Source of the DNA: a virus | Direction: 5' to 3' (one strand) | DNA length: 50,219 nt | Virus record (IMG/VR): IMGVR_UViG_3300033148_005162 | Coordinates: 1 to 50,219 of that record | Part shown: in pieces, positions 1 through 50,219 of the stretch | Position numbering within the stretch: position 1 is the stretch's first letter | Layout of the letters: each line of letters starts with the position of its first letter | Notes under the pieces: model-generated | The model's database searches: none | Seen by the model: the letters and a program-made list of their open reading frames with translations, nothing else | Told to the model about the DNA's origin: nothing | Position numbers and translations under genes: made by a program

Positions 1-48
1 TCCGTACCATCCCAAGAGAAATGGTACGTGATCTCAGGTAAACCGGTT
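1..48. repeat. Terminal direct repeat, left copy
   Basis: These 48 bases are identical to 50172-50219 at the other end of the window. Joining the ends through one copy leaves the overlapping minus-strand gene open, so the molecule closes into a circle of about 50,171 bp. The repeat contains an 8-bp inverted repeat (CGTACCAT at 3-10, ATGGTACG at 21-28). A short exact overlap like this most often comes from assembling a circular or circularly permuted genome; a true short terminal repeat is less likely. Confidence 0.95.
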
Positions 49-551
49 TCATACATTTCAAGAATTCTTTTGATTCCCCTAACAACCGTCCTCGTGTTGT
101 CGGAGAAGTTCTCTGGCTTGGGAAGAGGCGTGTCCTCTCCCCAAATTGTGGGGCGGTTCAACGACAGATCGGTATTGAACCGAAACCCGTCGTCGAAATT
201 GTCGAAGGGGCACCGACCAAGCAAGTCAATTCGATGCACCTGGGCGCCTTTTCGAGGCCACGTGGAAGCAACCAACTCACCCTTGTAAAGGATGTCGGCG
301 GTGCCTTGATTCCACCGCTTCCGTTCCCACTCGGCATAGGGGTCTGAGATTCGCTCAACGTTCGGCCAGTTGAGCCAATCATCAACCTGCTCCTCCGTGC
401 ATATCACAATTTCTGCTCTGTCTTGTAGATCAAAGCAGACTAAGAACCAGTCACCGTCGATAGTTTGGTACAAACGGTTTTGGTTCCGTACACCCCGCAG
501 GGTTGCCATCCGTGGGTCATAATGTTTCTTTACTACTACTGTTTTTTCCAT
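1..551 (-). CDS. Early protein, 5' part of a gene spanning the circular joint (paralog of 48863-49435)
   Basis: The reading frame starts at ATG 551 behind an AGGAG ribosome site, runs to base 1 without a stop and continues at 50171 down to a TGA at 50069-50071, giving 217 residues. The product is soluble and has no family I recognise. It is clearly a paralog of the 190-residue protein at 48863-49435: both share a block beginning YKGELVAST, then a VHR motif, an FDDGFRFN-like motif (FNDGFRFN in the paralog), DTPLPK, and a C-terminal IVI/R segment. It is the first gene after the promoter at 603-631, so it is probably expressed early. G+C is about half here by eye, unlike the AT-rich remainder. 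Host-takeover or anti-defence roles are possible but unsupported. Confidence 0.9.
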   Translation of the reverse strand, partial: MEKTVVVKKHYDPRMATLRGVRNQNRLYQTIDGDWFLVCFDLQDRAEIVICTEEQVDDWLNWPNVERISDPYAEWERKRWNQGTADILYKGELVASTWPRKGAQVHRIDLLGRCPFDNFDDGFRFNTDLSLNRPTIWGEDTPLPKPENFSDNTRTVVRGIKRILEMYETGLPEITYHFSWDGT

Positions 552-602
552 TTTTTTTCTCCTCTTTATTTTTTTTGGATTATCCTCTTTTTTCTTATTT
601 AT

Positions 603-631
603 AATATAATAAATTAAGTTAACTTTGTCAA
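603..631 (-). promoter_or_regulatory. Strong sigma70-type promoter for the early operon
   Basis: On the minus strand TTGACA (626-631) and TATATT (603-608) are separated by exactly 17 bases, matching the consensus in all six -35 positions and five of six -10 positions. The start codon of the first early gene lies about 50 bp downstream at 551. The same -35, spacer length and -10 recur at 47349-47377. Confidence 0.8.
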
Positions 632-643
632 GTGAAAAGTTAA
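619..643. promoter_or_regulatory. Inverted repeat overlapping the -35 box (putative operator)
   Basis: TTAACTTT (619-626) and AAAGTTAA (636-643) form a perfect 8-bp inverted repeat with a 9-bp centre that covers the -35 hexamer. A second perfect 10-bp palindrome, AAGTTAACTT (616-625), overlaps it in the spacer. The position is what a repressor site would need; one of the two HTH proteins at 47079-47662 is the obvious candidate, by inference only. Confidence 0.5.
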
Positions 644-1001
644 TTTTTTTGCTATTTTTATCATTTTTTTTCACTTTTTTCTTAACTAATATACTATTCG
701 ATTCTACCTGTAATAATCCAAGAATATAAACTATTGTAATTATTGAAGTTAGAAATATGCAATAAGGGAAAATTTAGCAATATTATGATAATAAATCATA
801 AGTTATTATTAATATTATACTTACAGCTTTTTTCTCGCTTCCATAAATCGTTTATAAGCGATTATAATTAATCTTTGGTATATTTATATGGGTAACTAAA
901 TAATAATGGCATATGAGCGAATTGTGTAAGCGGACTTGTATTCAAATATGATACATTCCTGCGGTATGCGGCAGCGGCGGGATATTTTCTTGTATAGCTT
1001 T

Positions 1002-1610
1002 TCAGGTTCTCCGTAATAGCCATCCGCGAATATATTTTTTTTGAGTAGGATTCTGTCGTGTTCTATTTATATAATAATTCATCTGTCGTACATTCATTAT
1101 CTTTAATAATAAATTTTCTTCTTTTTTAGCTCTTGGCATATACCAATCTAAATATTTCAATAAGGCATTTACTGTTTTAGCTCCGATTATACCATCCTCT
1201 AATATTTCGTTGTATATCTTATTCGGATATTTATCCCCATGAGATAATGTATTAAGTGCTATTTGTAATGATCTTCCTGCCATTTTTTCAGAATGTACAA
1301 ATTGCTCAAATATTTCATTTGCAGTTTGTTGATCTGGAATTTTATCTCCATAAATTTTATTCCATTTATTCTCTATATAAAATTCCCTACTTGCATTCTC
1401 TAATTCAACTGAAATGTTTAACACCTGTGGAAAATTAAGCTCTTTCTTTAAATTGTCTATTATTTTCCATCCCTTCCAATCCGGATAATATTTCCGAGAA
1501 ATTCCCTGATAGGTTTCTCCTCCCAAATCTTCAGATTGGTTTGAATATGAAAAAGAACCATACCCTTCTTTTTGCAATAAATAATTATATGCTTTTTCAA
1601 AATTTGCCAT
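1002..1610 (-). CDS. Endolysin, glycoside hydrolase 108-type (N-acetylmuramidase)
   Basis: The 202-residue product should cleave peptidoglycan at the end of infection. Its N-terminus has the GH108 layout: a helix ending in EG (E15 as the likely catalytic acid), then a D28-L-GG-x-T segment and a YQGIS motif near residue 35. The C-terminal half matches the arrangement of the peptidoglycan-binding domain that usually follows (an SL-IALN-like helix near 115 and a DGIIGAKT motif near 140). It has no signal peptide, so release would depend on the holin-like genes upstream. It is the last gene of the lysis cluster. The ATG at 1610 has an AGGA site. Length is normal for the family. Confidence 0.85.
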   Translation of the reverse strand: MANFEKAYNYLLQKEGYGSFSYSNQSEDLGGETYQGISRKYYPDWKGWKIIDNLKKELNFPQVLNISVELENASREFYIENKWNKIYGDKIPDQQTANEIFEQFVHSEKMAGRSLQIALNTLSHGDKYPNKIYNEILEDGIIGAKTVNALLKYLDWYMPRAKKEENLLLKIMNVRQMNYYINRTRQNPTQKKYIRGWLLRRT

Positions 1611-1633
1611 TACTTAATTCCTACCAATTATTA

Positions 1634-2092
1634 TCAATAAATTATATGGATTAATATTATTGACAAAGACATAACTATTAATGATATTCCTATTGTCTCA
1701 TTCTTTGAAAATGATACTATAAAATCTTGTTTTCCATTTCTATATAAAAAAGGAATAAATTTGGTTATATTAAGATTATATTTCTGAAAAGGTTTTCCGA
1801 ATCTAAAAACATTATACGCTATCTGCCAAATCACCCACAGTACAGGACTGAATAAAATAAAAATTAAAACTATCCTCGGGATTGTTTCTATTTTTGAGAT
1901 ACTGAAAAACGCTACCGCGATTCCTAACCGAGAGATATTTTTAAACGGATGCCATAGATACTCATCTACAAAATATGTTTTTTTATCGCCGAATAAATTA
2001 TCGAATACCCATCCATCTCGTGCAGCATCAAATATAGTATGAATTAACATACCGCTAAAAAATAAAATCAAATACGTTATCTTCTGTTCCAT
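1634..2092 (-). CDS. Multi-pass membrane protein of the lysis cluster
   Basis: This 152-residue protein has about three or four hydrophobic segments: one at the extreme N-terminus, one near residues 55-65, one near 72-92 and one at the C-terminus. The start overlaps the end of the upstream spanin-like gene by 16 bases and has a GGAG site. I do not recognise the family. Position between the spanin-like gene and the endolysin suggests a role in lysis or envelope protection (holin, antiholin or exclusion), but nothing in the sequence decides between these. Confidence 0.7.
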   Translation of the reverse strand: MEQKITYLILFFSGMLIHTIFDAARDGWVFDNLFGDKKTYFVDEYLWHPFKNISRLGIAVAFFSISKIETIPRIVLIFILFSPVLWVIWQIAYNVFRFGKPFQKYNLNITKFIPFLYRNGKQDFIVSFSKNETIGISLIVMSLSIILIHIIY

Positions 2093-2835
2093 AATCTTAT
2101 TACTCCACCATAATTTAAACTCGATTTATCTGTCTGAAATATTACTCGGATTCTTTGTTTTATTTCTATTCCAGCCTTAACTAAAATCCCGTCCCGATAC
2201 ATCCAACCTGCCTCTATATATGGTACAAAAAATTTGGTTTTAGCCGGTAGTTCCTCTATGTTAATTTTACTATTGATTTTGTTGATTTTTAAATATGGAT
2301 CATCAGTTTGTACATACGTTCTAAAATGTCCTGCTGTTGTTTTTGTTATCATCACATTAACATTTATCGGATTACGTTTTAACTGTATAAATACTCTGCC
2401 AGGTGGATAATAAACTTTACCGGCGATGTCTATATTCTGAATTTGTTGTCGGAAATTTATTTTTAATCTTCTATGCTTATATATCGTATCCGGTTTTGAT
2501 TTTACTATTATATTTTCTTTTAATATTTCAACTTGTTTTGTTCGCCATTCTGCTCGTGCCTGAACTAATGCTATTGCAGATTGACGATGTTTTTCAATCT
2601 CGTTCTTTAATGCTATTGCAAGTGAATCTTTACTCTTTTTAAGTTCCGGTAAAATCGCCTGTTGTTTTGCGTACTTGGAATATATATTATTTCCATGATT
2701 TTTTATACTGTCAGTTTTAGCCTGTAAATTATCTAACTGTATAAAGAGGGATTTATTTTGTTGTTCCTTTTGATAAGTGATAAATGACAAAATCAAAATT
2801 ATTGCTATCTGAAAATAGATTATAATTTTATTCAT
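2077..2835 (-). CDS. Spanin-like protein: N-terminal membrane anchor, coiled coil, beta-rich C-terminus
   Basis: The 252-residue protein starts with a single transmembrane or signal-anchor helix (about residues 4-20), followed by a charged helical stretch to about residue 115 and a C-terminal region rich in alternating hydrophobic residues. An inner-membrane anchor with a periplasmic coiled coil next to holin and endolysin genes is what an i-spanin or Rz-like protein looks like, although this one is longer than usual and I see no separate lipoprotein partner. The start ATG shares one base with the preceding stop (TAATG), so translation is probably coupled. Confidence 0.6.
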   Translation of the reverse strand: MNKIIIYFQIAIILILSFITYQKEQQNKSLFIQLDNLQAKTDSIKNHGNNIYSKYAKQQAILPELKKSKDSLAIALKNEIEKHRQSAIALVQARAEWRTKQVEILKENIIVKSKPDTIYKHRRLKINFRQQIQNIDIAGKVYYPPGRVFIQLKRNPINVNVMITKTTAGHFRTYVQTDDPYLKINKINSKINIEELPAKTKFFVPYIEAGWMYRDGILVKAGIEIKQRIRVIFQTDKSSLNYGGVIRLWNRR

Positions 2836-3167
2836 TACGGATTTCCCGAAACTGTATTACTATGTCCCATAACACCTAATTTAACTAATAATCCTATTAT
2901 AGATGATATTGCAATTACTATTCCTAGTGTATAATATCTCCATCCTGTATTACTGTCAATGCGATGTCTATGATTATTAAGACGTTCATTAAGTACCTCA
3001 CGCGTCGCAATACATTGTTCTATGCTTTCTTTTCTATCTTCTTTGTATTGTTCTTCAAAAACTTTATGTGCTTTTTCATGTCCATCTACCCATGTTGCAA
3101 ATTTTATAATCGAATCATGAGTATCTTGCAACATCTTCCTATCATTATCCGTAAAATCTCCTGCCAT
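2835..3167 (-). CDS. XhlA-like lysis accessory protein
   Basis: A hydrophilic, largely helical N-terminal part is followed by one C-terminal transmembrane helix (about residues 79-98) and a short polar tail, the layout of XhlA-type hemolysin/holin accessory proteins. I chose the ATG at 3167 because it follows an AAGGTGA site; a longer form from a TTG at 3200 lacks one. The product is 110 residues. It sits between the holin-like gene and the spanin-like gene. Confidence 0.65.
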   Translation of the reverse strand: MAGDFTDNDRKMLQDTHDSIIKFATWVDGHEKAHKVFEEQYKEDRKESIEQCIATREVLNERLNNHRHRIDSNTGWRYYTLGIVIAISSIIGLLVKLGVMGHSNTVSGNP

Positions 3168-3184
3168 AATTATCACCTTTTTCT

Positions 3185-3319
3185 TTATTTTTTGTACCAA
3201 CTATTAAAACTAGCGGTTACCCTTTCCCTCCCCACAATTAATGCTTTCTCTTTTATTTCAATATCAAATTTAATATCTATTTTTAACGGAGGATCGAAAT
3301 AAAAAAATAGTATGATCAT
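3185..3319 (-). CDS. Possible 44-residue small protein
   Basis: An open frame of 44 codons fills the gap between the holin-like gene and the XhlA-like gene. The predicted peptide starts with a short hydrophobic run, then an acidic/basic alternating stretch (KIDIKFDIEIKEK) and ends SWYKK, which looks more protein-like than random. No clear ribosome site precedes the ATG, and the gene would overlap the alternative TTG start of its neighbour. I give it as possible only. Confidence 0.4.
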   Translation of the reverse strand: MIILFFYFDPPLKIDIKFDIEIKEKALIVGRERVTASFNSWYKK

Positions 3320-3354
3320 TTAGAATCTTTATCATTGTCTTTATTATATCTAAA

Positions 3355-3639
3355 TTAATTTTCTTTTTCCATTTTCTTATCCCATTTATTTAATATCGAA
3401 TCACCGGCATAACCTATAAAAAATGACGCTGTTGGATTTAATATTCCACCCAGGTCAGCTAAAATTATAGCTGACATCGTTACAAAAAAAGCTAATATGG
3501 TTTTGTCTCGGTTATTACGTAAAAAATCGCTCCACGCAATTTCTGATTCGCGTTTTACCTTTTTCTTTAAAAAATGAATTATCATGCCTAAAATAGCCAT
3601 GAGTATTGATTGCCATACTTCCGGTATCTGTTCAACCAT
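3355..3639 (-). CDS. Holin-like small membrane protein
   Basis: The 94-residue product has a hydrophobic N-terminal helix (about residues 8-24), a basic loop, and a longer hydrophobic region (about 48-78) that can form one or two more helices, ending in a charged tail. This is the size and shape of a phage holin, and it opens the lysis cluster. The ATG at 3639 has a full AGGAGG site at good spacing, which supports the start even though it lies 52 bases inside the upstream gene. Confidence 0.65.
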   Translation of the reverse strand: MVEQIPEVWQSILMAILGMIIHFLKKKVKRESEIAWSDFLRNNRDKTILAFFVTMSAIILADLGGILNPTASFFIGYAGDSILNKWDKKMEKEN

Positions 3640-5516
3640 TGTTTATGCCTCCTATATATAGACTTTATAAAAAATGTTTGTTTAGGAATATATGCTAATA
3701 GATCTTCAGTAAATAATGTTGGTAAAATATTATTATTAAAAAGCGTGTCCGCTGCAACTTCTAATCTATAGTATTCATTCCCTGTCGTATCTATCATTAC
3801 AAAAAAAAGATTTTCGTAATTACTATTTATCGAAATTCCTGATGAAATATTACCTATGTCTTGAAATGTATAACTTGTATCATAAAGAATATAACCAACT
3901 CTACTTATTGCCATTATTGTATTCCTGGCATTTGATTTTAATATTAATTTTCTTCCCTTCCATTCAGTTTTTGTATACCATGCTGCTGTGTCGCTTGTTA
4001 AATAAGCAACGCCGTCTTCGTCATGTCTATACCATTTATTATAATTACCATTATACATTGAGACTAAAACTTCTGACGTGTATAAATTTTTAATAGAGTC
4101 AAGCTTAACATAAACTGCATTAGTATCTCCTAATGCTAATGTACACTTTCCAGCAGCAGTAAGTGTTGTAGTTTCAAGCCAAAGCCTTGGATTATTTGCT
4201 TGTTCGCTCTGGCTAAAAAAAATATTAGCATAATCTCCATCTTCACTTTGAGCACAATACTCTTGATTAGATGAATCCCACTTCATTATCCATCCATAGT
4301 TATCCCATGTACCGTGAAGAAAATTATTAATATGATTTCTTAAAGTTTCATATCCTGAACTATCTTCTGAAATTTCTGCCCATACATATCCGCTAGGATA
4401 ACGCCCTAATGCCGTTAATGCTGTATCGGTAACAGATCGATCGCCTCCTCCGCTAATTGCTGTCGAATCCCATTCAACGCCATCAACTCCGGTTTTTGCA
4501 CTATCCCATGTAGCCTCTGTTACATCCCAATCCGTTAAACATCTATCCAATGCTATATACCAATTATTTATATTCACTGGTCCATTTATCCCAAGCGTTA
4601 CTACATAAAGTGAACATGTTAAAGACATAACCGTTCCCGATATAGATGAAAAATCCATCCATAAAAGTCCTCGCCTTCTATTGCCTTCTGATTGATTTGA
4701 GATTCCAATTTTATCATATCCGTCATAATTAGTATTCTTTGTCGCTTCATCCATATATGTATCTTTTACATCTGTTGTACCTGTAATTAAGGTAGTCGGA
4801 TCAACAGTTATTGGATAAGTCATTCCGGTTGTATCTATTTTCACCTTTACAAATGTTCTAGTACCTATTTTCTTAATATTATATTCCGCTTCTCTTGTTA
4901 AATTATTCTTATCATAATAAATTATCTTTGCTAACGTAAAAGCTAATTTGTTATTTATCTTATCATAAAATTCGAATCCTTTATCAGTGTTTTTAATTTC
5001 TCTTGCCGTATGCATAATTGCAAAAATAAAACTGTCCGGTGCTGCTCGATTTTTTAATATAATATCCTCTTTTATTCCATTTGAATTTATATATCGCACT
5101 ACATCAGCATTATTGTAAGCATTCGGAAATATTACTTTAGCATACTTCACATTCCCTTTTACATGATTCGCTCCTCTAATTGGTTTTAATGTCATCTTTA
5201 CATTATTATACTCAAAATAGTATAAATCGTCATAATAGTCGCCTGTCCTTAAAATGTAATCTGCTTTATATGATTTCTTGAATATTCCAAAATTATCATT
5301 TTGCAAAGTAAATGTATGCCTTTTCCAATGTCCGGTTTTTTTATCTCTATAATTTATACCTTTACTTATTAAATATTGCAAATTTCCATTTTGCTTTCTA
5401 TGTATCACACCATCCCTACTATAAGAAAATGAATCACCTTTTCTTAACCAGCTCTGACTATTTGCATTTCCAATTACAAAAAAGATGATTATTAATATAT
5501 ACATTACTTTTTTCAT
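3588..5516 (-). CDS. Signal-peptide-bearing DNRLRE-domain surface protein (fibre or exported protein)
   Basis: The 642-residue protein begins with a classic Sec signal sequence (MKK, hydrophobic run, then NANSQS), so it is predicted to leave the cytoplasm. A beta-rich N-terminal region ends in a YPITVDPT motif near residue 240, followed by a DNRLRE-type module (about residues 250-430: a DTYMDE opening, an RRGLLWMDF strand, then WDVTEATWDS), a fold common in bacterial surface and carbohydrate-binding proteins. It sits at the 3' end of the tail gene block, where receptor-binding proteins usually lie. A signal peptide is unusual for a virion fibre. The last 17 codons overlap the holin-like gene in another frame. 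Confidence 0.7.
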   Translation of the reverse strand: MKKVMYILIIIFFVIGNANSQSWLRKGDSFSYSRDGVIHRKQNGNLQYLISKGINYRDKKTGHWKRHTFTLQNDNFGIFKKSYKADYILRTGDYYDDLYYFEYNNVKMTLKPIRGANHVKGNVKYAKVIFPNAYNNADVVRYINSNGIKEDIILKNRAAPDSFIFAIMHTAREIKNTDKGFEFYDKINNKLAFTLAKIIYYDKNNLTREAEYNIKKIGTRTFVKVKIDTTGMTYPITVDPTTLITGTTDVKDTYMDEATKNTNYDGYDKIGISNQSEGNRRRGLLWMDFSSISGTVMSLTCSLYVVTLGINGPVNINNWYIALDRCLTDWDVTEATWDSAKTGVDGVEWDSTAISGGGDRSVTDTALTALGRYPSGYVWAEISEDSSGYETLRNHINNFLHGTWDNYGWIMKWDSSNQEYCAQSEDGDYANIFFSQSEQANNPRLWLETTTLTAAGKCTLALGDTNAVYVKLDSIKNLYTSEVLVSMYNGNYNKWYRHDEDGVAYLTSDTAAWYTKTEWKGRKLILKSNARNTIMAISRVGYILYDTSYTFQDIGNISSGISINSNYENLFFVMIDTTGNEYYRLEVAADTLFNNNILPTLFTEDLLAYIPKQTFFIKSIYRRHKQWLNRYRKYGNQYSWLF

Positions 5517-5540
5517 TTCTTATAAATCCTTTCTCTATTT

Positions 5541-5987
5541 TTACACTGTTCTTCGCGGTGGCTGCTTATCAATTATTATATCCGTTGTTGATGTTGCAAT
5601 TCCAACTTGTACAATTCGTGCTTTTGCAGAACGTATTGAACCTACATCTTGCGTTAATTTTCCCGAATTGCTCGGATGTAAATATACATATTTTCCAGCC
5701 GTTAATCCAGAAAATCCTGTAACAAGACCGGTTGTTTGTATACGCACAGAAACTGATCCTCCTACTGCGGTATCTGTATAAAAACCTATAAACCGAGCGG
5801 AATCTGAGGATGTTGGATTTGCTTTATCCACAGTATTATTGCCGGAAATATATACCGCATCTTGTTGTGCTAATCCTCCGGCTGCACTCGTCATTGATAT
5901 AAAACCAAGACTTATTATATCAGCTCTTAAATTATTATGATCTGATGCTAATATCTGATCATTTATTACTACATCCGATGACTGCAT
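5541..5987 (-). CDS. Small fibre- or decoration-like virion protein
   Basis: The 148-residue protein starts with a short helical segment (VINDQILASDHNNL) and then becomes beta-rich, with GLAQQDAVYI, a SVRIQTTGLV strand and a YVYLHPSNSGKLT turn. This pattern is common in small phage fibre-associated or head-decoration proteins that carry a capsid-decoration-like beta barrel. The start lies one base after the stop of the upstream gene. The product is without a signal sequence, in contrast to its two neighbours. Function is inferred from position among tail genes. Confidence 0.6.
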   Translation of the reverse strand: MQSSDVVINDQILASDHNNLRADIISLGFISMTSAAGGLAQQDAVYISGNNTVDKANPTSSDSARFIGFYTDTAVGGSVSVRIQTTGLVTGFSGLTAGKYVYLHPSNSGKLTQDVGSIRSAKARIVQVGIATSTTDIIIDKQPPRRTV

Positions 5988-5988
5988 C

Positions 5989-6522
5989 TTAATAATCCCA
6001 TTGTCCTGTTACACGCCATTTTATTCTTGCTTTTGTACTGTCTTCTCTTGCAGCACTTGTATCAGACATGCCAAAAGTAAATTTACCCCATAATTCTTTT
6101 TGTCCTGTTGGCGTAATTCGCAAATTAGTCCATATATTATGATTTTTTGTTGAGTCATTTCTGATTATATATATCGTTCCACTCGTATCCCCCAATGGTG
6201 AATGTTGTAAGTTAGAATCATAATCGGCAATCCGAATTTGTACTGCCGGAAATCTTCCATCTGAATAATATTGTTGTATTGTGTCAGCTCCAAAACCGCA
6301 TGTATCAACTTTGTACTGTACAATTAGTGACTTTACTTCAGATACATGCGGGATTACAAAAGTAATGGAATCGTCTGCAGTTACACCTTGTGTTATGGTA
6401 TCAGTCTGAACAGGAACCAACTCTATATATCTAGGTCTATGCTTAATCTGATAAGGTACTGTGTATGCAGTTAAAAGAGAAAACACGTATATCGCCGCTA
6501 AAAATATAAAAAAGTTTCTCAT
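5989..6522 (-). CDS. Membrane-anchored or secreted small beta-rich protein
   Basis: The ATG at 6522 is preferred over an upstream codon at 6537 because it has a GGAG site nine bases away. The 177-residue product starts with a hydrophobic helix (MRNFFIFLAA to TAYTVPYQ) that would act as a signal or anchor, then a beta-rich domain with many D/T/S residues. I do not recognise the fold. Together with the DNRLRE and LamG proteins it forms a set of neighbouring products predicted to be exported. Confidence 0.65.
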   Translation of the reverse strand: MRNFFIFLAAIYVFSLLTAYTVPYQIKHRPRYIELVPVQTDTITQGVTADDSITFVIPHVSEVKSLIVQYKVDTCGFGADTIQQYYSDGRFPAVQIRIADYDSNLQHSPLGDTSGTIYIIRNDSTKNHNIWTNLRITPTGQKELWGKFTFGMSDTSAAREDSTKARIKWRVTGQWDY

Positions 6523-6549
6523 TGTTCTATACTCCAATTTTTATTATTA

Positions 6550-7146
6550 TTATGCGTCATTTGCCGTAAATGTCTGAATTACTGTTAATGTATTGCTTGC
6601 CGTTTTTGTCTCTGATATTGTTGAATGGTTGAATAATGTACCGGTATCTACTGCCGCCGTTGCGTCATCAAGAAAATGACCTATTTCAGTTAATGTTCCA
6701 ATTCCTTCAGACGGTAGCCAAAAGGTTCTTGCCTCAACTTGTATGCCTGATCTTGCTAACAAGGTAACAGCTTTTCTTTCTAATTCCGCTCCTAATGTCG
6801 TATCACTTACCGACGGAGCTGTCGAATCTGTACCAACAGCACAATATGTAATATATGTTGCCGTTGTAGCTTCATTTGCTAAAGCTTTCATAAATTCCGT
6901 TCTGCCAACTGTTGTCGTTAAATTGTCATATTCGGTACTTTTTACAAGTCCCTGCTCTAATCGTTTATCGAAATCTATTAACTCTTTATAATATTTTTTC
7001 CAATCTCCACTTTTATACAATCTCTGCAAATACTTATAAAATTCTTGTATTGTGTGTACAACATTACTAGGCGATGCAAACGTAAATAAGTCAGGATTAT
7101 GATGCTGTATTGTAATATGTCCTTTAATATTAAGATGTTGAATCAT
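6550..7146 (-). CDS. Probable baseplate or fibre-attachment protein
   Basis: The 198-residue protein has a helical N-terminal half (about residues 30-90, including a charged YKSGDWKKYYKEL stretch) and a beta-rich C-terminal half with an ERKAVTLLARSG motif and a FWLPSEGIGTLTEIGHF segment, similar in style to the C-terminal modules of baseplate-linked fibre proteins. It follows the hub gene directly and has an AAAGGAAA site. There is no signal sequence. The exact role is not resolved. Confidence 0.6.
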   Translation of the reverse strand: MIQHLNIKGHITIQHHNPDLFTFASPSNVVHTIQEFYKYLQRLYKSGDWKKYYKELIDFDKRLEQGLVKSTEYDNLTTTVGRTEFMKALANEATTATYITYCAVGTDSTAPSVSDTTLGAELERKAVTLLARSGIQVEARTFWLPSEGIGTLTEIGHFLDDATAAVDTGTLFNHSTISETKTASNTLTVIQTFTANDA

Positions 7147-7161
7147 TCATATTTCCTTTTT

Positions 7162-8865
7162 TTATCCATATACACAAAAACCATAATATCCAGGATCAGC
7201 GCATGGACTGCCGTACCTGTAAACTGTTGCAAGACTATCAATACTCGTTATTAATGTTTCGGATATTTTCCAATCATCTTTTACAACTATCGCTTTATCA
7301 ATTCCGTCTGCTTGCTGATCAGCTTTCTTTGTCTGCTCAAATAGTGTAACTAACATATCAATTGCAGATTCCGGTTTCTCAGAAAATTCTATTGAGTATG
7401 AAAAAAGTCCACCTCCATGCGCCTGTATCCGTATTGATCTTATTATATAATCACCATTACTCGGTTCACCGGTTAAATTTATCGTAAAAATTTGACCTAT
7501 CGCAAAGCCATCTTCGTAAGTGTTTGTTGATCCCGTTACAGTTACGTTTCCATATCTGTCTACTTCGACTTGCCCTCTGCGAAATGCCTCGGTTATATTA
7601 CCTATAGAATCATCTCGAATTACTTTCTCATATATTCCATCACCTTTACCCTCTTGTGTCGCAATTACGCCTTGCGTTGTCGTATCTTCTACTACTGTTA
7701 TTACTCTTATTTCATATTGATACACTACCGTTAATGTGGTTCCGGTCGGTAACGCTCCTGCCCTCCGAGTTAATGTCTTTCTCCAATAATCACACTCATA
7801 ATCTTTTGTAGTCAGATCATCTATGTTTGGAAATCCAACAGTTTTCGATGTACCATTCTCGTCTAATTGTATTGCATGTGGTTTTGCAGTTAGATTAAAT
7901 TCTGTCGTTATATCATCTCCGGAAAATGTTTCGGTTAACGGCGGTCCGAAAAATTTATCACCAATTACTGTTACTTTATTCGATGTTAATGTATAATTCG
8001 GATTTAAACTCGTACCAAAAAAATTATTTCTTGTCAAATCATTTAACTCAATTGGCGCAACTAATGTTTCTGTAGCAAAAAAATGAATATCTTTATTAGG
8101 GTCTACATAAAAATTATATCCCGTTTCACTTACTAATTTCCGAATACATTCCGCAGGTGTTATATAATCAAAACTTATATATTCGATTATCGGTCCTTCT
8201 TGGACATTATTCGTTGTAATCGCCCAATCAGAATGAACATATCCTGAAACTATATCTTCTATTATTGTTTTACATGTTTTATTCTCATATACTTCTGCTA
8301 CTAATTTTCTTGTTAAAACTATCTCATAATCCTGACAGGTAACTGAATACTGCATTGTTGTTCCGGATATGATAGAAGGCTCAGCTTCAACTATTATCCC
8401 GCCGAACAATGTCGTTGAATCTCCAATAATAACAATTTCCTGTCCCCTTACCGGAGTACTTTCCGGATCATTTAAAACAAAAGTACAGGAATCAGAACCT
8501 CGTGTTAATACCGAATCTATAATTAAAGATTGCCGATCGATTTTGTTTCCAATATCTTGGTAATTTCTGAAAATTAAAAAATTACAATAAATGTTTGTTG
8601 TTGATATATTACCTCTTAAATTAGAAATTGCAACTTTAAAATATGTCGTAGTTGGCTCTTCTACTAAATATATTCGCACATCTTGATTAGGCGTACCTAC
8701 AAAAACAATTGGTATCGAACTAAATTCAGCCGGAATACTATTCGAAAATCCGGTTAAATCAGAATATAAAATTTTTTGTGGATGATCTGGAGTACCGATT
8801 ATTTTTATATCGTTACTTAAAAATATTGTTTTATCCAATATTTTATAAGTTACCGTATCAAACAC
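7162..8865 (-). CDS. Tail hub / baseplate protein with an extra N-terminal domain
   Basis: The 567-residue protein starts at a GTG that shares its G with the upstream TAG stop. After the first 110 residues it looks like a gpD/gp27-type hub: a first beta barrel (about 115-190), a helical linker with CKTIIEDIV and CIRKLVSETGYNFYVDPN (about 195-270), then a second beta region and a C-terminal helix. The first 100 residues are homologous to the whole of the 92-residue protein at 11395-11673 (shared YSDL, AxSNLxGxxS and xNxx motifs). It lies between tape measure and fibre genes, where hub genes belong. Confidence 0.75.
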   Translation of the reverse strand: MFDTVTYKILDKTIFLSNDIKIIGTPDHPQKILYSDLTGFSNSIPAEFSSIPIVFVGTPNQDVRIYLVEEPTTTYFKVAISNLRGNISTTNIYCNFLIFRNYQDIGNKIDRQSLIIDSVLTRGSDSCTFVLNDPESTPVRGQEIVIIGDSTTLFGGIIVEAEPSIISGTTMQYSVTCQDYEIVLTRKLVAEVYENKTCKTIIEDIVSGYVHSDWAITTNNVQEGPIIEYISFDYITPAECIRKLVSETGYNFYVDPNKDIHFFATETLVAPIELNDLTRNNFFGTSLNPNYTLTSNKVTVIGDKFFGPPLTETFSGDDITTEFNLTAKPHAIQLDENGTSKTVGFPNIDDLTTKDYECDYWRKTLTRRAGALPTGTTLTVVYQYEIRVITVVEDTTTQGVIATQEGKGDGIYEKVIRDDSIGNITEAFRRGQVEVDRYGNVTVTGSTNTYEDGFAIGQIFTINLTGEPSNGDYIIRSIRIQAHGGGLFSYSIEFSEKPESAIDMLVTLFEQTKKADQQADGIDKAIVVKDDWKISETLITSIDSLATVYRYGSPCADPGYYGFCVYG

Positions 8866-11393
8866 TATTTTATCCCTTTCAAACTATCAATCTGCGCCTG
8901 CAATAACTCGATCGATCTACCAAGCTCAAATATATATCTATTTAGATTTAATCCGATTACAGGCTTAATAATACGTGTATAGTTTTGTTGTAGATATTCA
9001 CGTTTAGAACTGTAAATTTTATCCGTTACCTTATCTTTCCATGCCGTCACATAAAATTTTTTTCCGTCAATATCCGTAATCTCAACTGTAGTCTGACTAA
9101 GTTTCGCATCTATCGTTTTCCAGATGTTCTTGCGATGTATGTCTTTTTTGTTTTTATCCCGATAAAATACTTCCTGTATAACTACTTGCATATCAGCCGG
9201 TAATGTGCTATGATCCAATTCTGCATAATTTCCGGACTCAGTTCCTGCTTTATATTTTATCTGTTTAATCCTATCAATTGCCTTGTTGGATATGGCTTTC
9301 TCAGAAGTGGTTATAAATGTATCAGCCCGTACACTCATTGTCACAGTCAGGGAGCTATCCATCCACACAGGACCTGTAAACTTACCTGCTCTGGCATGTA
9401 TAGAATCTGCTGTAACTACTCCAAACTTATCTTTCGAACTATTGGCATATAATCTACGAATTTCGGCTGCGGATAATGCACGTGAGTAATATTGAAAATC
9501 GTCTATATAACCGTTGAAATAACCAGAAGGAGTGCCAGCATTCGCACCTAATCGAATATTTACATCATTTGTCTGTCTCGTACCTGAAAATATAGCAGTG
9601 TCTTGTTCAACTGCATTAATATATACTCTCATTGTTTCTGCACAAACTGTAGCAGTTATATGATGCCATTTATTAATAGTTAGCACATTAGATGCTATCA
9701 AATCTATGTAACTTATACCATTCCCTAAACTAAACCGTATACCACCACTTGTTACTTGATTCAACATAAAGGGCATCATATGGGTATCACCATCTCGTTT
9801 ACTAACTATTTGAGGTGCTCCTGTAACATCTTTAACTGGTTTCATCCAAAGAAGAATTGTAAAATTAGTATCCGATTCGAAAGATGTCTCATTTGACAAT
9901 GTTATATAATCATCAATTCCATCAAAACTATATCCGCCTGTCCCAACTTTAAATGAATCTGGTTGTGATATATTTGTAGCTCCTACCACAGTACCATTAT
10001 TACTATTTCCTGAATAATCATTAGCGTTTTCATCAAAGGGATAATAACCCTTCAACGAATCCCTACTTATTCCATCCAATGAAGCCGATATTGAAATATG
10101 CGCCTTCACACTATCATCAAACGCCGCCCGTGCAAGTTTAGTTGCTAAACTATCATTTACCTCAGTTTTTAACGAATATTGAGGATGATCATTATCTGAT
10201 AATCCAGACAATAATCCATGATCACTAATTCCACTTCCGGAAGCGGTTCCATGTACTTGTCTTACATCAGTTAATATAGCATCGTCAAAATCAGTACAAT
10301 TAGCTTGATAAACTAACCACATTAATCTAACCGCATGATAAGCATCTTCATATTGGATTGTCGGAGCATCCTTTGCTAATGCTCCTGTTGACGTATTAGA
10401 CAAACTCGATTCCAATGCCATTTGAACTTCAATATGTTCAAGATTGTAAAAATAAATTAAAGCCTTATACCATTTATTATTAACAACTGGAACTTTTCTT
10501 CCCTCTGTCTCACTCCAAACACTATCAGTAGGCATCTCCTTAAAGGAAGCCATACTATCAAGAGAAGACCATCTCATCCTACCACGATATTTTCCAGCTC
10601 TACATGTATCTGAAGTTACTAAAGTATCAACTACTATTTTATGCAAACCCTTATCAAAATAAACACCATTATTTAATTTTAATTGTTTTGTCCCCGGTAC
10701 ATTTGTCACTGTCATTCCGGAATAAACTAACGCTCCATGAACATCAGCAAAATAATCATATGAATTATACCATCTGTTGTGTAATTCATGTTCTGCAAGA
10801 TAATTCATTGGATACTCATCAGTCATTATTTCACCGAGTACAACAATATTCTTTTTATTATTACTATTGACATTATCTCTTGGATCACTATTACTTAAAA
10901 GTATAACATCTCCCGAATCTTTATGTACATAAAGATAATTTTCAGCATCGGCAACTAAAGTACATGTCCTTGCAAAATATGTGTATAGTGTATCTCCAAA
11001 TATAATACTACATGCAGGAACAGAAACATATAAATCATTATCATAAATATTACTAATGATAAAGGAATCATTATTGGCAATTCCCTGGCTTCCAGAGTTC
11101 TTAAATACGATCTTATCTAACTTTGATACTATCGATTGAGAATTAACTAGAGAATCTTTAACAATTTTTTTAATTTCCGCCATTGTAATAATTAATGAAT
11201 CGTTTACTCTATTTGATTTATAAACATATTTAACCTGTAATGTATCCGGAATATCTACAAATCCACTATCATCAGGTGTGATTTTATCAACTTTCAAAGA
11301 ATCTTTTATTGTAAAATCTACAGCAGATCCCGCCTGTCCTAATACTATTACCGGAAACAAGATTATACATGATATTATAACGAATATTTTCAT
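8865..11393 (-). CDS. Tail fibre-like protein with signal peptide, LamG domain and S74-like C-terminus
   Basis: I place the start at ATG 11393, five bases after a GGGAG site, giving 842 residues that begin with a signal sequence ending near VLGQAG. A beta-rich N-terminal part contains a GLSDNDHPQY motif near residue 400, typical of phage fibres. A LamG/concanavalin A-like module follows (about 448-651: YYPFDENANDYSG, FDGIDDYI, WHHITATV, YIDDFQYYSRALS). The last 145 residues resemble the intramolecular chaperone of S74-type fibres, with a TSEKAISNKAIDRIKQIKY segment and a final coiled coil. It is the best candidate for a receptor- or glycan-binding fibre. The signal peptide is unexpected for such a protein. 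Confidence 0.75.
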   Translation of the reverse strand: MKIFVIISCIILFPVIVLGQAGSAVDFTIKDSLKVDKITPDDSGFVDIPDTLQVKYVYKSNRVNDSLIITMAEIKKIVKDSLVNSQSIVSKLDKIVFKNSGSQGIANNDSFIISNIYDNDLYVSVPACSIIFGDTLYTYFARTCTLVADAENYLYVHKDSGDVILLSNSDPRDNVNSNNKKNIVVLGEIMTDEYPMNYLAEHELHNRWYNSYDYFADVHGALVYSGMTVTNVPGTKQLKLNNGVYFDKGLHKIVVDTLVTSDTCRAGKYRGRMRWSSLDSMASFKEMPTDSVWSETEGRKVPVVNNKWYKALIYFYNLEHIEVQMALESSLSNTSTGALAKDAPTIQYEDAYHAVRLMWLVYQANCTDFDDAILTDVRQVHGTASGSGISDHGLLSGLSDNDHPQYSLKTEVNDSLATKLARAAFDDSVKAHISISASLDGISRDSLKGYYPFDENANDYSGNSNNGTVVGATNISQPDSFKVGTGGYSFDGIDDYITLSNETSFESDTNFTILLWMKPVKDVTGAPQIVSKRDGDTHMMPFMLNQVTSGGIRFSLGNGISYIDLIASNVLTINKWHHITATVCAETMRVYINAVEQDTAIFSGTRQTNDVNIRLGANAGTPSGYFNGYIDDFQYYSRALSAAEIRRLYANSSKDKFGVVTADSIHARAGKFTGPVWMDSSLTVTMSVRADTFITTSEKAISNKAIDRIKQIKYKAGTESGNYAELDHSTLPADMQVVIQEVFYRDKNKKDIHRKNIWKTIDAKLSQTTVEITDIDGKKFYVTAWKDKVTDKIYSSKREYLQQNYTRIIKPVIGLNLNRYIFELGRSIELLQAQIDSLKGIK

Positions 11394-11394
11394 A

Positions 11395-11673
11395 CTAACT
11401 CCCAATTATAATCATATCTACCAATACATTCGAAATTGAAAGATCACCGGATAAATTACTCATAGCTACTTGAAATAGAGATGTTGTTTTCGAACCATTT
11501 ACTATATGTACATCTCTATCATTATACTTCGAAGCTATCATTATGAACGGAGTTATGGAAAATGTACTCGGCAAGGAATTTCCATCAACATCAACTAGGT
11601 CAGAATATCTTATAGTTTGCGGAGACGAAACGGTCCCGGTTATATTTTTATCTTTAATATAATAATTTGCCAT
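11395..11673 (-). CDS. Stand-alone copy of the hub N-terminal domain
   Basis: The 92-residue product aligns over nearly its whole length with residues 20-100 of the hub protein at 7162-8865: both have a TIRYSDL/KILYSDL strand, a DVHIV/DVRIYL strand and an AxSNLxGxxSxxNxxxxxxII ending. It probably forms a small tail-tip ring or accessory domain that pairs with the hub. The gene lies between tape measure and LamG fibre, with an AAGGA site. Confidence 0.65.
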   Translation of the reverse strand: MANYYIKDKNITGTVSSPQTIRYSDLVDVDGNSLPSTFSITPFIMIASKYNDRDVHIVNGSKTTSLFQVAMSNLSGDLSISNVLVDMIIIGS

Positions 11674-11680
11674 TATTGCT

Positions 11681-14326
11681 TTATATCCTTAAGACTCTAG
11701 ATCGACGTTCTACTTCTCGACCAATTTCTTTTGCAACTTCTTTTGCTAATAAATTTTTATTATTCATTACAGATTGTCCAACTCCTGTAATATCAACTTT
11801 ACCAACATTTACTGTAATATTCCCATCTGTTCCAAATCCGCCTCGTTGTGCAGCAGCTTTACGGATAAAATCAGACAACTCAGGCGGTAAAACCATCTCA
11901 CGAGCATGTAACAATGCAGGCATATCAAAAGGAACAATACCCCCTCGTTGAAATGCCGCACCTTCAACACCTCCCGCTCCGTGGCCACCCATACGTTCAA
12001 GTTCCATTCCCTTTTGTTCTAATGCTTTTGCCGCTTCTTCAACTTTTGTTGCCCCATGTTCTAATTTAAATTTTTCTAATTCTTTCTCCCTTGCTTCTGC
12101 TGCAGCTGCTAACTCCTCCGGCGTCTTTTTTCTAGCACCAAATAGTTTCTTTATACTACCAACTATTTTTGACACACCAAAAGCAGCTGTAGCAATTATA
12201 CCACCACTGGCGGCAGTCCCAAGTAGATTACCACCAAAAGAAGAAATTAAATCAGATAACCCACTACCTACTTTACCCAAAACAGAACCAAGACCTTTTC
12301 CAAGCTTACTAACCAATCCGCTAAATACTCCGCCTAATCCCTTTTTTATACCCCCGCCTAAATCTTTGACAGTACCCGAAATCATATTTTTGATGAACTT
12401 ATGAATGTATTCATGAAGTATTTGTTGGAAAGAACCAATCACCGATTTCTTTATACCGTCAAATGTACTTCCTATAAGATCGCCAAAATTTTTAAAACTC
12501 ATATTCTGTTGCATAATCATAGTTGCAGATGCATCCGCCATACTGTCAAGATGTCTTTCCCAGTCAATCTTGATTTCGCTAAATATACTTTTAGTTTTCT
12601 TAGGCAATAAGTTATACCCTTCATCCCCGGTGATTTTATAAAGATGCTTAGCAATTGCTCGTTCTTGATCTGTTAAAGAATCAAATTGTCCTTTTTTTAT
12701 CTTATCAATTACAGTTAATGTTGCTTCTTTGTATTCATCTAAGTTCATGCCGACTTTTTCAGAATACTTCTGCATATCAACAAGATTATCTTCAAAATAT
12801 TCCGACCATTCCCTTTGAGCTTTAGTTAATGTATTTATATTTTCAATATCTATTTCGCCTAATGATTTTTCATAACTTTTTTGAAATTCATCAATACCTC
12901 TTTGAAGTTCATCAACAGTTAAATCTTGAGCTTCTTTGACTGCTTCAAAACTATTGTTAACATGTTCGACCATAGTATCGAGCGATGTTTTTTCTGCTTC
13001 TTCTAATTCTGTTATTTTCGCCTTTTCTTCTTCAACTTGTGTTTTTCTTAATTCTCTTCGTTCATTATAATAATCTGACCAAGTCTTAGATTGCGCTTCC
13101 TTTGATTTTTCGTTCCTTTCCTCAATTCTTGCATTAATTGCTTCTAATTCAGCTTCTAGTTCAGATGTATCTTCTCCAAACAATTTTTTTATTACTATTT
13201 GTCCTTCTAGTATTATTGCTTTTGCTTTATCTATTGTATTCGCAATTCCTACCATAAACAAATCGATATAATCTTTTAATGTATCAAATGTAGCTCCAAT
13301 TGCATCAGCTACCACACCGGTAATATCTTGAATACCTAATAAATTTGTATTCCACGCTGTGTATAATCCAACAACTGCTGTTGTAATACCCATTACTGCC
13401 AATGTTATTGGATTAAATGCTGCAACTAAGGTAGGTAACAATATTAATATTGGACCTATTGCGGCAGCTAATGCACCAAATGTTGTTACAACAGCAGTAA
13501 TTGTTGTAGCAACACTTTTATTTTTATCTATCCATTCCACAGCTTCCTTTATAAAATCAGATGCCTTACTAGTTATACTTACCAATGACGGTAAAAATCC
13601 TTCAACTATTTTTTGTGTTAATCCAAAGATACCGGTTTTTAATTCATTTATATTATCATTAAAATCTGCTGCTGCATCTGCTGTATTTTGATCTAATTCC
13701 AATCCAAGTGCTGCAGCTTCTTCCTGCAAATTTTTGATTCCATCTCCACCTTGTTTCAAAAGAGGAACCATATCTGCTCCGGAACGTCCAAATATATTCT
13801 GAGCTAATGCTGCTGCTTTTGTATCATCTTTCATTCCTTTTAATGCTTCTGCAACTTCAAGCAACACATCATTGGAATTTTTTAAATTTCCATTTGAATC
13901 TGTAACTTTAATATCCAACGCTTCGAACGAATCTTTTGCCTCACCGGTTCCTTTTGCGGCATCATTCATATTTTTGGCTAATTTTCTCAATCCGTTTGTT
14001 ACAGTAGCAAAACTTGTTCCTGATTGTTCAGCAGCAAATTTTAATGTAGACAATTTTTCAGTTGCAACGCCTGTACGAATTCCGGCTTTTTGTATTTCAT
14101 CACCGAATTTAGTTACTTTTGATACTACAGCGGTAAATGTTGCAGTAATCGCAGTACCCGCAGCGGTTAAACCAATGCCGATCTTTTTTATAGAATCGTT
14201 CCATTTAGATACTGATTTTTCAGCTGAACTGGTTTTATTAATCGCTTCAGATACAGCTTTTTTAAATTTATCACTATTCAGAATTAATTCTAATTCAGCT
14301 TTACCAATTGATACCGCACTACTCAT
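11681..14326 (-). CDS. Tape measure protein
   Basis: The 881-residue protein is the longest in the tail block apart from the fibres. It has the usual tape-measure layout: an N-terminal helical domain (a gp TMP core with SGTSFATVTNGLRKL near 110-125 and FGRSGADMVPLL near 185), a hydrophobic membrane-active segment at about 275-330, a long charged coiled coil (about 365-560), a glycine-rich stretch near 655-715 and a basic C-terminus. It sets tail length and probably lines the tube; 881 residues would fit a tail of roughly 130 nm by the usual rule. The start shares a base with the upstream frameshift gene stop. Confidence 0.9.
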   Translation of the reverse strand: MSSAVSIGKAELELILNSDKFKKAVSEAINKTSSAEKSVSKWNDSIKKIGIGLTAAGTAITATFTAVVSKVTKFGDEIQKAGIRTGVATEKLSTLKFAAEQSGTSFATVTNGLRKLAKNMNDAAKGTGEAKDSFEALDIKVTDSNGNLKNSNDVLLEVAEALKGMKDDTKAAALAQNIFGRSGADMVPLLKQGGDGIKNLQEEAAALGLELDQNTADAAADFNDNINELKTGIFGLTQKIVEGFLPSLVSITSKASDFIKEAVEWIDKNKSVATTITAVVTTFGALAAAIGPILILLPTLVAAFNPITLAVMGITTAVVGLYTAWNTNLLGIQDITGVVADAIGATFDTLKDYIDLFMVGIANTIDKAKAIILEGQIVIKKLFGEDTSELEAELEAINARIEERNEKSKEAQSKTWSDYYNERRELRKTQVEEEKAKITELEEAEKTSLDTMVEHVNNSFEAVKEAQDLTVDELQRGIDEFQKSYEKSLGEIDIENINTLTKAQREWSEYFEDNLVDMQKYSEKVGMNLDEYKEATLTVIDKIKKGQFDSLTDQERAIAKHLYKITGDEGYNLLPKKTKSIFSEIKIDWERHLDSMADASATMIMQQNMSFKNFGDLIGSTFDGIKKSVIGSFQQILHEYIHKFIKNMISGTVKDLGGGIKKGLGGVFSGLVSKLGKGLGSVLGKVGSGLSDLISSFGGNLLGTAASGGIIATAAFGVSKIVGSIKKLFGARKKTPEELAAAAEAREKELEKFKLEHGATKVEEAAKALEQKGMELERMGGHGAGGVEGAAFQRGGIVPFDMPALLHAREMVLPPELSDFIRKAAAQRGGFGTDGNITVNVGKVDITGVGQSVMNNKNLLAKEVAKEIGREVERRSRVLRI

Positions 14327-14658
14327 TACATACCCTTTAGATTAGGTTGTCCTATACCCAATTTAAAAGCTTTTAGGTTAGGATATTTTAAACGTTTTCC
14401 GTGATATTCAGAAAATGTTAAAAGTCTATTACTATATTGCCTTTCCGGTTTAGCATATGTCTGTTTTTTTGTTTGTATTATATTTTGTTCAGTTAATTCG
14501 TTATTTAACTCCTCATTCAATATTTGTTCTCCTAAAACACAAATTGCGTAATCATAATTAAGAGCAGTCCATTTATCCCGGATATCTAAAAGTTGACTCG
14601 GTCTTTGTCCGTAAGTTTTTGCTATTATGTGCTGGGATAGAATGTGACCGCTGCTCAC
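14326..14658 (-). CDS. Tail assembly chaperone, T part (expressed by frameshift from the upstream gene)
   Basis: This open frame lies in the +1 frame relative to the gene at 14573-15100 and is open from about base 14680 to the stop at 14326. It has no ribosome site at its first GTG (14658). Its place between the tail tube and tape measure genes and its 86-base overlap with the upstream gene match the gpG/gpGT arrangement of long-tailed phages, in which the second part is made only as a frameshift fusion. The product helps load the tape measure protein before tube assembly. About 110 residues would be appended. Confidence 0.75.
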   Translation of the reverse strand: MSSGHILSQHIIAKTYGQRPSQLLDIRDKWTALNYDYAICVLGEQILNEELNNELTEQNIIQTKKQTYAKPERQYSNRLLTFSEYHGKRLKYPNLKAFKLGIGQPNLKGM

Positions 14659-15100
14659 GAAAAAAAGATTGATTTGCTATATCCGGAAGCGCAGCGACCA
14701 TTATCGTTAATAAATCCGCTTTAGGTATCATATCTACCGGAACAACACCCCGCTGTATTGCTTCATCTTTATTGTCCTGTGATTTTACGGCTTTAGGTTC
14801 CACAAGCGCGGCAATAGCAATCAATTCAGCTTTATTTATAATTTCGATCACATCTTCATCAGTAAATTCGGCCAAATTAAATTCAGATTCTTTATTACTA
14901 CCATCCTCAGATGGAGCTAATGCTTTCTCAAATCGCTTATACAATTCAATCGGTTGAATTCCAGATGTTATTATTTCAAAAGGCTCTAATTTTTTAATTT
15001 TTACTTTTGCTCCTGACGGCAAATCTATCGTTACAATTTCCGCTTTCGAACTTTCCTGCCAAATATCAATTGCCGATTTTTTAGAAGTTTTTTCTTCCAT
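14573..15100 (-). CDS. Tail assembly chaperone, G part
   Basis: The 175-residue protein is acidic and helical with a short beta opening (EIVTIDLPSGAKVKIKKL), like other gpG-type chaperones. It follows the tail tube gene and precedes the tape measure gene. Near its end a run of seven T residues on the coding strand (14660-14666) followed by C provides a place where ribosomes can move into the downstream frame. The tail after the slip site is basic and low in structure, as expected for sequence that is read only without frameshifting. Confidence 0.8.
   Translation of the reverse strand: MEEKTSKKSAIDIWQESSKAEIVTIDLPSGAKVKIKKLEPFEIITSGIQPIELYKRFEKALAPSEDGSNKESEFNLAEFTDEDVIEIINKAELIAIAALVEPKAVKSQDNKDEAIQRGVVPVDMIPKADLLTIMVAALPDIANQSFFREQRSHSIPAHNSKNLRTKTESTFRYPG
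14660..14666 (-). other. Probable +1 or -2 ribosomal frameshift site
   Basis: The codons read TCT TTT TTT CGT in the upstream frame. Moving one base forward from TTT to TTC keeps phenylalanine pairing and continues GTG AGC AGC in the downstream frame. Moving two bases back reaches the same frame. A -1 move gives TCG TGA and stops at once, so the common -1 mechanism is excluded here. Confidence 0.6.
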
Positions 15101-15113
15101 AGATATACTATTC

Positions 15114-15195
15114 CTTTATGTAATATATTATCATAATAAATTATTTTATTATTTCTTTATATAATATATTATCATAATAAATTATTTTGTTATTT
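15114..15195. repeat. Two tandem copies of a 41-bp AT-rich repeat
   Basis: Bases 15114-15154 and 15155-15195 are the same 41-bp unit with two differences. They lie in the gap between the tail tube gene and the chaperone gene and contain TATTATCATAATAAATTA. The first copy ends 14 bases before the chaperone start, so on the message it would be in the leader. A role in setting the relative output of tail tube and chaperone is possible. Confidence 0.85.
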
Positions 15196-15237
15196 ATTAT
15201 GTCGCTAACAACAAATAATGAATTAAAATATTATTTA

Positions 15238-15756
15238 TTATGATGCCGTCGGATCGCCTAATGTAAAGAGTTGATTACCGTCATCTTTAGTGCTATCTCT
15301 CATGCCGATAAACACTAAAGGCCAAAGCCGTACTTCTTTTGCGTACGAAACGTCAATCGCCTGCGTATGTACACATTTGTGTATTGTAATATCTTCATTA
15401 TCATCAGAAGCGTAAACCGGATCGAGTTTCAATTCATGTGCGTACGTCGACAATCTAACATTTGATCCGCCGATTTCAATTTTCTTTTTAGTCCCGCTAG
15501 TATAGGTACATCCAGGATATGCATACTGTAATTTCTCAAGACTACTTTCGTTCAATGGTACCTGCGCTTGTATTCCTCGGAAAGTCACAAATATCTCTTC
15601 GATCATATTAAATTGCTCTGATGTGTGAACAAGCGTTTCCAATTGAAATGAAACTGTTATCGCTCCGGAAACACCTCCTAAATCGGTTGAATTAAATTGT
15701 ACTTTGCAACTTCCTATTTCTACATCTGCCGGCGTAGTAGTTGGTAATGTGCTCAT
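15238..15756 (-). CDS. Major tail tube protein
   Basis: The 172-residue protein is beta-rich, opens with a VEIGSCKVQFNSTDLGGVSGAITV segment in which two strands flank a GG turn, and closes with a strand before LFTLGDP. Tube proteins of long non-contractile tails have this size and pattern. The gene sits directly before the chaperone and tape measure genes and has an AAGGAG site, in keeping with high expression. No sheath gene lies nearby, so the tail should be non-contractile. Confidence 0.8.
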   Translation of the reverse strand: MSTLPTTTPADVEIGSCKVQFNSTDLGGVSGAITVSFQLETLVHTSEQFNMIEEIFVTFRGIQAQVPLNESSLEKLQYAYPGCTYTSGTKKKIEIGGSNVRLSTYAHELKLDPVYASDDNEDITIHKCVHTQAIDVSYAKEVRLWPLVFIGMRDSTKDDGNQLFTLGDPTAS

Positions 15757-15784
15757 TATTTGTACTCCTTATTGTAAATTATAC

Positions 15785-16204
15785 TTATTTATCCTTTCTA
15801 ATTTGAAATCTATAATACCCATAAACCTGAGGGTATCCCTGATTAATTGATCGGCTTGTGTTCGGACCTCCGTTTAACTCCGAATAATAAATCCTTGCCG
15901 TTCCTGCATTATATCCACCTTTATGATCTATGATTGTACGTATTCTATTCCAAAGCTCCCAAGCTTTTTTTTTAGAATGTTCTCTACATACAATTTGTAT
16001 TCTTGCATCTTCTATCGGATCATAATCCGGATACGAAAAGGAACCGTCACGTTTTATCAATATCGCTTTTACCGGTGTTTCTGCACCAAATTCATCAAGA
16101 TTAATTGCAATTCCGCTATCAACAGTTCCTAATACTTGCTCGGAAATATAGGTTTTAATCTCTTTTTGCACATCTTTATATTTTACCGTATAATAATCTG
16201 GCAT
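15785..16204 (-). CDS. Tail terminator / minor capsid-type connector protein
   Basis: The 139-residue protein has an N-terminal helix (VKYKDVQKEIKTYI), a central ARIQIVCREHS strand followed by a helix (KKAWELWNRIRTII) and final strands, the order seen in tail terminator proteins that cap the tube at the head end. Its place between the gp10-like gene and the tail tube gene is the usual one. I cannot name the exact family. Confidence 0.65.
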   Translation of the reverse strand: MPDYYTVKYKDVQKEIKTYISEQVLGTVDSGIAINLDEFGAETPVKAILIKRDGSFSYPDYDPIEDARIQIVCREHSKKKAWELWNRIRTIIDHKGGYNAGTARIYYSELNGGPNTSRSINQGYPQVYGYYRFQIRKDK

Positions 16205-16223
16205 TTTTTACATATCCGTTCTG

Positions 16224-16724
16224 CTATTTACTTCCCTTATTTTTTGATATTAGATATTTTTTCATCGCAGTTTCAACAGCTTTAATTTGTTTTAATGATG
16301 TCTCAAATAATGCTGGCGCCATAAAAGGCTGTGCAGGTTGTCCTGCTGTCGATTTCCTAACTATCCAATTTCCTTGTTTGTCTTGCCACGCCATCGCTCT
16401 TTTTACTTTCGGCGTAATTCTTTTTTTGAACGGACCGTGAATACCTGTCCCGGTTTCAATTTCAGCAGCATGATCCGCATGCGCTATTATTTGTGTACTG
16501 TGTTTTTTTCCTGCATCAGTAGATTGCACTGTTTTCGTCGCTGCGATACTTTGCTTTAAATCTCCCGTATCTACAACTACCCGATCTTTAGCCTCAGACT
16601 CTACTGTTAAAGATGCTGCAATTAATAATTTATGCTGTTGTGTTATCGGTAAATCAAGTACATCTTTTACAATATCACAGGGTTTTTTTGTCCAGAACGC
16701 TCCGCCTTTTTGATTCGATGGCAT
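16224..16724 (-). CDS. HK97 gp10-like tail completion protein
   Basis: The 166-residue product has the pattern of this family: an N-terminal helix ending in KDRVVVDTGDLKQSI (the conserved T/DTG-L-S motif), a strand with HADHAAEIETGTGIHGP (the conserved YA-xxxExGT motif) and a C-terminal QPFMAPAL motif followed by a long helix. These proteins join head and tail. It lies between a decoration-like gene and the tail terminator gene. Confidence 0.85.
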   Translation of the reverse strand: MPSNQKGGAFWTKKPCDIVKDVLDLPITQQHKLLIAASLTVESEAKDRVVVDTGDLKQSIAATKTVQSTDAGKKHSTQIIAHADHAAEIETGTGIHGPFKKRITPKVKRAMAWQDKQGNWIVRKSTAGQPAQPFMAPALFETSLKQIKAVETAMKKYLISKNKGSK

Positions 16725-17821
16725 TAATCTAATTTCCTATAAACTACTACAAAATATAAACCTGCAATATTTTCTCCCGTTCCGGTCTTTGTAAAATGCG
16801 CAGATAAATAATCTCCTGATTCCATCAATCCCTGTTTTTCTTCTATTGTACCGACATCGGAAAAAATACCCTGAGTCAATGCGGTACCTGCTGCATATGT
16901 CCCGCCAATTAATATCGATCCGATTTTACTCGTATAATTTATTTTAAAATCAATCTTCTCATAATTTGAATCGTCATCAGCCGCATGATCTTCTTTAGCT
17001 CCTATATATATTTTTTCAATCTGTAATTTTCCATTTGCATATAAGAGCACACAAACTTTGTCGTCATCATCGGCTGCGGTAATATCTCCGGCAGAATGTA
17101 CTAATGAAAAATATCTTGTTTGTGCATTTGGCTGAGTTATAATACCCTCGAGGGATACGTTAAAAATATCATCTCCGCCCTCCTCTTCCTTTACCGATAA
17201 GTGATCTCTGACAGTTTGATCGCTTGTAATTATCCCGTTTGTATCTCTAGAATTTATTACTTGATTTTCTGCGGTAATTGAACTCGATGCCGTTTCGTTA
17301 ATGCTGTACTCTAAATGCACAACAAGTCCGGATAATGCCATTCCGGAACCTGCTTTAGTAATGTCAAGATAAATTCCTTCTCCGGCTGTAAGGACCTTAT
17401 GCGTTGAATCTAATGTTGCACTTGATGATGGCGTTGCTAATGTATAGCCGTCTTCCGTTGTTATTGTTGCAATCGTGTTACCGTCTGAATCTTTAAAAGC
17501 CATTGATTGATAATTTGAAGAATCTGACGATACCGTTGTATCAACTGATATCCGCAATCGTTCAATCGTTACCGGTTTGTATGCAATAAATAACGGATCT
17601 AGATAATCATTATCTCCATAATCAGCCGCAATATCTCCTATCGGAATATGTGCAGTTCTGTGATCATATCCGGACGTTGTTATTAATTCACCATATTTGT
17701 TCAAATGCGCGACTTCTGTACCGGATTTTTTAAAGAGAAGCGAATCACTATTATTAGATTCTATTATTTCAAGTACAGAATCGCTTCCGCCTATATCGTC
17801 ATTAAATGATAATAATCCCAT
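16724..17821 (-). CDS. Virion protein with two copies of a repeated beta domain
   Basis: The 365-residue protein contains two copies of a domain of about 115 residues (about 62-175 and 243-365). Each opens with GDIxAAD, has an SNY(Q/E) strand, a charged turn and ends in xSGMALSGLVV or xGENIAGLYFVV. The third copy makes up most of the neighbouring protein at 17861-18385. The repeats are beta-rich and lack catalytic motifs, so decoration of head or connector, or a fibre role, is likely. GGGAG precedes the start. Confidence 0.6.
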   Translation of the reverse strand: MGLLSFNDDIGGSDSVLEIIESNNSDSLLFKKSGTEVAHLNKYGELITTSGYDHRTAHIPIGDIAADYGDNDYLDPLFIAYKPVTIERLRISVDTTVSSDSSNYQSMAFKDSDGNTIATITTEDGYTLATPSSSATLDSTHKVLTAGEGIYLDITKAGSGMALSGLVVHLEYSINETASSSITAENQVINSRDTNGIITSDQTVRDHLSVKEEEGGDDIFNVSLEGIITQPNAQTRYFSLVHSAGDITAADDDDKVCVLLYANGKLQIEKIYIGAKEDHAADDDSNYEKIDFKINYTSKIGSILIGGTYAAGTALTQGIFSDVGTIEEKQGLMESGDYLSAHFTKTGTGENIAGLYFVVVYRKLD

Positions 17822-17860
17822 TTTCTATTCTCCCAAATTATTAATTATTTATATATTTTG

Positions 17861-18385
17861 TTATTCCGTCAACGTGTAAAATAATATTAATGTCAATCCT
17901 GATATTGCTTGTCCACTACTAGTTTTTGTAAATGTCATTTCAACATGGTCATCTGATGACAGAACCTTATGTGTACCGTCTAAGGCTCCCATGGATTGCG
18001 GTGCTGTTGAACCTGCTGTAAACACCGGCGTCCATGCATAGGATACTATTACATTTCCATCCGAATCTTCTAATTCTATTGTTTGATAATTTACGGCATC
18101 GTTGGTTTTTGTTTCATCAGCAGTAAGATAGGCGGCGTACAATGTTGCTGCGTGTTCTTTAGAAAAAACTACCTTTTTTATAGAATCTGAATCAGCTGCA
18201 ATATCACCAACATTTACAACTTCATAAAAATACTGCTGATTTGATGTTGTAGCAGGTAAACCATTTATGTCGATGGAAAATGTTTCAGACGAGTCTTTAG
18301 AGAAAGTTAAAAAATCCCCTGAATTTTTATTGATTTCAATTACTGCTCGGGATGGGCGTTTTGCTTCTATTTGCAATACTGGCAT
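17861..18385 (-). CDS. Virion protein with one copy of the repeated beta domain
   Basis: This 174-residue protein has a leader of about 55 residues and one copy of the domain found twice in the next gene: GDIAAD near residue 60, NYQTIELEDSDGN near 100, LDGTHKVLSSDD near 137 and SSGQAISGLTLILF at the end. It lies among head-tail joining genes, so it may be a decoration or neck appendage. It has a GGGAG site. Confidence 0.6.
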   Translation of the reverse strand: MPVLQIEAKRPSRAVIEINKNSGDFLTFSKDSSETFSIDINGLPATTSNQQYFYEVVNVGDIAADSDSIKKVVFSKEHAATLYAAYLTADETKTNDAVNYQTIELEDSDGNVIVSYAWTPVFTAGSTAPQSMGALDGTHKVLSSDDHVEMTFTKTSSGQAISGLTLILFYTLTE

Positions 18386-18424
18386 TTTGAAATCTCCCTT
18401 TTATATATATATTTTTCTATATGC

Positions 18425-18601
18425 TTATTTCTTTTTTTGTTTACCTGATTCACTCGACTTTGTCTTTGATACTTTTGTTCTTTCTATTTCATACTCTACG
18501 GCGTTTTTTAAATGCGGAAAATCTTTAAATAACTTATTTTTTTCATCTACTGACATATTTCCGTTTATTATGTCTCTAACTATTTTATTTCTATTTTTCA
18601 T
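18425..18601 (-). CDS. Small lysine-rich protein, 58 residues
   Basis: This short gene starts in an ATGA overlap with the stop of the connector gene at 18598 and has an AAGGAG site ten bases upstream. The product is very basic (a KVSKTKSSESGKQKKK tail) with a helical middle. A small protein fitted between head-tail connector and decoration genes may bind DNA or assist assembly; I do not recognise a family. Confidence 0.65.
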   Translation of the reverse strand: MKNRNKIVRDIINGNMSVDEKNKLFKDFPHLKNAVEYEIERTKVSKTKSSESGKQKKK

Positions 18602-18924
18602 AATTTAAATTCTCCTTGTTTTATTCCGATTTCTATTTCTTGCATATCGCCGAAAAAATCGGGTGCCCTATTTAACATTACAATAGAATATTCTATTCCA
18701 TTTATTACTATTAAGTCATTCGGATTTACAGCAGTATTTCCCGGAAGAAAAACCGTTCCGTCAATTTCTACGAATGTTCCGGTTGAATCTTTAGATAATT
18801 TCTTAATCAATTCATATCTGCAGTTTAATATAGTTTCATTATACCTTTCCGGTTCTCCATATTCACTTTCAGATTCTAAAGTTTTTATCGTACACTCTTG
18901 AAACATCGGAATTATTGATACCAT
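18598..18924 (-). CDS. Head closure / head-tail adaptor-like protein
   Basis: The 108-residue protein is mostly beta with a central TFVEIDGTVFLPG segment and a hydrophobic DLIVINGIEYSIV strand pair. This barrel-like pattern and its place right after the connector gene fit a head-closure (stopper) protein such as SPP1 gp16 or HK97 gp7 relatives. It has an AAAGGA site. Confidence 0.65.
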   Translation of the reverse strand: MVSIIPMFQECTIKTLESESEYGEPERYNETILNCRYELIKKLSKDSTGTFVEIDGTVFLPGNTAVNPNDLIVINGIEYSIVMLNRAPDFFGDMQEIEIGIKQGEFKL

Positions 18925-18968
18925 TTAAATCCTTTATATTGTTAATTTTGATAATTTATATTATACAA

Positions 18969-19472
18969 TTATGCAATTGCTCTTCGTCTTGGCAATTGTG
19001 TCAATATTCCTTTAAGTCCTTTACCGTAGTTCGCTTGCCACCTACCTATCATTTGAGTTGACAATCCAATCGGATTTGCTAATACATATAATGCAGTTTG
19101 CGCTATGACCATTTTTACTTTATTAGTCGGTTCTGCATTTCCATACGTATAGGAAATTACTATATTGTTTCGCCCTTTTGTCCAACCTGAGGAATAATAA
19201 AATGCATTTTTTTGCATATCTACTTCTATATAACTTGTTGAAATTTCCACATCGTCAATTGTTACATCTGTAATTGTTAATATTGGTGCCTTTTTCGGAA
19301 ATAATAAAATTCCTCCATGCCCTGAATGTATTTCGTTCGATTCCGTTCCCTCACGATAATATATTCGCTGATATTCCTGTACAATATTTTCAGCAACTTG
19401 CAAAGTTTCTTCAGGAACATCTTTACCTGTTATTGTTTTCGCTTCTGTTGTTGTACAAAGTAAAGCCGACAT
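18969..19472 (-). CDS. Head-tail connector protein (gp6/gp15-like)
   Basis: The 167-residue protein starts with helices (TTEAKTITGKDVPEETLQVAENIVQEY), followed by strands with a PILTITDVTID motif and a GRNNIVISYTYG motif, and a C-terminal helix. These are hallmarks of the connector family that binds below the portal. The position before the stopper and gp10-like genes agrees with this. Confidence 0.75.
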   Translation of the reverse strand: MSALLCTTTEAKTITGKDVPEETLQVAENIVQEYQRIYYREGTESNEIHSGHGGILLFPKKAPILTITDVTIDDVEISTSYIEVDMQKNAFYYSSGWTKGRNNIVISYTYGNAEPTNKVKMVIAQTALYVLANPIGLSTQMIGRWQANYGKGLKGILTQLPRRRAIA

Positions 19473-19530
19473 ATATTATTGTACCTTATATTTACATTAT
19501 CAATTTTTCACAATTTATTAATCTTTTTTT

Positions 19531-21195
19531 TTATTGTGGCACATAAATTCTAATCCAATTTACTGTTGTAGATACTGACGGTCTTGATGCATATATTCTC
19601 AATGTATCAACTGTCGGATACGCTATAAATCTTAATGCGGAATCAGCCAACGCTCCACCGGTTGCCTCCTCTGAAACTATTACAATATCTGTTGATTTCA
19701 TACCGTTAACATATGTTGCTACGGAACCGACAGAAGTAAATGTTACTGAACCTGCAAATTTTGTACTGTTCGAAGCAAAGACTTCAGAAACCTTTATAGT
19801 GTCTATATCTGCCGAACCTGCATTTATAGAATCGGCATCAGCTCTTAAATTGTCTGTATATAATTCTCTGAAACGTCCTGTTGGTGCCTCTATAATTCCG
19901 GTTTTAATTTTTCCATTTTCTATTACCGAACCTCCAATTGTAGCACCACTTATTTTTGCATATCCATTTGATTCATAAACTCCCGGTGTCAATTTCCATA
20001 GTTCTCCACCTGAAGAATTTTCTGTCCCTGTATATAAATGTCCCTGAAATGGAATTATAAATCTAATAGCTGTATTTGTTGTATCTCCAAAACCCCGAGC
20101 TGAGGCAGGGAAAAATACATTTGTGTCCGGATCGGTATAAAATATTTTCGCTCCGTTCGCCGATTTTGTCCCAAGAAACAATTTACCTGCATATACTGTA
20201 GCAGCAGTTACCCTGTCCTGATTCCTTACTACCGATTCACCAAATCCCGAATCGCTATAAAATGTAACAGCTGTCCATGCTGTGTCTCTTGTAGCATTGG
20301 TACGGTATACCCTGACACCGTTTGAATCTCCGACAACTGCATACAAATGTTTATCTACTTGAATTAATTTATCAATTGTTGTTGATAGTACTCTTGTTAC
20401 CGTTGCAGAAGTTACACCGGAATCAGAAAGCGCTTTATTCCAATTTATCAAGTCTTTCGTTCTGTACATTTGCGCTCCGGTTCGATTATGTGTCCCTGCC
20501 CATAAATATCCATTAAATTGTTCAAAAGTAAGCACGCCGACATTTAAAGAATTTCCATTAACAAATCCATTCGTGTCTGATGCTGTAAATGTAGATAGAT
20601 CGGTAGTATAATATGTTTCTGCTCCGCCTTGTGTGGATTGTGAATTATAATATGAAACAACTAATTTACCGTCGAATACAGTCATTGCAGTAATAGAATC
20701 GTTATCAGCATCACCTTGTCCATTTGTATCTATCACGGTGAATATTGTATCATCCGGTGTCTGCGTTGCATATAATCGACCTCTACCAAGTGTATCACTC
20801 ATTGCTACAATAAGGCGATCTTTATATTCAATCATACCGGTAATGCTTGCATTCGATGTATCATTTAGACCAAGCAGGTTTGTTAATGTTACAGCTTCAA
20901 TTCCATCGGATTCATTTAATGTATATATCGCGACCGGCTGTTGGTTTGTAACATTTGTTCCAATCCATAATTTATTTCCATATACTGTTGCAACGGAAAG
21001 TGCAGTATTAGCAGTATTGCCAAGTCCATTTGTGCCAACCTGCTGCCACTCCGTTGTGTCGATTACAAATTCCGTTAATCGATACGGTTCCAAGATTGAT
21101 GTACCTATCGGAAATTGTGCTCTTGTTGGCATCACTATCGAAACTATTGCTAAAATTATAATTGTAACAATAAAAAATGTTATTATATTTTTCAT
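19531..21195 (-). CDS. Secreted seven-bladed beta-propeller protein
   Basis: The 554-residue protein starts with a Sec signal sequence (basic MKN, long hydrophobic run, PTRAQ) and is then built of repeats. I count seven copies of a Y/F-x-G-x-L-W/Y-x-G-T-type strand: YGNKLWIGT, YKDRLIVAM, FDGKLVVSY, FNGYLWAGT, VDKHLYAVV, YAGKLFLGT and FQGHLYTGT. That predicts a seven-bladed propeller over about residues 50-400. A C-terminal region of some 140 residues is beta-rich with a fibre-like GxFxxLYTDNL segment. It is odd to find it between head genes; it may be a head fibre, an exported factor or a surface-binding protein. Confidence 0.7.
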   Translation of the reverse strand: MKNIITFFIVTIIILAIVSIVMPTRAQFPIGTSILEPYRLTEFVIDTTEWQQVGTNGLGNTANTALSVATVYGNKLWIGTNVTNQQPVAIYTLNESDGIEAVTLTNLLGLNDTSNASITGMIEYKDRLIVAMSDTLGRGRLYATQTPDDTIFTVIDTNGQGDADNDSITAMTVFDGKLVVSYYNSQSTQGGAETYYTTDLSTFTASDTNGFVNGNSLNVGVLTFEQFNGYLWAGTHNRTGAQMYRTKDLINWNKALSDSGVTSATVTRVLSTTIDKLIQVDKHLYAVVGDSNGVRVYRTNATRDTAWTAVTFYSDSGFGESVVRNQDRVTAATVYAGKLFLGTKSANGAKIFYTDPDTNVFFPASARGFGDTTNTAIRFIIPFQGHLYTGTENSSGGELWKLTPGVYESNGYAKISGATIGGSVIENGKIKTGIIEAPTGRFRELYTDNLRADADSINAGSADIDTIKVSEVFASNSTKFAGSVTFTSVGSVATYVNGMKSTDIVIVSEEATGGALADSALRFIAYPTVDTLRIYASRPSVSTTVNWIRIYVPQ

Positions 21196-21260
21196 TTTAT
21201 TATCTTCCTTTTAGAATTTATATTTTACAAATAAAACTTCCGTCTACAATATCATAAATA

Positions 21261-21557
21261 TTATACTGCACCTTCCGGCTTTGTAGTAACATTTACTGAA
21301 TAGTCTGCTGTTCCACTTGCAGTTTTAAGATAGAGACTACTATAACTTCCATGTATTTCATCTTGCGAATAAGGCAGCATTGTCGCGAATGTCGAATTAT
21401 CAAAACTCCATTGCAATTCTTTCGTTTTCGACCTATTTACTATTTTAGTTAATTTAGGTTGCCCGGTTGGAGTTATTGTCACTGCGGTTGTTGTTGCAGT
21501 TCCGCTAAAAACTTCAGGCGTTCCTATACCGTCAATTTCCGTTTTTGACTTAGCCAT
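21261..21557 (-). CDS. Small beta-rich virion protein
   Basis: The 98-residue protein has several short strands and S/T-rich turns (SGTATTTAVTITPTGQPK) and resembles small neck or decoration proteins. It follows the two-repeat protein at 21622-22200 and has a GGAG site. I do not recognise a family. Confidence 0.55.
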   Translation of the reverse strand: MAKSKTEIDGIGTPEVFSGTATTTAVTITPTGQPKLTKIVNRSKTKELQWSFDNSTFATMLPYSQDEIHGSYSSLYLKTASGTADYSVNVTTKPEGAV

Positions 21558-21621
21558 TTTATATACTCCAAAAGTTTATTGATATTGTTCAATTTACAAA
21601 AAAATATTTATTTATTATCTA

Positions 21622-22200
21622 TCAATCCTTTTTATCAGGATTGGAATTTTCTTTTTTATCGGATTTAGAAAACAATCCTTTTTTAGGCTTTTCCGTAGTA
21701 ATATTTTCCGCTTTAGGTTTATCTTTTATCTTTTCTATTTTAGGTTTATTAATAGCCTTTTCATCAATAATCGGTTTTTGAATTTTAAATTCCTCTTCTA
21801 TCGGTATATTTTCTTTTCCAGCTATTATCTCCCACAAATCCGGCATATCACGCAATATCTGAGTCGCTTTTTGCTTATTTACTATTATTATATTCTTTTT
21901 CGGATCATCAGCATCGCAAAAAACTCCATCACCTCGATAGTATTGTCTATTTCTCGATCCGATAAATTTCATTTTTACTTTACTTCCATCAGTACCAGCT
22001 GCAATATCCCTATAAAGATTATCCAATGCTTCCTGCGTTTTCGGTGGAATTTCCCAAAGTTCTGCATGTTCTTCAGTTAAACGTTTAGCATGTTCAATTG
22101 GAATATCTATTATACAACTTTTCGGATTTGCTACAGTACAATACAATCCATCACCCCGGTAATGTTTTATTGTTTCGGTTCCCTTGAATTTTAAAATCAT
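21622..22200 (-). CDS. Protein with two tandem copies of a 48-residue motif and a lysine-rich tail
   Basis: Residues 3-50 and 77-124 are two copies of one motif: K-F-x-G, HYRGDG/YYRGDG, a cysteine, a short turn, I-I-x-I/V, a helix and LWEI at the end. The last 60 residues are lysine-, glutamate- and proline-rich and probably disordered. The gene comes straight after the capsid and decoration genes, so a capsid accessory or neck role is likely. The family is unknown to me. Confidence 0.6.
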   Translation of the reverse strand: MILKFKGTETIKHYRGDGLYCTVANPKSCIIDIPIEHAKRLTEEHAELWEIPPKTQEALDNLYRDIAAGTDGSKVKMKFIGSRNRQYYRGDGVFCDADDPKKNIIIVNKQKATQILRDMPDLWEIIAGKENIPIEEEFKIQKPIIDEKAINKPKIEKIKDKPKAENITTEKPKKGLFSKSDKKENSNPDKKD

Positions 22201-22223
22201 TTTTTTAATCTCCCGAAGTTTTA

Positions 22224-22269
22224 ATTATGCTCGGAAGAACATTAAGCATTCCTCCGAGCATAATTTTTA
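22224..22269 (+). terminator. Hairpin with T-tract facing the plus strand
   Basis: A perfect 12-bp inverted repeat (22224-22235 and 22253-22264, ATTATGCTCGGA) has a 17-base loop and is followed by TTTTT on the plus strand. On the gene-bearing minus strand the hairpin sits between the decoration gene and the next gene and is followed by only a weak U-run, so there it may mainly protect the capsid message end. Confidence 0.6.
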
Positions 22270-22336
22270 TAAGAGTTTATTTTATACTATGTTATGAAAC
22301 TTTTATAAGTTTACTTTATACTATATTGTTATGAAA
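22264..22336. repeat. Imperfect direct repeat at the 3' end of the decoration gene
   Basis: Two neighbouring copies of about 36 bases share TTTTATAAG, TTATACTAT and GTTATGAAA, differing by short indels. The right copy includes the last codons of the 347-residue protein and the left copy lies in the following gap next to the 12-bp hairpin. Confidence 0.6.
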
Positions 22337-23372
22337 TAAACGCCGTTGGATGTGCAATTTGACAGAGGATGTCGTCGTATTGTTCACCAGCTGCTTCAAA
22401 ACACCGCCCGAATGCTTTTTCTTCAATTCCTGTTGATACTCCTGCGATTTGATGTCCTGACGCCCATTCGACACCTTCACCTGCTACTGTAGCATCGCTT
22501 GCTTCAAGATAGCAAAGTCCTCCAATTTGTACCGTTGCCCATACTGTTCCTGCTGCGGTTCCGGTACCGCCGATTACGCAAGGACCTAGACAATCCACAG
22601 CAGCTGCGGTTGCCGCCTGTACTCTATGCGTTGAGCTTGCTACGACTTTTACAATATTACCTTTTGTTAAAGTTGAACCGCTCGTAATAGGAAATGCCAT
22701 ACATGGACCGAGTACCGGACCTTTTCCGTTCCCAAATTTATACCGAATGATATGATCTATATAGACGTTTTCGCTAGCATTTGAGTTTTGATCCCTGAAA
22801 TAAAGAGCACGTACTTTATCTCTACTCCAACTCGTCATATCTATTTCGACTCTGCGATGCGCAGTTCCGGCTGTACCTTTTACGTCTGCATAGGTTTGTA
22901 TTGTTCCACCATTATCGATCGAAACTTGCAGCTCGCCATTTGTGCCGAAATGATCTCCATCCGCCGAATGTACCCAAAAACCTAAATAGTCAGTATCACG
23001 CCAATCCATTTCAGGTGTTCCTGATCCAGAAGGTACGTTAGGTGTTATTACAGCAGATTCATTTATAACTGTAGTTTTGTATACACCTGTTGCATTTCCG
23101 TCCGATGTTAATTTCAAACAATTAGTTCCAACTTTATTACCGGCTGTTCCGACTGATTGAGTAAATCCGCTTGTAACTTCTGTCCAATCTGCATCAGTTT
23201 CGCAATCGTTCACTTCTATTACTGTATTCATACCTGCATGCAACATTAACCGTTCTAATACATCTTGCAATCCTTTATCGTTTGGATCACCCATACCAAA
23301 CGCTCGCGTTAAAGCAAATGGACTTCTTGGCATACCGCCCCTACCGTCAAATGGTTTTGTAAGAATATGCAT
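22329..23372 (-). CDS. Capsid decoration protein (DUF2190-like C-terminus)
   Basis: The 347-residue protein follows the major capsid gene. Its last 125 residues (GPCMAFPITSGSTLTKGNIV, YLEASDATVAGEGV, GRCFEAA) have the pattern of small capsid cement proteins of the DUF2190 type. Ahead of it lies a jelly-roll-like region (about 50-215: DCETDADWTEV, LGFWVHSADGDHF, IDMTSWSRDKVRALYF, YIDHI) similar to carbohydrate-binding beta sandwiches, which would project from the head. The start has an AAGGAG site. Confidence 0.7.
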   Translation of the reverse strand: MHILTKPFDGRGGMPRSPFALTRAFGMGDPNDKGLQDVLERLMLHAGMNTVIEVNDCETDADWTEVTSGFTQSVGTAGNKVGTNCLKLTSDGNATGVYKTTVINESAVITPNVPSGSGTPEMDWRDTDYLGFWVHSADGDHFGTNGELQVSIDNGGTIQTYADVKGTAGTAHRRVEIDMTSWSRDKVRALYFRDQNSNASENVYIDHIIRYKFGNGKGPVLGPCMAFPITSGSTLTKGNIVKVVASSTHRVQAATAAAVDCLGPCVIGGTGTAAGTVWATVQIGGLCYLEASDATVAGEGVEWASGHQIAGVSTGIEEKAFGRCFEAAGEQYDDILCQIAHPTAFIS

Positions 23373-23395
23373 ATTATTACTCCTTTTTTTACGTT

Positions 23396-23434
23396 AGTTA
23401 AGTTCAGTTTGCCCTTAAAGGGTGCCGCTTAACT
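23396..23434. other. Nested hairpin between capsid and decoration genes
   Basis: AGTTAAG (23396-23402) and CTTAACT (23428-23434) pair, and inside them CCCTT/AAGGG form a second stem. The structure lies in the 107-base gap after the major capsid stop. It lacks a U-tract on the minus strand, so it may act in message processing or stability and not in termination. Confidence 0.5.
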
Positions 23435-23479
23435 TAGGTAAACATTATAGTTTATTATTTTTTGTTCGTTACTACAATT

Positions 23480-24997
23480 TTATGCAGTTAAACTGTATCC
23501 AAGTCCAACCGTTTCTTCTGATGAACCTGGCGTAATCACTTCTTTAAAATCAAATTTTTCAGTCGTTACGACCTGTGTCTGCTGAGTTGCAATTATTCTC
23601 TCAACTTCTGTACGTTGATTTCTTAATGATCCTATCATAAATGACGGTCGATTAACCAGCATTAAAATTGTATCAGTTGTTGTTGAACCGTCATATACAC
23701 CGCTTGTGTTTAAATCCTGACGTACAAACTCAGACACAATTATCGGAATACCGTCGAGCTTGCCGAGTTCGCCATTCAGCACTGTTGCGCTAGGTCCGTA
23801 TTTATCTACCGTTTCAACTTGATCGATTCCGAGCATCTGTATATAAGCTGATATGCTCGTTATCCATGCAAGATCAGTTGGCATAACGCCAAAACGTCCC
23901 ATTGCTTTCCGGATTGACCTTAGATTGTCAAGGGATAATGTAGAGATGTCTACAGCTGCAACTCCACTTGATCCACCTGACAGATATCGCAATCCTGAAA
24001 ATGCTTTTCTTAAATCAGTTGAAAGCGTAACATCTGAATCTTGATGCGTTGTACTGCTATCACCATTTATAATTGCATCTTCCTTGCCGTCGGCAATTGC
24101 TTGTCTCACTTCTTCGGTTACGAACGGTAATATGGGTACAATTGAATCTATTTCTAAATCATCGGAAAATAGTACACGTACGCCCATTGTTATTGCCGAA
24201 AAAGAAATTTTACTTGTCGGTACAGTACGTGCCCCAATTTTTGTTGCATCATCTGCTGTCGGTTCGGAAACTAAATATGCCCGGATTCTAGGACCTCGCA
24301 GCGGCGCCTCGTAATTCGAACGTGGAAGATTTAATTGTCTAAACAAACCTGCAACCTTTAATTGTAACCGTACATCGTCAATCATACTTGCTGACATCTG
24401 AGTTGGAATTATATCAGCATTGTCCGTTGTATTCATTGCTTTCATCATTGAACGCATTTCCGGATGGCAGGTTAACTCAGAAAGCCAAAATTTGTACAAA
24501 TCATTTTCCTTTACTACAACATCGTACGGTCTATTTTGTTTCAGGCTTTGTGCAAAACCGTAAATTAATACCTGATCATGTAGGTCCATTAATTCTTCCA
24601 TACCGTCGTACGAACCTTTCAGCTTCCATTGAAAATTTTTCTTATCCCATATTACTCGAGGGCTATATAATTTTCGCATTAACGGATTTGGATGTTTGCC
24701 GTAAACGTTAGCGATTCTCCCAAATTCTTTATTCATTTTAGATTCGAATTCTGCAATTCTTTGTGATTTCTTTTGATCCGAATCTTCGTCATTATTAATA
24801 ACATTAGCATTATCGACAAACTGAAAATTTTTGAGCTTACCTTCAATATCATCAATTTGTCCCTTAAAACGTTCTTCCAATTCTTTAATTTCACCTTTAG
24901 TACGTTCGGTTCCGTTTTTGATAAGCTCCTGCAATTGGGATACTTCGCTTTTAATGGCTTCTTTAGTATTGTTTAATTGTTCTTCTGTAATTGGCAT
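23480..24997 (-). CDS. Major capsid protein, HK97 fold, with N-terminal delta domain
   Basis: The 505-residue protein has about 60 residues of N-terminal coiled coil (EEQLNNTKEAIKSEVSQL onward), the delta domain that acts as internal scaffold and is usually cut off by the protease encoded just upstream. The rest follows the HK97 order: an E-loop region near 240-270, a long spine helix near 285-310 (FVTEEVRQAIADGKEDAIINGD) and a P-loop/A-domain region ending VIVSEF-type. Length after removal of the leader would be about 400 residues, normal for the fold. It has an AAGGAG site. Confidence 0.9.
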   Translation of the reverse strand: MPITEEQLNNTKEAIKSEVSQLQELIKNGTERTKGEIKELEERFKGQIDDIEGKLKNFQFVDNANVINNDEDSDQKKSQRIAEFESKMNKEFGRIANVYGKHPNPLMRKLYSPRVIWDKKNFQWKLKGSYDGMEELMDLHDQVLIYGFAQSLKQNRPYDVVVKENDLYKFWLSELTCHPEMRSMMKAMNTTDNADIIPTQMSASMIDDVRLQLKVAGLFRQLNLPRSNYEAPLRGPRIRAYLVSEPTADDATKIGARTVPTSKISFSAITMGVRVLFSDDLEIDSIVPILPFVTEEVRQAIADGKEDAIINGDSSTTHQDSDVTLSTDLRKAFSGLRYLSGGSSGVAAVDISTLSLDNLRSIRKAMGRFGVMPTDLAWITSISAYIQMLGIDQVETVDKYGPSATVLNGELGKLDGIPIIVSEFVRQDLNTSGVYDGSTTTDTILMLVNRPSFMIGSLRNQRTEVERIIATQQTQVVTTEKFDFKEVITPGSSEETVGLGYSLTA

Positions 24998-25031
24998 TTT
25001 TATACTCCTTATTGTTTTTTATACTAACCGT

Positions 25032-26390
25032 TTAGTCTGTTTCAATTAGTTTGCGTATTTGCTTGAGTGATCCTAATATATCATTATCGCTCCATTCATT
25101 TCCGTTTTGTTCTTTGTCGTTCAATTCTATAGCTTGATCTAGATCGGCTGAGCTGTCGCTCCCTGCTCGACCTGTAATGTCCGGCTCACATTGGATTGTA
25201 TTTTCTAAACTTTCCACAAATTTTTTCGCTATATCCAATGTACGAACAAGATTTTCTACGTCTATTTTTTCTATACTATTATATTCGTTTTGATCTATAT
25301 TGTAATTTTCAAGTTCTTCCCATTCTTCCAGGAATAAAGATTTCAATTCAGTATCGGTATACGCTTTAAACTCCGGAACCGTTTCGTTGAAATTTATATA
25401 ATGCGATGCGAGATGTTCATAAACCTCTTTGCGATCTTCTTCAGGAATTTTTGCTCCTCCTCTTGCACCTAAAAGTGACGCCATTGCAGATTTCACACCT
25501 TTCCATACAGTTTTTAACTCCCCATCGATTATCTTATGATGCGGTAATTTGTATGCAGATTTCGTCTTAGGTCGATTATCATCGTACCAAGCATGTGCTG
25601 ATTTATATCTGCTCCAACTTGGAGGAGTTCCAAGTATAAGATTCTGTTCCGCCGCTGAAAGACTCCATTTCTGATCTTTAGGCGCTAACGGCATTTTTTT
25701 ATAAGGAATCACTGATTTCAATTCCCGTAAATACTCAGGCTGAATCACAGGAATATCAAATTTAGAAAACATATTTTCAATCTGCTTTTGCAAACCTTGC
25801 ATATAAGCTGTAACTATATTATCAACTTGCGGTATTCCAGTTTTTGCAAGTGTCTCCGGATTCATCGGTACGTTCGTTGCAGATAATTCAAACCATTCCC
25901 ATTTCCTAAAAAATAAATAATCGCCATCTTTTAAATCTTCCGGATCTTCAGCTTTACTGTCAGTTTCTCGTTTTGTTATAGGTTCTTCAAGTGGCCTCCA
26001 ACCTATCGAGACAGCACGCAATACTTTTCGCTTGAATTTTCCATATATTTGTTTTGCAAATTCGTCTTCCATATCAAATTGTACCGGTACCTCAGCTGCA
26101 CGATTTGTTACCTTCAAATTTTTAATATCTAATGTACCGATTGCCGGAATACTTGCTCCGAACATTGCTCCCATATCATGATTCCAAAGAAATACGGGAT
26201 TATTTTTAATTGCATCTGCAACCATTCCCTCCATTGACATTTTATGTCGTCCACGGTCAATCGTATTTGTAGTAAATCGTACATCTATTCTACCGTCCGA
26301 ATCGTCATTGTCTGAATCAGGATTTGCTTTTATCTCCGGATAAATTGTCTTGTACATTTGCTGATGTACAAAAGGCTGTATGTCTGGCAT
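25032..26390 (-). CDS. Prohead protease with C-terminal extension
   Basis: The first 200 residues match HK97-type prohead proteases: a conserved histidine in FLWNHDMGA (H71) and a serine in RAVSIGWRP (S128), followed by WEWFELSATNVPMNP. It would cut the capsid delta domain during head maturation. Beyond residue 220 there is a second region with KWSLSAAEQNLILG and a SAHAWYDDNRP motif, then an acidic tail; extensions like this are seen in some phage proteases, but the role is unknown. It lies between portal and capsid genes as usual. Confidence 0.85.
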   Translation of the reverse strand: MPDIQPFVHQQMYKTIYPEIKANPDSDNDDSDGRIDVRFTTNTIDRGRHKMSMEGMVADAIKNNPVFLWNHDMGAMFGASIPAIGTLDIKNLKVTNRAAEVPVQFDMEDEFAKQIYGKFKRKVLRAVSIGWRPLEEPITKRETDSKAEDPEDLKDGDYLFFRKWEWFELSATNVPMNPETLAKTGIPQVDNIVTAYMQGLQKQIENMFSKFDIPVIQPEYLRELKSVIPYKKMPLAPKDQKWSLSAAEQNLILGTPPSWSRYKSAHAWYDDNRPKTKSAYKLPHHKIIDGELKTVWKGVKSAMASLLGARGGAKIPEEDRKEVYEHLASHYINFNETVPEFKAYTDTELKSLFLEEWEELENYNIDQNEYNSIEKIDVENLVRTLDIAKKFVESLENTIQCEPDITGRAGSDSSADLDQAIELNDKEQNGNEWSDNDILGSLKQIRKLIETD

Positions 26391-26564
26391 TGTACAGTTG
26401 CTCCTTATTATTTATATTATCTTTCTTGGGTACTTTTAATTCCATATTTAATATATGGACTACGGGTATCTGAATAAAATTTGCTCGCTGCGGTAAAGAA
26501 TGCATTATACAAAAATCCTAAATTTAATTATGATTTATCTTTTAATTCCAAACTTAATTATGAT

Positions 26565-26711
26565 TTATTCATCTTTTTTGAATTTTTCTTGCGCAAGTTT
26601 CCTTCCATCGTGAATAATATCACCTTTTGGATTTGTGATCTTCATTGAAAAAGGCGCTAATTTATTCAAACTATCGATATATTCTTTATTTTCGCTTTTT
26701 TTGGTAGCCAT
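26565..26711 (-). CDS. Small protein, 48 residues
   Basis: A short gene with an AGGTGA site lies between the portal fusion and the protease. The product is charged with a helical start (ATKKSENKEYIDSLNKL) and a short NPKGDII turn. Family unknown. Its position would suit a small head-assembly factor. Confidence 0.6.
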   Translation of the reverse strand: MATKKSENKEYIDSLNKLAPFSMKITNPKGDIIHDGRKLAQEKFKKDE

Positions 26712-26745
26712 TATTTCACCTATATATTTATATATCTATTTACAT

Positions 26746-29700
26746 TTATTCTATAACTTCTTCTACATCAATTACTAGACGTTTAAGTGTGCTTAACGTT
26801 CTTTTCCTTTTGCTAACAACTTTAAGTTTAATACCTTTTCCGAATACAACTTCTTCTTCATCGTAGAAACTAGATACATGTTTAATAGACGCACTCCTTT
26901 CTGGTGCATTTTTTATTCTAAGGATTACATCATCTTCGCTTTCTAACGCAAAAGCTTGCGCTCTTCTAGCATTACTTGACCAGTGGGTTGTAGTTTCCAA
27001 GCTTATCTCTGAACCTATCTCCACACTTCTTAATTTATTAACAAAATCAATATTTTCTTCATCAACTCCTACAGATATTCCACGATACACTGGAGTATTA
27101 GATTCAAACTTAGGCGAATTTTCTATAAAATCATTCAAAGATTTGGAAATACTACTCCAGCTTGGATGAATTTCCGAATCAAGTTCCAAATCTTCTACAC
27201 TTAATGGCACTCTAACATTTAATTCATGCCTCAATATCATTTCTGAAGGTTTTGTTTTTGTAAAATATTTAGCAGCTAATACTTGTTTTTTAGCTTCATC
27301 TTTTGTTAATTCAATCCCTTTTTTTCTAGCGTCTTCAATTAATACATCAGATGCTTTATCAATATCTAGTACTTTGTTTATATGATTTCTTTCATACCGT
27401 GGTACAGTTACCTTTTGCGATTCAATCCCTGTTTGTTTTCCTTGTAAATCCAATGCCTCTTTGACTTCATCCGGATCAATTACAGGTGCAACCGCGCATC
27501 TACAATTATATGTTTCCTCTGGTGATCCTGACGGATCGCCCGGATATTCCAATCTATCCGCTCCTACAGCAAAAAGCTGATTATGTTGCACTATTTGATT
27601 ATGTGCTTCAAGATGGGTTTGGCGTGTACGTCCATCGGTTAATTCAGCTGACCAACGTTCACCCTCTACTATCGTTATTCCTGCGGTTTCATTTATAGCA
27701 CTATATCGTGCTTTGCTTGCTCCGTTATATGCTGCCGTACTTGAGGTCCTAGCGATTCTTACAGCATCAATAGCTTTAATGTTTACTCCTTCTGTAATAA
27801 TATCTTTTGCGATACGAGCGCTTGATGCTCCATCCATTATTCCAAAATGTACAACCTGTTTTATTTTATTCCTTGCAGATTCGGATAGTTTTGTTGTATC
27901 CGTTCCGGCTAAAACTCTAGAATTTTCAGATAATTGCCTCCAACCTACTGTATCTTTGTATAGTTTTTCTTCTTCCAAGTTTTCGAACAAGTCTTCAAAT
28001 TGAAATCCCGGATCATCGGCTTTTGTTTTTGACTGTAAATTATATATTTTTGCAGATTGGGTTGATTGTAATGTTTTCTGTTTTTTCTTTTTATTAATTA
28101 AGTCTCCTAATTCCTCTTCTATAAGTTCTCCGGCAAACTCAAAATTTCTTTCATATACTTTTTCATAAATTTCTATTGCCTTTTTTTGTATATCGGCTTT
28201 TAAATCAGAATTAAAATCAAAGTTTTCTGTATCGAAATTTTCTTTATCCCATTGATCAACTGCATCTTCTATAAGTCTATCGGTTTGCTGTTTCCAAAAT
28301 CGTCTCAAATCATTTTCTGTTTTTTGTGCAATTCGTTCAAACCGTTTCATATATTCCCGATGTTTTATCCCACCATATTTCCAGCCGTTATTTTCCGATT
28401 CAGCCGGATTATATATTATACCATCGAGCGAGTCTAAAAGATTTTTAATACAATAGTCAATCGATTTATTTCCGTTATTTTTGTTATTGTTATTCCCCTC
28501 TGCTGGTGGGGTCTGATCTTCTGTAGTATCGTTCTCAGGTTCCTCCTGTTCGCTGGTATCATCCGGTTCTGTCCGGTCTGTTTCTGTCTTCTGTTCCGCT
28601 CTTGCCTCAACAAGTTCAATCGGGATAATAGATTGATCCATGTAGAATTTCTTCAGTCTGTCATCACCACTCGGTTCTTTCCCGAATATATCTATTCTCA
28701 TTTCTTCTGGTGTAATCGCTCCATATCTTATCCCATCCTTATATCTATTTATTTTTTTATCAAGGTCTTCCTGCAATGCCAAGACATTTGTCATATCAAG
28801 TTCTATATATACGCCGGGCTCAACACTTGGCATAAATTTAGAGTTTAATTTATCTTGGAACTTATTGCGTTTTGGTGTAATTGCCTGTGTCCAAAATATT
28901 CGCTGTTGTTCGATTGACGTCTGATACTTTGTGCTATCTACAATTCCAACGTATATCGGCGGAACGTTAAATGCAGCTAATATTCTTGATTGTACAGATT
29001 TTTCTCCACTCTGAAAATCCATATCCTTCATAGATTGCTGTAATAATTTAATGTCCACACCACCTGTCAAAACTGCCGGTTCGTGTGCATTATCTGTACC
29101 GCCATAATTCTCTTTCCATTTAGCTCGTACCTCGGCTATATCATCTTCATCAGCTTCATCATCTTCCGGATACACAAGAACTATTGGTGGAATAGCGTTA
29201 TTTTTAAAATAATTTATGTTCCATTTTTCCTGATACAATGATCTCATTATCGGATTATAGATTACCTGTATCGGTGATAATCCATAAGTTTCACTCGCCG
29301 GATTAAAATATTGCAGGTGAAATATCTGCGATTTGTCGAAAGTTTGCCATTTACCATTCACATAATAATTCCATCCTTCAATACCGGTTTTTTCAACAAT
29401 AGGCGTCATCCTCCACGATTCTAATGGGTATATAGCTTCAACTTTACCGTTTATCCCGTTTTTTGCTATTTCCCAGTGCGACCAACCTGTTGTTTCCAAA
29501 TATGTGAACGTTTGTTCTACAAGTTCGGAAAAGGTCATATTCTCATTTATATATTCGAATAGGTCTTTTGCAGCTCCACCGGTTACATAATCTCGCTTTC
29601 CGCTTTTTCGCACTCTATAAAATCTTGGTGGCAGTTGTGAGATGTGTGATGTTATTGCAGTAACACATGCATATGCCCATACTTCAAGCCCATATGCATC

Positions 29701-29877
29701 GACAAACTTATCAAGCGATTTTTCTGGAAACGTACCGGTTCCACGTTGAAATGAATCACTAATTAATTTCCAGACGGTCGGACTAGCTTTTGTTAAAAGT
29801 CCAGAATTACTCGTACTCGGTAAGTCATTAATTAACTTACTTGTAATCGCATTAGTTATTCTTTGTATTAATCCCAT
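26746..29877 (-). CDS. Portal-MuF-ADP-ribosyltransferase fusion protein
   Basis: Residues 1-430 of 1043 form an HK97-type portal (AYACVTAITSHISQLP near 70, then GWSHWEIAKNG near 131, LSPIQVIYN near 200 and AAFNVPPIYVG near 301). An acidic N/Q-rich linker (about 428-472) joins a helical region and a MuF-like head morphogenesis domain (about 660-800) with RWSAELTDGRTRQTH at 741-755 and YNCRCAVAP at 790-798. The last 130 residues look like an R-S-E class ADP-ribosyltransferase: YRG at 931-933, ETTTHWS with a following AFA helix at 961-977, and an E-x-E pair at 1007/1009. The enzyme would sit in the portal or head and could enter the host with the DNA. Portal, MuF and toxin in one chain is unusual. 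Confidence 0.85.
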   Translation of the reverse strand: MGLIQRITNAITSKLINDLPSTSNSGLLTKASPTVWKLISDSFQRGTGTFPEKSLDKFVDAYGLEVWAYACVTAITSHISQLPPRFYRVRKSGKRDYVTGGAAKDLFEYINENMTFSELVEQTFTYLETTGWSHWEIAKNGINGKVEAIYPLESWRMTPIVEKTGIEGWNYYVNGKWQTFDKSQIFHLQYFNPASETYGLSPIQVIYNPIMRSLYQEKWNINYFKNNAIPPIVLVYPEDDEADEDDIAEVRAKWKENYGGTDNAHEPAVLTGGVDIKLLQQSMKDMDFQSGEKSVQSRILAAFNVPPIYVGIVDSTKYQTSIEQQRIFWTQAITPKRNKFQDKLNSKFMPSVEPGVYIELDMTNVLALQEDLDKKINRYKDGIRYGAITPEEMRIDIFGKEPSGDDRLKKFYMDQSIIPIELVEARAEQKTETDRTEPDDTSEQEEPENDTTEDQTPPAEGNNNNKNNGNKSIDYCIKNLLDSLDGIIYNPAESENNGWKYGGIKHREYMKRFERIAQKTENDLRRFWKQQTDRLIEDAVDQWDKENFDTENFDFNSDLKADIQKKAIEIYEKVYERNFEFAGELIEEELGDLINKKKKQKTLQSTQSAKIYNLQSKTKADDPGFQFEDLFENLEEEKLYKDTVGWRQLSENSRVLAGTDTTKLSESARNKIKQVVHFGIMDGASSARIAKDIITEGVNIKAIDAVRIARTSSTAAYNGASKARYSAINETAGITIVEGERWSAELTDGRTRQTHLEAHNQIVQHNQLFAVGADRLEYPGDPSGSPEETYNCRCAVAPVIDPDEVKEALDLQGKQTGIESQKVTVPRYERNHINKVLDIDKASDVLIEDARKKGIELTKDEAKKQVLAAKYFTKTKPSEMILRHELNVRVPLSVEDLELDSEIHPSWSSISKSLNDFIENSPKFESNTPVYRGISVGVDEENIDFVNKLRSVEIGSEISLETTTHWSSNARRAQAFALESEDDVILRIKNAPERSASIKHVSSFYDEEEVVFGKGIKLKVVSKRKRTLSTLKRLVIDVEEVIE

Positions 29878-29893
29878 TTACTTTCTCAGCATT

Positions 29894-30265
29894 TTAGGAT
29901 ATTTCTGATTTTACTATATTTATTCTAATTTGTTCCTCAAGCCTATATTTTCTTCTAATTCTTGCATACATTATTCTAAAAAAATAGTGTAATGGAATTT
30001 TGTCGGTTCCTGCAGATATTTTTCTATTATTAGGTGTTATTATATACCATACAGGTTTACTTTGTTTACCATTTGGATAATACCCTATATCATAACCAAG
30101 TTTACAATCAAATCGTTGCAAACCTATAATCGCTCTCTCGGTTTTTTTTCCTATTTTAAATATATTGTCTACGTATTCCGGTCCTGGTGTGATAACTGAC
30201 TCTTTATTTTGCAAGCTTTTACATATCGGTGTGTACGATTTCGGTTTTTTTAATTTTTCCAACAT
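29894..30265 (-). CDS. Unknown protein between terminase and portal genes
   Basis: The 123-residue protein is basic with a central beta region (LGYDIGYYPNGKQSKPVWYIITPNN) and a C-terminal helix. The first 16 codons overlap the end of the terminase gene in another frame. A GGGGAG site lies 12-13 bases upstream. I do not recognise a family. Confidence 0.55.
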   Translation of the reverse strand: MLEKLKKPKSYTPICKSLQNKESVITPGPEYVDNIFKIGKKTERAIIGLQRFDCKLGYDIGYYPNGKQSKPVWYIITPNNRKISAGTDKIPLHYFFRIMYARIRRKYRLEEQIRINIVKSEIS

Positions 30266-31991
30266 AAATTTTCGCTCTCCCCTTTTTACGAAACTTTTTC
30301 ATGTGGGTATGTATTCCGTATCGCATCGCATCCATTGTATGATCATCGTATTTGGCAGGTTCTTCAAGTACGTTTCCGTCTTTATCCTCCCTACGTTTAT
30401 ATTTTTCAATTTCTGAAATCAATATAGTACTTTTTTTGTCAATATACAAATTTTTTTCCTTAACTGATAAAATTCCGTCCTCAACCGACTTATCAGCCGG
30501 CTCGATTTTAAATCCAGCCATTCGTATCTCCTCTATACGGTCAGGTTCCGCCGAGTCTGCATAAATTATTACCTTCTTCCGTTTGCTTTCCGGAATTTCA
30601 ATCTTTAATCGCGCTATAATCTGCGAATTGGTTAAGTGACGCTCCACAAATACCTCCGTCAAAAAAGCAGCATTAAACCGACGGCGCAGTTTCGATTTCT
30701 TTAAAGATTTTTTATCCTGTGATTTGTCTCTATCAGATTCAGAACTACCATTATTACCAAGCCCTGACCTGTATTCAGATTCAGCACCTATCCCGGTTTT
30801 TGTACAATCCCAAGATTTCTCAAATAGCTTTAAGTCAGAACGTGCTAAATCATTGTAAGTTTTCTCTGTCAAACCGTTGTCCGGTATATCGCCCTCTTTC
30901 ATATCGCTACTTTTTAAACCGCCAGGTATATTACCTTTACCTATTCCGCTACTTTTTACACCGCTGGGAAAATTTCGACTCTGATATACGTCATCGTCCA
31001 AAAAAACCGGGGCGCTATACGGAGGGTATTTGTGTTTTATCGCCTCCCGTTCAGGCGTTTCAGAACCTACCCCCTGCTTATCGGTTACTTCTTGTTCAGT
31101 TGGCTGCGCTGTTTGCTGTATTGTTGACTGTTTAGTTGTTTGCTCAACTTCTTGTATTGGCTCCACATCCTTGAATCCTATATGTATAAGTGCTGTTGGA
31201 TTCTCGTATCCAAAGTCAAGTCCGTAACATTCAGTTGGATATGTTTCGGTTAGATAATTAAAGTCTATCGTTATCCAATTGTTATATATTGTGTGTTCAA
31301 GCGTTCCCCAAATGCCAAGAGCATGTATCTTATATAGAGTCATATCGATATCTTTTAGTCCTTCTAGTTCTGCGATGTACTCTCTGTCAATCCATAGGTT
31401 ATCCCGGTAGCTTGAGTGATGTCGGGTGATCTTTCTATGCCCTCCGCTTTGTTCCGCGTTCGTATCGAAGAACCGTTCCTTAATCCAGTGCTTCTTACTT
31501 ACCGGATTGAATGTTAACATTATTTGTTTATATGCTTTTCGGCGTCCTCGCAGCGTCATATTTATTTCGTGGAAGTCATCGTAAGAAAGTTCTGTAGCTT
31601 CCTCAATCCAGATACTAGAGACACGTGATAATGATTTTAGTTTTTCCGGATCATCAGTTCCTAAGCATAATATTTCATTTCCATTTGGTTTACATTCGAT
31701 TGACATATCGGATTTATTTATACCAAATAGTTCTTTTAGATTCCATTGATATATTATTCCCTTCAGTTCGGAGAACACTGAATTCCGTAAGGTTCTAGCG
31801 ACTTTCCGAAAGCATACGATTCTATGCTGCGGCTCGAGGATTATTCTTCGGATTATTTTCTGTGCTGCGAATGTTGATTTCCCGGAACCTCTCCCTCCCC
31901 ATAGGAAGAGGAACCGGTCATCATTCCAATACAGAGGGTAGAATATTGGATTAGTCACACTTCTTAATGCTGTAAAGTCTACTGTATGCAT
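30219..31991 (-). CDS. terL: Terminase large subunit with a long insertion in the nuclease domain
   Basis: The 590-residue protein pumps and cuts DNA during packaging. The ATPase has Walker A GGRGSGKST (32-40), Walker B IWIEEA (127-132) and a coupling-type TFNP motif (160-163). The RNase H-like nuclease has its acidic residues in GLDFG (D259), YADSAE (D479) and DDHTMDA (549-555), as in the PBSX-type family. Between D259 and the next core strand (AAFLTEVFVE at 441) lie about 165 polar residues, where relatives have a short loop. This insertion is Q/T/S/K/G-rich and holds two copies of G(V/L)KSS-x5-G(N/D)IP. The gene start overlaps the TerS-like gene. Confidence 0.9.
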   Translation of the reverse strand: MHTVDFTALRSVTNPIFYPLYWNDDRFLFLWGGRGSGKSTFAAQKIIRRIILEPQHRIVCFRKVARTLRNSVFSELKGIIYQWNLKELFGINKSDMSIECKPNGNEILCLGTDDPEKLKSLSRVSSIWIEEATELSYDDFHEINMTLRGRRKAYKQIMLTFNPVSKKHWIKERFFDTNAEQSGGHRKITRHHSSYRDNLWIDREYIAELEGLKDIDMTLYKIHALGIWGTLEHTIYNNWITIDFNYLTETYPTECYGLDFGYENPTALIHIGFKDVEPIQEVEQTTKQSTIQQTAQPTEQEVTDKQGVGSETPEREAIKHKYPPYSAPVFLDDDVYQSRNFPSGVKSSGIGKGNIPGGLKSSDMKEGDIPDNGLTEKTYNDLARSDLKLFEKSWDCTKTGIGAESEYRSGLGNNGSSESDRDKSQDKKSLKKSKLRRRFNAAFLTEVFVERHLTNSQIIARLKIEIPESKRKKVIIYADSAEPDRIEEIRMAGFKIEPADKSVEDGILSVKEKNLYIDKKSTILISEIEKYKRREDKDGNVLEEPAKYDDHTMDAMRYGIHTHMKKFRKKGRAKIYVGKIKKTEIVHTDM

Positions 31992-33082
31992 TGCTCATCT
32001 TCTGTTTGTTTTTCTGTTTGTTTTTGTTTCTGCAGCTCTCTATATTCTTTTCGCTGCTTATCAGCTATAGCGATCTCTAGTTCGTCCGGGTAATACCATT
32101 TAAATCCTCGGGAACGTTTCATTTCCCACTTATCTCTTAGTGTAGCTATGTTTCCCGGTTTCCCTTGATGTCTCCCGACTTTTTTATGATCCCTTTTATT
32201 ATTATACATTTCCGCTATTATTTCAGCCATACCGGGCAGGGGGGGTATATCATCGGAGGGAGTGTCGTTTTTTTCCGTCTGATACGTACCCTCCATATCG
32301 GGTACCCTTTCCACTCTTTGTGTTACTACTACATCCGGAATACCAGCTCCACATTTAGCACATATAGGTTGTTCCGGATTATCGGTTACATCTTCATGCA
32401 TACAGAAATTACACTTATAATTATACATACTCTCCATAGCCTTTTGTTTCGCTTCCTGTTCCGCTTGCCTGACAGCCTCAGCACGCTTCTTAATACTCGC
32501 AGAGTTGTTAACGCTGATCAGGCCAAGGTTATATTTCTTCTGACGCTTCAATTCTTTCTGCCGGCGTTCTTCTTTCTTTACTTCCTCATCGCTTGGCGGT
32601 TCGTTTAATTTGTCCTCAGTAACTGTCTCCCGGTATTCCACATCCTCAATATCAATATCCGTTCTGCTTCTATCCGCAATTACTTTCAGCTCTTCCATCG
32701 TCGGCTCCCTTGCATCCATTATCTTTATCACTTTCTCGCCTAGCACATTAACGTCAATGGAATAAAACCCCTGCAGCTTGGCTATGTCTCTCAATATATC
32801 TAAACATGTCTTGTGATCATTAGACTTATACGCCTTATGGAATAGCCTCATCCTCATTGCTATATGCCGATTAATAAGTTTCGGACGTTCCTTTTCCGCC
32901 TGATCGGCAAACATTTTGTAACACTCCCGGATGTACAAATCTACCTGTCGCCATCCAATTTTAAAGTTTTCCTTTGCATATTCTATTATATCGGAACGTT
33001 CTCCTCCTTGCAGGAGCATTTCCATAATAATTTTGATACGGCGTGCTTTTTCTAGTTTTGTTGATTTGTTACGTTTAGGCAT
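31979..33082 (-). CDS. Terminase small subunit-like protein with zinc ribbon
   Basis: The 367-residue protein lies directly before the large terminase and overlaps it. The first 110 residues are basic and helical, with a helix-turn-helix-like segment near residues 30-60 and a helical bundle (HKTCLDILRDIAKLQGFY) typical of terminase small subunits that bind the packaging site. A long charged linker follows, then a CxxC...CxxC zinc ribbon (about residues 226-246) and a basic C-terminus. It is about twice as long as usual, so the zinc ribbon part may be an added DNA- or protein-binding module. GGAAGGA site. Confidence 0.65.
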   Translation of the reverse strand: MPKRNKSTKLEKARRIKIIMEMLLQGGERSDIIEYAKENFKIGWRQVDLYIRECYKMFADQAEKERPKLINRHIAMRMRLFHKAYKSNDHKTCLDILRDIAKLQGFYSIDVNVLGEKVIKIMDAREPTMEELKVIADRSRTDIDIEDVEYRETVTEDKLNEPPSDEEVKKEERRQKELKRQKKYNLGLISVNNSASIKKRAEAVRQAEQEAKQKAMESMYNYKCNFCMHEDVTDNPEQPICAKCGAGIPDVVVTQRVERVPDMEGTYQTEKNDTPSDDIPPLPGMAEIIAEMYNNKRDHKKVGRHQGKPGNIATLRDKWEMKRSRGFKWYYPDELEIAIADKQRKEYRELQKQKQTEKQTEDEQCIQ

Positions 33083-33153
33083 ATCAGATTCCTTCCATAT
33101 GTAGTAATATATTGTAATGTATCATGCAGTTACTTGTTTAATTATTAGTCATT

Positions 33154-33181
33154 ATATTATTTGATACAGTATTATTGTCAT
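33154..33181 (-). promoter_or_regulatory. Possible promoter upstream of the packaging genes
   Basis: In the 149-base gap before the terminase genes the minus strand reads ATGACA (33176-33181), 16 bases, TAATAT (33154-33159); a TATAAT overlaps at 19-base spacing. This could start late transcription. It is a weaker match than the two main promoters. Confidence 0.35.
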
Positions 33182-33231
33182 ATATTTATAGTGTATTTGT
33201 AATAGATTTGCGTTAAATACTCGGTTCAAAT

Positions 33232-34032
33232 TTATACCAATTCCAAACTTTCTTGAAGATTCCCGATTTTATTTCTCAGTATTAGGTAGTCCATATCTAT
33301 ATATTTTTTGTCAATTTGTTTATTTGTCATTAGTTGATACAGGTCTTTTTTAATATAGAATTCTTTATTTAGTTGGATTAATTTATTTATTGTTTTGGTG
33401 GCAAAATCGTTCCAGTCGATTTGATATTGTAATTTGGAATAATTTAATTTGCCAATTTGATATTCATCGATATAGTTATGGGTTACGTTGATAATTTCTA
33501 GTGATTGTTCGGGGTCTATTACCGGTTCGAGGCTTGCCCATGTACGGATGCCGGCATTATGTAATATTTTGAGTGTATCAAATCTATCAGATGGAGGTGC
33601 TGCATCAGGTTCGAATTTAATGGATTGATCATGATCTATAAAGGTCAAAGTTGCGCCGATTTTAATATTGTTAAATTGTTTAAACACATCAATATCCCGA
33701 AGACATCGTTTCCCACCTTTAGTTAATATAGCAGTTGGAATATTATGCTGATTTAATAATTCTAATATTTGGCGTGTTATACCGATTTTAACTTCTAGAT
33801 TGCAGTACGGATCGCCCAAGAAAGAAAGTAGCACTTGCTTACCAATAAAATGTTTTTGTAATTCAAGCGATAATTTATTAATCAAATCCGGACGCTGTTT
33901 TGGAACAGTATTATTTTGCCGTAATTGTCTTATATAGCAATATTTACATCCATGATCACAGCCGAGATACACATTCAAAGCTAACGGCGAATATTCTCGA
34001 GCTTTTCCTTTAGGTTCATAAATTATAGACAT
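33232..34032 (-). CDS. Radical SAM protein (SplB/COG1533-like)
   Basis: The 266-residue protein has the radical SAM cluster motif C25-x3-C29-x2-C32 in NVYLGCDHGCKYCYI. It then shows LLSFLGDPYC near 68-77, a helix and TAILTKGG near residue 96, and the ASLEPVID strand near 166, the order found in SPL-like radical SAM enzymes. It would bind a 4Fe-4S cluster and cleave S-adenosylmethionine to start a radical reaction; the substrate is unknown. It lies next to a methyltransferase and a ParB-like gene. GGGGAG site. The C-terminal 50 residues are poorly conserved in style. Confidence 0.8.
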   Translation of the reverse strand: MSIIYEPKGKAREYSPLALNVYLGCDHGCKYCYIRQLRQNNTVPKQRPDLINKLSLELQKHFIGKQVLLSFLGDPYCNLEVKIGITRQILELLNQHNIPTAILTKGGKRCLRDIDVFKQFNNIKIGATLTFIDHDQSIKFEPDAAPPSDRFDTLKILHNAGIRTWASLEPVIDPEQSLEIINVTHNYIDEYQIGKLNYSKLQYQIDWNDFATKTINKLIQLNKEFYIKKDLYQLMTNKQIDKKYIDMDYLILRNKIGNLQESLELV

Positions 34033-34110
34033 TTTTTTTAACTCCCCAAGTTATATCAAGTTATATATAGATTGTTGTTATAATTAGACTTATAATAATA
34101 ATATAATCAT

Positions 34111-34653
34111 TTATATCTTGAAATACAAATAGTATTTTTTACACTTGTGATAATAACTTATATATCTAACTCCATTTAGGTACAGATATCCGCAAAATTT
34201 ATCAAATCCATTTAAGGAAAATAATGTTCTGCACTTTTTAACCATTGATTTTGTATATCCTAATTTATTAAGCATTTTAACCGGCAGTGCTCCAAACATT
34301 ACTTGAGTAAACGTAACAAACACAGCTATGCCGGAAATATCTTGCTTAAATAATAATTCTAATTGATCAAATGGTACGCCATATGCATCAATATCGATAA
34401 TATCGTAATTTTTCACATTTAACGCTGGAATAAATTTTAAATTATTTCCACGCAAGCAGCCCTTAATATCTTTAATATCGATGCGAAGAACATTTATATT
34501 TATATCTGGATTTCTATATTTTATATTATTCCAGATTATCCCATGACCTGAAAACAATTCAAGCACATTTATATTCTTCTTATCAGGTAAATATCTTTCT
34601 CTGAGGGCTATTTTCTCATTTAAATAGCTATTATCAGTTTGACGACTGCTCAA
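34111..34653 (-). CDS. Trm1-like methyltransferase-fold protein
   Basis: The 180-residue protein has a Rossmann methyltransferase start, VLELFSGHG (30-38), an acidic strand end in RIDIKD and a DIDAYGVP motif (87-94) that resembles the D-D-P-Y/F-G motif of Trm1-type RNA methyltransferases. It would use S-adenosylmethionine. It is short, so a separate target-recognition partner is likely. The start is a TTG behind a GGAGGTG site and overlaps the ParB-like gene by 20 bases, which suggests they are made together. Substrate (DNA or RNA) is not determined. Confidence 0.65.
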   Translation of the reverse strand: MSSRQTDNSYLNEKIALRERYLPDKKNINVLELFSGHGIIWNNIKYRNPDININVLRIDIKDIKGCLRGNNLKFIPALNVKNYDIIDIDAYGVPFDQLELLFKQDISGIAVFVTFTQVMFGALPVKMLNKLGYTKSMVKKCRTLFSLNGFDKFCGYLYLNGVRYISYYHKCKKYYLYFKI

Positions 34654-35200
34654 TTTCCACCTCCGGTATTTTCTCTATTTCATCAATATGTTTTTGTATT
34701 TCCGGATAATCTGCAGGATTGAACGAGATTAATATATGGGTTTTGTTAAACGGTTTTAATTCTTTTTTTTCAGGCTTTCCAACATTTTCCGTATTTACAG
34801 TAAAATCAACATTATCTAATAGATCATTAAAATTCATTTCATCAACTAAATCTTCATCATTAAATCTAATTTCTTTGATTATACTTTCAATATCATCTGT
34901 AAAAAATCCAGTTATTGTATTACTATTTAATGCAACATTGAGTGCTTTTTCTTCGATTTCGGATACATCGACTATTGCAACGTCAACATGAGTTTCACCC
35001 TGTTCTGTTAATATGCCAAGACGCTGATGTCCACTGATAATATTGTGAGTTCGCTTATTAACAACTATCGGTTGAACATTGCCAAACTTAGAAATAGATT
35101 TTTTTAATCCCTTCCGAGCTTTATCTGTAATATCCCTAGGATTATACTCAGCGGGTTTAAGCTTAGATATTGGCATCTTTTTATATATTATATTATTCAT
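34634..35200 (-). CDS. ParB-like (sulfiredoxin-fold) protein
   Basis: The ATG at 35200 has a GGAAGGAG site, better than an upstream start at 35227. The 188-residue product has the ParB N-domain order: LKPAEYNPRDI (NPR at 20-22), SISKFGNVQPIVVN, IISGHQRL (GHQR at 57-60) and EEKALNVALN (83-92). No helix-turn-helix domain follows, so this is not a partition protein. Domains like this occur next to or fused with DNA methyltransferases in phages, and with PP-loop enzymes as IbrB with IbrA in enterobacterial prophages. Both types of neighbour are present here. Confidence 0.8.
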   Translation of the reverse strand: MNNIIYKKMPISKLKPAEYNPRDITDKARKGLKKSISKFGNVQPIVVNKRTHNIISGHQRLGILTEQGETHVDVAIVDVSEIEEKALNVALNSNTITGFFTDDIESIIKEIRFNDEDLVDEMNFNDLLDNVDFTVNTENVGKPEKKELKPFNKTHILISFNPADYPEIQKHIDEIEKIPEVEIEQSSN

Positions 35201-35627
35201 CGGAAAAACTCCTTCCATTTTTAACATTTATTAATACAATCTTTTTCGTATTCTCCCTCAGAGATGTCTAATTCGGATTGAATTATAAATCAAACTAGTC
35301 AATCTTATTATATTAGAGTTATGTTCGACTATTACTACTATCTACATACACTAGCAATAATATAATAGATAATAGAATATATAACAAAATATATTATATA
35401 ACAATATATAATTTTATATTACATTAAGATAGCCGACTATAGTTACTTTCTTTTATATCAAAATTAGAAACTGGTATGAACCTAGCGAACGATTTTATAA
35501 ATCCCATAATTCGCCTCTAATACGCCGTCTATTGAAAAAACTAAGTAGAGGGCATACTAAAAATCATACATAAAAGAAAATAAGCCAACACAGGTCAAAT
35601 AAATGAGGCAAACACATATATCCTCTC
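35201..35627. other. AT-rich intergenic region of about 430 bp
   Basis: No credible gene is visible. The middle (about 35360-35420) is almost pure A+T with repeated TATATAACAA-like words. A weak minus-strand promoter, TTGACC (35593-35598), 17 bases, TTTTAT (35570-35575), lies just after the RusA gene and could serve the ParB/methyltransferase/radical SAM genes. I looked for a tRNA and found none. Confidence 0.5.
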
Positions 35628-36044
35628 TCATTTGGTTGTTGAAATTTTTATTTCTACCCGTTCCGCATTCTCCGTATATCTCTTTTGTATAACGGCAGAA
35701 ACAATTTGATTGTCGTTTCGAAATAATATTTTTTCGGTTGCGTCTGTAATACATTTTGCCAGATTGTCATAATCAGATCGTCCAATACACCAATACGGCT
35801 GTTTAGTTTTATCTTTCTCTTTTTTAGATTTGGATAATTGAAAGAAAAAAATACATGTCAGGACTAGGGGGCCGTCTAACGGTATTTTAGGGCGAACTTT
35901 TAACGCTTCTAATCTTACCCGCTCTTCCCATTTTTTGGTAGATGCAGGTGTGTATGTGAGGGGGAATTTCATCCCCCTTTTCTGAACTACACGCGGACGT
36001 GCCTTGGGCACTATCTTGCCATACACTGTGAATGATATAGTCAT
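35628..36044 (-). CDS. RusA-type Holliday junction resolvase
   Basis: The 138-residue protein has the RusA pattern: a GKIVPKARPRVV start, YTPASTKKWEERVR, then GRSDYDNLAKCITDA with two aspartates (D91, D93) and a third in RNDNQI (D111), followed by a basic strand. The enzyme cuts four-way DNA junctions made during recombination and packaging. Size is normal for the family. It closes the replication/recombination block. AGGAAC site. Confidence 0.85.
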   Translation of the reverse strand: MTISFTVYGKIVPKARPRVVQKRGMKFPLTYTPASTKKWEERVRLEALKVRPKIPLDGPLVLTCIFFFQLSKSKKEKDKTKQPYWCIGRSDYDNLAKCITDATEKILFRNDNQIVSAVIQKRYTENAERVEIKISTTK

Positions 36045-36086
36045 TTCCGTTCCTATTTTTTTATATTCTCTATTTAGAACGATAAA

Positions 36087-36257
36087 TCATTTTTTTTCAT
36101 CTTTTTGAGAAAATGTACAATTTGATTTATCGATATTATTGTTTTCTTTCACACAATCTTTTATTGCAAATGGCGACTCACAATATAGACATTGCCAGCG
36201 AGCTTCAACCTCATCCCATCTTTCTCTTGATCCGCAAACTTTACAATAATTCATCAT
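36087..36257 (-). CDS. Small zinc-ribbon protein, 56 residues
   Basis: This short gene starts with ATGATG behind a perfect AGGAGG site. The product has two CxxC pairs (CKVCG near the start and CLYCE at 23-26) that should hold one zinc ion, followed by a charged tail. Small zinc ribbons of this kind are common in phage replication operons, with unknown partners. It lies between RusA and the HTH gene. Confidence 0.75.
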   Translation of the reverse strand: MMNYCKVCGSRERWDEVEARWQCLYCESPFAIKDCVKENNNIDKSNCTFSQKDEKK

Positions 36258-36289
36258 ATTGATTCCTCCTTTTTTTTGGTTAATAATAC

Positions 36290-36370
36290 TTAATCCTTCA
36301 GGATTTTTTTACTTTTTTTCAACGCCTCATTCATTAATGATGCTATTTTCATTAAAGCTAAATTTGCCAT
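36290..36370 (-). CDS. Possible 26-residue peptide sharing the tail of the upstream HTH protein
   Basis: An ATG frame of 26 codons contains LMNEALKKSKK, repeating the MNEALKK end of the HTH protein next to it. The repeat also exists at the DNA level (21 identical bases). There is no ribosome site. It could be a remnant of a duplicated gene end, and not a real gene. Confidence 0.25.
   Translation of the reverse strand: MANLALMKIASLMNEALKKSKKILKD
36292..36310 (+). terminator. Short hairpin with T-tract facing the plus strand
   Basis: AATCC-TTCA-GGATT is followed directly by five more T residues on the plus strand. The stem is only 5 bp but the loop is tight. On the minus strand there is no U-run after the stem. 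Confidence 0.35.
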
Positions 36371-36399
36371 TTTATTATCTATATCGTACAAACCTATTT

Positions 36400-36576
36400 T
36401 TATTTTTTCAACGCCTCATTCATCTTTAGCATATTGGGATTATTCATTCCGCCACGCGGTTTAATTTTAATCCCCTGTGATATTAGGTAAGCTTTTACAG
36501 TAGGTCTGTTTGTATTATATAGTTTAGCAATTTTTTCTAGACTGTGTGTATGATATAATTCAATCCATTCCGGCAC
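36400..36576 (-). CDS. Small helix-turn-helix protein
   Basis: I place the start at GTG 36576, which follows a GGAGG site and lies two bases after the PP-loop gene stop; an earlier TTG would overlap that gene. The 58-residue product has a helix-turn-helix pattern (LEKIAKLYNTNRPTVKAYLISQG) like resolvase- or homeodomain-type DNA-binding proteins, then a short basic tail with GGMNNPNM. It may regulate or target the neighbouring PP-loop enzyme. Confidence 0.6.
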   Translation of the reverse strand: MPEWIELYHTHSLEKIAKLYNTNRPTVKAYLISQGIKIKPRGGMNNPNMLKMNEALKK

Positions 36577-36578
36577 GA

Positions 36579-37283
36579 TTAATTCCTCCAACTGAAATTG
36601 TCTTTTTTATTCCATAATTTAATTTGATTTTCATTCGCTTTACGGAATTCTTCTAGTGTGATTTGATCATTCCATCCAAAACCAGAACGTTTCAAAGATT
36701 GTCTTTCCCATTCTTCTGCAATTTTATACAATATCGGATGATATACATATAATCCAAACCAATCCGATTTACGTTGATTAAAACAGCAGAAACATGACAC
36801 ATTTGTACGCCATCGATATACCGAATTTAGCATATTATGTTTTTTGCATAACGCCATGACATCTCTTTTACTCCAACCTTCCGTATATAACGGATATATA
36901 TTTTCACACCCGATAACACGTGACTTATTTAAACGTGTTTTATTTTCATCAGCTCTAATACCTATCAATACTTCCTCTATTTTATTTTCTTTAAAAAACA
37001 TATCTTGTGGTTTAATTTTCAATTCTATTGTACACCATCTTTGTCTTCCGGTGGGCAAAAAATATCCCCATTTCACTAAATGATAGAAAAACCCCTTATT
37101 ACTAACCACATGTAGTTTCTTACCAACATGCTGAGCTAATTGAGGTAAAAAATAATAAACTTCCGGTAATTCAACTCCGGTATCAGCAAAAATCATTTCA
37201 AAATTTTCTTTTCTTTCGTGTAGCAGTAAAACTAATGCTGTGCTATCAGCTCCTCCCGAAACAGCTACCATTCGTTTATTCAT
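36579..37283 (-). CDS. PP-loop ATPase of the PAPS reductase family
   Basis: The 234-residue protein has an N-terminal PP-loop, SGGADST (9-15), then FADTGVELPEVYYFL near 33, an RWCTIELKIKP segment near 81, GIRADE-x-R near 108-114 and a cysteine-rich SCFCCFNQR segment (about 164-172). Enzymes of this fold adenylate a substrate or transfer sulfur; relatives include PAPS reductase, DndC and IbrA. A plain sulfate-assimilation role is unlikely because no other pathway gene is present. Its neighbourhood contains a ParB-like gene, as IbrA pairs with IbrB. GGAGGATAG precedes the start. Confidence 0.8.
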   Translation of the reverse strand: MNKRMVAVSGGADSTALVLLLHERKENFEMIFADTGVELPEVYYFLPQLAQHVGKKLHVVSNKGFFYHLVKWGYFLPTGRQRWCTIELKIKPQDMFFKENKIEEVLIGIRADENKTRLNKSRVIGCENIYPLYTEGWSKRDVMALCKKHNMLNSVYRWRTNVSCFCCFNQRKSDWFGLYVYHPILYKIAEEWERQSLKRSGFGWNDQITLEEFRKANENQIKLWNKKDNFSWRN

Positions 37284-37530
37284 CTATCCTCCAACATATA
37301 AAAATCATCCGGAATACAGCTATACGGAATAGACCTTCCCAAGCTAAACCGAATAATACTAGTATTCCGGAGATGATCTCTTTTATTCGTTTTCGATATT
37401 TATCACAAATATCACAATTTAGAATATCGTCATATTTTATTGATTTAATATAATTAGTATATATTAACACTATAGTTGACATTTGACAAGATGAATTATA
37501 ATTATTGTCTAAATATTCTATATACTTCAT
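37276..37530 (-). CDS. Small protein with C-terminal membrane segment
   Basis: The ATG at 37530 overlaps the upstream stop as ATGA and follows an AGGAAC site, so I prefer it to a start at 37557. The 84-residue product has a CDIC pair near its middle and a hydrophobic C-terminal stretch (GILVLFGLAWEGLFRIAVF) able to cross the membrane. Family unknown. Confidence 0.5.
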   Translation of the reverse strand: MKYIEYLDNNYNSSCQMSTIVLIYTNYIKSIKYDDILNCDICDKYRKRIKEIISGILVLFGLAWEGLFRIAVFRMIFICWRIDE

Positions 37531-38315
37531 TTTTGGAGTTCCTGTTTTGACTGCCACGGCTTTGCAGTTATATTTAACTGCTTTTCGATATTTTGCAATA
37601 TATCTGTCTCAAAACTTTCCAAGTCCTGCATTATATTTAAAATTGTAGTTCTTGCTGTTATTATTCCGTTTAAAATTAGTTCGGCATTATATTTTTCTGT
37701 CAAATAGCTTTTCCCGGTATCGGTATTTAACAGTGATTCAATTTCATCTACTGTAATTTTGCCCTGCGATTGTGCCATACCTGCAATTTTTTGCACCTCG
37801 TATAATATGTCTATTAGTGTAGTTAAGATTGATTCTGGAGGCTCTTTAAGTAGTTCTGAAAGATTACGTGGCTTATCTTGCTCAGGGAACGAATCGTTCA
37901 AATCGGTACTTTTTATTTCTGACGATATACGATTATTCTGATTTTTTATAAGTTCAGCAGGTTCTTTTTGTTTTTTATCATCTTTATGTACTATATTCGA
38001 TTCTTCTTTTACCGGTACTTTTTTATCGTTGCCAGTTTCACATCCCTCAACGTTAGTTATTATTGGAATTGAAAAAGAAATAATAGAATGATGCCCGCAA
38101 TGTTCACATTTTATCTTTTTCTTTTCTTCCGGTTCCATGCCTGCGAATCTTGGATGCGCTTTGATTTTATTCAGACAGTATGGGCAAAACGCTTTTGCAT
38201 TTCCAACCGTAGTTAATGCTTTACTTGTTCTATTTGCTTTTTCAATAACATTGAAATGTTCGATTTCAGCTAAAGTATTATCTAGTTTGTGAGTTGTTTT
38301 TTTATTTTCTTTCAT
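37527..38315 (-). CDS. Zinc-ribbon protein with disordered middle
   Basis: The 262-residue protein has a zinc ribbon near the N-terminus (CPYC at 44-47 and CEHCGHH at 70-76), a polar lysine- and serine-rich middle (about 90-150) and a helical C-terminal part. It probably binds nucleic acid or a replication protein. I do not recognise a family. AAGGGA site. Confidence 0.6.
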   Translation of the reverse strand: MKENKKTTHKLDNTLAEIEHFNVIEKANRTSKALTTVGNAKAFCPYCLNKIKAHPRFAGMEPEEKKKIKCEHCGHHSIISFSIPIITNVEGCETGNDKKVPVKEESNIVHKDDKKQKEPAELIKNQNNRISSEIKSTDLNDSFPEQDKPRNLSELLKEPPESILTTLIDILYEVQKIAGMAQSQGKITVDEIESLLNTDTGKSYLTEKYNAELILNGIITARTTILNIMQDLESFETDILQNIEKQLNITAKPWQSKQELQK

Positions 38316-38527
38316 TATTTTTCCCTTTCCATTTCTTCAATTTCTTTTTGCGTTGGTTTTCTGTATACTGTAATTCCTGCTTTTACTCCCTCGGTTCCCG
38401 GTATCGGTATGTTTCCAAGTGTGCTAGCTATTCGAATATTACCGGATTGTGTAATTCCGTATTTTCTTGTTAAGTCAATTTCAAAGTGAAGTGTATCGCC
38501 GGTTGTAGATATTTTTATATTCTGCAT
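38315..38527 (-). CDS. Small protein, 70 residues
   Basis: The product is mostly beta in its first half (KISTTGDTLHFEIDL), with a glycine-rich turn and a charged helix at the end (TQKEIEEMEREK). Start has GGGAGG. The stop overlaps the start of the next gene. No family recognised. Confidence 0.6.
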   Translation of the reverse strand: MQNIKISTTGDTLHFEIDLTRKYGITQSGNIRIASTLGNIPIPGTEGVKAGITVYRKPTQKEIEEMEREK

Positions 38528-38594
38528 AAAACCTCCCTTATCTTTCTTTATAAATTAATAGCAATACCTTCCCTGATGAATAAGGGATTGAGAT

Positions 38595-38849
38595 TTATCT
38601 TTCTTTATAAATTAAAACTCTATACGCTGTATATATTGCGATGATTTGGATTGTACTAAAATACTTGCCGGTTATTATATTAATTATTATTAGGGCACAT
38701 ACGTCGAATATTACTTTTAGTATAAATTTTATACTAACCTTTATTTTTTGCTTTAATATTTTTTTCTGATACTCAATTTGTTGAATTTGCTGTTTTGTTT
38801 TCAGTATTTTCTCTGCATGTTTATTGTTTTTTGTATTTTCCGATTTCAT
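38595..38849 (-). CDS. Small two-helix membrane protein
   Basis: The ATG at 38849 follows a GGGAG site and is preferred to one at 38873 inside the upstream gene. The 84-residue product has a charged coiled-coil N-terminus (about 1-40) and two hydrophobic helices in the second half. Its role is unknown; in an early operon it might modify the host membrane or exclude other phages. Confidence 0.55.
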   Translation of the reverse strand: MKSENTKNNKHAEKILKTKQQIQQIEYQKKILKQKIKVSIKFILKVIFDVCALIIINIITGKYFSTIQIIAIYTAYRVLIYKER

Positions 38850-38850
38850 A

Positions 38851-39363
38851 CTATTCTCCCTTTTCCCTGACAATAGTATTCAATCTATCTTCCCATTTGT
38901 CAAATGTTATTCTATCAAAGAAATCTTTCATATCAAATTTTATCCCCATCGCCATTAATTGCATTTTCGCGATGTCAAATAAATTTTTAGCCTTTGTTAT
39001 TGTTATTTTTGCCTGTTCAATTTGTGCTCTATAATCTTTGATTAAAAAATCGGATAAAATTAAAAATACAATTGATGTTTCAAGAATTGTTGAATTTCCT
39101 GCAGCATCTGTTTTCTGATCCTTTATAAGTCTTTGCAGAAAATCATTCAATTCGATTATTATTCGTCTTATTCTTTCATTTGGCGGCAAACTACACCGTA
39201 TGTTTTTGCTTATTTTATTTATGTTTGAAAGTGCCGCATGTATATCTACACTTATTTTATTCCGTTGTTCGGATTTACATTCCGGCGGACCGTACTTATC
39301 CGTAAAATTATCTATTTGTTCTAATATTAATCGTTTTTTTTGTAATTCTTTATATTGTTCCAT
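38851..39363 (-). CDS. Helical protein of unknown function
   Basis: The 170-residue protein is almost entirely helical and charged. A hydrophobic stretch, ILETSIVFLILSDFLI near residue 95, may be buried in a bundle. It lies between the DUF4406-like gene and a small membrane protein gene. Start has AAAGGAAAC. No family recognised. Confidence 0.55.
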   Translation of the reverse strand: MEQYKELQKKRLILEQIDNFTDKYGPPECKSEQRNKISVDIHAALSNINKISKNIRCSLPPNERIRRIIIELNDFLQRLIKDQKTDAAGNSTILETSIVFLILSDFLIKDYRAQIEQAKITITKAKNLFDIAKMQLMAMGIKFDMKDFFDRITFDKWEDRLNTIVREKGE

Positions 39364-39395
39364 TATATTAGTTTCCTTTATTGATTATTATAAAA

Positions 39396-39836
39396 TTACT
39401 TTATTTTGTCTAAAGAAATATTACTATTAAAATTACATCCTTCCGCTATCATTTTATTAAAATCTTCTGCATTGGGTATTATCTGAAAGTTAGTAAATAC
39501 CGGAATATTCAATTCTAATGCTAATTCTACTTCTCTACATGATCCAATACTATTTGATATAACTCCTGCCAAAACACATAAATCAGCAGTTTTTTCTAAT
39601 ATCGTTAAATATCCGTTGTAAAATAAATCCTCATTTGTGATACCGCCTAAAAATCCTGTATTACGGTGTGGTATTATAGGCATATATCCAATTTTAAGCA
39701 GATGTTTGCCTACGTTCGTTGCACGATTTATATTTTCCAATTTTTCATAATCATATTCAGAGTTATACTGTCCAATTATGTATGCAATTGTTTTTCTTAT
39801 ATAATTCATAGCTATACTTTCCTTCAATTGTTTCAT
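39396..39836 (-). CDS. DUF4406 / nucleoside deoxyribosyltransferase-like protein
   Basis: The product has the Rossmann-like pattern of this group: IAYIIGQYNSEYD, a helix with NRATNVGKHLLKIGYMPIIPH, a TADLCVLAGVISNSIGSCREVELAL segment and an IPVFTN strand. Related enzymes exchange bases on nucleosides; DUF4406 proteins are frequent in phages and often catalytically uncharacterised. It may act on nucleotides or as a sensor. Two starts are possible: 39836 (ATGA overlap with the helicase) and 39809, which has its own AAGGAAAG site and gives 137 residues. Confidence 0.7.
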   Translation of the reverse strand: MKQLKESIAMNYIRKTIAYIIGQYNSEYDYEKLENINRATNVGKHLLKIGYMPIIPHRNTGFLGGITNEDLFYNGYLTILEKTADLCVLAGVISNSIGSCREVELALELNIPVFTNFQIIPNAEDFNKMIAEGCNFNSNISLDKIK

Positions 39837-41557
39837 TGAATACTGTTTTTGAAGTGATCTGGCAGTAACTGTATATTATCAAATAACAATTTTTTTGCCT
39901 GCGCCTCTATTATATATACATCGCAATAATCATCTATGCTTCGCGTTCCTCTCCCCGCCATTTGTATCATTGTTTGTATTGCAATTGATTTATACCATAA
40001 TTTGCCCAATCCACCAGAGCTATAAAGTCTGGTGGAAACTTTTTTATCCGCCAAAGATTCAAAAGGCGCTTTTGCTATTATGATAAATCTTGCAAGATCA
40101 TCATTAAGAGATATACCCCGTTCCATACTTGGAGATACTAATACTAACGGTTCATTAGATTTTTTAAATTTATCTAAAATTTCATTTCTATTTGCAGCTT
40201 CATGTGTTATTAGCCTGTTTTTAAGTTCCGGATTTTTTACACCTATATTCATTACTTCCTGATTTAATTTATAACTAATGCAATGTATTAATCCTTTCCG
40301 ATCCGGATATAATTTTAATATTTCTTCTATCTTATCAGTTATTTTACCTATATCATTTTTGAAATTCTTGTATGACAGATCGCCGGCCGATTGAATATAT
40401 ATTTTTCGCTTATCCGGATTAAACGTACTCGGAATTGAAATATAGTCAATATCTTGTTTTTTTATCCCAAGCGTTTTAGCTAATATATTAATTGGTGGAA
40501 ATGTCGCTGACATTAGTACTATCTTTCCAGGAGCATGATTTGTAAAGAATTCATTCGTAATATCTTCAGTAAGCCAAGTCGGTGTAAATACCCACTTTGT
40601 TCCTCGATTAGTATGCTGTTCCATCTGTAACCAAGTATCATCTACATACTTAACAAAAAGTTTTAATTGAAACATCATACGTTCTAGTATCTTCTTTTTC
40701 TTCATAGCATTTAATAGCATTGTACTTCCAGGTTGCATAGTCCATATCGAAGATTTTAAATCATACAATATATCTTTTACAATTTCTACAGCATCTTTTG
40801 CCCATGCTTTCCATTCCGGAATAGATGCTTCGCTTGAGGTTGTTTTGTATTTAGGCATTTTAAGTCCAGTTTCCGCTGACATCCTTTGTGTAATAGTCAA
40901 TGATATGAAATTTGTCAATACATTTTCAAGACAATCGGCTTCATCGCAAATCAGATTTGGTATCCCGGAGAATCTGCCAACGAAATTTGTCTCGGTAAAA
41001 TAATATGAATAATTTAAAATTCTCATATCATGTTTTAGTGTTTCTTCTTTTGCTTTGTTATATTGACATTCAGGAATACATTTTCTTGCAATACAATTAT
41101 CTGCTGTTGTCTTTCCGGTTTTATCCGCTCCACAAAGATAGTTAGCTCGACCTTTTAATATTTTAAATTCCGGATATGGAAAATCTTGTATAATTTGTTC
41201 TTGCAATGCTTTTGTTTGTACGAGGTATATAATTCCTCTGTGCAGTTTATCCCGGAAGTGGAGCATCTTTCCTGCTACGGCACCCACAAGAGATTTTCCC
41301 GATCCGGTCGGACCTTCAATTACTATAATTCTTTTTTCGCTTTCTACGATAAATTCTATCGCTTCGATTTGTCCAGGTCTAAATTCCTTATCTCGGTAAT
41401 TACTAAAGAATTTATCTTTTACATCATCCGGCGATAGTAATGCAGCATTATCTAATACTCTTATATTGCGAATTGGACTAATAATTTCAGATTCGATTTC
41501 TTTAGTTTCATGATCACTAAAACTATTAAGCAATTCTACATCCTCATTATTATTCAT
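39833..41557 (-). CDS. XPD/DinG-type Fe-S helicase
   Basis: The 574-residue protein is a superfamily 2 helicase: FRPGQIEAI near residue 59, Walker A GPTGSGKS (82-89), four cysteines that should hold a 4Fe-4S cluster (C142, C155, C160, C164), the DEAD box (205-208), LMSATFPP near 343 and the QMAGRGTR motif near 540. Enzymes of this type unwind DNA 5' to 3' in repair and replication restart. It is the only clear helicase in the window, so it may open the DNA for phage replication. AAGGGGA site. Confidence 0.85.
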   Translation of the reverse strand: MNNNEDVELLNSFSDHETKEIESEIISPIRNIRVLDNAALLSPDDVKDKFFSNYRDKEFRPGQIEAIEFIVESEKRIIVIEGPTGSGKSLVGAVAGKMLHFRDKLHRGIIYLVQTKALQEQIIQDFPYPEFKILKGRANYLCGADKTGKTTADNCIARKCIPECQYNKAKEETLKHDMRILNYSYYFTETNFVGRFSGIPNLICDEADCLENVLTNFISLTITQRMSAETGLKMPKYKTTSSEASIPEWKAWAKDAVEIVKDILYDLKSSIWTMQPGSTMLLNAMKKKKILERMMFQLKLFVKYVDDTWLQMEQHTNRGTKWVFTPTWLTEDITNEFFTNHAPGKIVLMSATFPPINILAKTLGIKKQDIDYISIPSTFNPDKRKIYIQSAGDLSYKNFKNDIGKITDKIEEILKLYPDRKGLIHCISYKLNQEVMNIGVKNPELKNRLITHEAANRNEILDKFKKSNEPLVLVSPSMERGISLNDDLARFIIIAKAPFESLADKKVSTRLYSSGGLGKLWYKSIAIQTMIQMAGRGTRSIDDYCDVYIIEAQAKKLLFDNIQLLPDHFKNSIQ

Positions 41558-41559
41558 TA

Positions 41560-41838
41560 CTAATCCCCTTGGTTAGTTTCTTCGATGAATTTATCAATTT
41601 CCTTCCTAATCTTCTTTAATCGTTCTAATAATCTTTTTTCATTACCTTTAAATTCGTAATAGTGTTTTTGTTTTTTATCGTATTCATGCCGACATTTTTT
41701 ACACATACTGGATTTTCCGTCAGCATTTCTCTTATCATTATGAAATTCATCCAAAGACTTTTCTACTTTGCATTTTCTACACATTTTACTTTTCGGCCCT
41801 TCGTCATAATTCAATTGATTTATATTTTTATTATCCAT
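41560..41838 (-). CDS. Small zinc-finger protein, 92 residues
   Basis: CRKC and CKKC pairs (20-23 and 46-49) surround a LDEFHNDKRNADGKS segment, a zinc-finger type frequent in phage replication regions and next to HNH enzymes. The second half is a charged helix. The gene lies between the helicase and the octamer-repeat tract. AGGACA site. Confidence 0.7.
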   Translation of the reverse strand: MDNKNINQLNYDEGPKSKMCRKCKVEKSLDEFHNDKRNADGKSSMCKKCRHEYDKKQKHYYEFKGNEKRLLERLKKIRKEIDKFIEETNQGD

Positions 41839-42155
41839 TGTCCTATACCAAATTTTATTAACACGCTAATACATTAATACAATAATACATTATTTTATAT
41901 ATGCTTTTTTCTGTTCCCCTATTATAATAATAAGTGTACACCGTAGGGAAGTTTTTGCATCTCTTAATACAATAATACTTTAATACTTTAATACCTTATT
42001 ACTTTATTACTTTATTATTGTTGTTTTTATGTTCTTTAATACATTAATACCTTATTACATTAATACCTTATTACACTATTATATATATGTTAATACATTA
42101 TTACATTAACACTCTAATACATTAATACAATAATACGTTATTACATTATCACATT
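41839..42155. repeat. Octamer-periodic AATAC/TTAC repeat tract (candidate origin)
   Basis: Three blocks (about 41865-41900, 41964-42017 and 42035-42154) are made of a degenerate 8-bp unit, TTAATACx alternating with TTATTACx, roughly 25-30 units. Between the first two blocks lies a short GC-richer island with CCCTA...TAGGG arms. No gene is present. Short direct repeats next to the helicase and recombination genes suggest a replication origin or partition site. It is not a CRISPR: units are too short and have no spacers. Confidence 0.75.
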
Positions 42156-42377
42156 TTATATTCCCATATCAACTGACATATTAGAAAATAGTATATTATT
42201 ACATCTTACACAAAAAAGAGTCATCTTACGTTTAGGGATATCTTTTCTGCGTTGATGTAATCTATAAAACCCCTGCTTAGGAAATATATACATTCCGCAA
42301 TGATAACAATTTCCTGCATGTTTATTAATTGTAATTTTATCTCTATCCAAAATAGTTTTTTGTTTTTCAATTTTCAT
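42156..42377 (-). CDS. Small zinc-finger protein, 73 residues
   Basis: Two CxxC pairs (CYHC at 24-27 and CVRC near 56-59) with a basic stretch between (HQRRKDIPKRK) suggest a nucleic-acid-binding zinc finger. The start shares one base with the RHH-like gene stop. It borders the octamer-repeat tract, so an origin-binding role is conceivable. Confidence 0.65.
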   Translation of the reverse strand: MKIEKQKTILDRDKITINKHAGNCYHCGMYIFPKQGFYRLHQRRKDIPKRKMTLFCVRCNNILFSNMSVDMGI

Positions 42378-42868
42378 TATTTGTACCTCGCAACTTTTTT
42401 TAATTCGGTTTTATACTGCTCCATTTCTATTACTATGTTATTTTTATTTTTTATACTACTTGCTAATATCTTTTTTTGTAAAACATTTACCTCTTCTAAT
42501 AATTCTTGCTGGCGTTCTGTTGCAGCTATTCGATTTAACTGATTTAATATTTCTCTTAATTCAGTTACTTCATGTACGTTCTGCTCCATTATTTCGATAG
42601 CAACATGACAGCCTACAGCTATAAGACTCCTCAATAATGCTGATTTACTTTTAAACCAACCCTTTGGTGCCTTTTCATGAATTCCCTCTATGACATCTAT
42701 TAATGCCGGTCGCACCCGTATATTTATAGGTGCACTATGACCTTTCCGATCTACTCCAGGTACCCCATGTAAAAATAGATTTAGCAATTCTTTCGATCTT
42801 TCATCTTTATATTTTTCCTCTGCGTCTTGTTTTCCCCAATTACTATTATTTTTTCCTTTTATTTTCAT
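42377..42868 (-). CDS. Ribbon-helix-helix-like DNA-binding protein
   Basis: The 163-residue protein has a strand (PINIRVRP at 47-54) followed by two helices (ALIDVIEGIHEKAP and SALLRSLIAVGCHVA), the layout of ribbon-helix-helix DNA-binding domains, and a long C-terminal coiled coil. It may bind the nearby repeats or a promoter. It overlaps the ERCC4 gene stop as ATGA and has a GAGGG site. Confidence 0.55.
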   Translation of the reverse strand: MKIKGKNNSNWGKQDAEEKYKDERSKELLNLFLHGVPGVDRKGHSAPINIRVRPALIDVIEGIHEKAPKGWFKSKSALLRSLIAVGCHVAIEIMEQNVHEVTELREILNQLNRIAATERQQELLEEVNVLQKKILASSIKNKNNIVIEMEQYKTELKKVARYK

Positions 42869-43362
42869 ATTTCCCTCAAAACTTTATAAGATTGTATTAA
42901 GTGATCTAATACGAAACGTTCTATTTCGTTTCGATTTTTATTATAGTAAATATGTATTCCATACCTAACTCTTGCACTTCTTAAAAATCCTCGAATTGTT
43001 TCTGATGTTAGCTGACTATAAGCCGGAATATTATATGGATTGTTTGTTTCAATTACCAATGCCTTAAAGAACATATCCCGCATCGCTTCCATCTTCTTTA
43101 TAGTACGACTTCTTTCCTTTCCTACATATAACAAAAAATCACTTGTTTGTTTTCTTTCAATAGTTACTTTGTTTTCTAATCCAACAATACTATAATCGCC
43201 ATGCTTTAATGCTTTATATACAATCTTTATTCCTATCTGTGGCTTGCTAAACAAAGGCGTCTGTTCCCTTGTATCTATCACTAATATAAATCCCTTTGGA
43301 ATACTTAATTTCCTAAATTTATTTAATGGTTTTAAAACTTTTGAACGTTTACATATTTCCAT
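42865..43362 (-). CDS. ERCC4/XPF-type nuclease
   Basis: The 165-residue protein has the ERCC4 nuclease core: IDTREQTP (D30 to P36), LKHGDYSI (GDY at 55-57) and TIERKQ (ERK at 69-71), then a helix with RTIKKMEAM. Such nucleases cut branched or flapped DNA. There is no C-terminal helix-hairpin-helix pair, so it is a minimal form. It works in the same operon as RusA and the XPD-like helicase. GGGGAAA site. Confidence 0.85.
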   Translation of the reverse strand: MEICKRSKVLKPLNKFRKLSIPKGFILVIDTREQTPLFSKPQIGIKIVYKALKHGDYSIVGLENKVTIERKQTSDFLLYVGKERSRTIKKMEAMRDMFFKALVIETNNPYNIPAYSQLTSETIRGFLRSARVRYGIHIYYNKNRNEIERFVLDHLIQSYKVLREI

Positions 43363-43364
43363 TA

Positions 43365-43610
43365 TTATTTCCCCGATAAAGGTTTAGCGGATTTTCCCAT
43401 TTTAGCCATTTCTTCTCTTTTTGCAAAATCTTTTATTGAGTCCATTATATTTAATTGTTTTGCTGTTAAATATTTTGGTGTAATATTATACTGCGCTCTA
43501 TATATTTTAACTTTGCTTAAAATATAAACTATTATTGCTATAGTTATTATTGCTATTACCGGAAATACGTAATAGTCGACTAACAATCCTTCAGGTGTAA
43601 ATTCTACCAT
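43365..43610 (-). CDS. Small membrane protein, 81 residues
   Basis: One hydrophobic helix (about residues 14-31, VFPVIAIITIAIIVYIL) is followed by a basic, helical C-terminus. Start has an AAGGTAAG site. Unknown function; the tail would face the cytoplasm. Confidence 0.55.
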   Translation of the reverse strand: MVEFTPEGLLVDYYVFPVIAIITIAIIVYILSKVKIYRAQYNITPKYLTAKQLNIMDSIKDFAKREEMAKMGKSAKPLSGK

Positions 43611-43653
43611 TTTATACTTACCTTTTCTTATTTATCTATTTTGTACTTTTATA

Positions 43654-43736
43654 ATTTCCTGCCATCTTTTTTTTATACTCCCCGTTGTTTCCCGGACAAC
43701 GATTGCTATTAATTATATTTAAAGATGGCAGGAAAT
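43654..43736. repeat. 83-bp element with 16-bp terminal inverted repeats and an inner hairpin
   Basis: ATTTCCTGCCATCTTT (43654-43669) is perfectly complementary to 43721-43736. Between them lie 51 bases with a second stem (CGTTGT/ACAACG). The element occupies the gap between the SSB-like gene and a small membrane-protein gene. As RNA it would fold into a long interrupted hairpin. It has no U-tract at its minus-strand end. Confidence 0.75.
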
Positions 43737-43772
43737 ATTTGTTATGGTACTATATATGCAACCTCCTTATTT

Positions 43773-44294
43773 TTATTCAGGCCATTCGTCATCATCTGTA
43801 TCTGACGACGATTCATTTACTTTTGCTTTTGTGTTTTCTGTAGATTTTTTCGTTTTTGTATTTTTATCTCCTACCATAAATATTTTGTCAACCTGCGGGA
43901 AAACAATATCCGGATCTTTCTTTGATTTTTGATGGGATATTTCCGCATCAAAAATTCTTCCCGGTAATTTTATTGCACAAGCCTCCAGAACATCCTGGTC
44001 CATAATTTCGGTATCATCCGGAAATCTTTTTTCGAATGCTTTTGCCATCTTTGTACAGACTAGAATATCCGCAAGTTTCGTTTCTCCGAATTTAGAAAAT
44101 GGCAAATAAATTGTCATTTGTTCACCGGTTCTTTCCTCGTTTTCGTCGATTCTCTCAATTGGAATCGCAAAAGATTCCTTTTGAGTTGTTTCAGAAATAT
44201 GATTTCGTAATCCTTCGAGGATTACGAACGTCGATCTACCCTCTGGAGGAACTTGAAACCCCCAATCTGATCCACTATGTCCATCTACTTTCAT
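43773..44294 (-). CDS. Single-stranded DNA-binding-like protein with acidic tail
   Basis: The 173-residue protein starts with a beta-rich domain (STFVILEGL, SFAIPIERIDE, MTIYLPFSKFG, LPGRIFDAEI) compatible with an OB-type fold, then a lysine-rich linker and a very acidic end, DTDDDEWPE. Acidic C-terminal tails of this kind are how SSB proteins recruit partners. It lies beside the Sak4-like ATPase, the usual pairing. The exact family is unsure (SSB or DUF669-like). AAAGGAAG site. Confidence 0.6.
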   Translation of the reverse strand: MKVDGHSGSDWGFQVPPEGRSTFVILEGLRNHISETTQKESFAIPIERIDENEERTGEQMTIYLPFSKFGETKLADILVCTKMAKAFEKRFPDDTEIMDQDVLEACAIKLPGRIFDAEISHQKSKKDPDIVFPQVDKIFMVGDKNTKTKKSTENTKAKVNESSSDTDDDEWPE

Positions 44295-44352
44295 AATTAC
44301 TTCCTTTCTTATTTGTGTTAACGAAATGATATAACCTTATTAGTTATACCGT

Positions 44353-45087
44353 TTATTTTACTCTTAATTGTTCTTGCTTGTAAATTTTTACACCCGGTAT
44401 TTCTCTTACGCCATTAGATACTGCTTTTTTAATTTTAGCTTCATCTGGTTTTAAATATTGAATTGGCACAACATCCGGGTCTATCACCTCAAACTTCCAT
44501 AGTTTTACAATTGTTGTTTGAGTTCCTGATTCTTCAAATCTTTGTGTTTTTAATTTAGCCCTATTTTCTAATTCTTGCTGTTTTTCTTGTTCCTGTTTAG
44601 CCTCCTCTATAAGATTTTCCTCAATTTGATTATACATTTTATTATGCTCTCCTATTTCTGTAACCTCCTTTCCTTTTTTAAGTCTTTCTAGTTGTTTTTG
44701 TCGTTCACGTTCTTCTTCTTCTAGTTCTCTACGTTTTTGCTCAGCCTCTTCTTTAATTTTACGTTCAAAACATAAAATTTTATTTTTTGTTTCTGATTCA
44801 AAATTTCTAAAAACATCGATATGTTTTTTGAAATAATTATTAATCGATTTTACTTTATCATTTAAAGGTTTAACTTTTGCCTTTCGCAAATCCTCCATGA
44901 ATTTTATAAACTTTTTCGCAGTCGATATGCTTGTCGTTGCAAACTCCTTACTATTGTCATTGTTGACTATAAGATTCTTACTTTCATCTTTTATAATAAT
45001 CTCGACCTCTTTTAGCTTAGCATTGAATATTTTCATATCCTGTTTACTAATTTCTTTAATCAATTCTAATTTATTTTCTAATTCCAT
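44353..45087 (-). CDS. Coiled-coil protein of the recombination operon
   Basis: The 244-residue protein is dominated by a charged coiled coil (about 80-185) and ends in a conserved-looking domain, WKFEVIDPDVVPIQYL followed by IPGVKIYKQEQLRVK. This ending is familiar from phage recombination clusters, where such proteins accompany single-strand annealing proteins. GGAGGAGG precedes the start. The biochemical role is unknown. Confidence 0.65.
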   Translation of the reverse strand: MELENKLELIKEISKQDMKIFNAKLKEVEIIIKDESKNLIVNNDNSKEFATTSISTAKKFIKFMEDLRKAKVKPLNDKVKSINNYFKKHIDVFRNFESETKNKILCFERKIKEEAEQKRRELEEEERERQKQLERLKKGKEVTEIGEHNKMYNQIEENLIEEAKQEQEKQQELENRAKLKTQRFEESGTQTTIVKLWKFEVIDPDVVPIQYLKPDEAKIKKAVSNGVREIPGVKIYKQEQLRVK

Positions 45088-45116
45088 TTTTAATTCCTCC
45101 TCCTGTCAATTAAATG

Positions 45117-45875
45117 TTATTCTATACTGAAAATTTTGGTAAGATTAAGAGGACCTGCCGTAACACTAGTTTTTCCTGTCCATTTATGAAGAAAATCTTC
45201 TTCACCGGCGAATACTATTTTAGGAGGATATGTTATTTTATCGTCTTTAATTCTCGATTCTACCCTTCCTATTAAGTCAAAATATGAAGGCATTGAATCG
45301 CTGAACTCTCTACCTTTAAGCGCAGGTGCTGCTGCAAGTTCTCTATTCCATTTTGGATACTGTTGTTCTAGTGCAGTTATAACTATATTTACACCTTGCT
45401 TTGAGTATTTTCCAAGTCTCCGCATCATTCGATTCATATTGCCAGATAATCCGCCATAACCTTCTATTGTTAATTTCGATTTGGAAACTATTGGTTTTAT
45501 TTTTTGTTCAGTTTCGCTTCTAGCTTGAAACGCTTCATTTTCTATCTCCTCAGAAAGATGAATATTCATCAAATACGAAATATTATCAAGAAATAATGTT
45601 TTTAATTTTATTATCATTCTTGATTTGTTTTCTAAAAATTCAAGAAAGTCTTCCCAGCCTTCATATTGAAAAATATTTAATTGATTTTTGAGTTCCGGTC
45701 TGTCCGCTGCAGTAATTGCGGTTTTTAGACTACGTTCCTCAAATTGAACTACACCGATTGGTAGTGGTGCACTTTGTAATACGCTGCAAGTTTTCCCAAT
45801 ACCGGTTGGACCGTATATCAGGATTATTTTTCCTTGAGGTGTGTTTATTACATCTTCTACATCAAAAACTTTCAT
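45117..45875 (-). CDS. Sak4-like RecA-fold ATPase
   Basis: The 252-residue protein has Walker A GPTGIGKT (22-29), a GVVQFEERSL strand, a Walker B-like TLFLDNISYL near 93-102 and a NIVITALEQQ strand near 163. This is the pattern of the AAA_24/Sak4 family, which promotes annealing of single strands together with an SSB. The likely SSB lies two genes downstream. The start overlaps the upstream stop as ATGA, with an AAGGAGAGG site. Confidence 0.75.
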   Translation of the reverse strand: MKVFDVEDVINTPQGKIILIYGPTGIGKTCSVLQSAPLPIGVVQFEERSLKTAITAADRPELKNQLNIFQYEGWEDFLEFLENKSRMIIKLKTLFLDNISYLMNIHLSEEIENEAFQARSETEQKIKPIVSKSKLTIEGYGGLSGNMNRMMRRLGKYSKQGVNIVITALEQQYPKWNRELAAAPALKGREFSDSMPSYFDLIGRVESRIKDDKITYPPKIVFAGEEDFLHKWTGKTSVTAGPLNLTKIFSIE

Positions 45876-46024
45876 ACCCTCTCCTTAATTTTTGTTTTAT
45901 CGTTATTGTTTTTCCTCTTTATAACCTGATTAAAATAATCAATACCTAAAAATAAAAATAGAATTGATGCTGAAATTAATATAAAAATATCTGAATACTG
46001 AATAATAAAATCTTGTTTATTCAT
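45872..46024 (-). CDS. Small membrane protein, 50 residues
   Basis: I choose the ATG at 46024, one base after the nuclease stop, with a GGGAG site; a longer frame from 46075 would overlap that gene. One transmembrane helix (about 12-30) is followed by a basic tail. Function unknown. Confidence 0.55.
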   Translation of the reverse strand: MNKQDFIIQYSDIFILISASILFLFLGIDYFNQVIKRKNNNDKTKIKERV

Positions 46025-46025
46025 T

Positions 46026-47078
46026 TTATTTATCTCCCAACTGCAATAATGTAAAATCTTTAAATTCTCCTGCATTTACTCGTTGAGTTACCTCATCAAT
46101 TGTATATAATAACTCGCTGGCCTGTCCCTGTTGTGTTTCACATATTTCCATGTATTCGCAGCGCTGTCCATAACTCATACATCCGGTTCTTTGCTCGTAA
46201 AAATGATGTACATTATCTTCCGCCTCTCCCTGCTGTATGTCCATATGTACTTTTATTAATTTTTCTTTAATGGCATTTAGAGGAAAATCATCACGATAAA
46301 ACTTTATACCATAATCGTTTATTTCTCTTTTATAGCCGATAAAATAATGAGACGGGCGGGACAAAATATCTGTCAATATCTGACGTTCAAACAAATCGGG
46401 GTCTTCCGGAGTTTTATAACTCTTCCTTTTGTCGGGTATTCTTACTATTTTTACTATACAATACTCAAAGTCTGGATTTAAAAGAAAATACATTGCAGAC
46501 TGTGGAGTCATACTATATACATTATCATAATATTGCGGTCTACCGGTTAGCTTCATTTCGATAAAATGGTGAGAAAAAGAAAAATCAGTTATTCCTTTTG
46601 CTACTATTTTTTCCTTATTTTCATTCGATATAATTCTTGAAATTTCTTTTTGATACTCAATGTTAAACGTGTCTACCTCACCAAAAATTTTCCGGTGAGC
46701 TTTAAATAATGCTTTTACTTTTGCTACGTCAAACGGATCGATTTCGTACTCTTCAATTGTTTCATTGATCGTACTTGCGGGTATTTGCTTGTAACGTACT
46801 CCCATTGCTATATCCCATAATTTCCCCGCCTTAACCGGTGCTGGCATTTTGTAAGGATGTCTTATAACTCCACAAATATAACGTAAGAAATATTTGCGTC
46901 TACAGGTATCCCAGAATGTTAATTGAGAATTAGATATATATGGTAACAATTCAGCCTCCCTTTCTTCACATCGGAAATTAGAAAAACTACAAAATCCGAT
47001 ATTGTCGTTTGGATTTCCCGGTATGTAATGTATACAATAACTATTACTAGTTTCATGTCTACGATTACATACTAACAT
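46026..47078 (-). CDS. Cas4/RecB-like PD-(D/E)XK nuclease with Fe-S cysteines
   Basis: The 350-residue protein has the RecB-nuclease opening SNSQLTFWDTCRRKYFLRY, catalytic D165 (KGITDF) and E174-x-K176 (FIEMKL), and four cysteines placed as in Cas4 and AddB for a 4Fe-4S cluster (C59, C300, C307, C313). It should degrade or trim DNA ends. The first 40 residues add four more cysteines (C4, C15, C30, C37), perhaps a zinc site. In this operon it probably makes single strands for the Sak4-like protein. There is no cas1, cas2 or array. Confidence 0.8.
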   Translation of the reverse strand: MLVCNRRHETSNSYCIHYIPGNPNDNIGFCSFSNFRCEEREAELLPYISNSQLTFWDTCRRKYFLRYICGVIRHPYKMPAPVKAGKLWDIAMGVRYKQIPASTINETIEEYEIDPFDVAKVKALFKAHRKIFGEVDTFNIEYQKEISRIISNENKEKIVAKGITDFSFSHHFIEMKLTGRPQYYDNVYSMTPQSAMYFLLNPDFEYCIVKIVRIPDKRKSYKTPEDPDLFERQILTDILSRPSHYFIGYKREINDYGIKFYRDDFPLNAIKEKLIKVHMDIQQGEAEDNVHHFYEQRTGCMSYGQRCEYMEICETQQGQASELLYTIDEVTQRVNAGEFKDFTLLQLGDK

Positions 47079-47270
47079 TTATTCCTCTGTGAATATTTTT
47101 TTTTGTGTAGAATTTAGAAGTTTGGATATTAATTGTTTTTCAACTGGTGTCGGATTGATTCTTCCTTTTACAATCTGACTAATTTGCGATTCGGAAATAC
47201 CAATCACTTTACTAAATTTGCGTTGAGTTCCATATTTTTTTAATATTGCTTTTTTTAATTCAAAATTCAT
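47079..47270 (-). CDS. Cro/C1-type HTH regulator
   Basis: The 63-residue protein is an XRE-type HTH domain: KYGTQRKFSKVIGISESQISQIVKGR fits the helix-turn-helix. It is the first gene after the strong promoter at 47349-47377, whose -10 box lies in an inverted repeat, so it may control its own operon as Cro does. The next gene starts right after its stop. Confidence 0.8.
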   Translation of the reverse strand: MNFELKKAILKKYGTQRKFSKVIGISESQISQIVKGRINPTPVEKQLISKLLNSTQKKIFTEE

Positions 47271-47339
47271 TTGATATTCCTTTATAAAATAAAAAAATAT
47301 TCTCCTGTCTATTGTTGAATTTTTGCCTTCCCGGTTTTA

Positions 47340-47360
47340 ATTGATTTCAATATAATCAAT
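47340..47360. promoter_or_regulatory. Inverted repeat over the -10 box (putative operator)
   Basis: ATTGATT (47340-47346) and AATCAAT (47354-47360) are perfect 7-bp inverted repeats with a 7-bp centre, covering the -10 hexamer. A protein bound here would block the promoter. The HTH proteins on either side are the likely binders. Confidence 0.5.
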
Positions 47361-47377
47361 GAAAAGCAGTTTGTCAA
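47349..47377 (-). promoter_or_regulatory. Strong sigma70-type promoter for the replication operon
   Basis: TTGACA (47372-47377), 17 bases and TATATT (47349-47354) on the minus strand repeat exactly the design of the promoter at 603-631. A-tracts lie just upstream and may act as an UP element. The first gene starts about 78 bp downstream. Confidence 0.8.
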
Positions 47378-47437
47378 CAAAAAAATTTAAAAAAAATTTA
47401 AAATTAATTACTTTATTGACTTAATTATCAATTATTC

Positions 47438-47662
47438 CTATTCAATCCCTTTAATAATATCCGATAAATCCACAATGAGTTCGGGATTGTTTGCCACTAT
47501 TGTAAACAATATTTTTGTTGATTTCTTTGGTATTGTACCGGTTCTTATCCATTTATGATATTGCGCCGGTGTAATACCAAAATAATAACAAAACTTATTG
47601 ATATTCATACCAAACCTGTTTCGCATTTCATCTAAGTCTTTTGTATTTTTTATAATTTTCAT
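47438..47662 (-). CDS. Small HTH protein
   Basis: The 74-residue protein has an HTH pattern (MNINKFCYYFGITPAQYHKWIRTG) with the W-I-R-T-G-T-IPKKS ending typical of XRE-type regulators. It faces the same way as its neighbour, with the second promoter between them. TAGGAGA precedes the start. It could be the second member of a regulatory switch. Confidence 0.7.
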   Translation of the reverse strand: MKIIKNTKDLDEMRNRFGMNINKFCYYFGITPAQYHKWIRTGTIPKKSTKILFTIVANNPELIVDLSDIIKGIE

Positions 47663-47713
47663 TGTATCTCCTATTTTTTTATTGTTATTTTACAAATAAT
47701 TACTTATATTATG

Positions 47714-47740
47714 CTAACACTCCTCCTCGTGTTAGTTTTT
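47714..47740 (+). terminator. Hairpin with T-tract facing the plus strand
   Basis: CTAACAC (47714-47720) and GTGTTAG (47729-47735) pair around an 8-base loop, followed by five T on the plus strand. On the minus strand the loop reads GAGGAGGA, a ribosome-site-like sequence, but no start codon follows at the right distance. Confidence 0.45.
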
Positions 47741-47758
47741 GGATTTCCTCTATTAAGA

Positions 47759-47795
47759 AAGGGATAGGATGCAATATTTATCTTATCCCTTTTTT
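47759..47795. terminator. Bidirectional hairpin terminator
   Basis: AAGGGATA (47759-47766) pairs with TATCCCTT (47784-47791). T-rich runs follow on both strands: TTTTTT-like on plus and TTTCTTAAT-like on minus. It lies after the 118-residue gene and probably ends the first early operon. Confidence 0.6.
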
Positions 47796-47811
47796 AATTG
47801 TCTGCTATATT

Positions 47812-48168
47812 TTAACTAATTAATTCCTCCAATTTTATATTTAGATTTTCTAAACGTCCTTCCGTATCCTGTATCAAGCTAACATATAAACCCTTAACGT
47901 TTTCGCTATTTGCTGTACTAGCCGCTAGTTTGTATTTTTCTAGTAGATATTCCAATTTTTTTATTATATTATTTATTGATGTTATTTTTTTTTCTTTATC
48001 AAATTCATCGAACCAATATTCTAATGGAAAAATGAAAAATATTTCATTAGGAAAATCGTTCTTCCAAGCAAACAGCTGGTTTCTTGCATCAGTTAAATCC
48101 CCATATCCGTTATATACTGTTACATTGTGAGAATTTATTATCTCGTAATTTCGCTTTTGCTCTTTCAT
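47812..48168 (-). CDS. Unknown early protein, 118 residues
   Basis: A short beta region (NYEIINSHNVTVYNG) is followed by LTDARNQLFAWKNDFP and a long helical C-terminus. Start has an AAGGAG site. It is the last gene of the first early operon. No family recognised. Confidence 0.6.
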   Translation of the reverse strand: MKEQKRNYEIINSHNVTVYNGYGDLTDARNQLFAWKNDFPNEIFFIFPLEYWFDEFDKEKKITSINNIIKKLEYLLEKYKLAASTANSENVKGLYVSLIQDTEGRLENLNIKLEELIS

Positions 48169-48186
48169 GATCGCTTCTCCTTTTGT

Positions 48187-48768
48187 TTAATCTTCCAGCA
48201 CTTTAGCTCTTGTATATTCACTCCATTCCTTTTTCATATCGGCAATCACAATCTTATAATCTTCACCAGATTCTAAGCGTTTGATTGCTTTTTTGCCAGC
48301 ACTGTACATGCCAACATTGCTGCTATTAATATAACTTTTCGCTTTTAGATATGCTGCTGCGGCCGGATATTTTTTACGGAGCTCATCTGAAGAGACTGGC
48401 GGTGCATAAGATTTGTAATTGCAATCCCCGCTATCCATCATGTGCTTAAATGAATTTCTGTTAAGATTTTCTGCATTAATCGCCGATTCAATCTCTTTTA
48501 AGCCAGGGAATAATGCATTTAACTTCTCCTCCCTAGCTTGGATATTCTCTGACAGGAAATCAATAACTTCTCTTTTTATTCTCTTTATTTCTTTTGGGAG
48601 TCTGCGCATTTCTTCATAGCGCTTCATTCCCTCATACTGATTGAGAGATAATATTATACAAGTTTCTCCATCAGTTTTTTCTATTTCGATCGCACAAAGA
48701 ATTTTATCTCTTTTTTCATGCGATTCTCTTGTAGCTCTCGCTTCTTCTATGGTTTTAAAAGTTTGCAT
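48187..48768 (-). CDS. Unknown early protein, 193 residues
   Basis: I place the start at ATG 48768 because a perfect AGGAGG lies seven bases upstream; a start at 48798 has none. The product begins with a short beta region, then a basic helix (EIKRIKREVIDFLSENIQ) and a C-terminal helical part with KKYPAAAAYLKAKSY and a GKKAIKRLESGED motif. No family recognised. Confidence 0.6.
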   Translation of the reverse strand: MQTFKTIEEARATRESHEKRDKILCAIEIEKTDGETCIILSLNQYEGMKRYEEMRRLPKEIKRIKREVIDFLSENIQAREEKLNALFPGLKEIESAINAENLNRNSFKHMMDSGDCNYKSYAPPVSSDELRKKYPAAAAYLKAKSYINSSNVGMYSAGKKAIKRLESGEDYKIVIADMKKEWSEYTRAKVLED

Positions 48769-48820
48769 TTTAAATCCTCCTTTTTGCCGAACAGACATTT
48801 TCTCTACGAGGGAAGGTTTA

Positions 48821-48864
48821 CCTGATGCTCAGGATGTGCAGCAGCTGAGCATTCAGGCTTTTTT
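48821..48864 (+). terminator. Stable hairpin with T-tract facing the plus strand
   Basis: CCTGATGCTCAG (48821-48832) pairs with CTGAGCATTCAGG (48845-48857) with a single bulge, followed by TTTTTT on the plus strand. The T-run overlaps the stop codon of the minus-strand gene. On the minus strand there is an A-run before the stem and no U-run after. Confidence 0.6.
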
Positions 48865-49435
48865 ATTTTGGTTTTCGTTCTTCTGTTCCCCACCGTATAA
48901 CAATTTCTTTTAATTTTTTACCGCTAAAATAATAGCGATACTCTGCCCTAGCGGAGGGAATTTTTTTTAATCTTCTTTCTGTTTCCCAAACTATTTGCCG
49001 AGTATCATCCGGCAAATTTTCTAGCTTGGGGAGCGGTGTATCATCATCCCGAATGGAATTGAATCTGAATCCGTCATTAAAGTCGGTCCATGGGCATAAA
49101 CCGACCATGTCTTGCCTATGAACCCTTGCCCCCTCTCGGGGGTAGGTGGAGGCGACAAGTTCACCTTTATAGGAGATGTTGCACCCCCCCTCGGTCCATA
49201 CTAATCTTTTCCATCCCTCATAAGGATTTCTTATGGGGATTTTTTTTCCCACCCAATTTCTTGCCTTGTTGGGTGGGAATGGGATTATTTCTGCTCTCCC
49301 ATCTTCGTCAAAATGGAGGAGAAAATAATCCTCCGTCTCTATGTTTTGATAAAGGCGGTCTTTCTTTTTGCAATCAACACCGCAAAGATTTGCCATTGTG
49401 GTGTCATACAATATTCCGTTCTCTGTTCTTTTCAT
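48863..49435 (-). CDS. Early protein, paralog of the gene spanning the ends
   Basis: The 190-residue protein shares with the 217-residue neighbour the YKGELVAST block (about 90-98), a VHR motif, FNDGFRFN near 122-129, DTPLPK and a C-terminal YYFSGKK...IVIRWG region. An N-terminal CGVDCKKKDRLYQN segment in this copy corresponds to RGVRNQNRLYQT in the other. No enzyme motif is evident. Two divergent copies near the early promoter suggest a dosage- or target-specific role. GGAG site. Confidence 0.75.
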   Translation of the reverse strand: MKRTENGILYDTTMANLCGVDCKKKDRLYQNIETEDYFLLHFDEDGRAEIIPFPPNKARNWVGKKIPIRNPYEGWKRLVWTEGGCNISYKGELVASTYPREGARVHRQDMVGLCPWTDFNDGFRFNSIRDDDTPLPKLENLPDDTRQIVWETERRLKKIPSARAEYRYYFSGKKLKEIVIRWGTEERKPK

Positions 49436-49449
49436 AATTTTTTTCTCCT

Positions 49450-49635
49450 TTATCTATATATTATTTCTGCTCTATGGATACCTTTTTCGATTCCAATCGG
49501 TATCCTATACCTTCCAAATACTATCATTATTTTTCTCGGCATATACATAATATCCTTTGTGTAAATATATTTGGAAGTATTATAAAATGTCAACTCACCC
49601 TTTTCTGTTTTGCGTTTTTCAATTAATTTTTTCAT
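49450..49635 (-). CDS. Small basic early protein, 61 residues
   Basis: The ATG at 49635 has a GGAGGGAGG site and lies just after a terminator-like hairpin; a longer frame from 49770 would read through that hairpin and overlap the previous gene. The product is basic and beta-rich (IMIVFGRYRIPIGI). Unknown function. Confidence 0.6.
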   Translation of the reverse strand: MKKLIEKRKTEKGELTFYNTSKYIYTKDIMYMPRKIMIVFGRYRIPIGIEKGIHRAEIIYR

Positions 49636-49655
49636 TTTCCTCCCTCCTTGCGGAT

Positions 49656-49698
49656 AAAAAAAACCCCCCACCCGGATATGATAATCCAGATGAGGGGG
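49656..49698 (-). terminator. Intrinsic terminator on the minus strand
   Basis: On the minus strand a stem of about 14 pairs including wobbles (CCCCTCATCTGGAT with ATCCGGGTGGGG) closes a 6-base loop and is followed by eight T. It stands directly after the 90-residue gene. It is the only hairpin found whose U-tract faces the gene strand strongly, and it would limit transcription into the following early genes. Confidence 0.8.
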
Positions 49699-49705
49699 AA
49701 ACAAT

Positions 49706-49978
49706 TTATTTTTCCGGATGCCAGTACCTATAAACATCCGACTTAATGAGGACGTCCCCGGATTGAACATCCTCTATGTAATACAGCGACTCGTCCCAAT
49801 TATAGCGGTCACTGTCCCCCGCCTTATCGGTGGGGATTAAATAATAGGCTATTACTGACCTATCATCAATGATCCCTTTTTCCTTCCAGATTTCTCCGGA
49901 GGGACGATAGGGATCATCTTTCCATACATCCACCAGCACGCAATCGCTGGTGGGATTATAACTTTTAATGTTGTTCAT
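49706..49978 (-). CDS. Small acidic early protein, 90 residues
   Basis: The product is acidic with aromatic residues (DRYNWDESLYYIEDV, YRYWHPEK end) and is probably beta-rich. Start has a GGAG site. It follows the gene spanning the ends and precedes the terminator at 49656-49698. DNA-mimic or inhibitor roles are common for small acidic early phage proteins, but there is no direct evidence. Confidence 0.6.
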   Translation of the reverse strand: MNNIKSYNPTSDCVLVDVWKDDPYRPSGEIWKEKGIIDDRSVIAYYLIPTDKAGDSDRYNWDESLYYIEDVQSGDVLIKSDVYRYWHPEK

Positions 49979-50027
49979 TCTTTTTCTCCTTCTATTTTAT
50001 TGTACACTTTTCCATTTAAATACTTAC

Positions 50028-50064
50028 GCCGGCAACTGGACACAGTCCAAGCTATCGGCTTTTT
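50028..50064 (+). terminator. Two-part hairpin with T-tract facing the plus strand
   Basis: GCCG (50028-50031) pairs with CGGC (50056-50059) and GGAC (50038-50041) with GTCC (50045-50048); five T follow on the plus strand. It stands just after the stop of the gene spanning the ends. The stem is interrupted, so terminator strength is doubtful. Confidence 0.4.
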
Positions 50065-50068
50065 GATT

Positions 50069-50219
50069 TCATTTTAATTTTAATTCATAATACACTTTTT
50101 TTCCCTCCAGATATTTCCGGAGGTCACGACGGACATCGAGCTCTCCGCCGTGAATTACTATTTTGTTGATCTCCGTACCATCCCAAGAGAAATGGTACGT
50201 GATCTCAGGTAAACCGGTT
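50069..50219 (-). CDS. Early protein, 3' part of the gene spanning the circular joint
   Basis: This stretch continues the frame that runs off base 1. It encodes the last part of the 217-residue protein (ending YLEGKKVYYELKLK) and stops at a TGA, 50069-50071. Bases 50172-50219 duplicate 1-48. See the entry at 1-551 for the full description. Confidence 0.9.
   Translation of the reverse strand, partial: TGLPEITYHFSWDGTEINKIVIHGGELDVRRDLRKYLEGKKVYYELKLK
50172..50219. repeat. Terminal direct repeat, right copy
   Basis: Identical to bases 1-48. It closes the molecule into a circle. Confidence 0.95.

What the first reader, a model, noticed from the sequence alone, without database searches (positions are those of the whole stretch)
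3588..21195. Four structural-operon proteins carry Sec signal sequences
Proteins at 3588-5516, 5989-6522, 8865-11393 and 19531-21195 all start with a basic N-terminus and a hydrophobic run, three of them with a Q at the predicted cleavage site (NANSQ, VLGQA, TRAQF). Phage tail and head proteins are normally assembled in the cytoplasm without signals. Either these proteins are exported by the infected cell (surface remodelling, exclusion, adhesion) or the phage has captured host surface proteins, or the signals are used in a new way for fibre attachment.
Basis: partly seen in the sequence, partly recalled or inferred. Interest (0 to 1): 0.75.

Follow-up and report, generated by a model that had tools for sequence, protein, structure and literature searches.

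The report
Phage tail fibres with export signals
This phage encodes fibre-like virion proteins that begin with the bacterial 'export me' signal and carry the processing and probable sugar-attachment marks of exported host proteins, suggesting that some phages pass their fibres through the host periplasm instead of assembling everything in the cytoplasm.

Summary
The four proteins are sharp outliers for an N-terminal basic plus hydrophobic segment. Their ribosome sites lie before it, and three have [A/G/S]|Q at a valid signal peptidase I site (the Bacteroidetes 'Q-rule'). A second, independent mark supports export: the Bacteroidetes O-glycosylation motif D(S/T)(A/I/L/V/M/T) occurs 37 times against 10.9 expected in these four, and 31 against 26.6 in the other structural proteins.
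The signal is kept in a relative. Phage L331 has a 42%-identical homologue of 8865-11393 with signal and Q, beside a second Q-rule signal protein; a third directly follows its major head protein. Together these three also carry the glycosylation motif (39 vs 11.2). A fibre from another phage that aligns with the same core has no signal.
The core of 8865-11393 resembles phage receptor-binding proteins (phi812, p2) by fold search, from a model of modest confidence. At least twelve other IMG/VR phages put signals on fibre-type proteins.
Best reading: fibres exported by Sec, cleaved, probably glycosylated, meeting virions at lysis. Export is strongly supported in silico; the virion role is likely; the meeting at lysis is inference. 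Free receptor-blocking fibres remain possible. I found no published description of signal-bearing tail fibres.

The parts
3588..5516 (-). Exported structural/fibre-type protein, 642 aa; DNRLRE/CBM96 domain (residues 251-420, nt 4257-4766)
   Evidence: PF24517 9.8e-7; NF033679 DNRLRE 1.4e-9; phrog_37549 virion structural protein 1.8e-13
5457..5516 (-). Sec signal peptide MKKVMYILIIIFFVIGNANS|Q
5989..6522 (-). Exported or membrane-anchored 177-aa protein of unknown family; signal/anchor at nt 6463-6522
   Evidence: no family found; D[ST][AILVMT] motif 5 vs 0.8 expected
8865..11393 (-). Exported tail fibre / receptor-binding-type protein, 842 aa
   Evidence: homologue with signal in L331, 42% over 338 aa, E=5e-65; signal-less L290 fibre aligns with same core; fold hits to phage RBPs and tail fibres
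11337..11393 (-). Sec signal peptide MKIFVIISCIILFPVIVLG|Q
10176..10223 (-). Phage-fibre motif DHGLLSGLSDNDHPQY (residues 391-406)
   Evidence: same motif in many phage fibres; coordinates
9459..9923 (-). LamG/concanavalin A-like domain (Laminin_G_3, residues 491-645)
   Evidence: PF13385 1.2e-28; phrog_8510 virion structural protein; a LamG-like domain by eye also follows the motif in L421
19531..21195 (-). Exported 554-aa protein in the head module, propeller-like repeats by eye; between head genes and the head-tail adaptor
   Evidence: fold model poor (pLDDT 40)
21118..21195 (-). Sec signal peptide MKNIITFFIVTIIILAIVSIVMPTRA|Q
2077..2835 (-). Spanin-like protein with N-terminal TM segment; also rich in the O-glycosylation motif (3 vs 0.3)
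1002..1610 (-). Endolysin (Glyco_hydro_108 + PG_binding_3), end of the late operon
7162..8865 (-). Tail hub protein without signal (internal control)
   Evidence: PF05954 3.4e-4; 33% to the hub of the L250-type phages
6550..7146 (-). Small tail-fibre-type protein without signal
   Evidence: phrog_5417 2.7e-13, phrog_4176 tail fiber 7.6e-7
11681..14326 (-). Tape measure protein used to find relatives
23480..24997 (-). Major head protein
   Evidence: phrog_10 2.5e-15

Best explanation
The window is a siphophage-type genome with a 48-bp direct terminal repeat, so probably complete, of a host that follows the Q-rule (Bacteroidota/FCB type). Several of its fibre and accessory virion-type proteins are made as Sec pre-proteins. 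Step 1 (strongly supported): host Sec exports them and signal peptidase I cleaves after A/G/S, exposing Q, which host glutaminyl cyclase would cap as pyroglutamate. Step 2 (supported by motif statistics): in the periplasm they are O-glycosylated at D(S/T)(A/I/L/V/M/T). Step 3 (supported by homology, fold and gene place): at least 8865-11393, and probably 3588-5516 and 19531-21195, are virion-type fibre or decoration proteins. Step 4 (inferred): with no lipobox and no type IX signal they wait in the periplasm and join virions when the lysis genes, next in the operon, open the cell. Tail fibres and tailspikes of T4 and P22 are known to join finished particles in lysates (established knowledge, not tested here).
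For: Hydrophobic N-termini unique to these four in the structural operon; correct starts. Q at +1 in 3 of 4, and in 19 of 26 signal proteins gathered from this and other phages, against 10.7% background. O-glycosylation motif 37 vs 10.9 (p=4e-10) with reverse and E/N controls flat; other structural proteins 31 vs 26.6; 55 signal-less fibres of the same motif class 270 vs 317. Replicated in phage G339 (39 vs 11.2, p=7e-11) and G340 (19 vs 6.5). Signal plus Q kept in the L331 homologue. Signal-less L290 fibre aligns with the same core (E=1.6e-5). Fold hits are phage phi812 baseplate, cyanophage A-1(L) tail fibre and lactococcal p2 RBP. The signals cluster after the tape measure gene: 29/190 vs 6/377 upstream; with a redundant family excluded still 13/163 vs 6/337, p=0.002. 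Signal-bearing proteins elsewhere match tail fibre PHROGs (L264), BppL_N (L278) and tail protein (L424). In L331 a signal protein directly follows the major head protein.
Against: No proteomics: virion membership and cleavage are not shown. Six cultured Bacteroidota phages have no such fibres, and 60 of 61 fibres with the motif in L332-L409 have no signal, so this is a minority trait. 5989-6522 lacks Q. Motif enrichment is absent in some signal-fibre phages (L264, G029, L314, G342). Use of Shine-Dalgarno sites (81%) is unlike Bacteroidia, so the host, and whether it glycosylates, is uncertain. The fold model is modest (pLDDT 59, low TM-scores). 3588-5516 and its L331 neighbour are only weakly alike.
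Confidence: 0.5

Rival explanations
1. Free exported receptor binders: the proteins are fibre-derived lectins released to the periplasm or surface to block receptors, give superinfection exclusion, or keep debris from trapping progeny. They are not virion parts.
For: Signals and periplasmic marks; lipoprotein arrays occupy the same slot in L250-L255 phages; LamG and CBM96-type carbohydrate-binding domains; a signal-less fibre-type protein (6550-7146) exists beside them.
Against: No lipobox, no type IX C-terminal domain, so no known route to the outer surface. Genes are spread through head and tail modules rather than in a separate cargo gene. In L278 and L304 no signal-less fibre candidate was seen between hub and lysis genes.
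Confidence: 0.28
2. The hydrophobic N-terminus is an uncleaved membrane anchor or tail-attachment helix, for example docking tails at the membrane or inserting during infection.
For: Hydrophobic runs are long; 5989-6522 has no clear cleavage site.
Against: A helix for attachment has no reason to end in [A/G/S]|Q in 19 of 26 cases, nor to go with the periplasmic glycosylation motif.
Confidence: 0.1
3. Captured host surface proteins: the phage picked up host secreted adhesin genes with their signals and uses them for lysogenic conversion.
For: DNRLRE, LamG and propeller-like repeats are common in secreted proteins; LamG matches occur in host genomes.
Against: The non-LamG core of 8865-11393 was found related to phage fibres only; the DHxxLxGLxDDDHPQY motif and RBP fold are of phage type; no integrase or lysogeny genes were noticed in the window; the positions are structural.
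Confidence: 0.1

Closest known systems
Q-rule signal-peptide genes of Porphyromonas gingivalis phages (Nixviridae; PMC10367356)
   Same: Phage genes with Sec signals and Q after the cleavage site, read as adaptation to the host's export pathway
   Different: Those are five genes of unknown function; here the signal sits on fibre-type proteins inside the structural operon, with a receptor-binding fold and a glycosylation-motif signature
Lactococcal phage p2 receptor-binding protein / phi812 baseplate fibre / cyanophage A-1(L) tail fibre
   Same: Fold of the 97-440 core of 8865-11393
   Different: These are tail proteins of other phages and no Sec signal is known to me on them
Bacteroidetes general protein O-glycosylation system (motif D(S/T)(A/I/L/V/M/T); PMC8550257)
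   Same: Motif enriched in the exported phage proteins; in B. fragilis glycosylation requires export, and removing a signal peptide abolishes it
   Different: No phage virion protein is discussed as a substrate in the passages read; glycosylation here is only predicted
Phage spanins, holins and superinfection-exclusion lipoproteins
   Same: Phage-encoded exported proteins
   Different: Small lysis or exclusion proteins, not 500-850-aa fibre-type proteins in head and tail modules

Membership tests
Sec/SPase I substrate following the Bacteroidetes Q-rule | n-region charge, h-region, (-3,-1) small residues, Q at +1 | tested here: met
   3 of 4 proteins; 19 of 26 in the wider set; not tested with SignalP; 5989-6522 lacks the Q
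Sec/SPase I substrate following the Bacteroidetes Q-rule | Actual cleavage and pyroglutamate in vivo | not testable with these tools
   needs N-terminal proteomics
Phage tail fibre / receptor-binding protein (8865-11393) | Homology or fold of phage fibres/RBPs | tested here: met
   L331 and L290 alignments; Foldseek to phi812, A-1(L), p2, from a model of pLDDT 59
Phage tail fibre / receptor-binding protein (8865-11393) | Place in the tail module | tested here: met
   between tape measure and hub/lysis genes
Phage tail fibre / receptor-binding protein (8865-11393) | Presence in virions and receptor binding | not testable with these tools
   no virion proteome
Bacteroidetes O-glycoprotein | Exported protein with D(S/T)(A/I/L/V/M/T) sites above chance | tested here: met
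   37 vs 10.9, controls flat
Bacteroidetes O-glycoprotein | Glycan attached; host carries the glycosylation genes | not testable with these tools
   host unknown
Type IX secretion cargo | C-terminal secretion domain | tested here: not met
   no C-terminal secretion domain hit in Pfam at E up to 1
Surface lipoprotein | Lipobox cysteine after the h-region | tested here: not met
   none in the four signal sequences
DNRLRE domain protein (3588-5516) | DNRLRE/CBM96 profile above curated cut-off | tested here: met
   38.2 bits vs 34; 29.2 vs 26

The most novel reading that the evidence does not exclude
A widespread, undescribed mode of virion assembly: some tailed phages route their receptor-binding fibres (and a head-module protein) through the host Sec pathway, where they are trimmed and O-glycosylated by host enzymes, and load them onto virions in the periplasm at lysis.
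Probability: 0.35. Interest if true: 0.92.

Novelty: new variant of a known kind. Interest (0 to 1): 0.76.

Why it matters
Tailed-phage fibres are taken to be cytoplasmic products. Fibres with working export signals would mean a two-compartment assembly. They would allow host-made modifications (pyroglutamate, glycans, disulfides, calcium) on receptor-binding proteins, and would make phage fibres visible to surface and periplasmic biology. It also gives a simple sequence test, signal plus Q plus glycosylation motif, for host phylum and for exported virion proteins in metagenomic phages, and it warns annotators who treat a signal peptide as proof that a gene is bacterial.

Tried and rejected
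Single-protein pattern searches for relatives of the head protein, 19531-21195 and 3588-5516 found none. Phage-collection searches with 3588-5516 and with pieces of 8865-11393 and 19531-21195 gave nothing useful, and the whole 8865-11393 gave only LamG hits. TerL relatives lead mostly to phages or host contigs without homologues of the four. A class-wide search of 294 genomes with 3588-5516 gave two weak matches. The fold of 19531-21195 was too poor to use. A PDB sequence search found LamG-type hits for 8865-11393 and nothing significant for the others. 19531-21195 and the signal protein after the L331 head gene are not detectably related. Known Bacteroidota phages checked do not share the trait. 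Idea that the signals are start-codon artefacts: rejected. Idea that the glycosylation motif is a general fibre habit: rejected. Literature searches for signal-bearing tail fibres found none, but most subscription journals are not held.

Full report
Setting. The window is an IMG/VR virus record of 50,219 bases, 34% GC, with a 48-bp direct terminal repeat, so probably complete. All main genes run on the - strand: TerS/TerL, portal-MuF, protease, major head protein, connectors, tail tube, tape measure, hub, fibre slot, holin-like protein, spanin-like protein and endolysin. There is no close relative in the collections searched.

Observation. In N-terminal hydrophobicity they stand apart from every other structural protein (2.64-3.45 against at most 1.7). 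Their ATGs have ribosome sites, and no alternative ATG with a ribosome site follows the hydrophobic run. Three end in a valid signal peptidase I site followed by Q.

What the Q means. Bacteroidetes signal peptidase I substrates have Q at +1 in about 71% of cases on average. Ignavibacterium album also scores 77%, while Q-values across the rest of the FCB group and other phyla are not consistently high (PMC5837995). P. gingivalis phages have been reported with five Q-rule genes of unknown function (PMC10367356). Over 26 signal-bearing proteins gathered here from the window and other phages, 19 have the Q motif against a 10.7% background. These were found by hydrophobicity, position or homology and not by Q, although the list was assembled by hand; one of the 19 (L232:998-1597) has its Q motif farther from the hydrophobic run than a true site would be.

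A second mark of export. The motif D(S/T)(A/I/L/V/M/T) is the general O-glycosylation site of Bacteroidetes, and modification requires export (PMC8550257). It is enriched 3.4-fold in the four proteins (37 vs 10.9, p=4e-10) and present in the spanin-like protein (3 vs 0.3), but not in the other structural proteins (31 vs 26.6) nor in early proteins (3 vs 4.1). Reversed, E- and N-versions are flat. Signal proteins of FCB hosts show 1.6-2.6-fold enrichment; a small Firmicutes set of seven signal proteins also showed 7 vs 3.0, so the motif is not perfectly specific. Fifty-five signal-less phage fibres show none (0.85-fold). The effect repeats in phages G339 (3.5-fold) and G340 (2.9-fold), and is absent in G342, G344, L314 and G029, which may have other hosts.

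What the proteins are. For 8865-11393, residues 97-426 are 42% identical (E=5e-65) to L331:5659-7398, which also starts with a signal ending ACA|Q. The core aligns with fibre L290:7996-9885, which has no signal (E=1.6e-5). It contains DHGLLSGLSDNDHPQY, a motif found in many phage fibres. A model from 15 sequences (pLDDT 59) matches the phi812 baseplate, the cyanophage A-1(L) tail fibre and lactococcal p2 RBP, and viral proteins including putative RBPs; TM-scores are low, so this is supportive rather than conclusive. A LamG domain follows. 3588-5516 has a DNRLRE/CBM96 domain and matches a virion structural PHROG. 19531-21195 sits in the head module. In L331, a different phage with another TerL family and a portal/connector-type gene, signal proteins lie between TerL and portal and directly after the major head protein.

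How general. Relatives by tape measure carry signal proteins after the tape measure gene in 29 of 190 genes against 6 of 377 before it. With one redundant family left out the figure is 13/163 vs 6/337, p=0.002. Examples are L304 (five tandem Q-rule proteins), L278 (two, one with BppL_N), L264 (531-aa tail fibre PHROG match; 744-aa spike-like protein by eye), L314, G029, and L250/L254/L255, where the signal and the next ~100 residues are kept while the fibre middle differs. Fibres with the DDHPQY motif add L331, L381, L422, L424, L434, L446 and L462. Several of these have ordinary A|x sites without Q, so the trait may extend beyond Q-rule hosts. Most fibres with the motif have no signal.

Mechanism. 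Export and cleavage are well supported in silico; glycosylation is predicted from motif statistics. No lipobox or type IX domain was found, so the periplasm is the expected place of rest. The next genes in the operon are lysis genes. The simplest scheme is that exported fibres wait in the periplasm and join virions at lysis, as T4 fibres and P22 tailspikes can join finished particles in extracts (established knowledge, not tested here). The rival, that they act as free receptor blockers, cannot be excluded.

Host. Strong Shine-Dalgarno use (81%) is unlike Bacteroidia hosts and their phages (0-10%), but like the Cloacimonadota and Melioribacteraceae contigs examined (83%), which themselves include prophage genes. 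The order PAPS reductase - ParB - TerS - TerL is shared with Bacteroides phage BS-TP2 and Riemerella phage RAP44. The host is therefore probably an FCB-type bacterium, not further resolved.

Noticed in passing
L250:14845-17171, L252, L254, L255: Arrays of one to five lipoproteins, mostly paralogous and ~146 aa, sit between tail hub and the signal-bearing fibre; possibly an exclusion or decoy gene set.
   Followed up: partly
30219-31991: The large terminase has a ~160-residue insertion (about residues 277-435) absent from its homologues.
   Followed up: no
26746-29877: Portal fused to a Mu F-type domain, with a C-terminal region that looks ADP-ribosyltransferase-like by eye; Pfam did not confirm this.
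   Followed up: partly
3-674 and 48863-49435: Two paralogous proteins lie at the two ends of the contig.
   Followed up: no
1-48 and 50172-50219: 48-bp direct terminal repeat: the record is probably a complete genome.
   Followed up: partly
whole window: 81% of genes have strong Shine-Dalgarno sites although the signal peptides follow the Bacteroidetes Q-rule; an unusual pairing that could identify the host group.
   Followed up: partly
L246 (Flavobacterium phage FCL-2) 45363-45806: A cultured flavophage carries a Q-rule signal protein with the fibre-like sequence VGIATTTPTETLDVNG; a possible laboratory model.
   Followed up: no
33232-34032: Radical SAM protein of the PA0069/mobile-pair type in a phage genome.
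   Followed up: no
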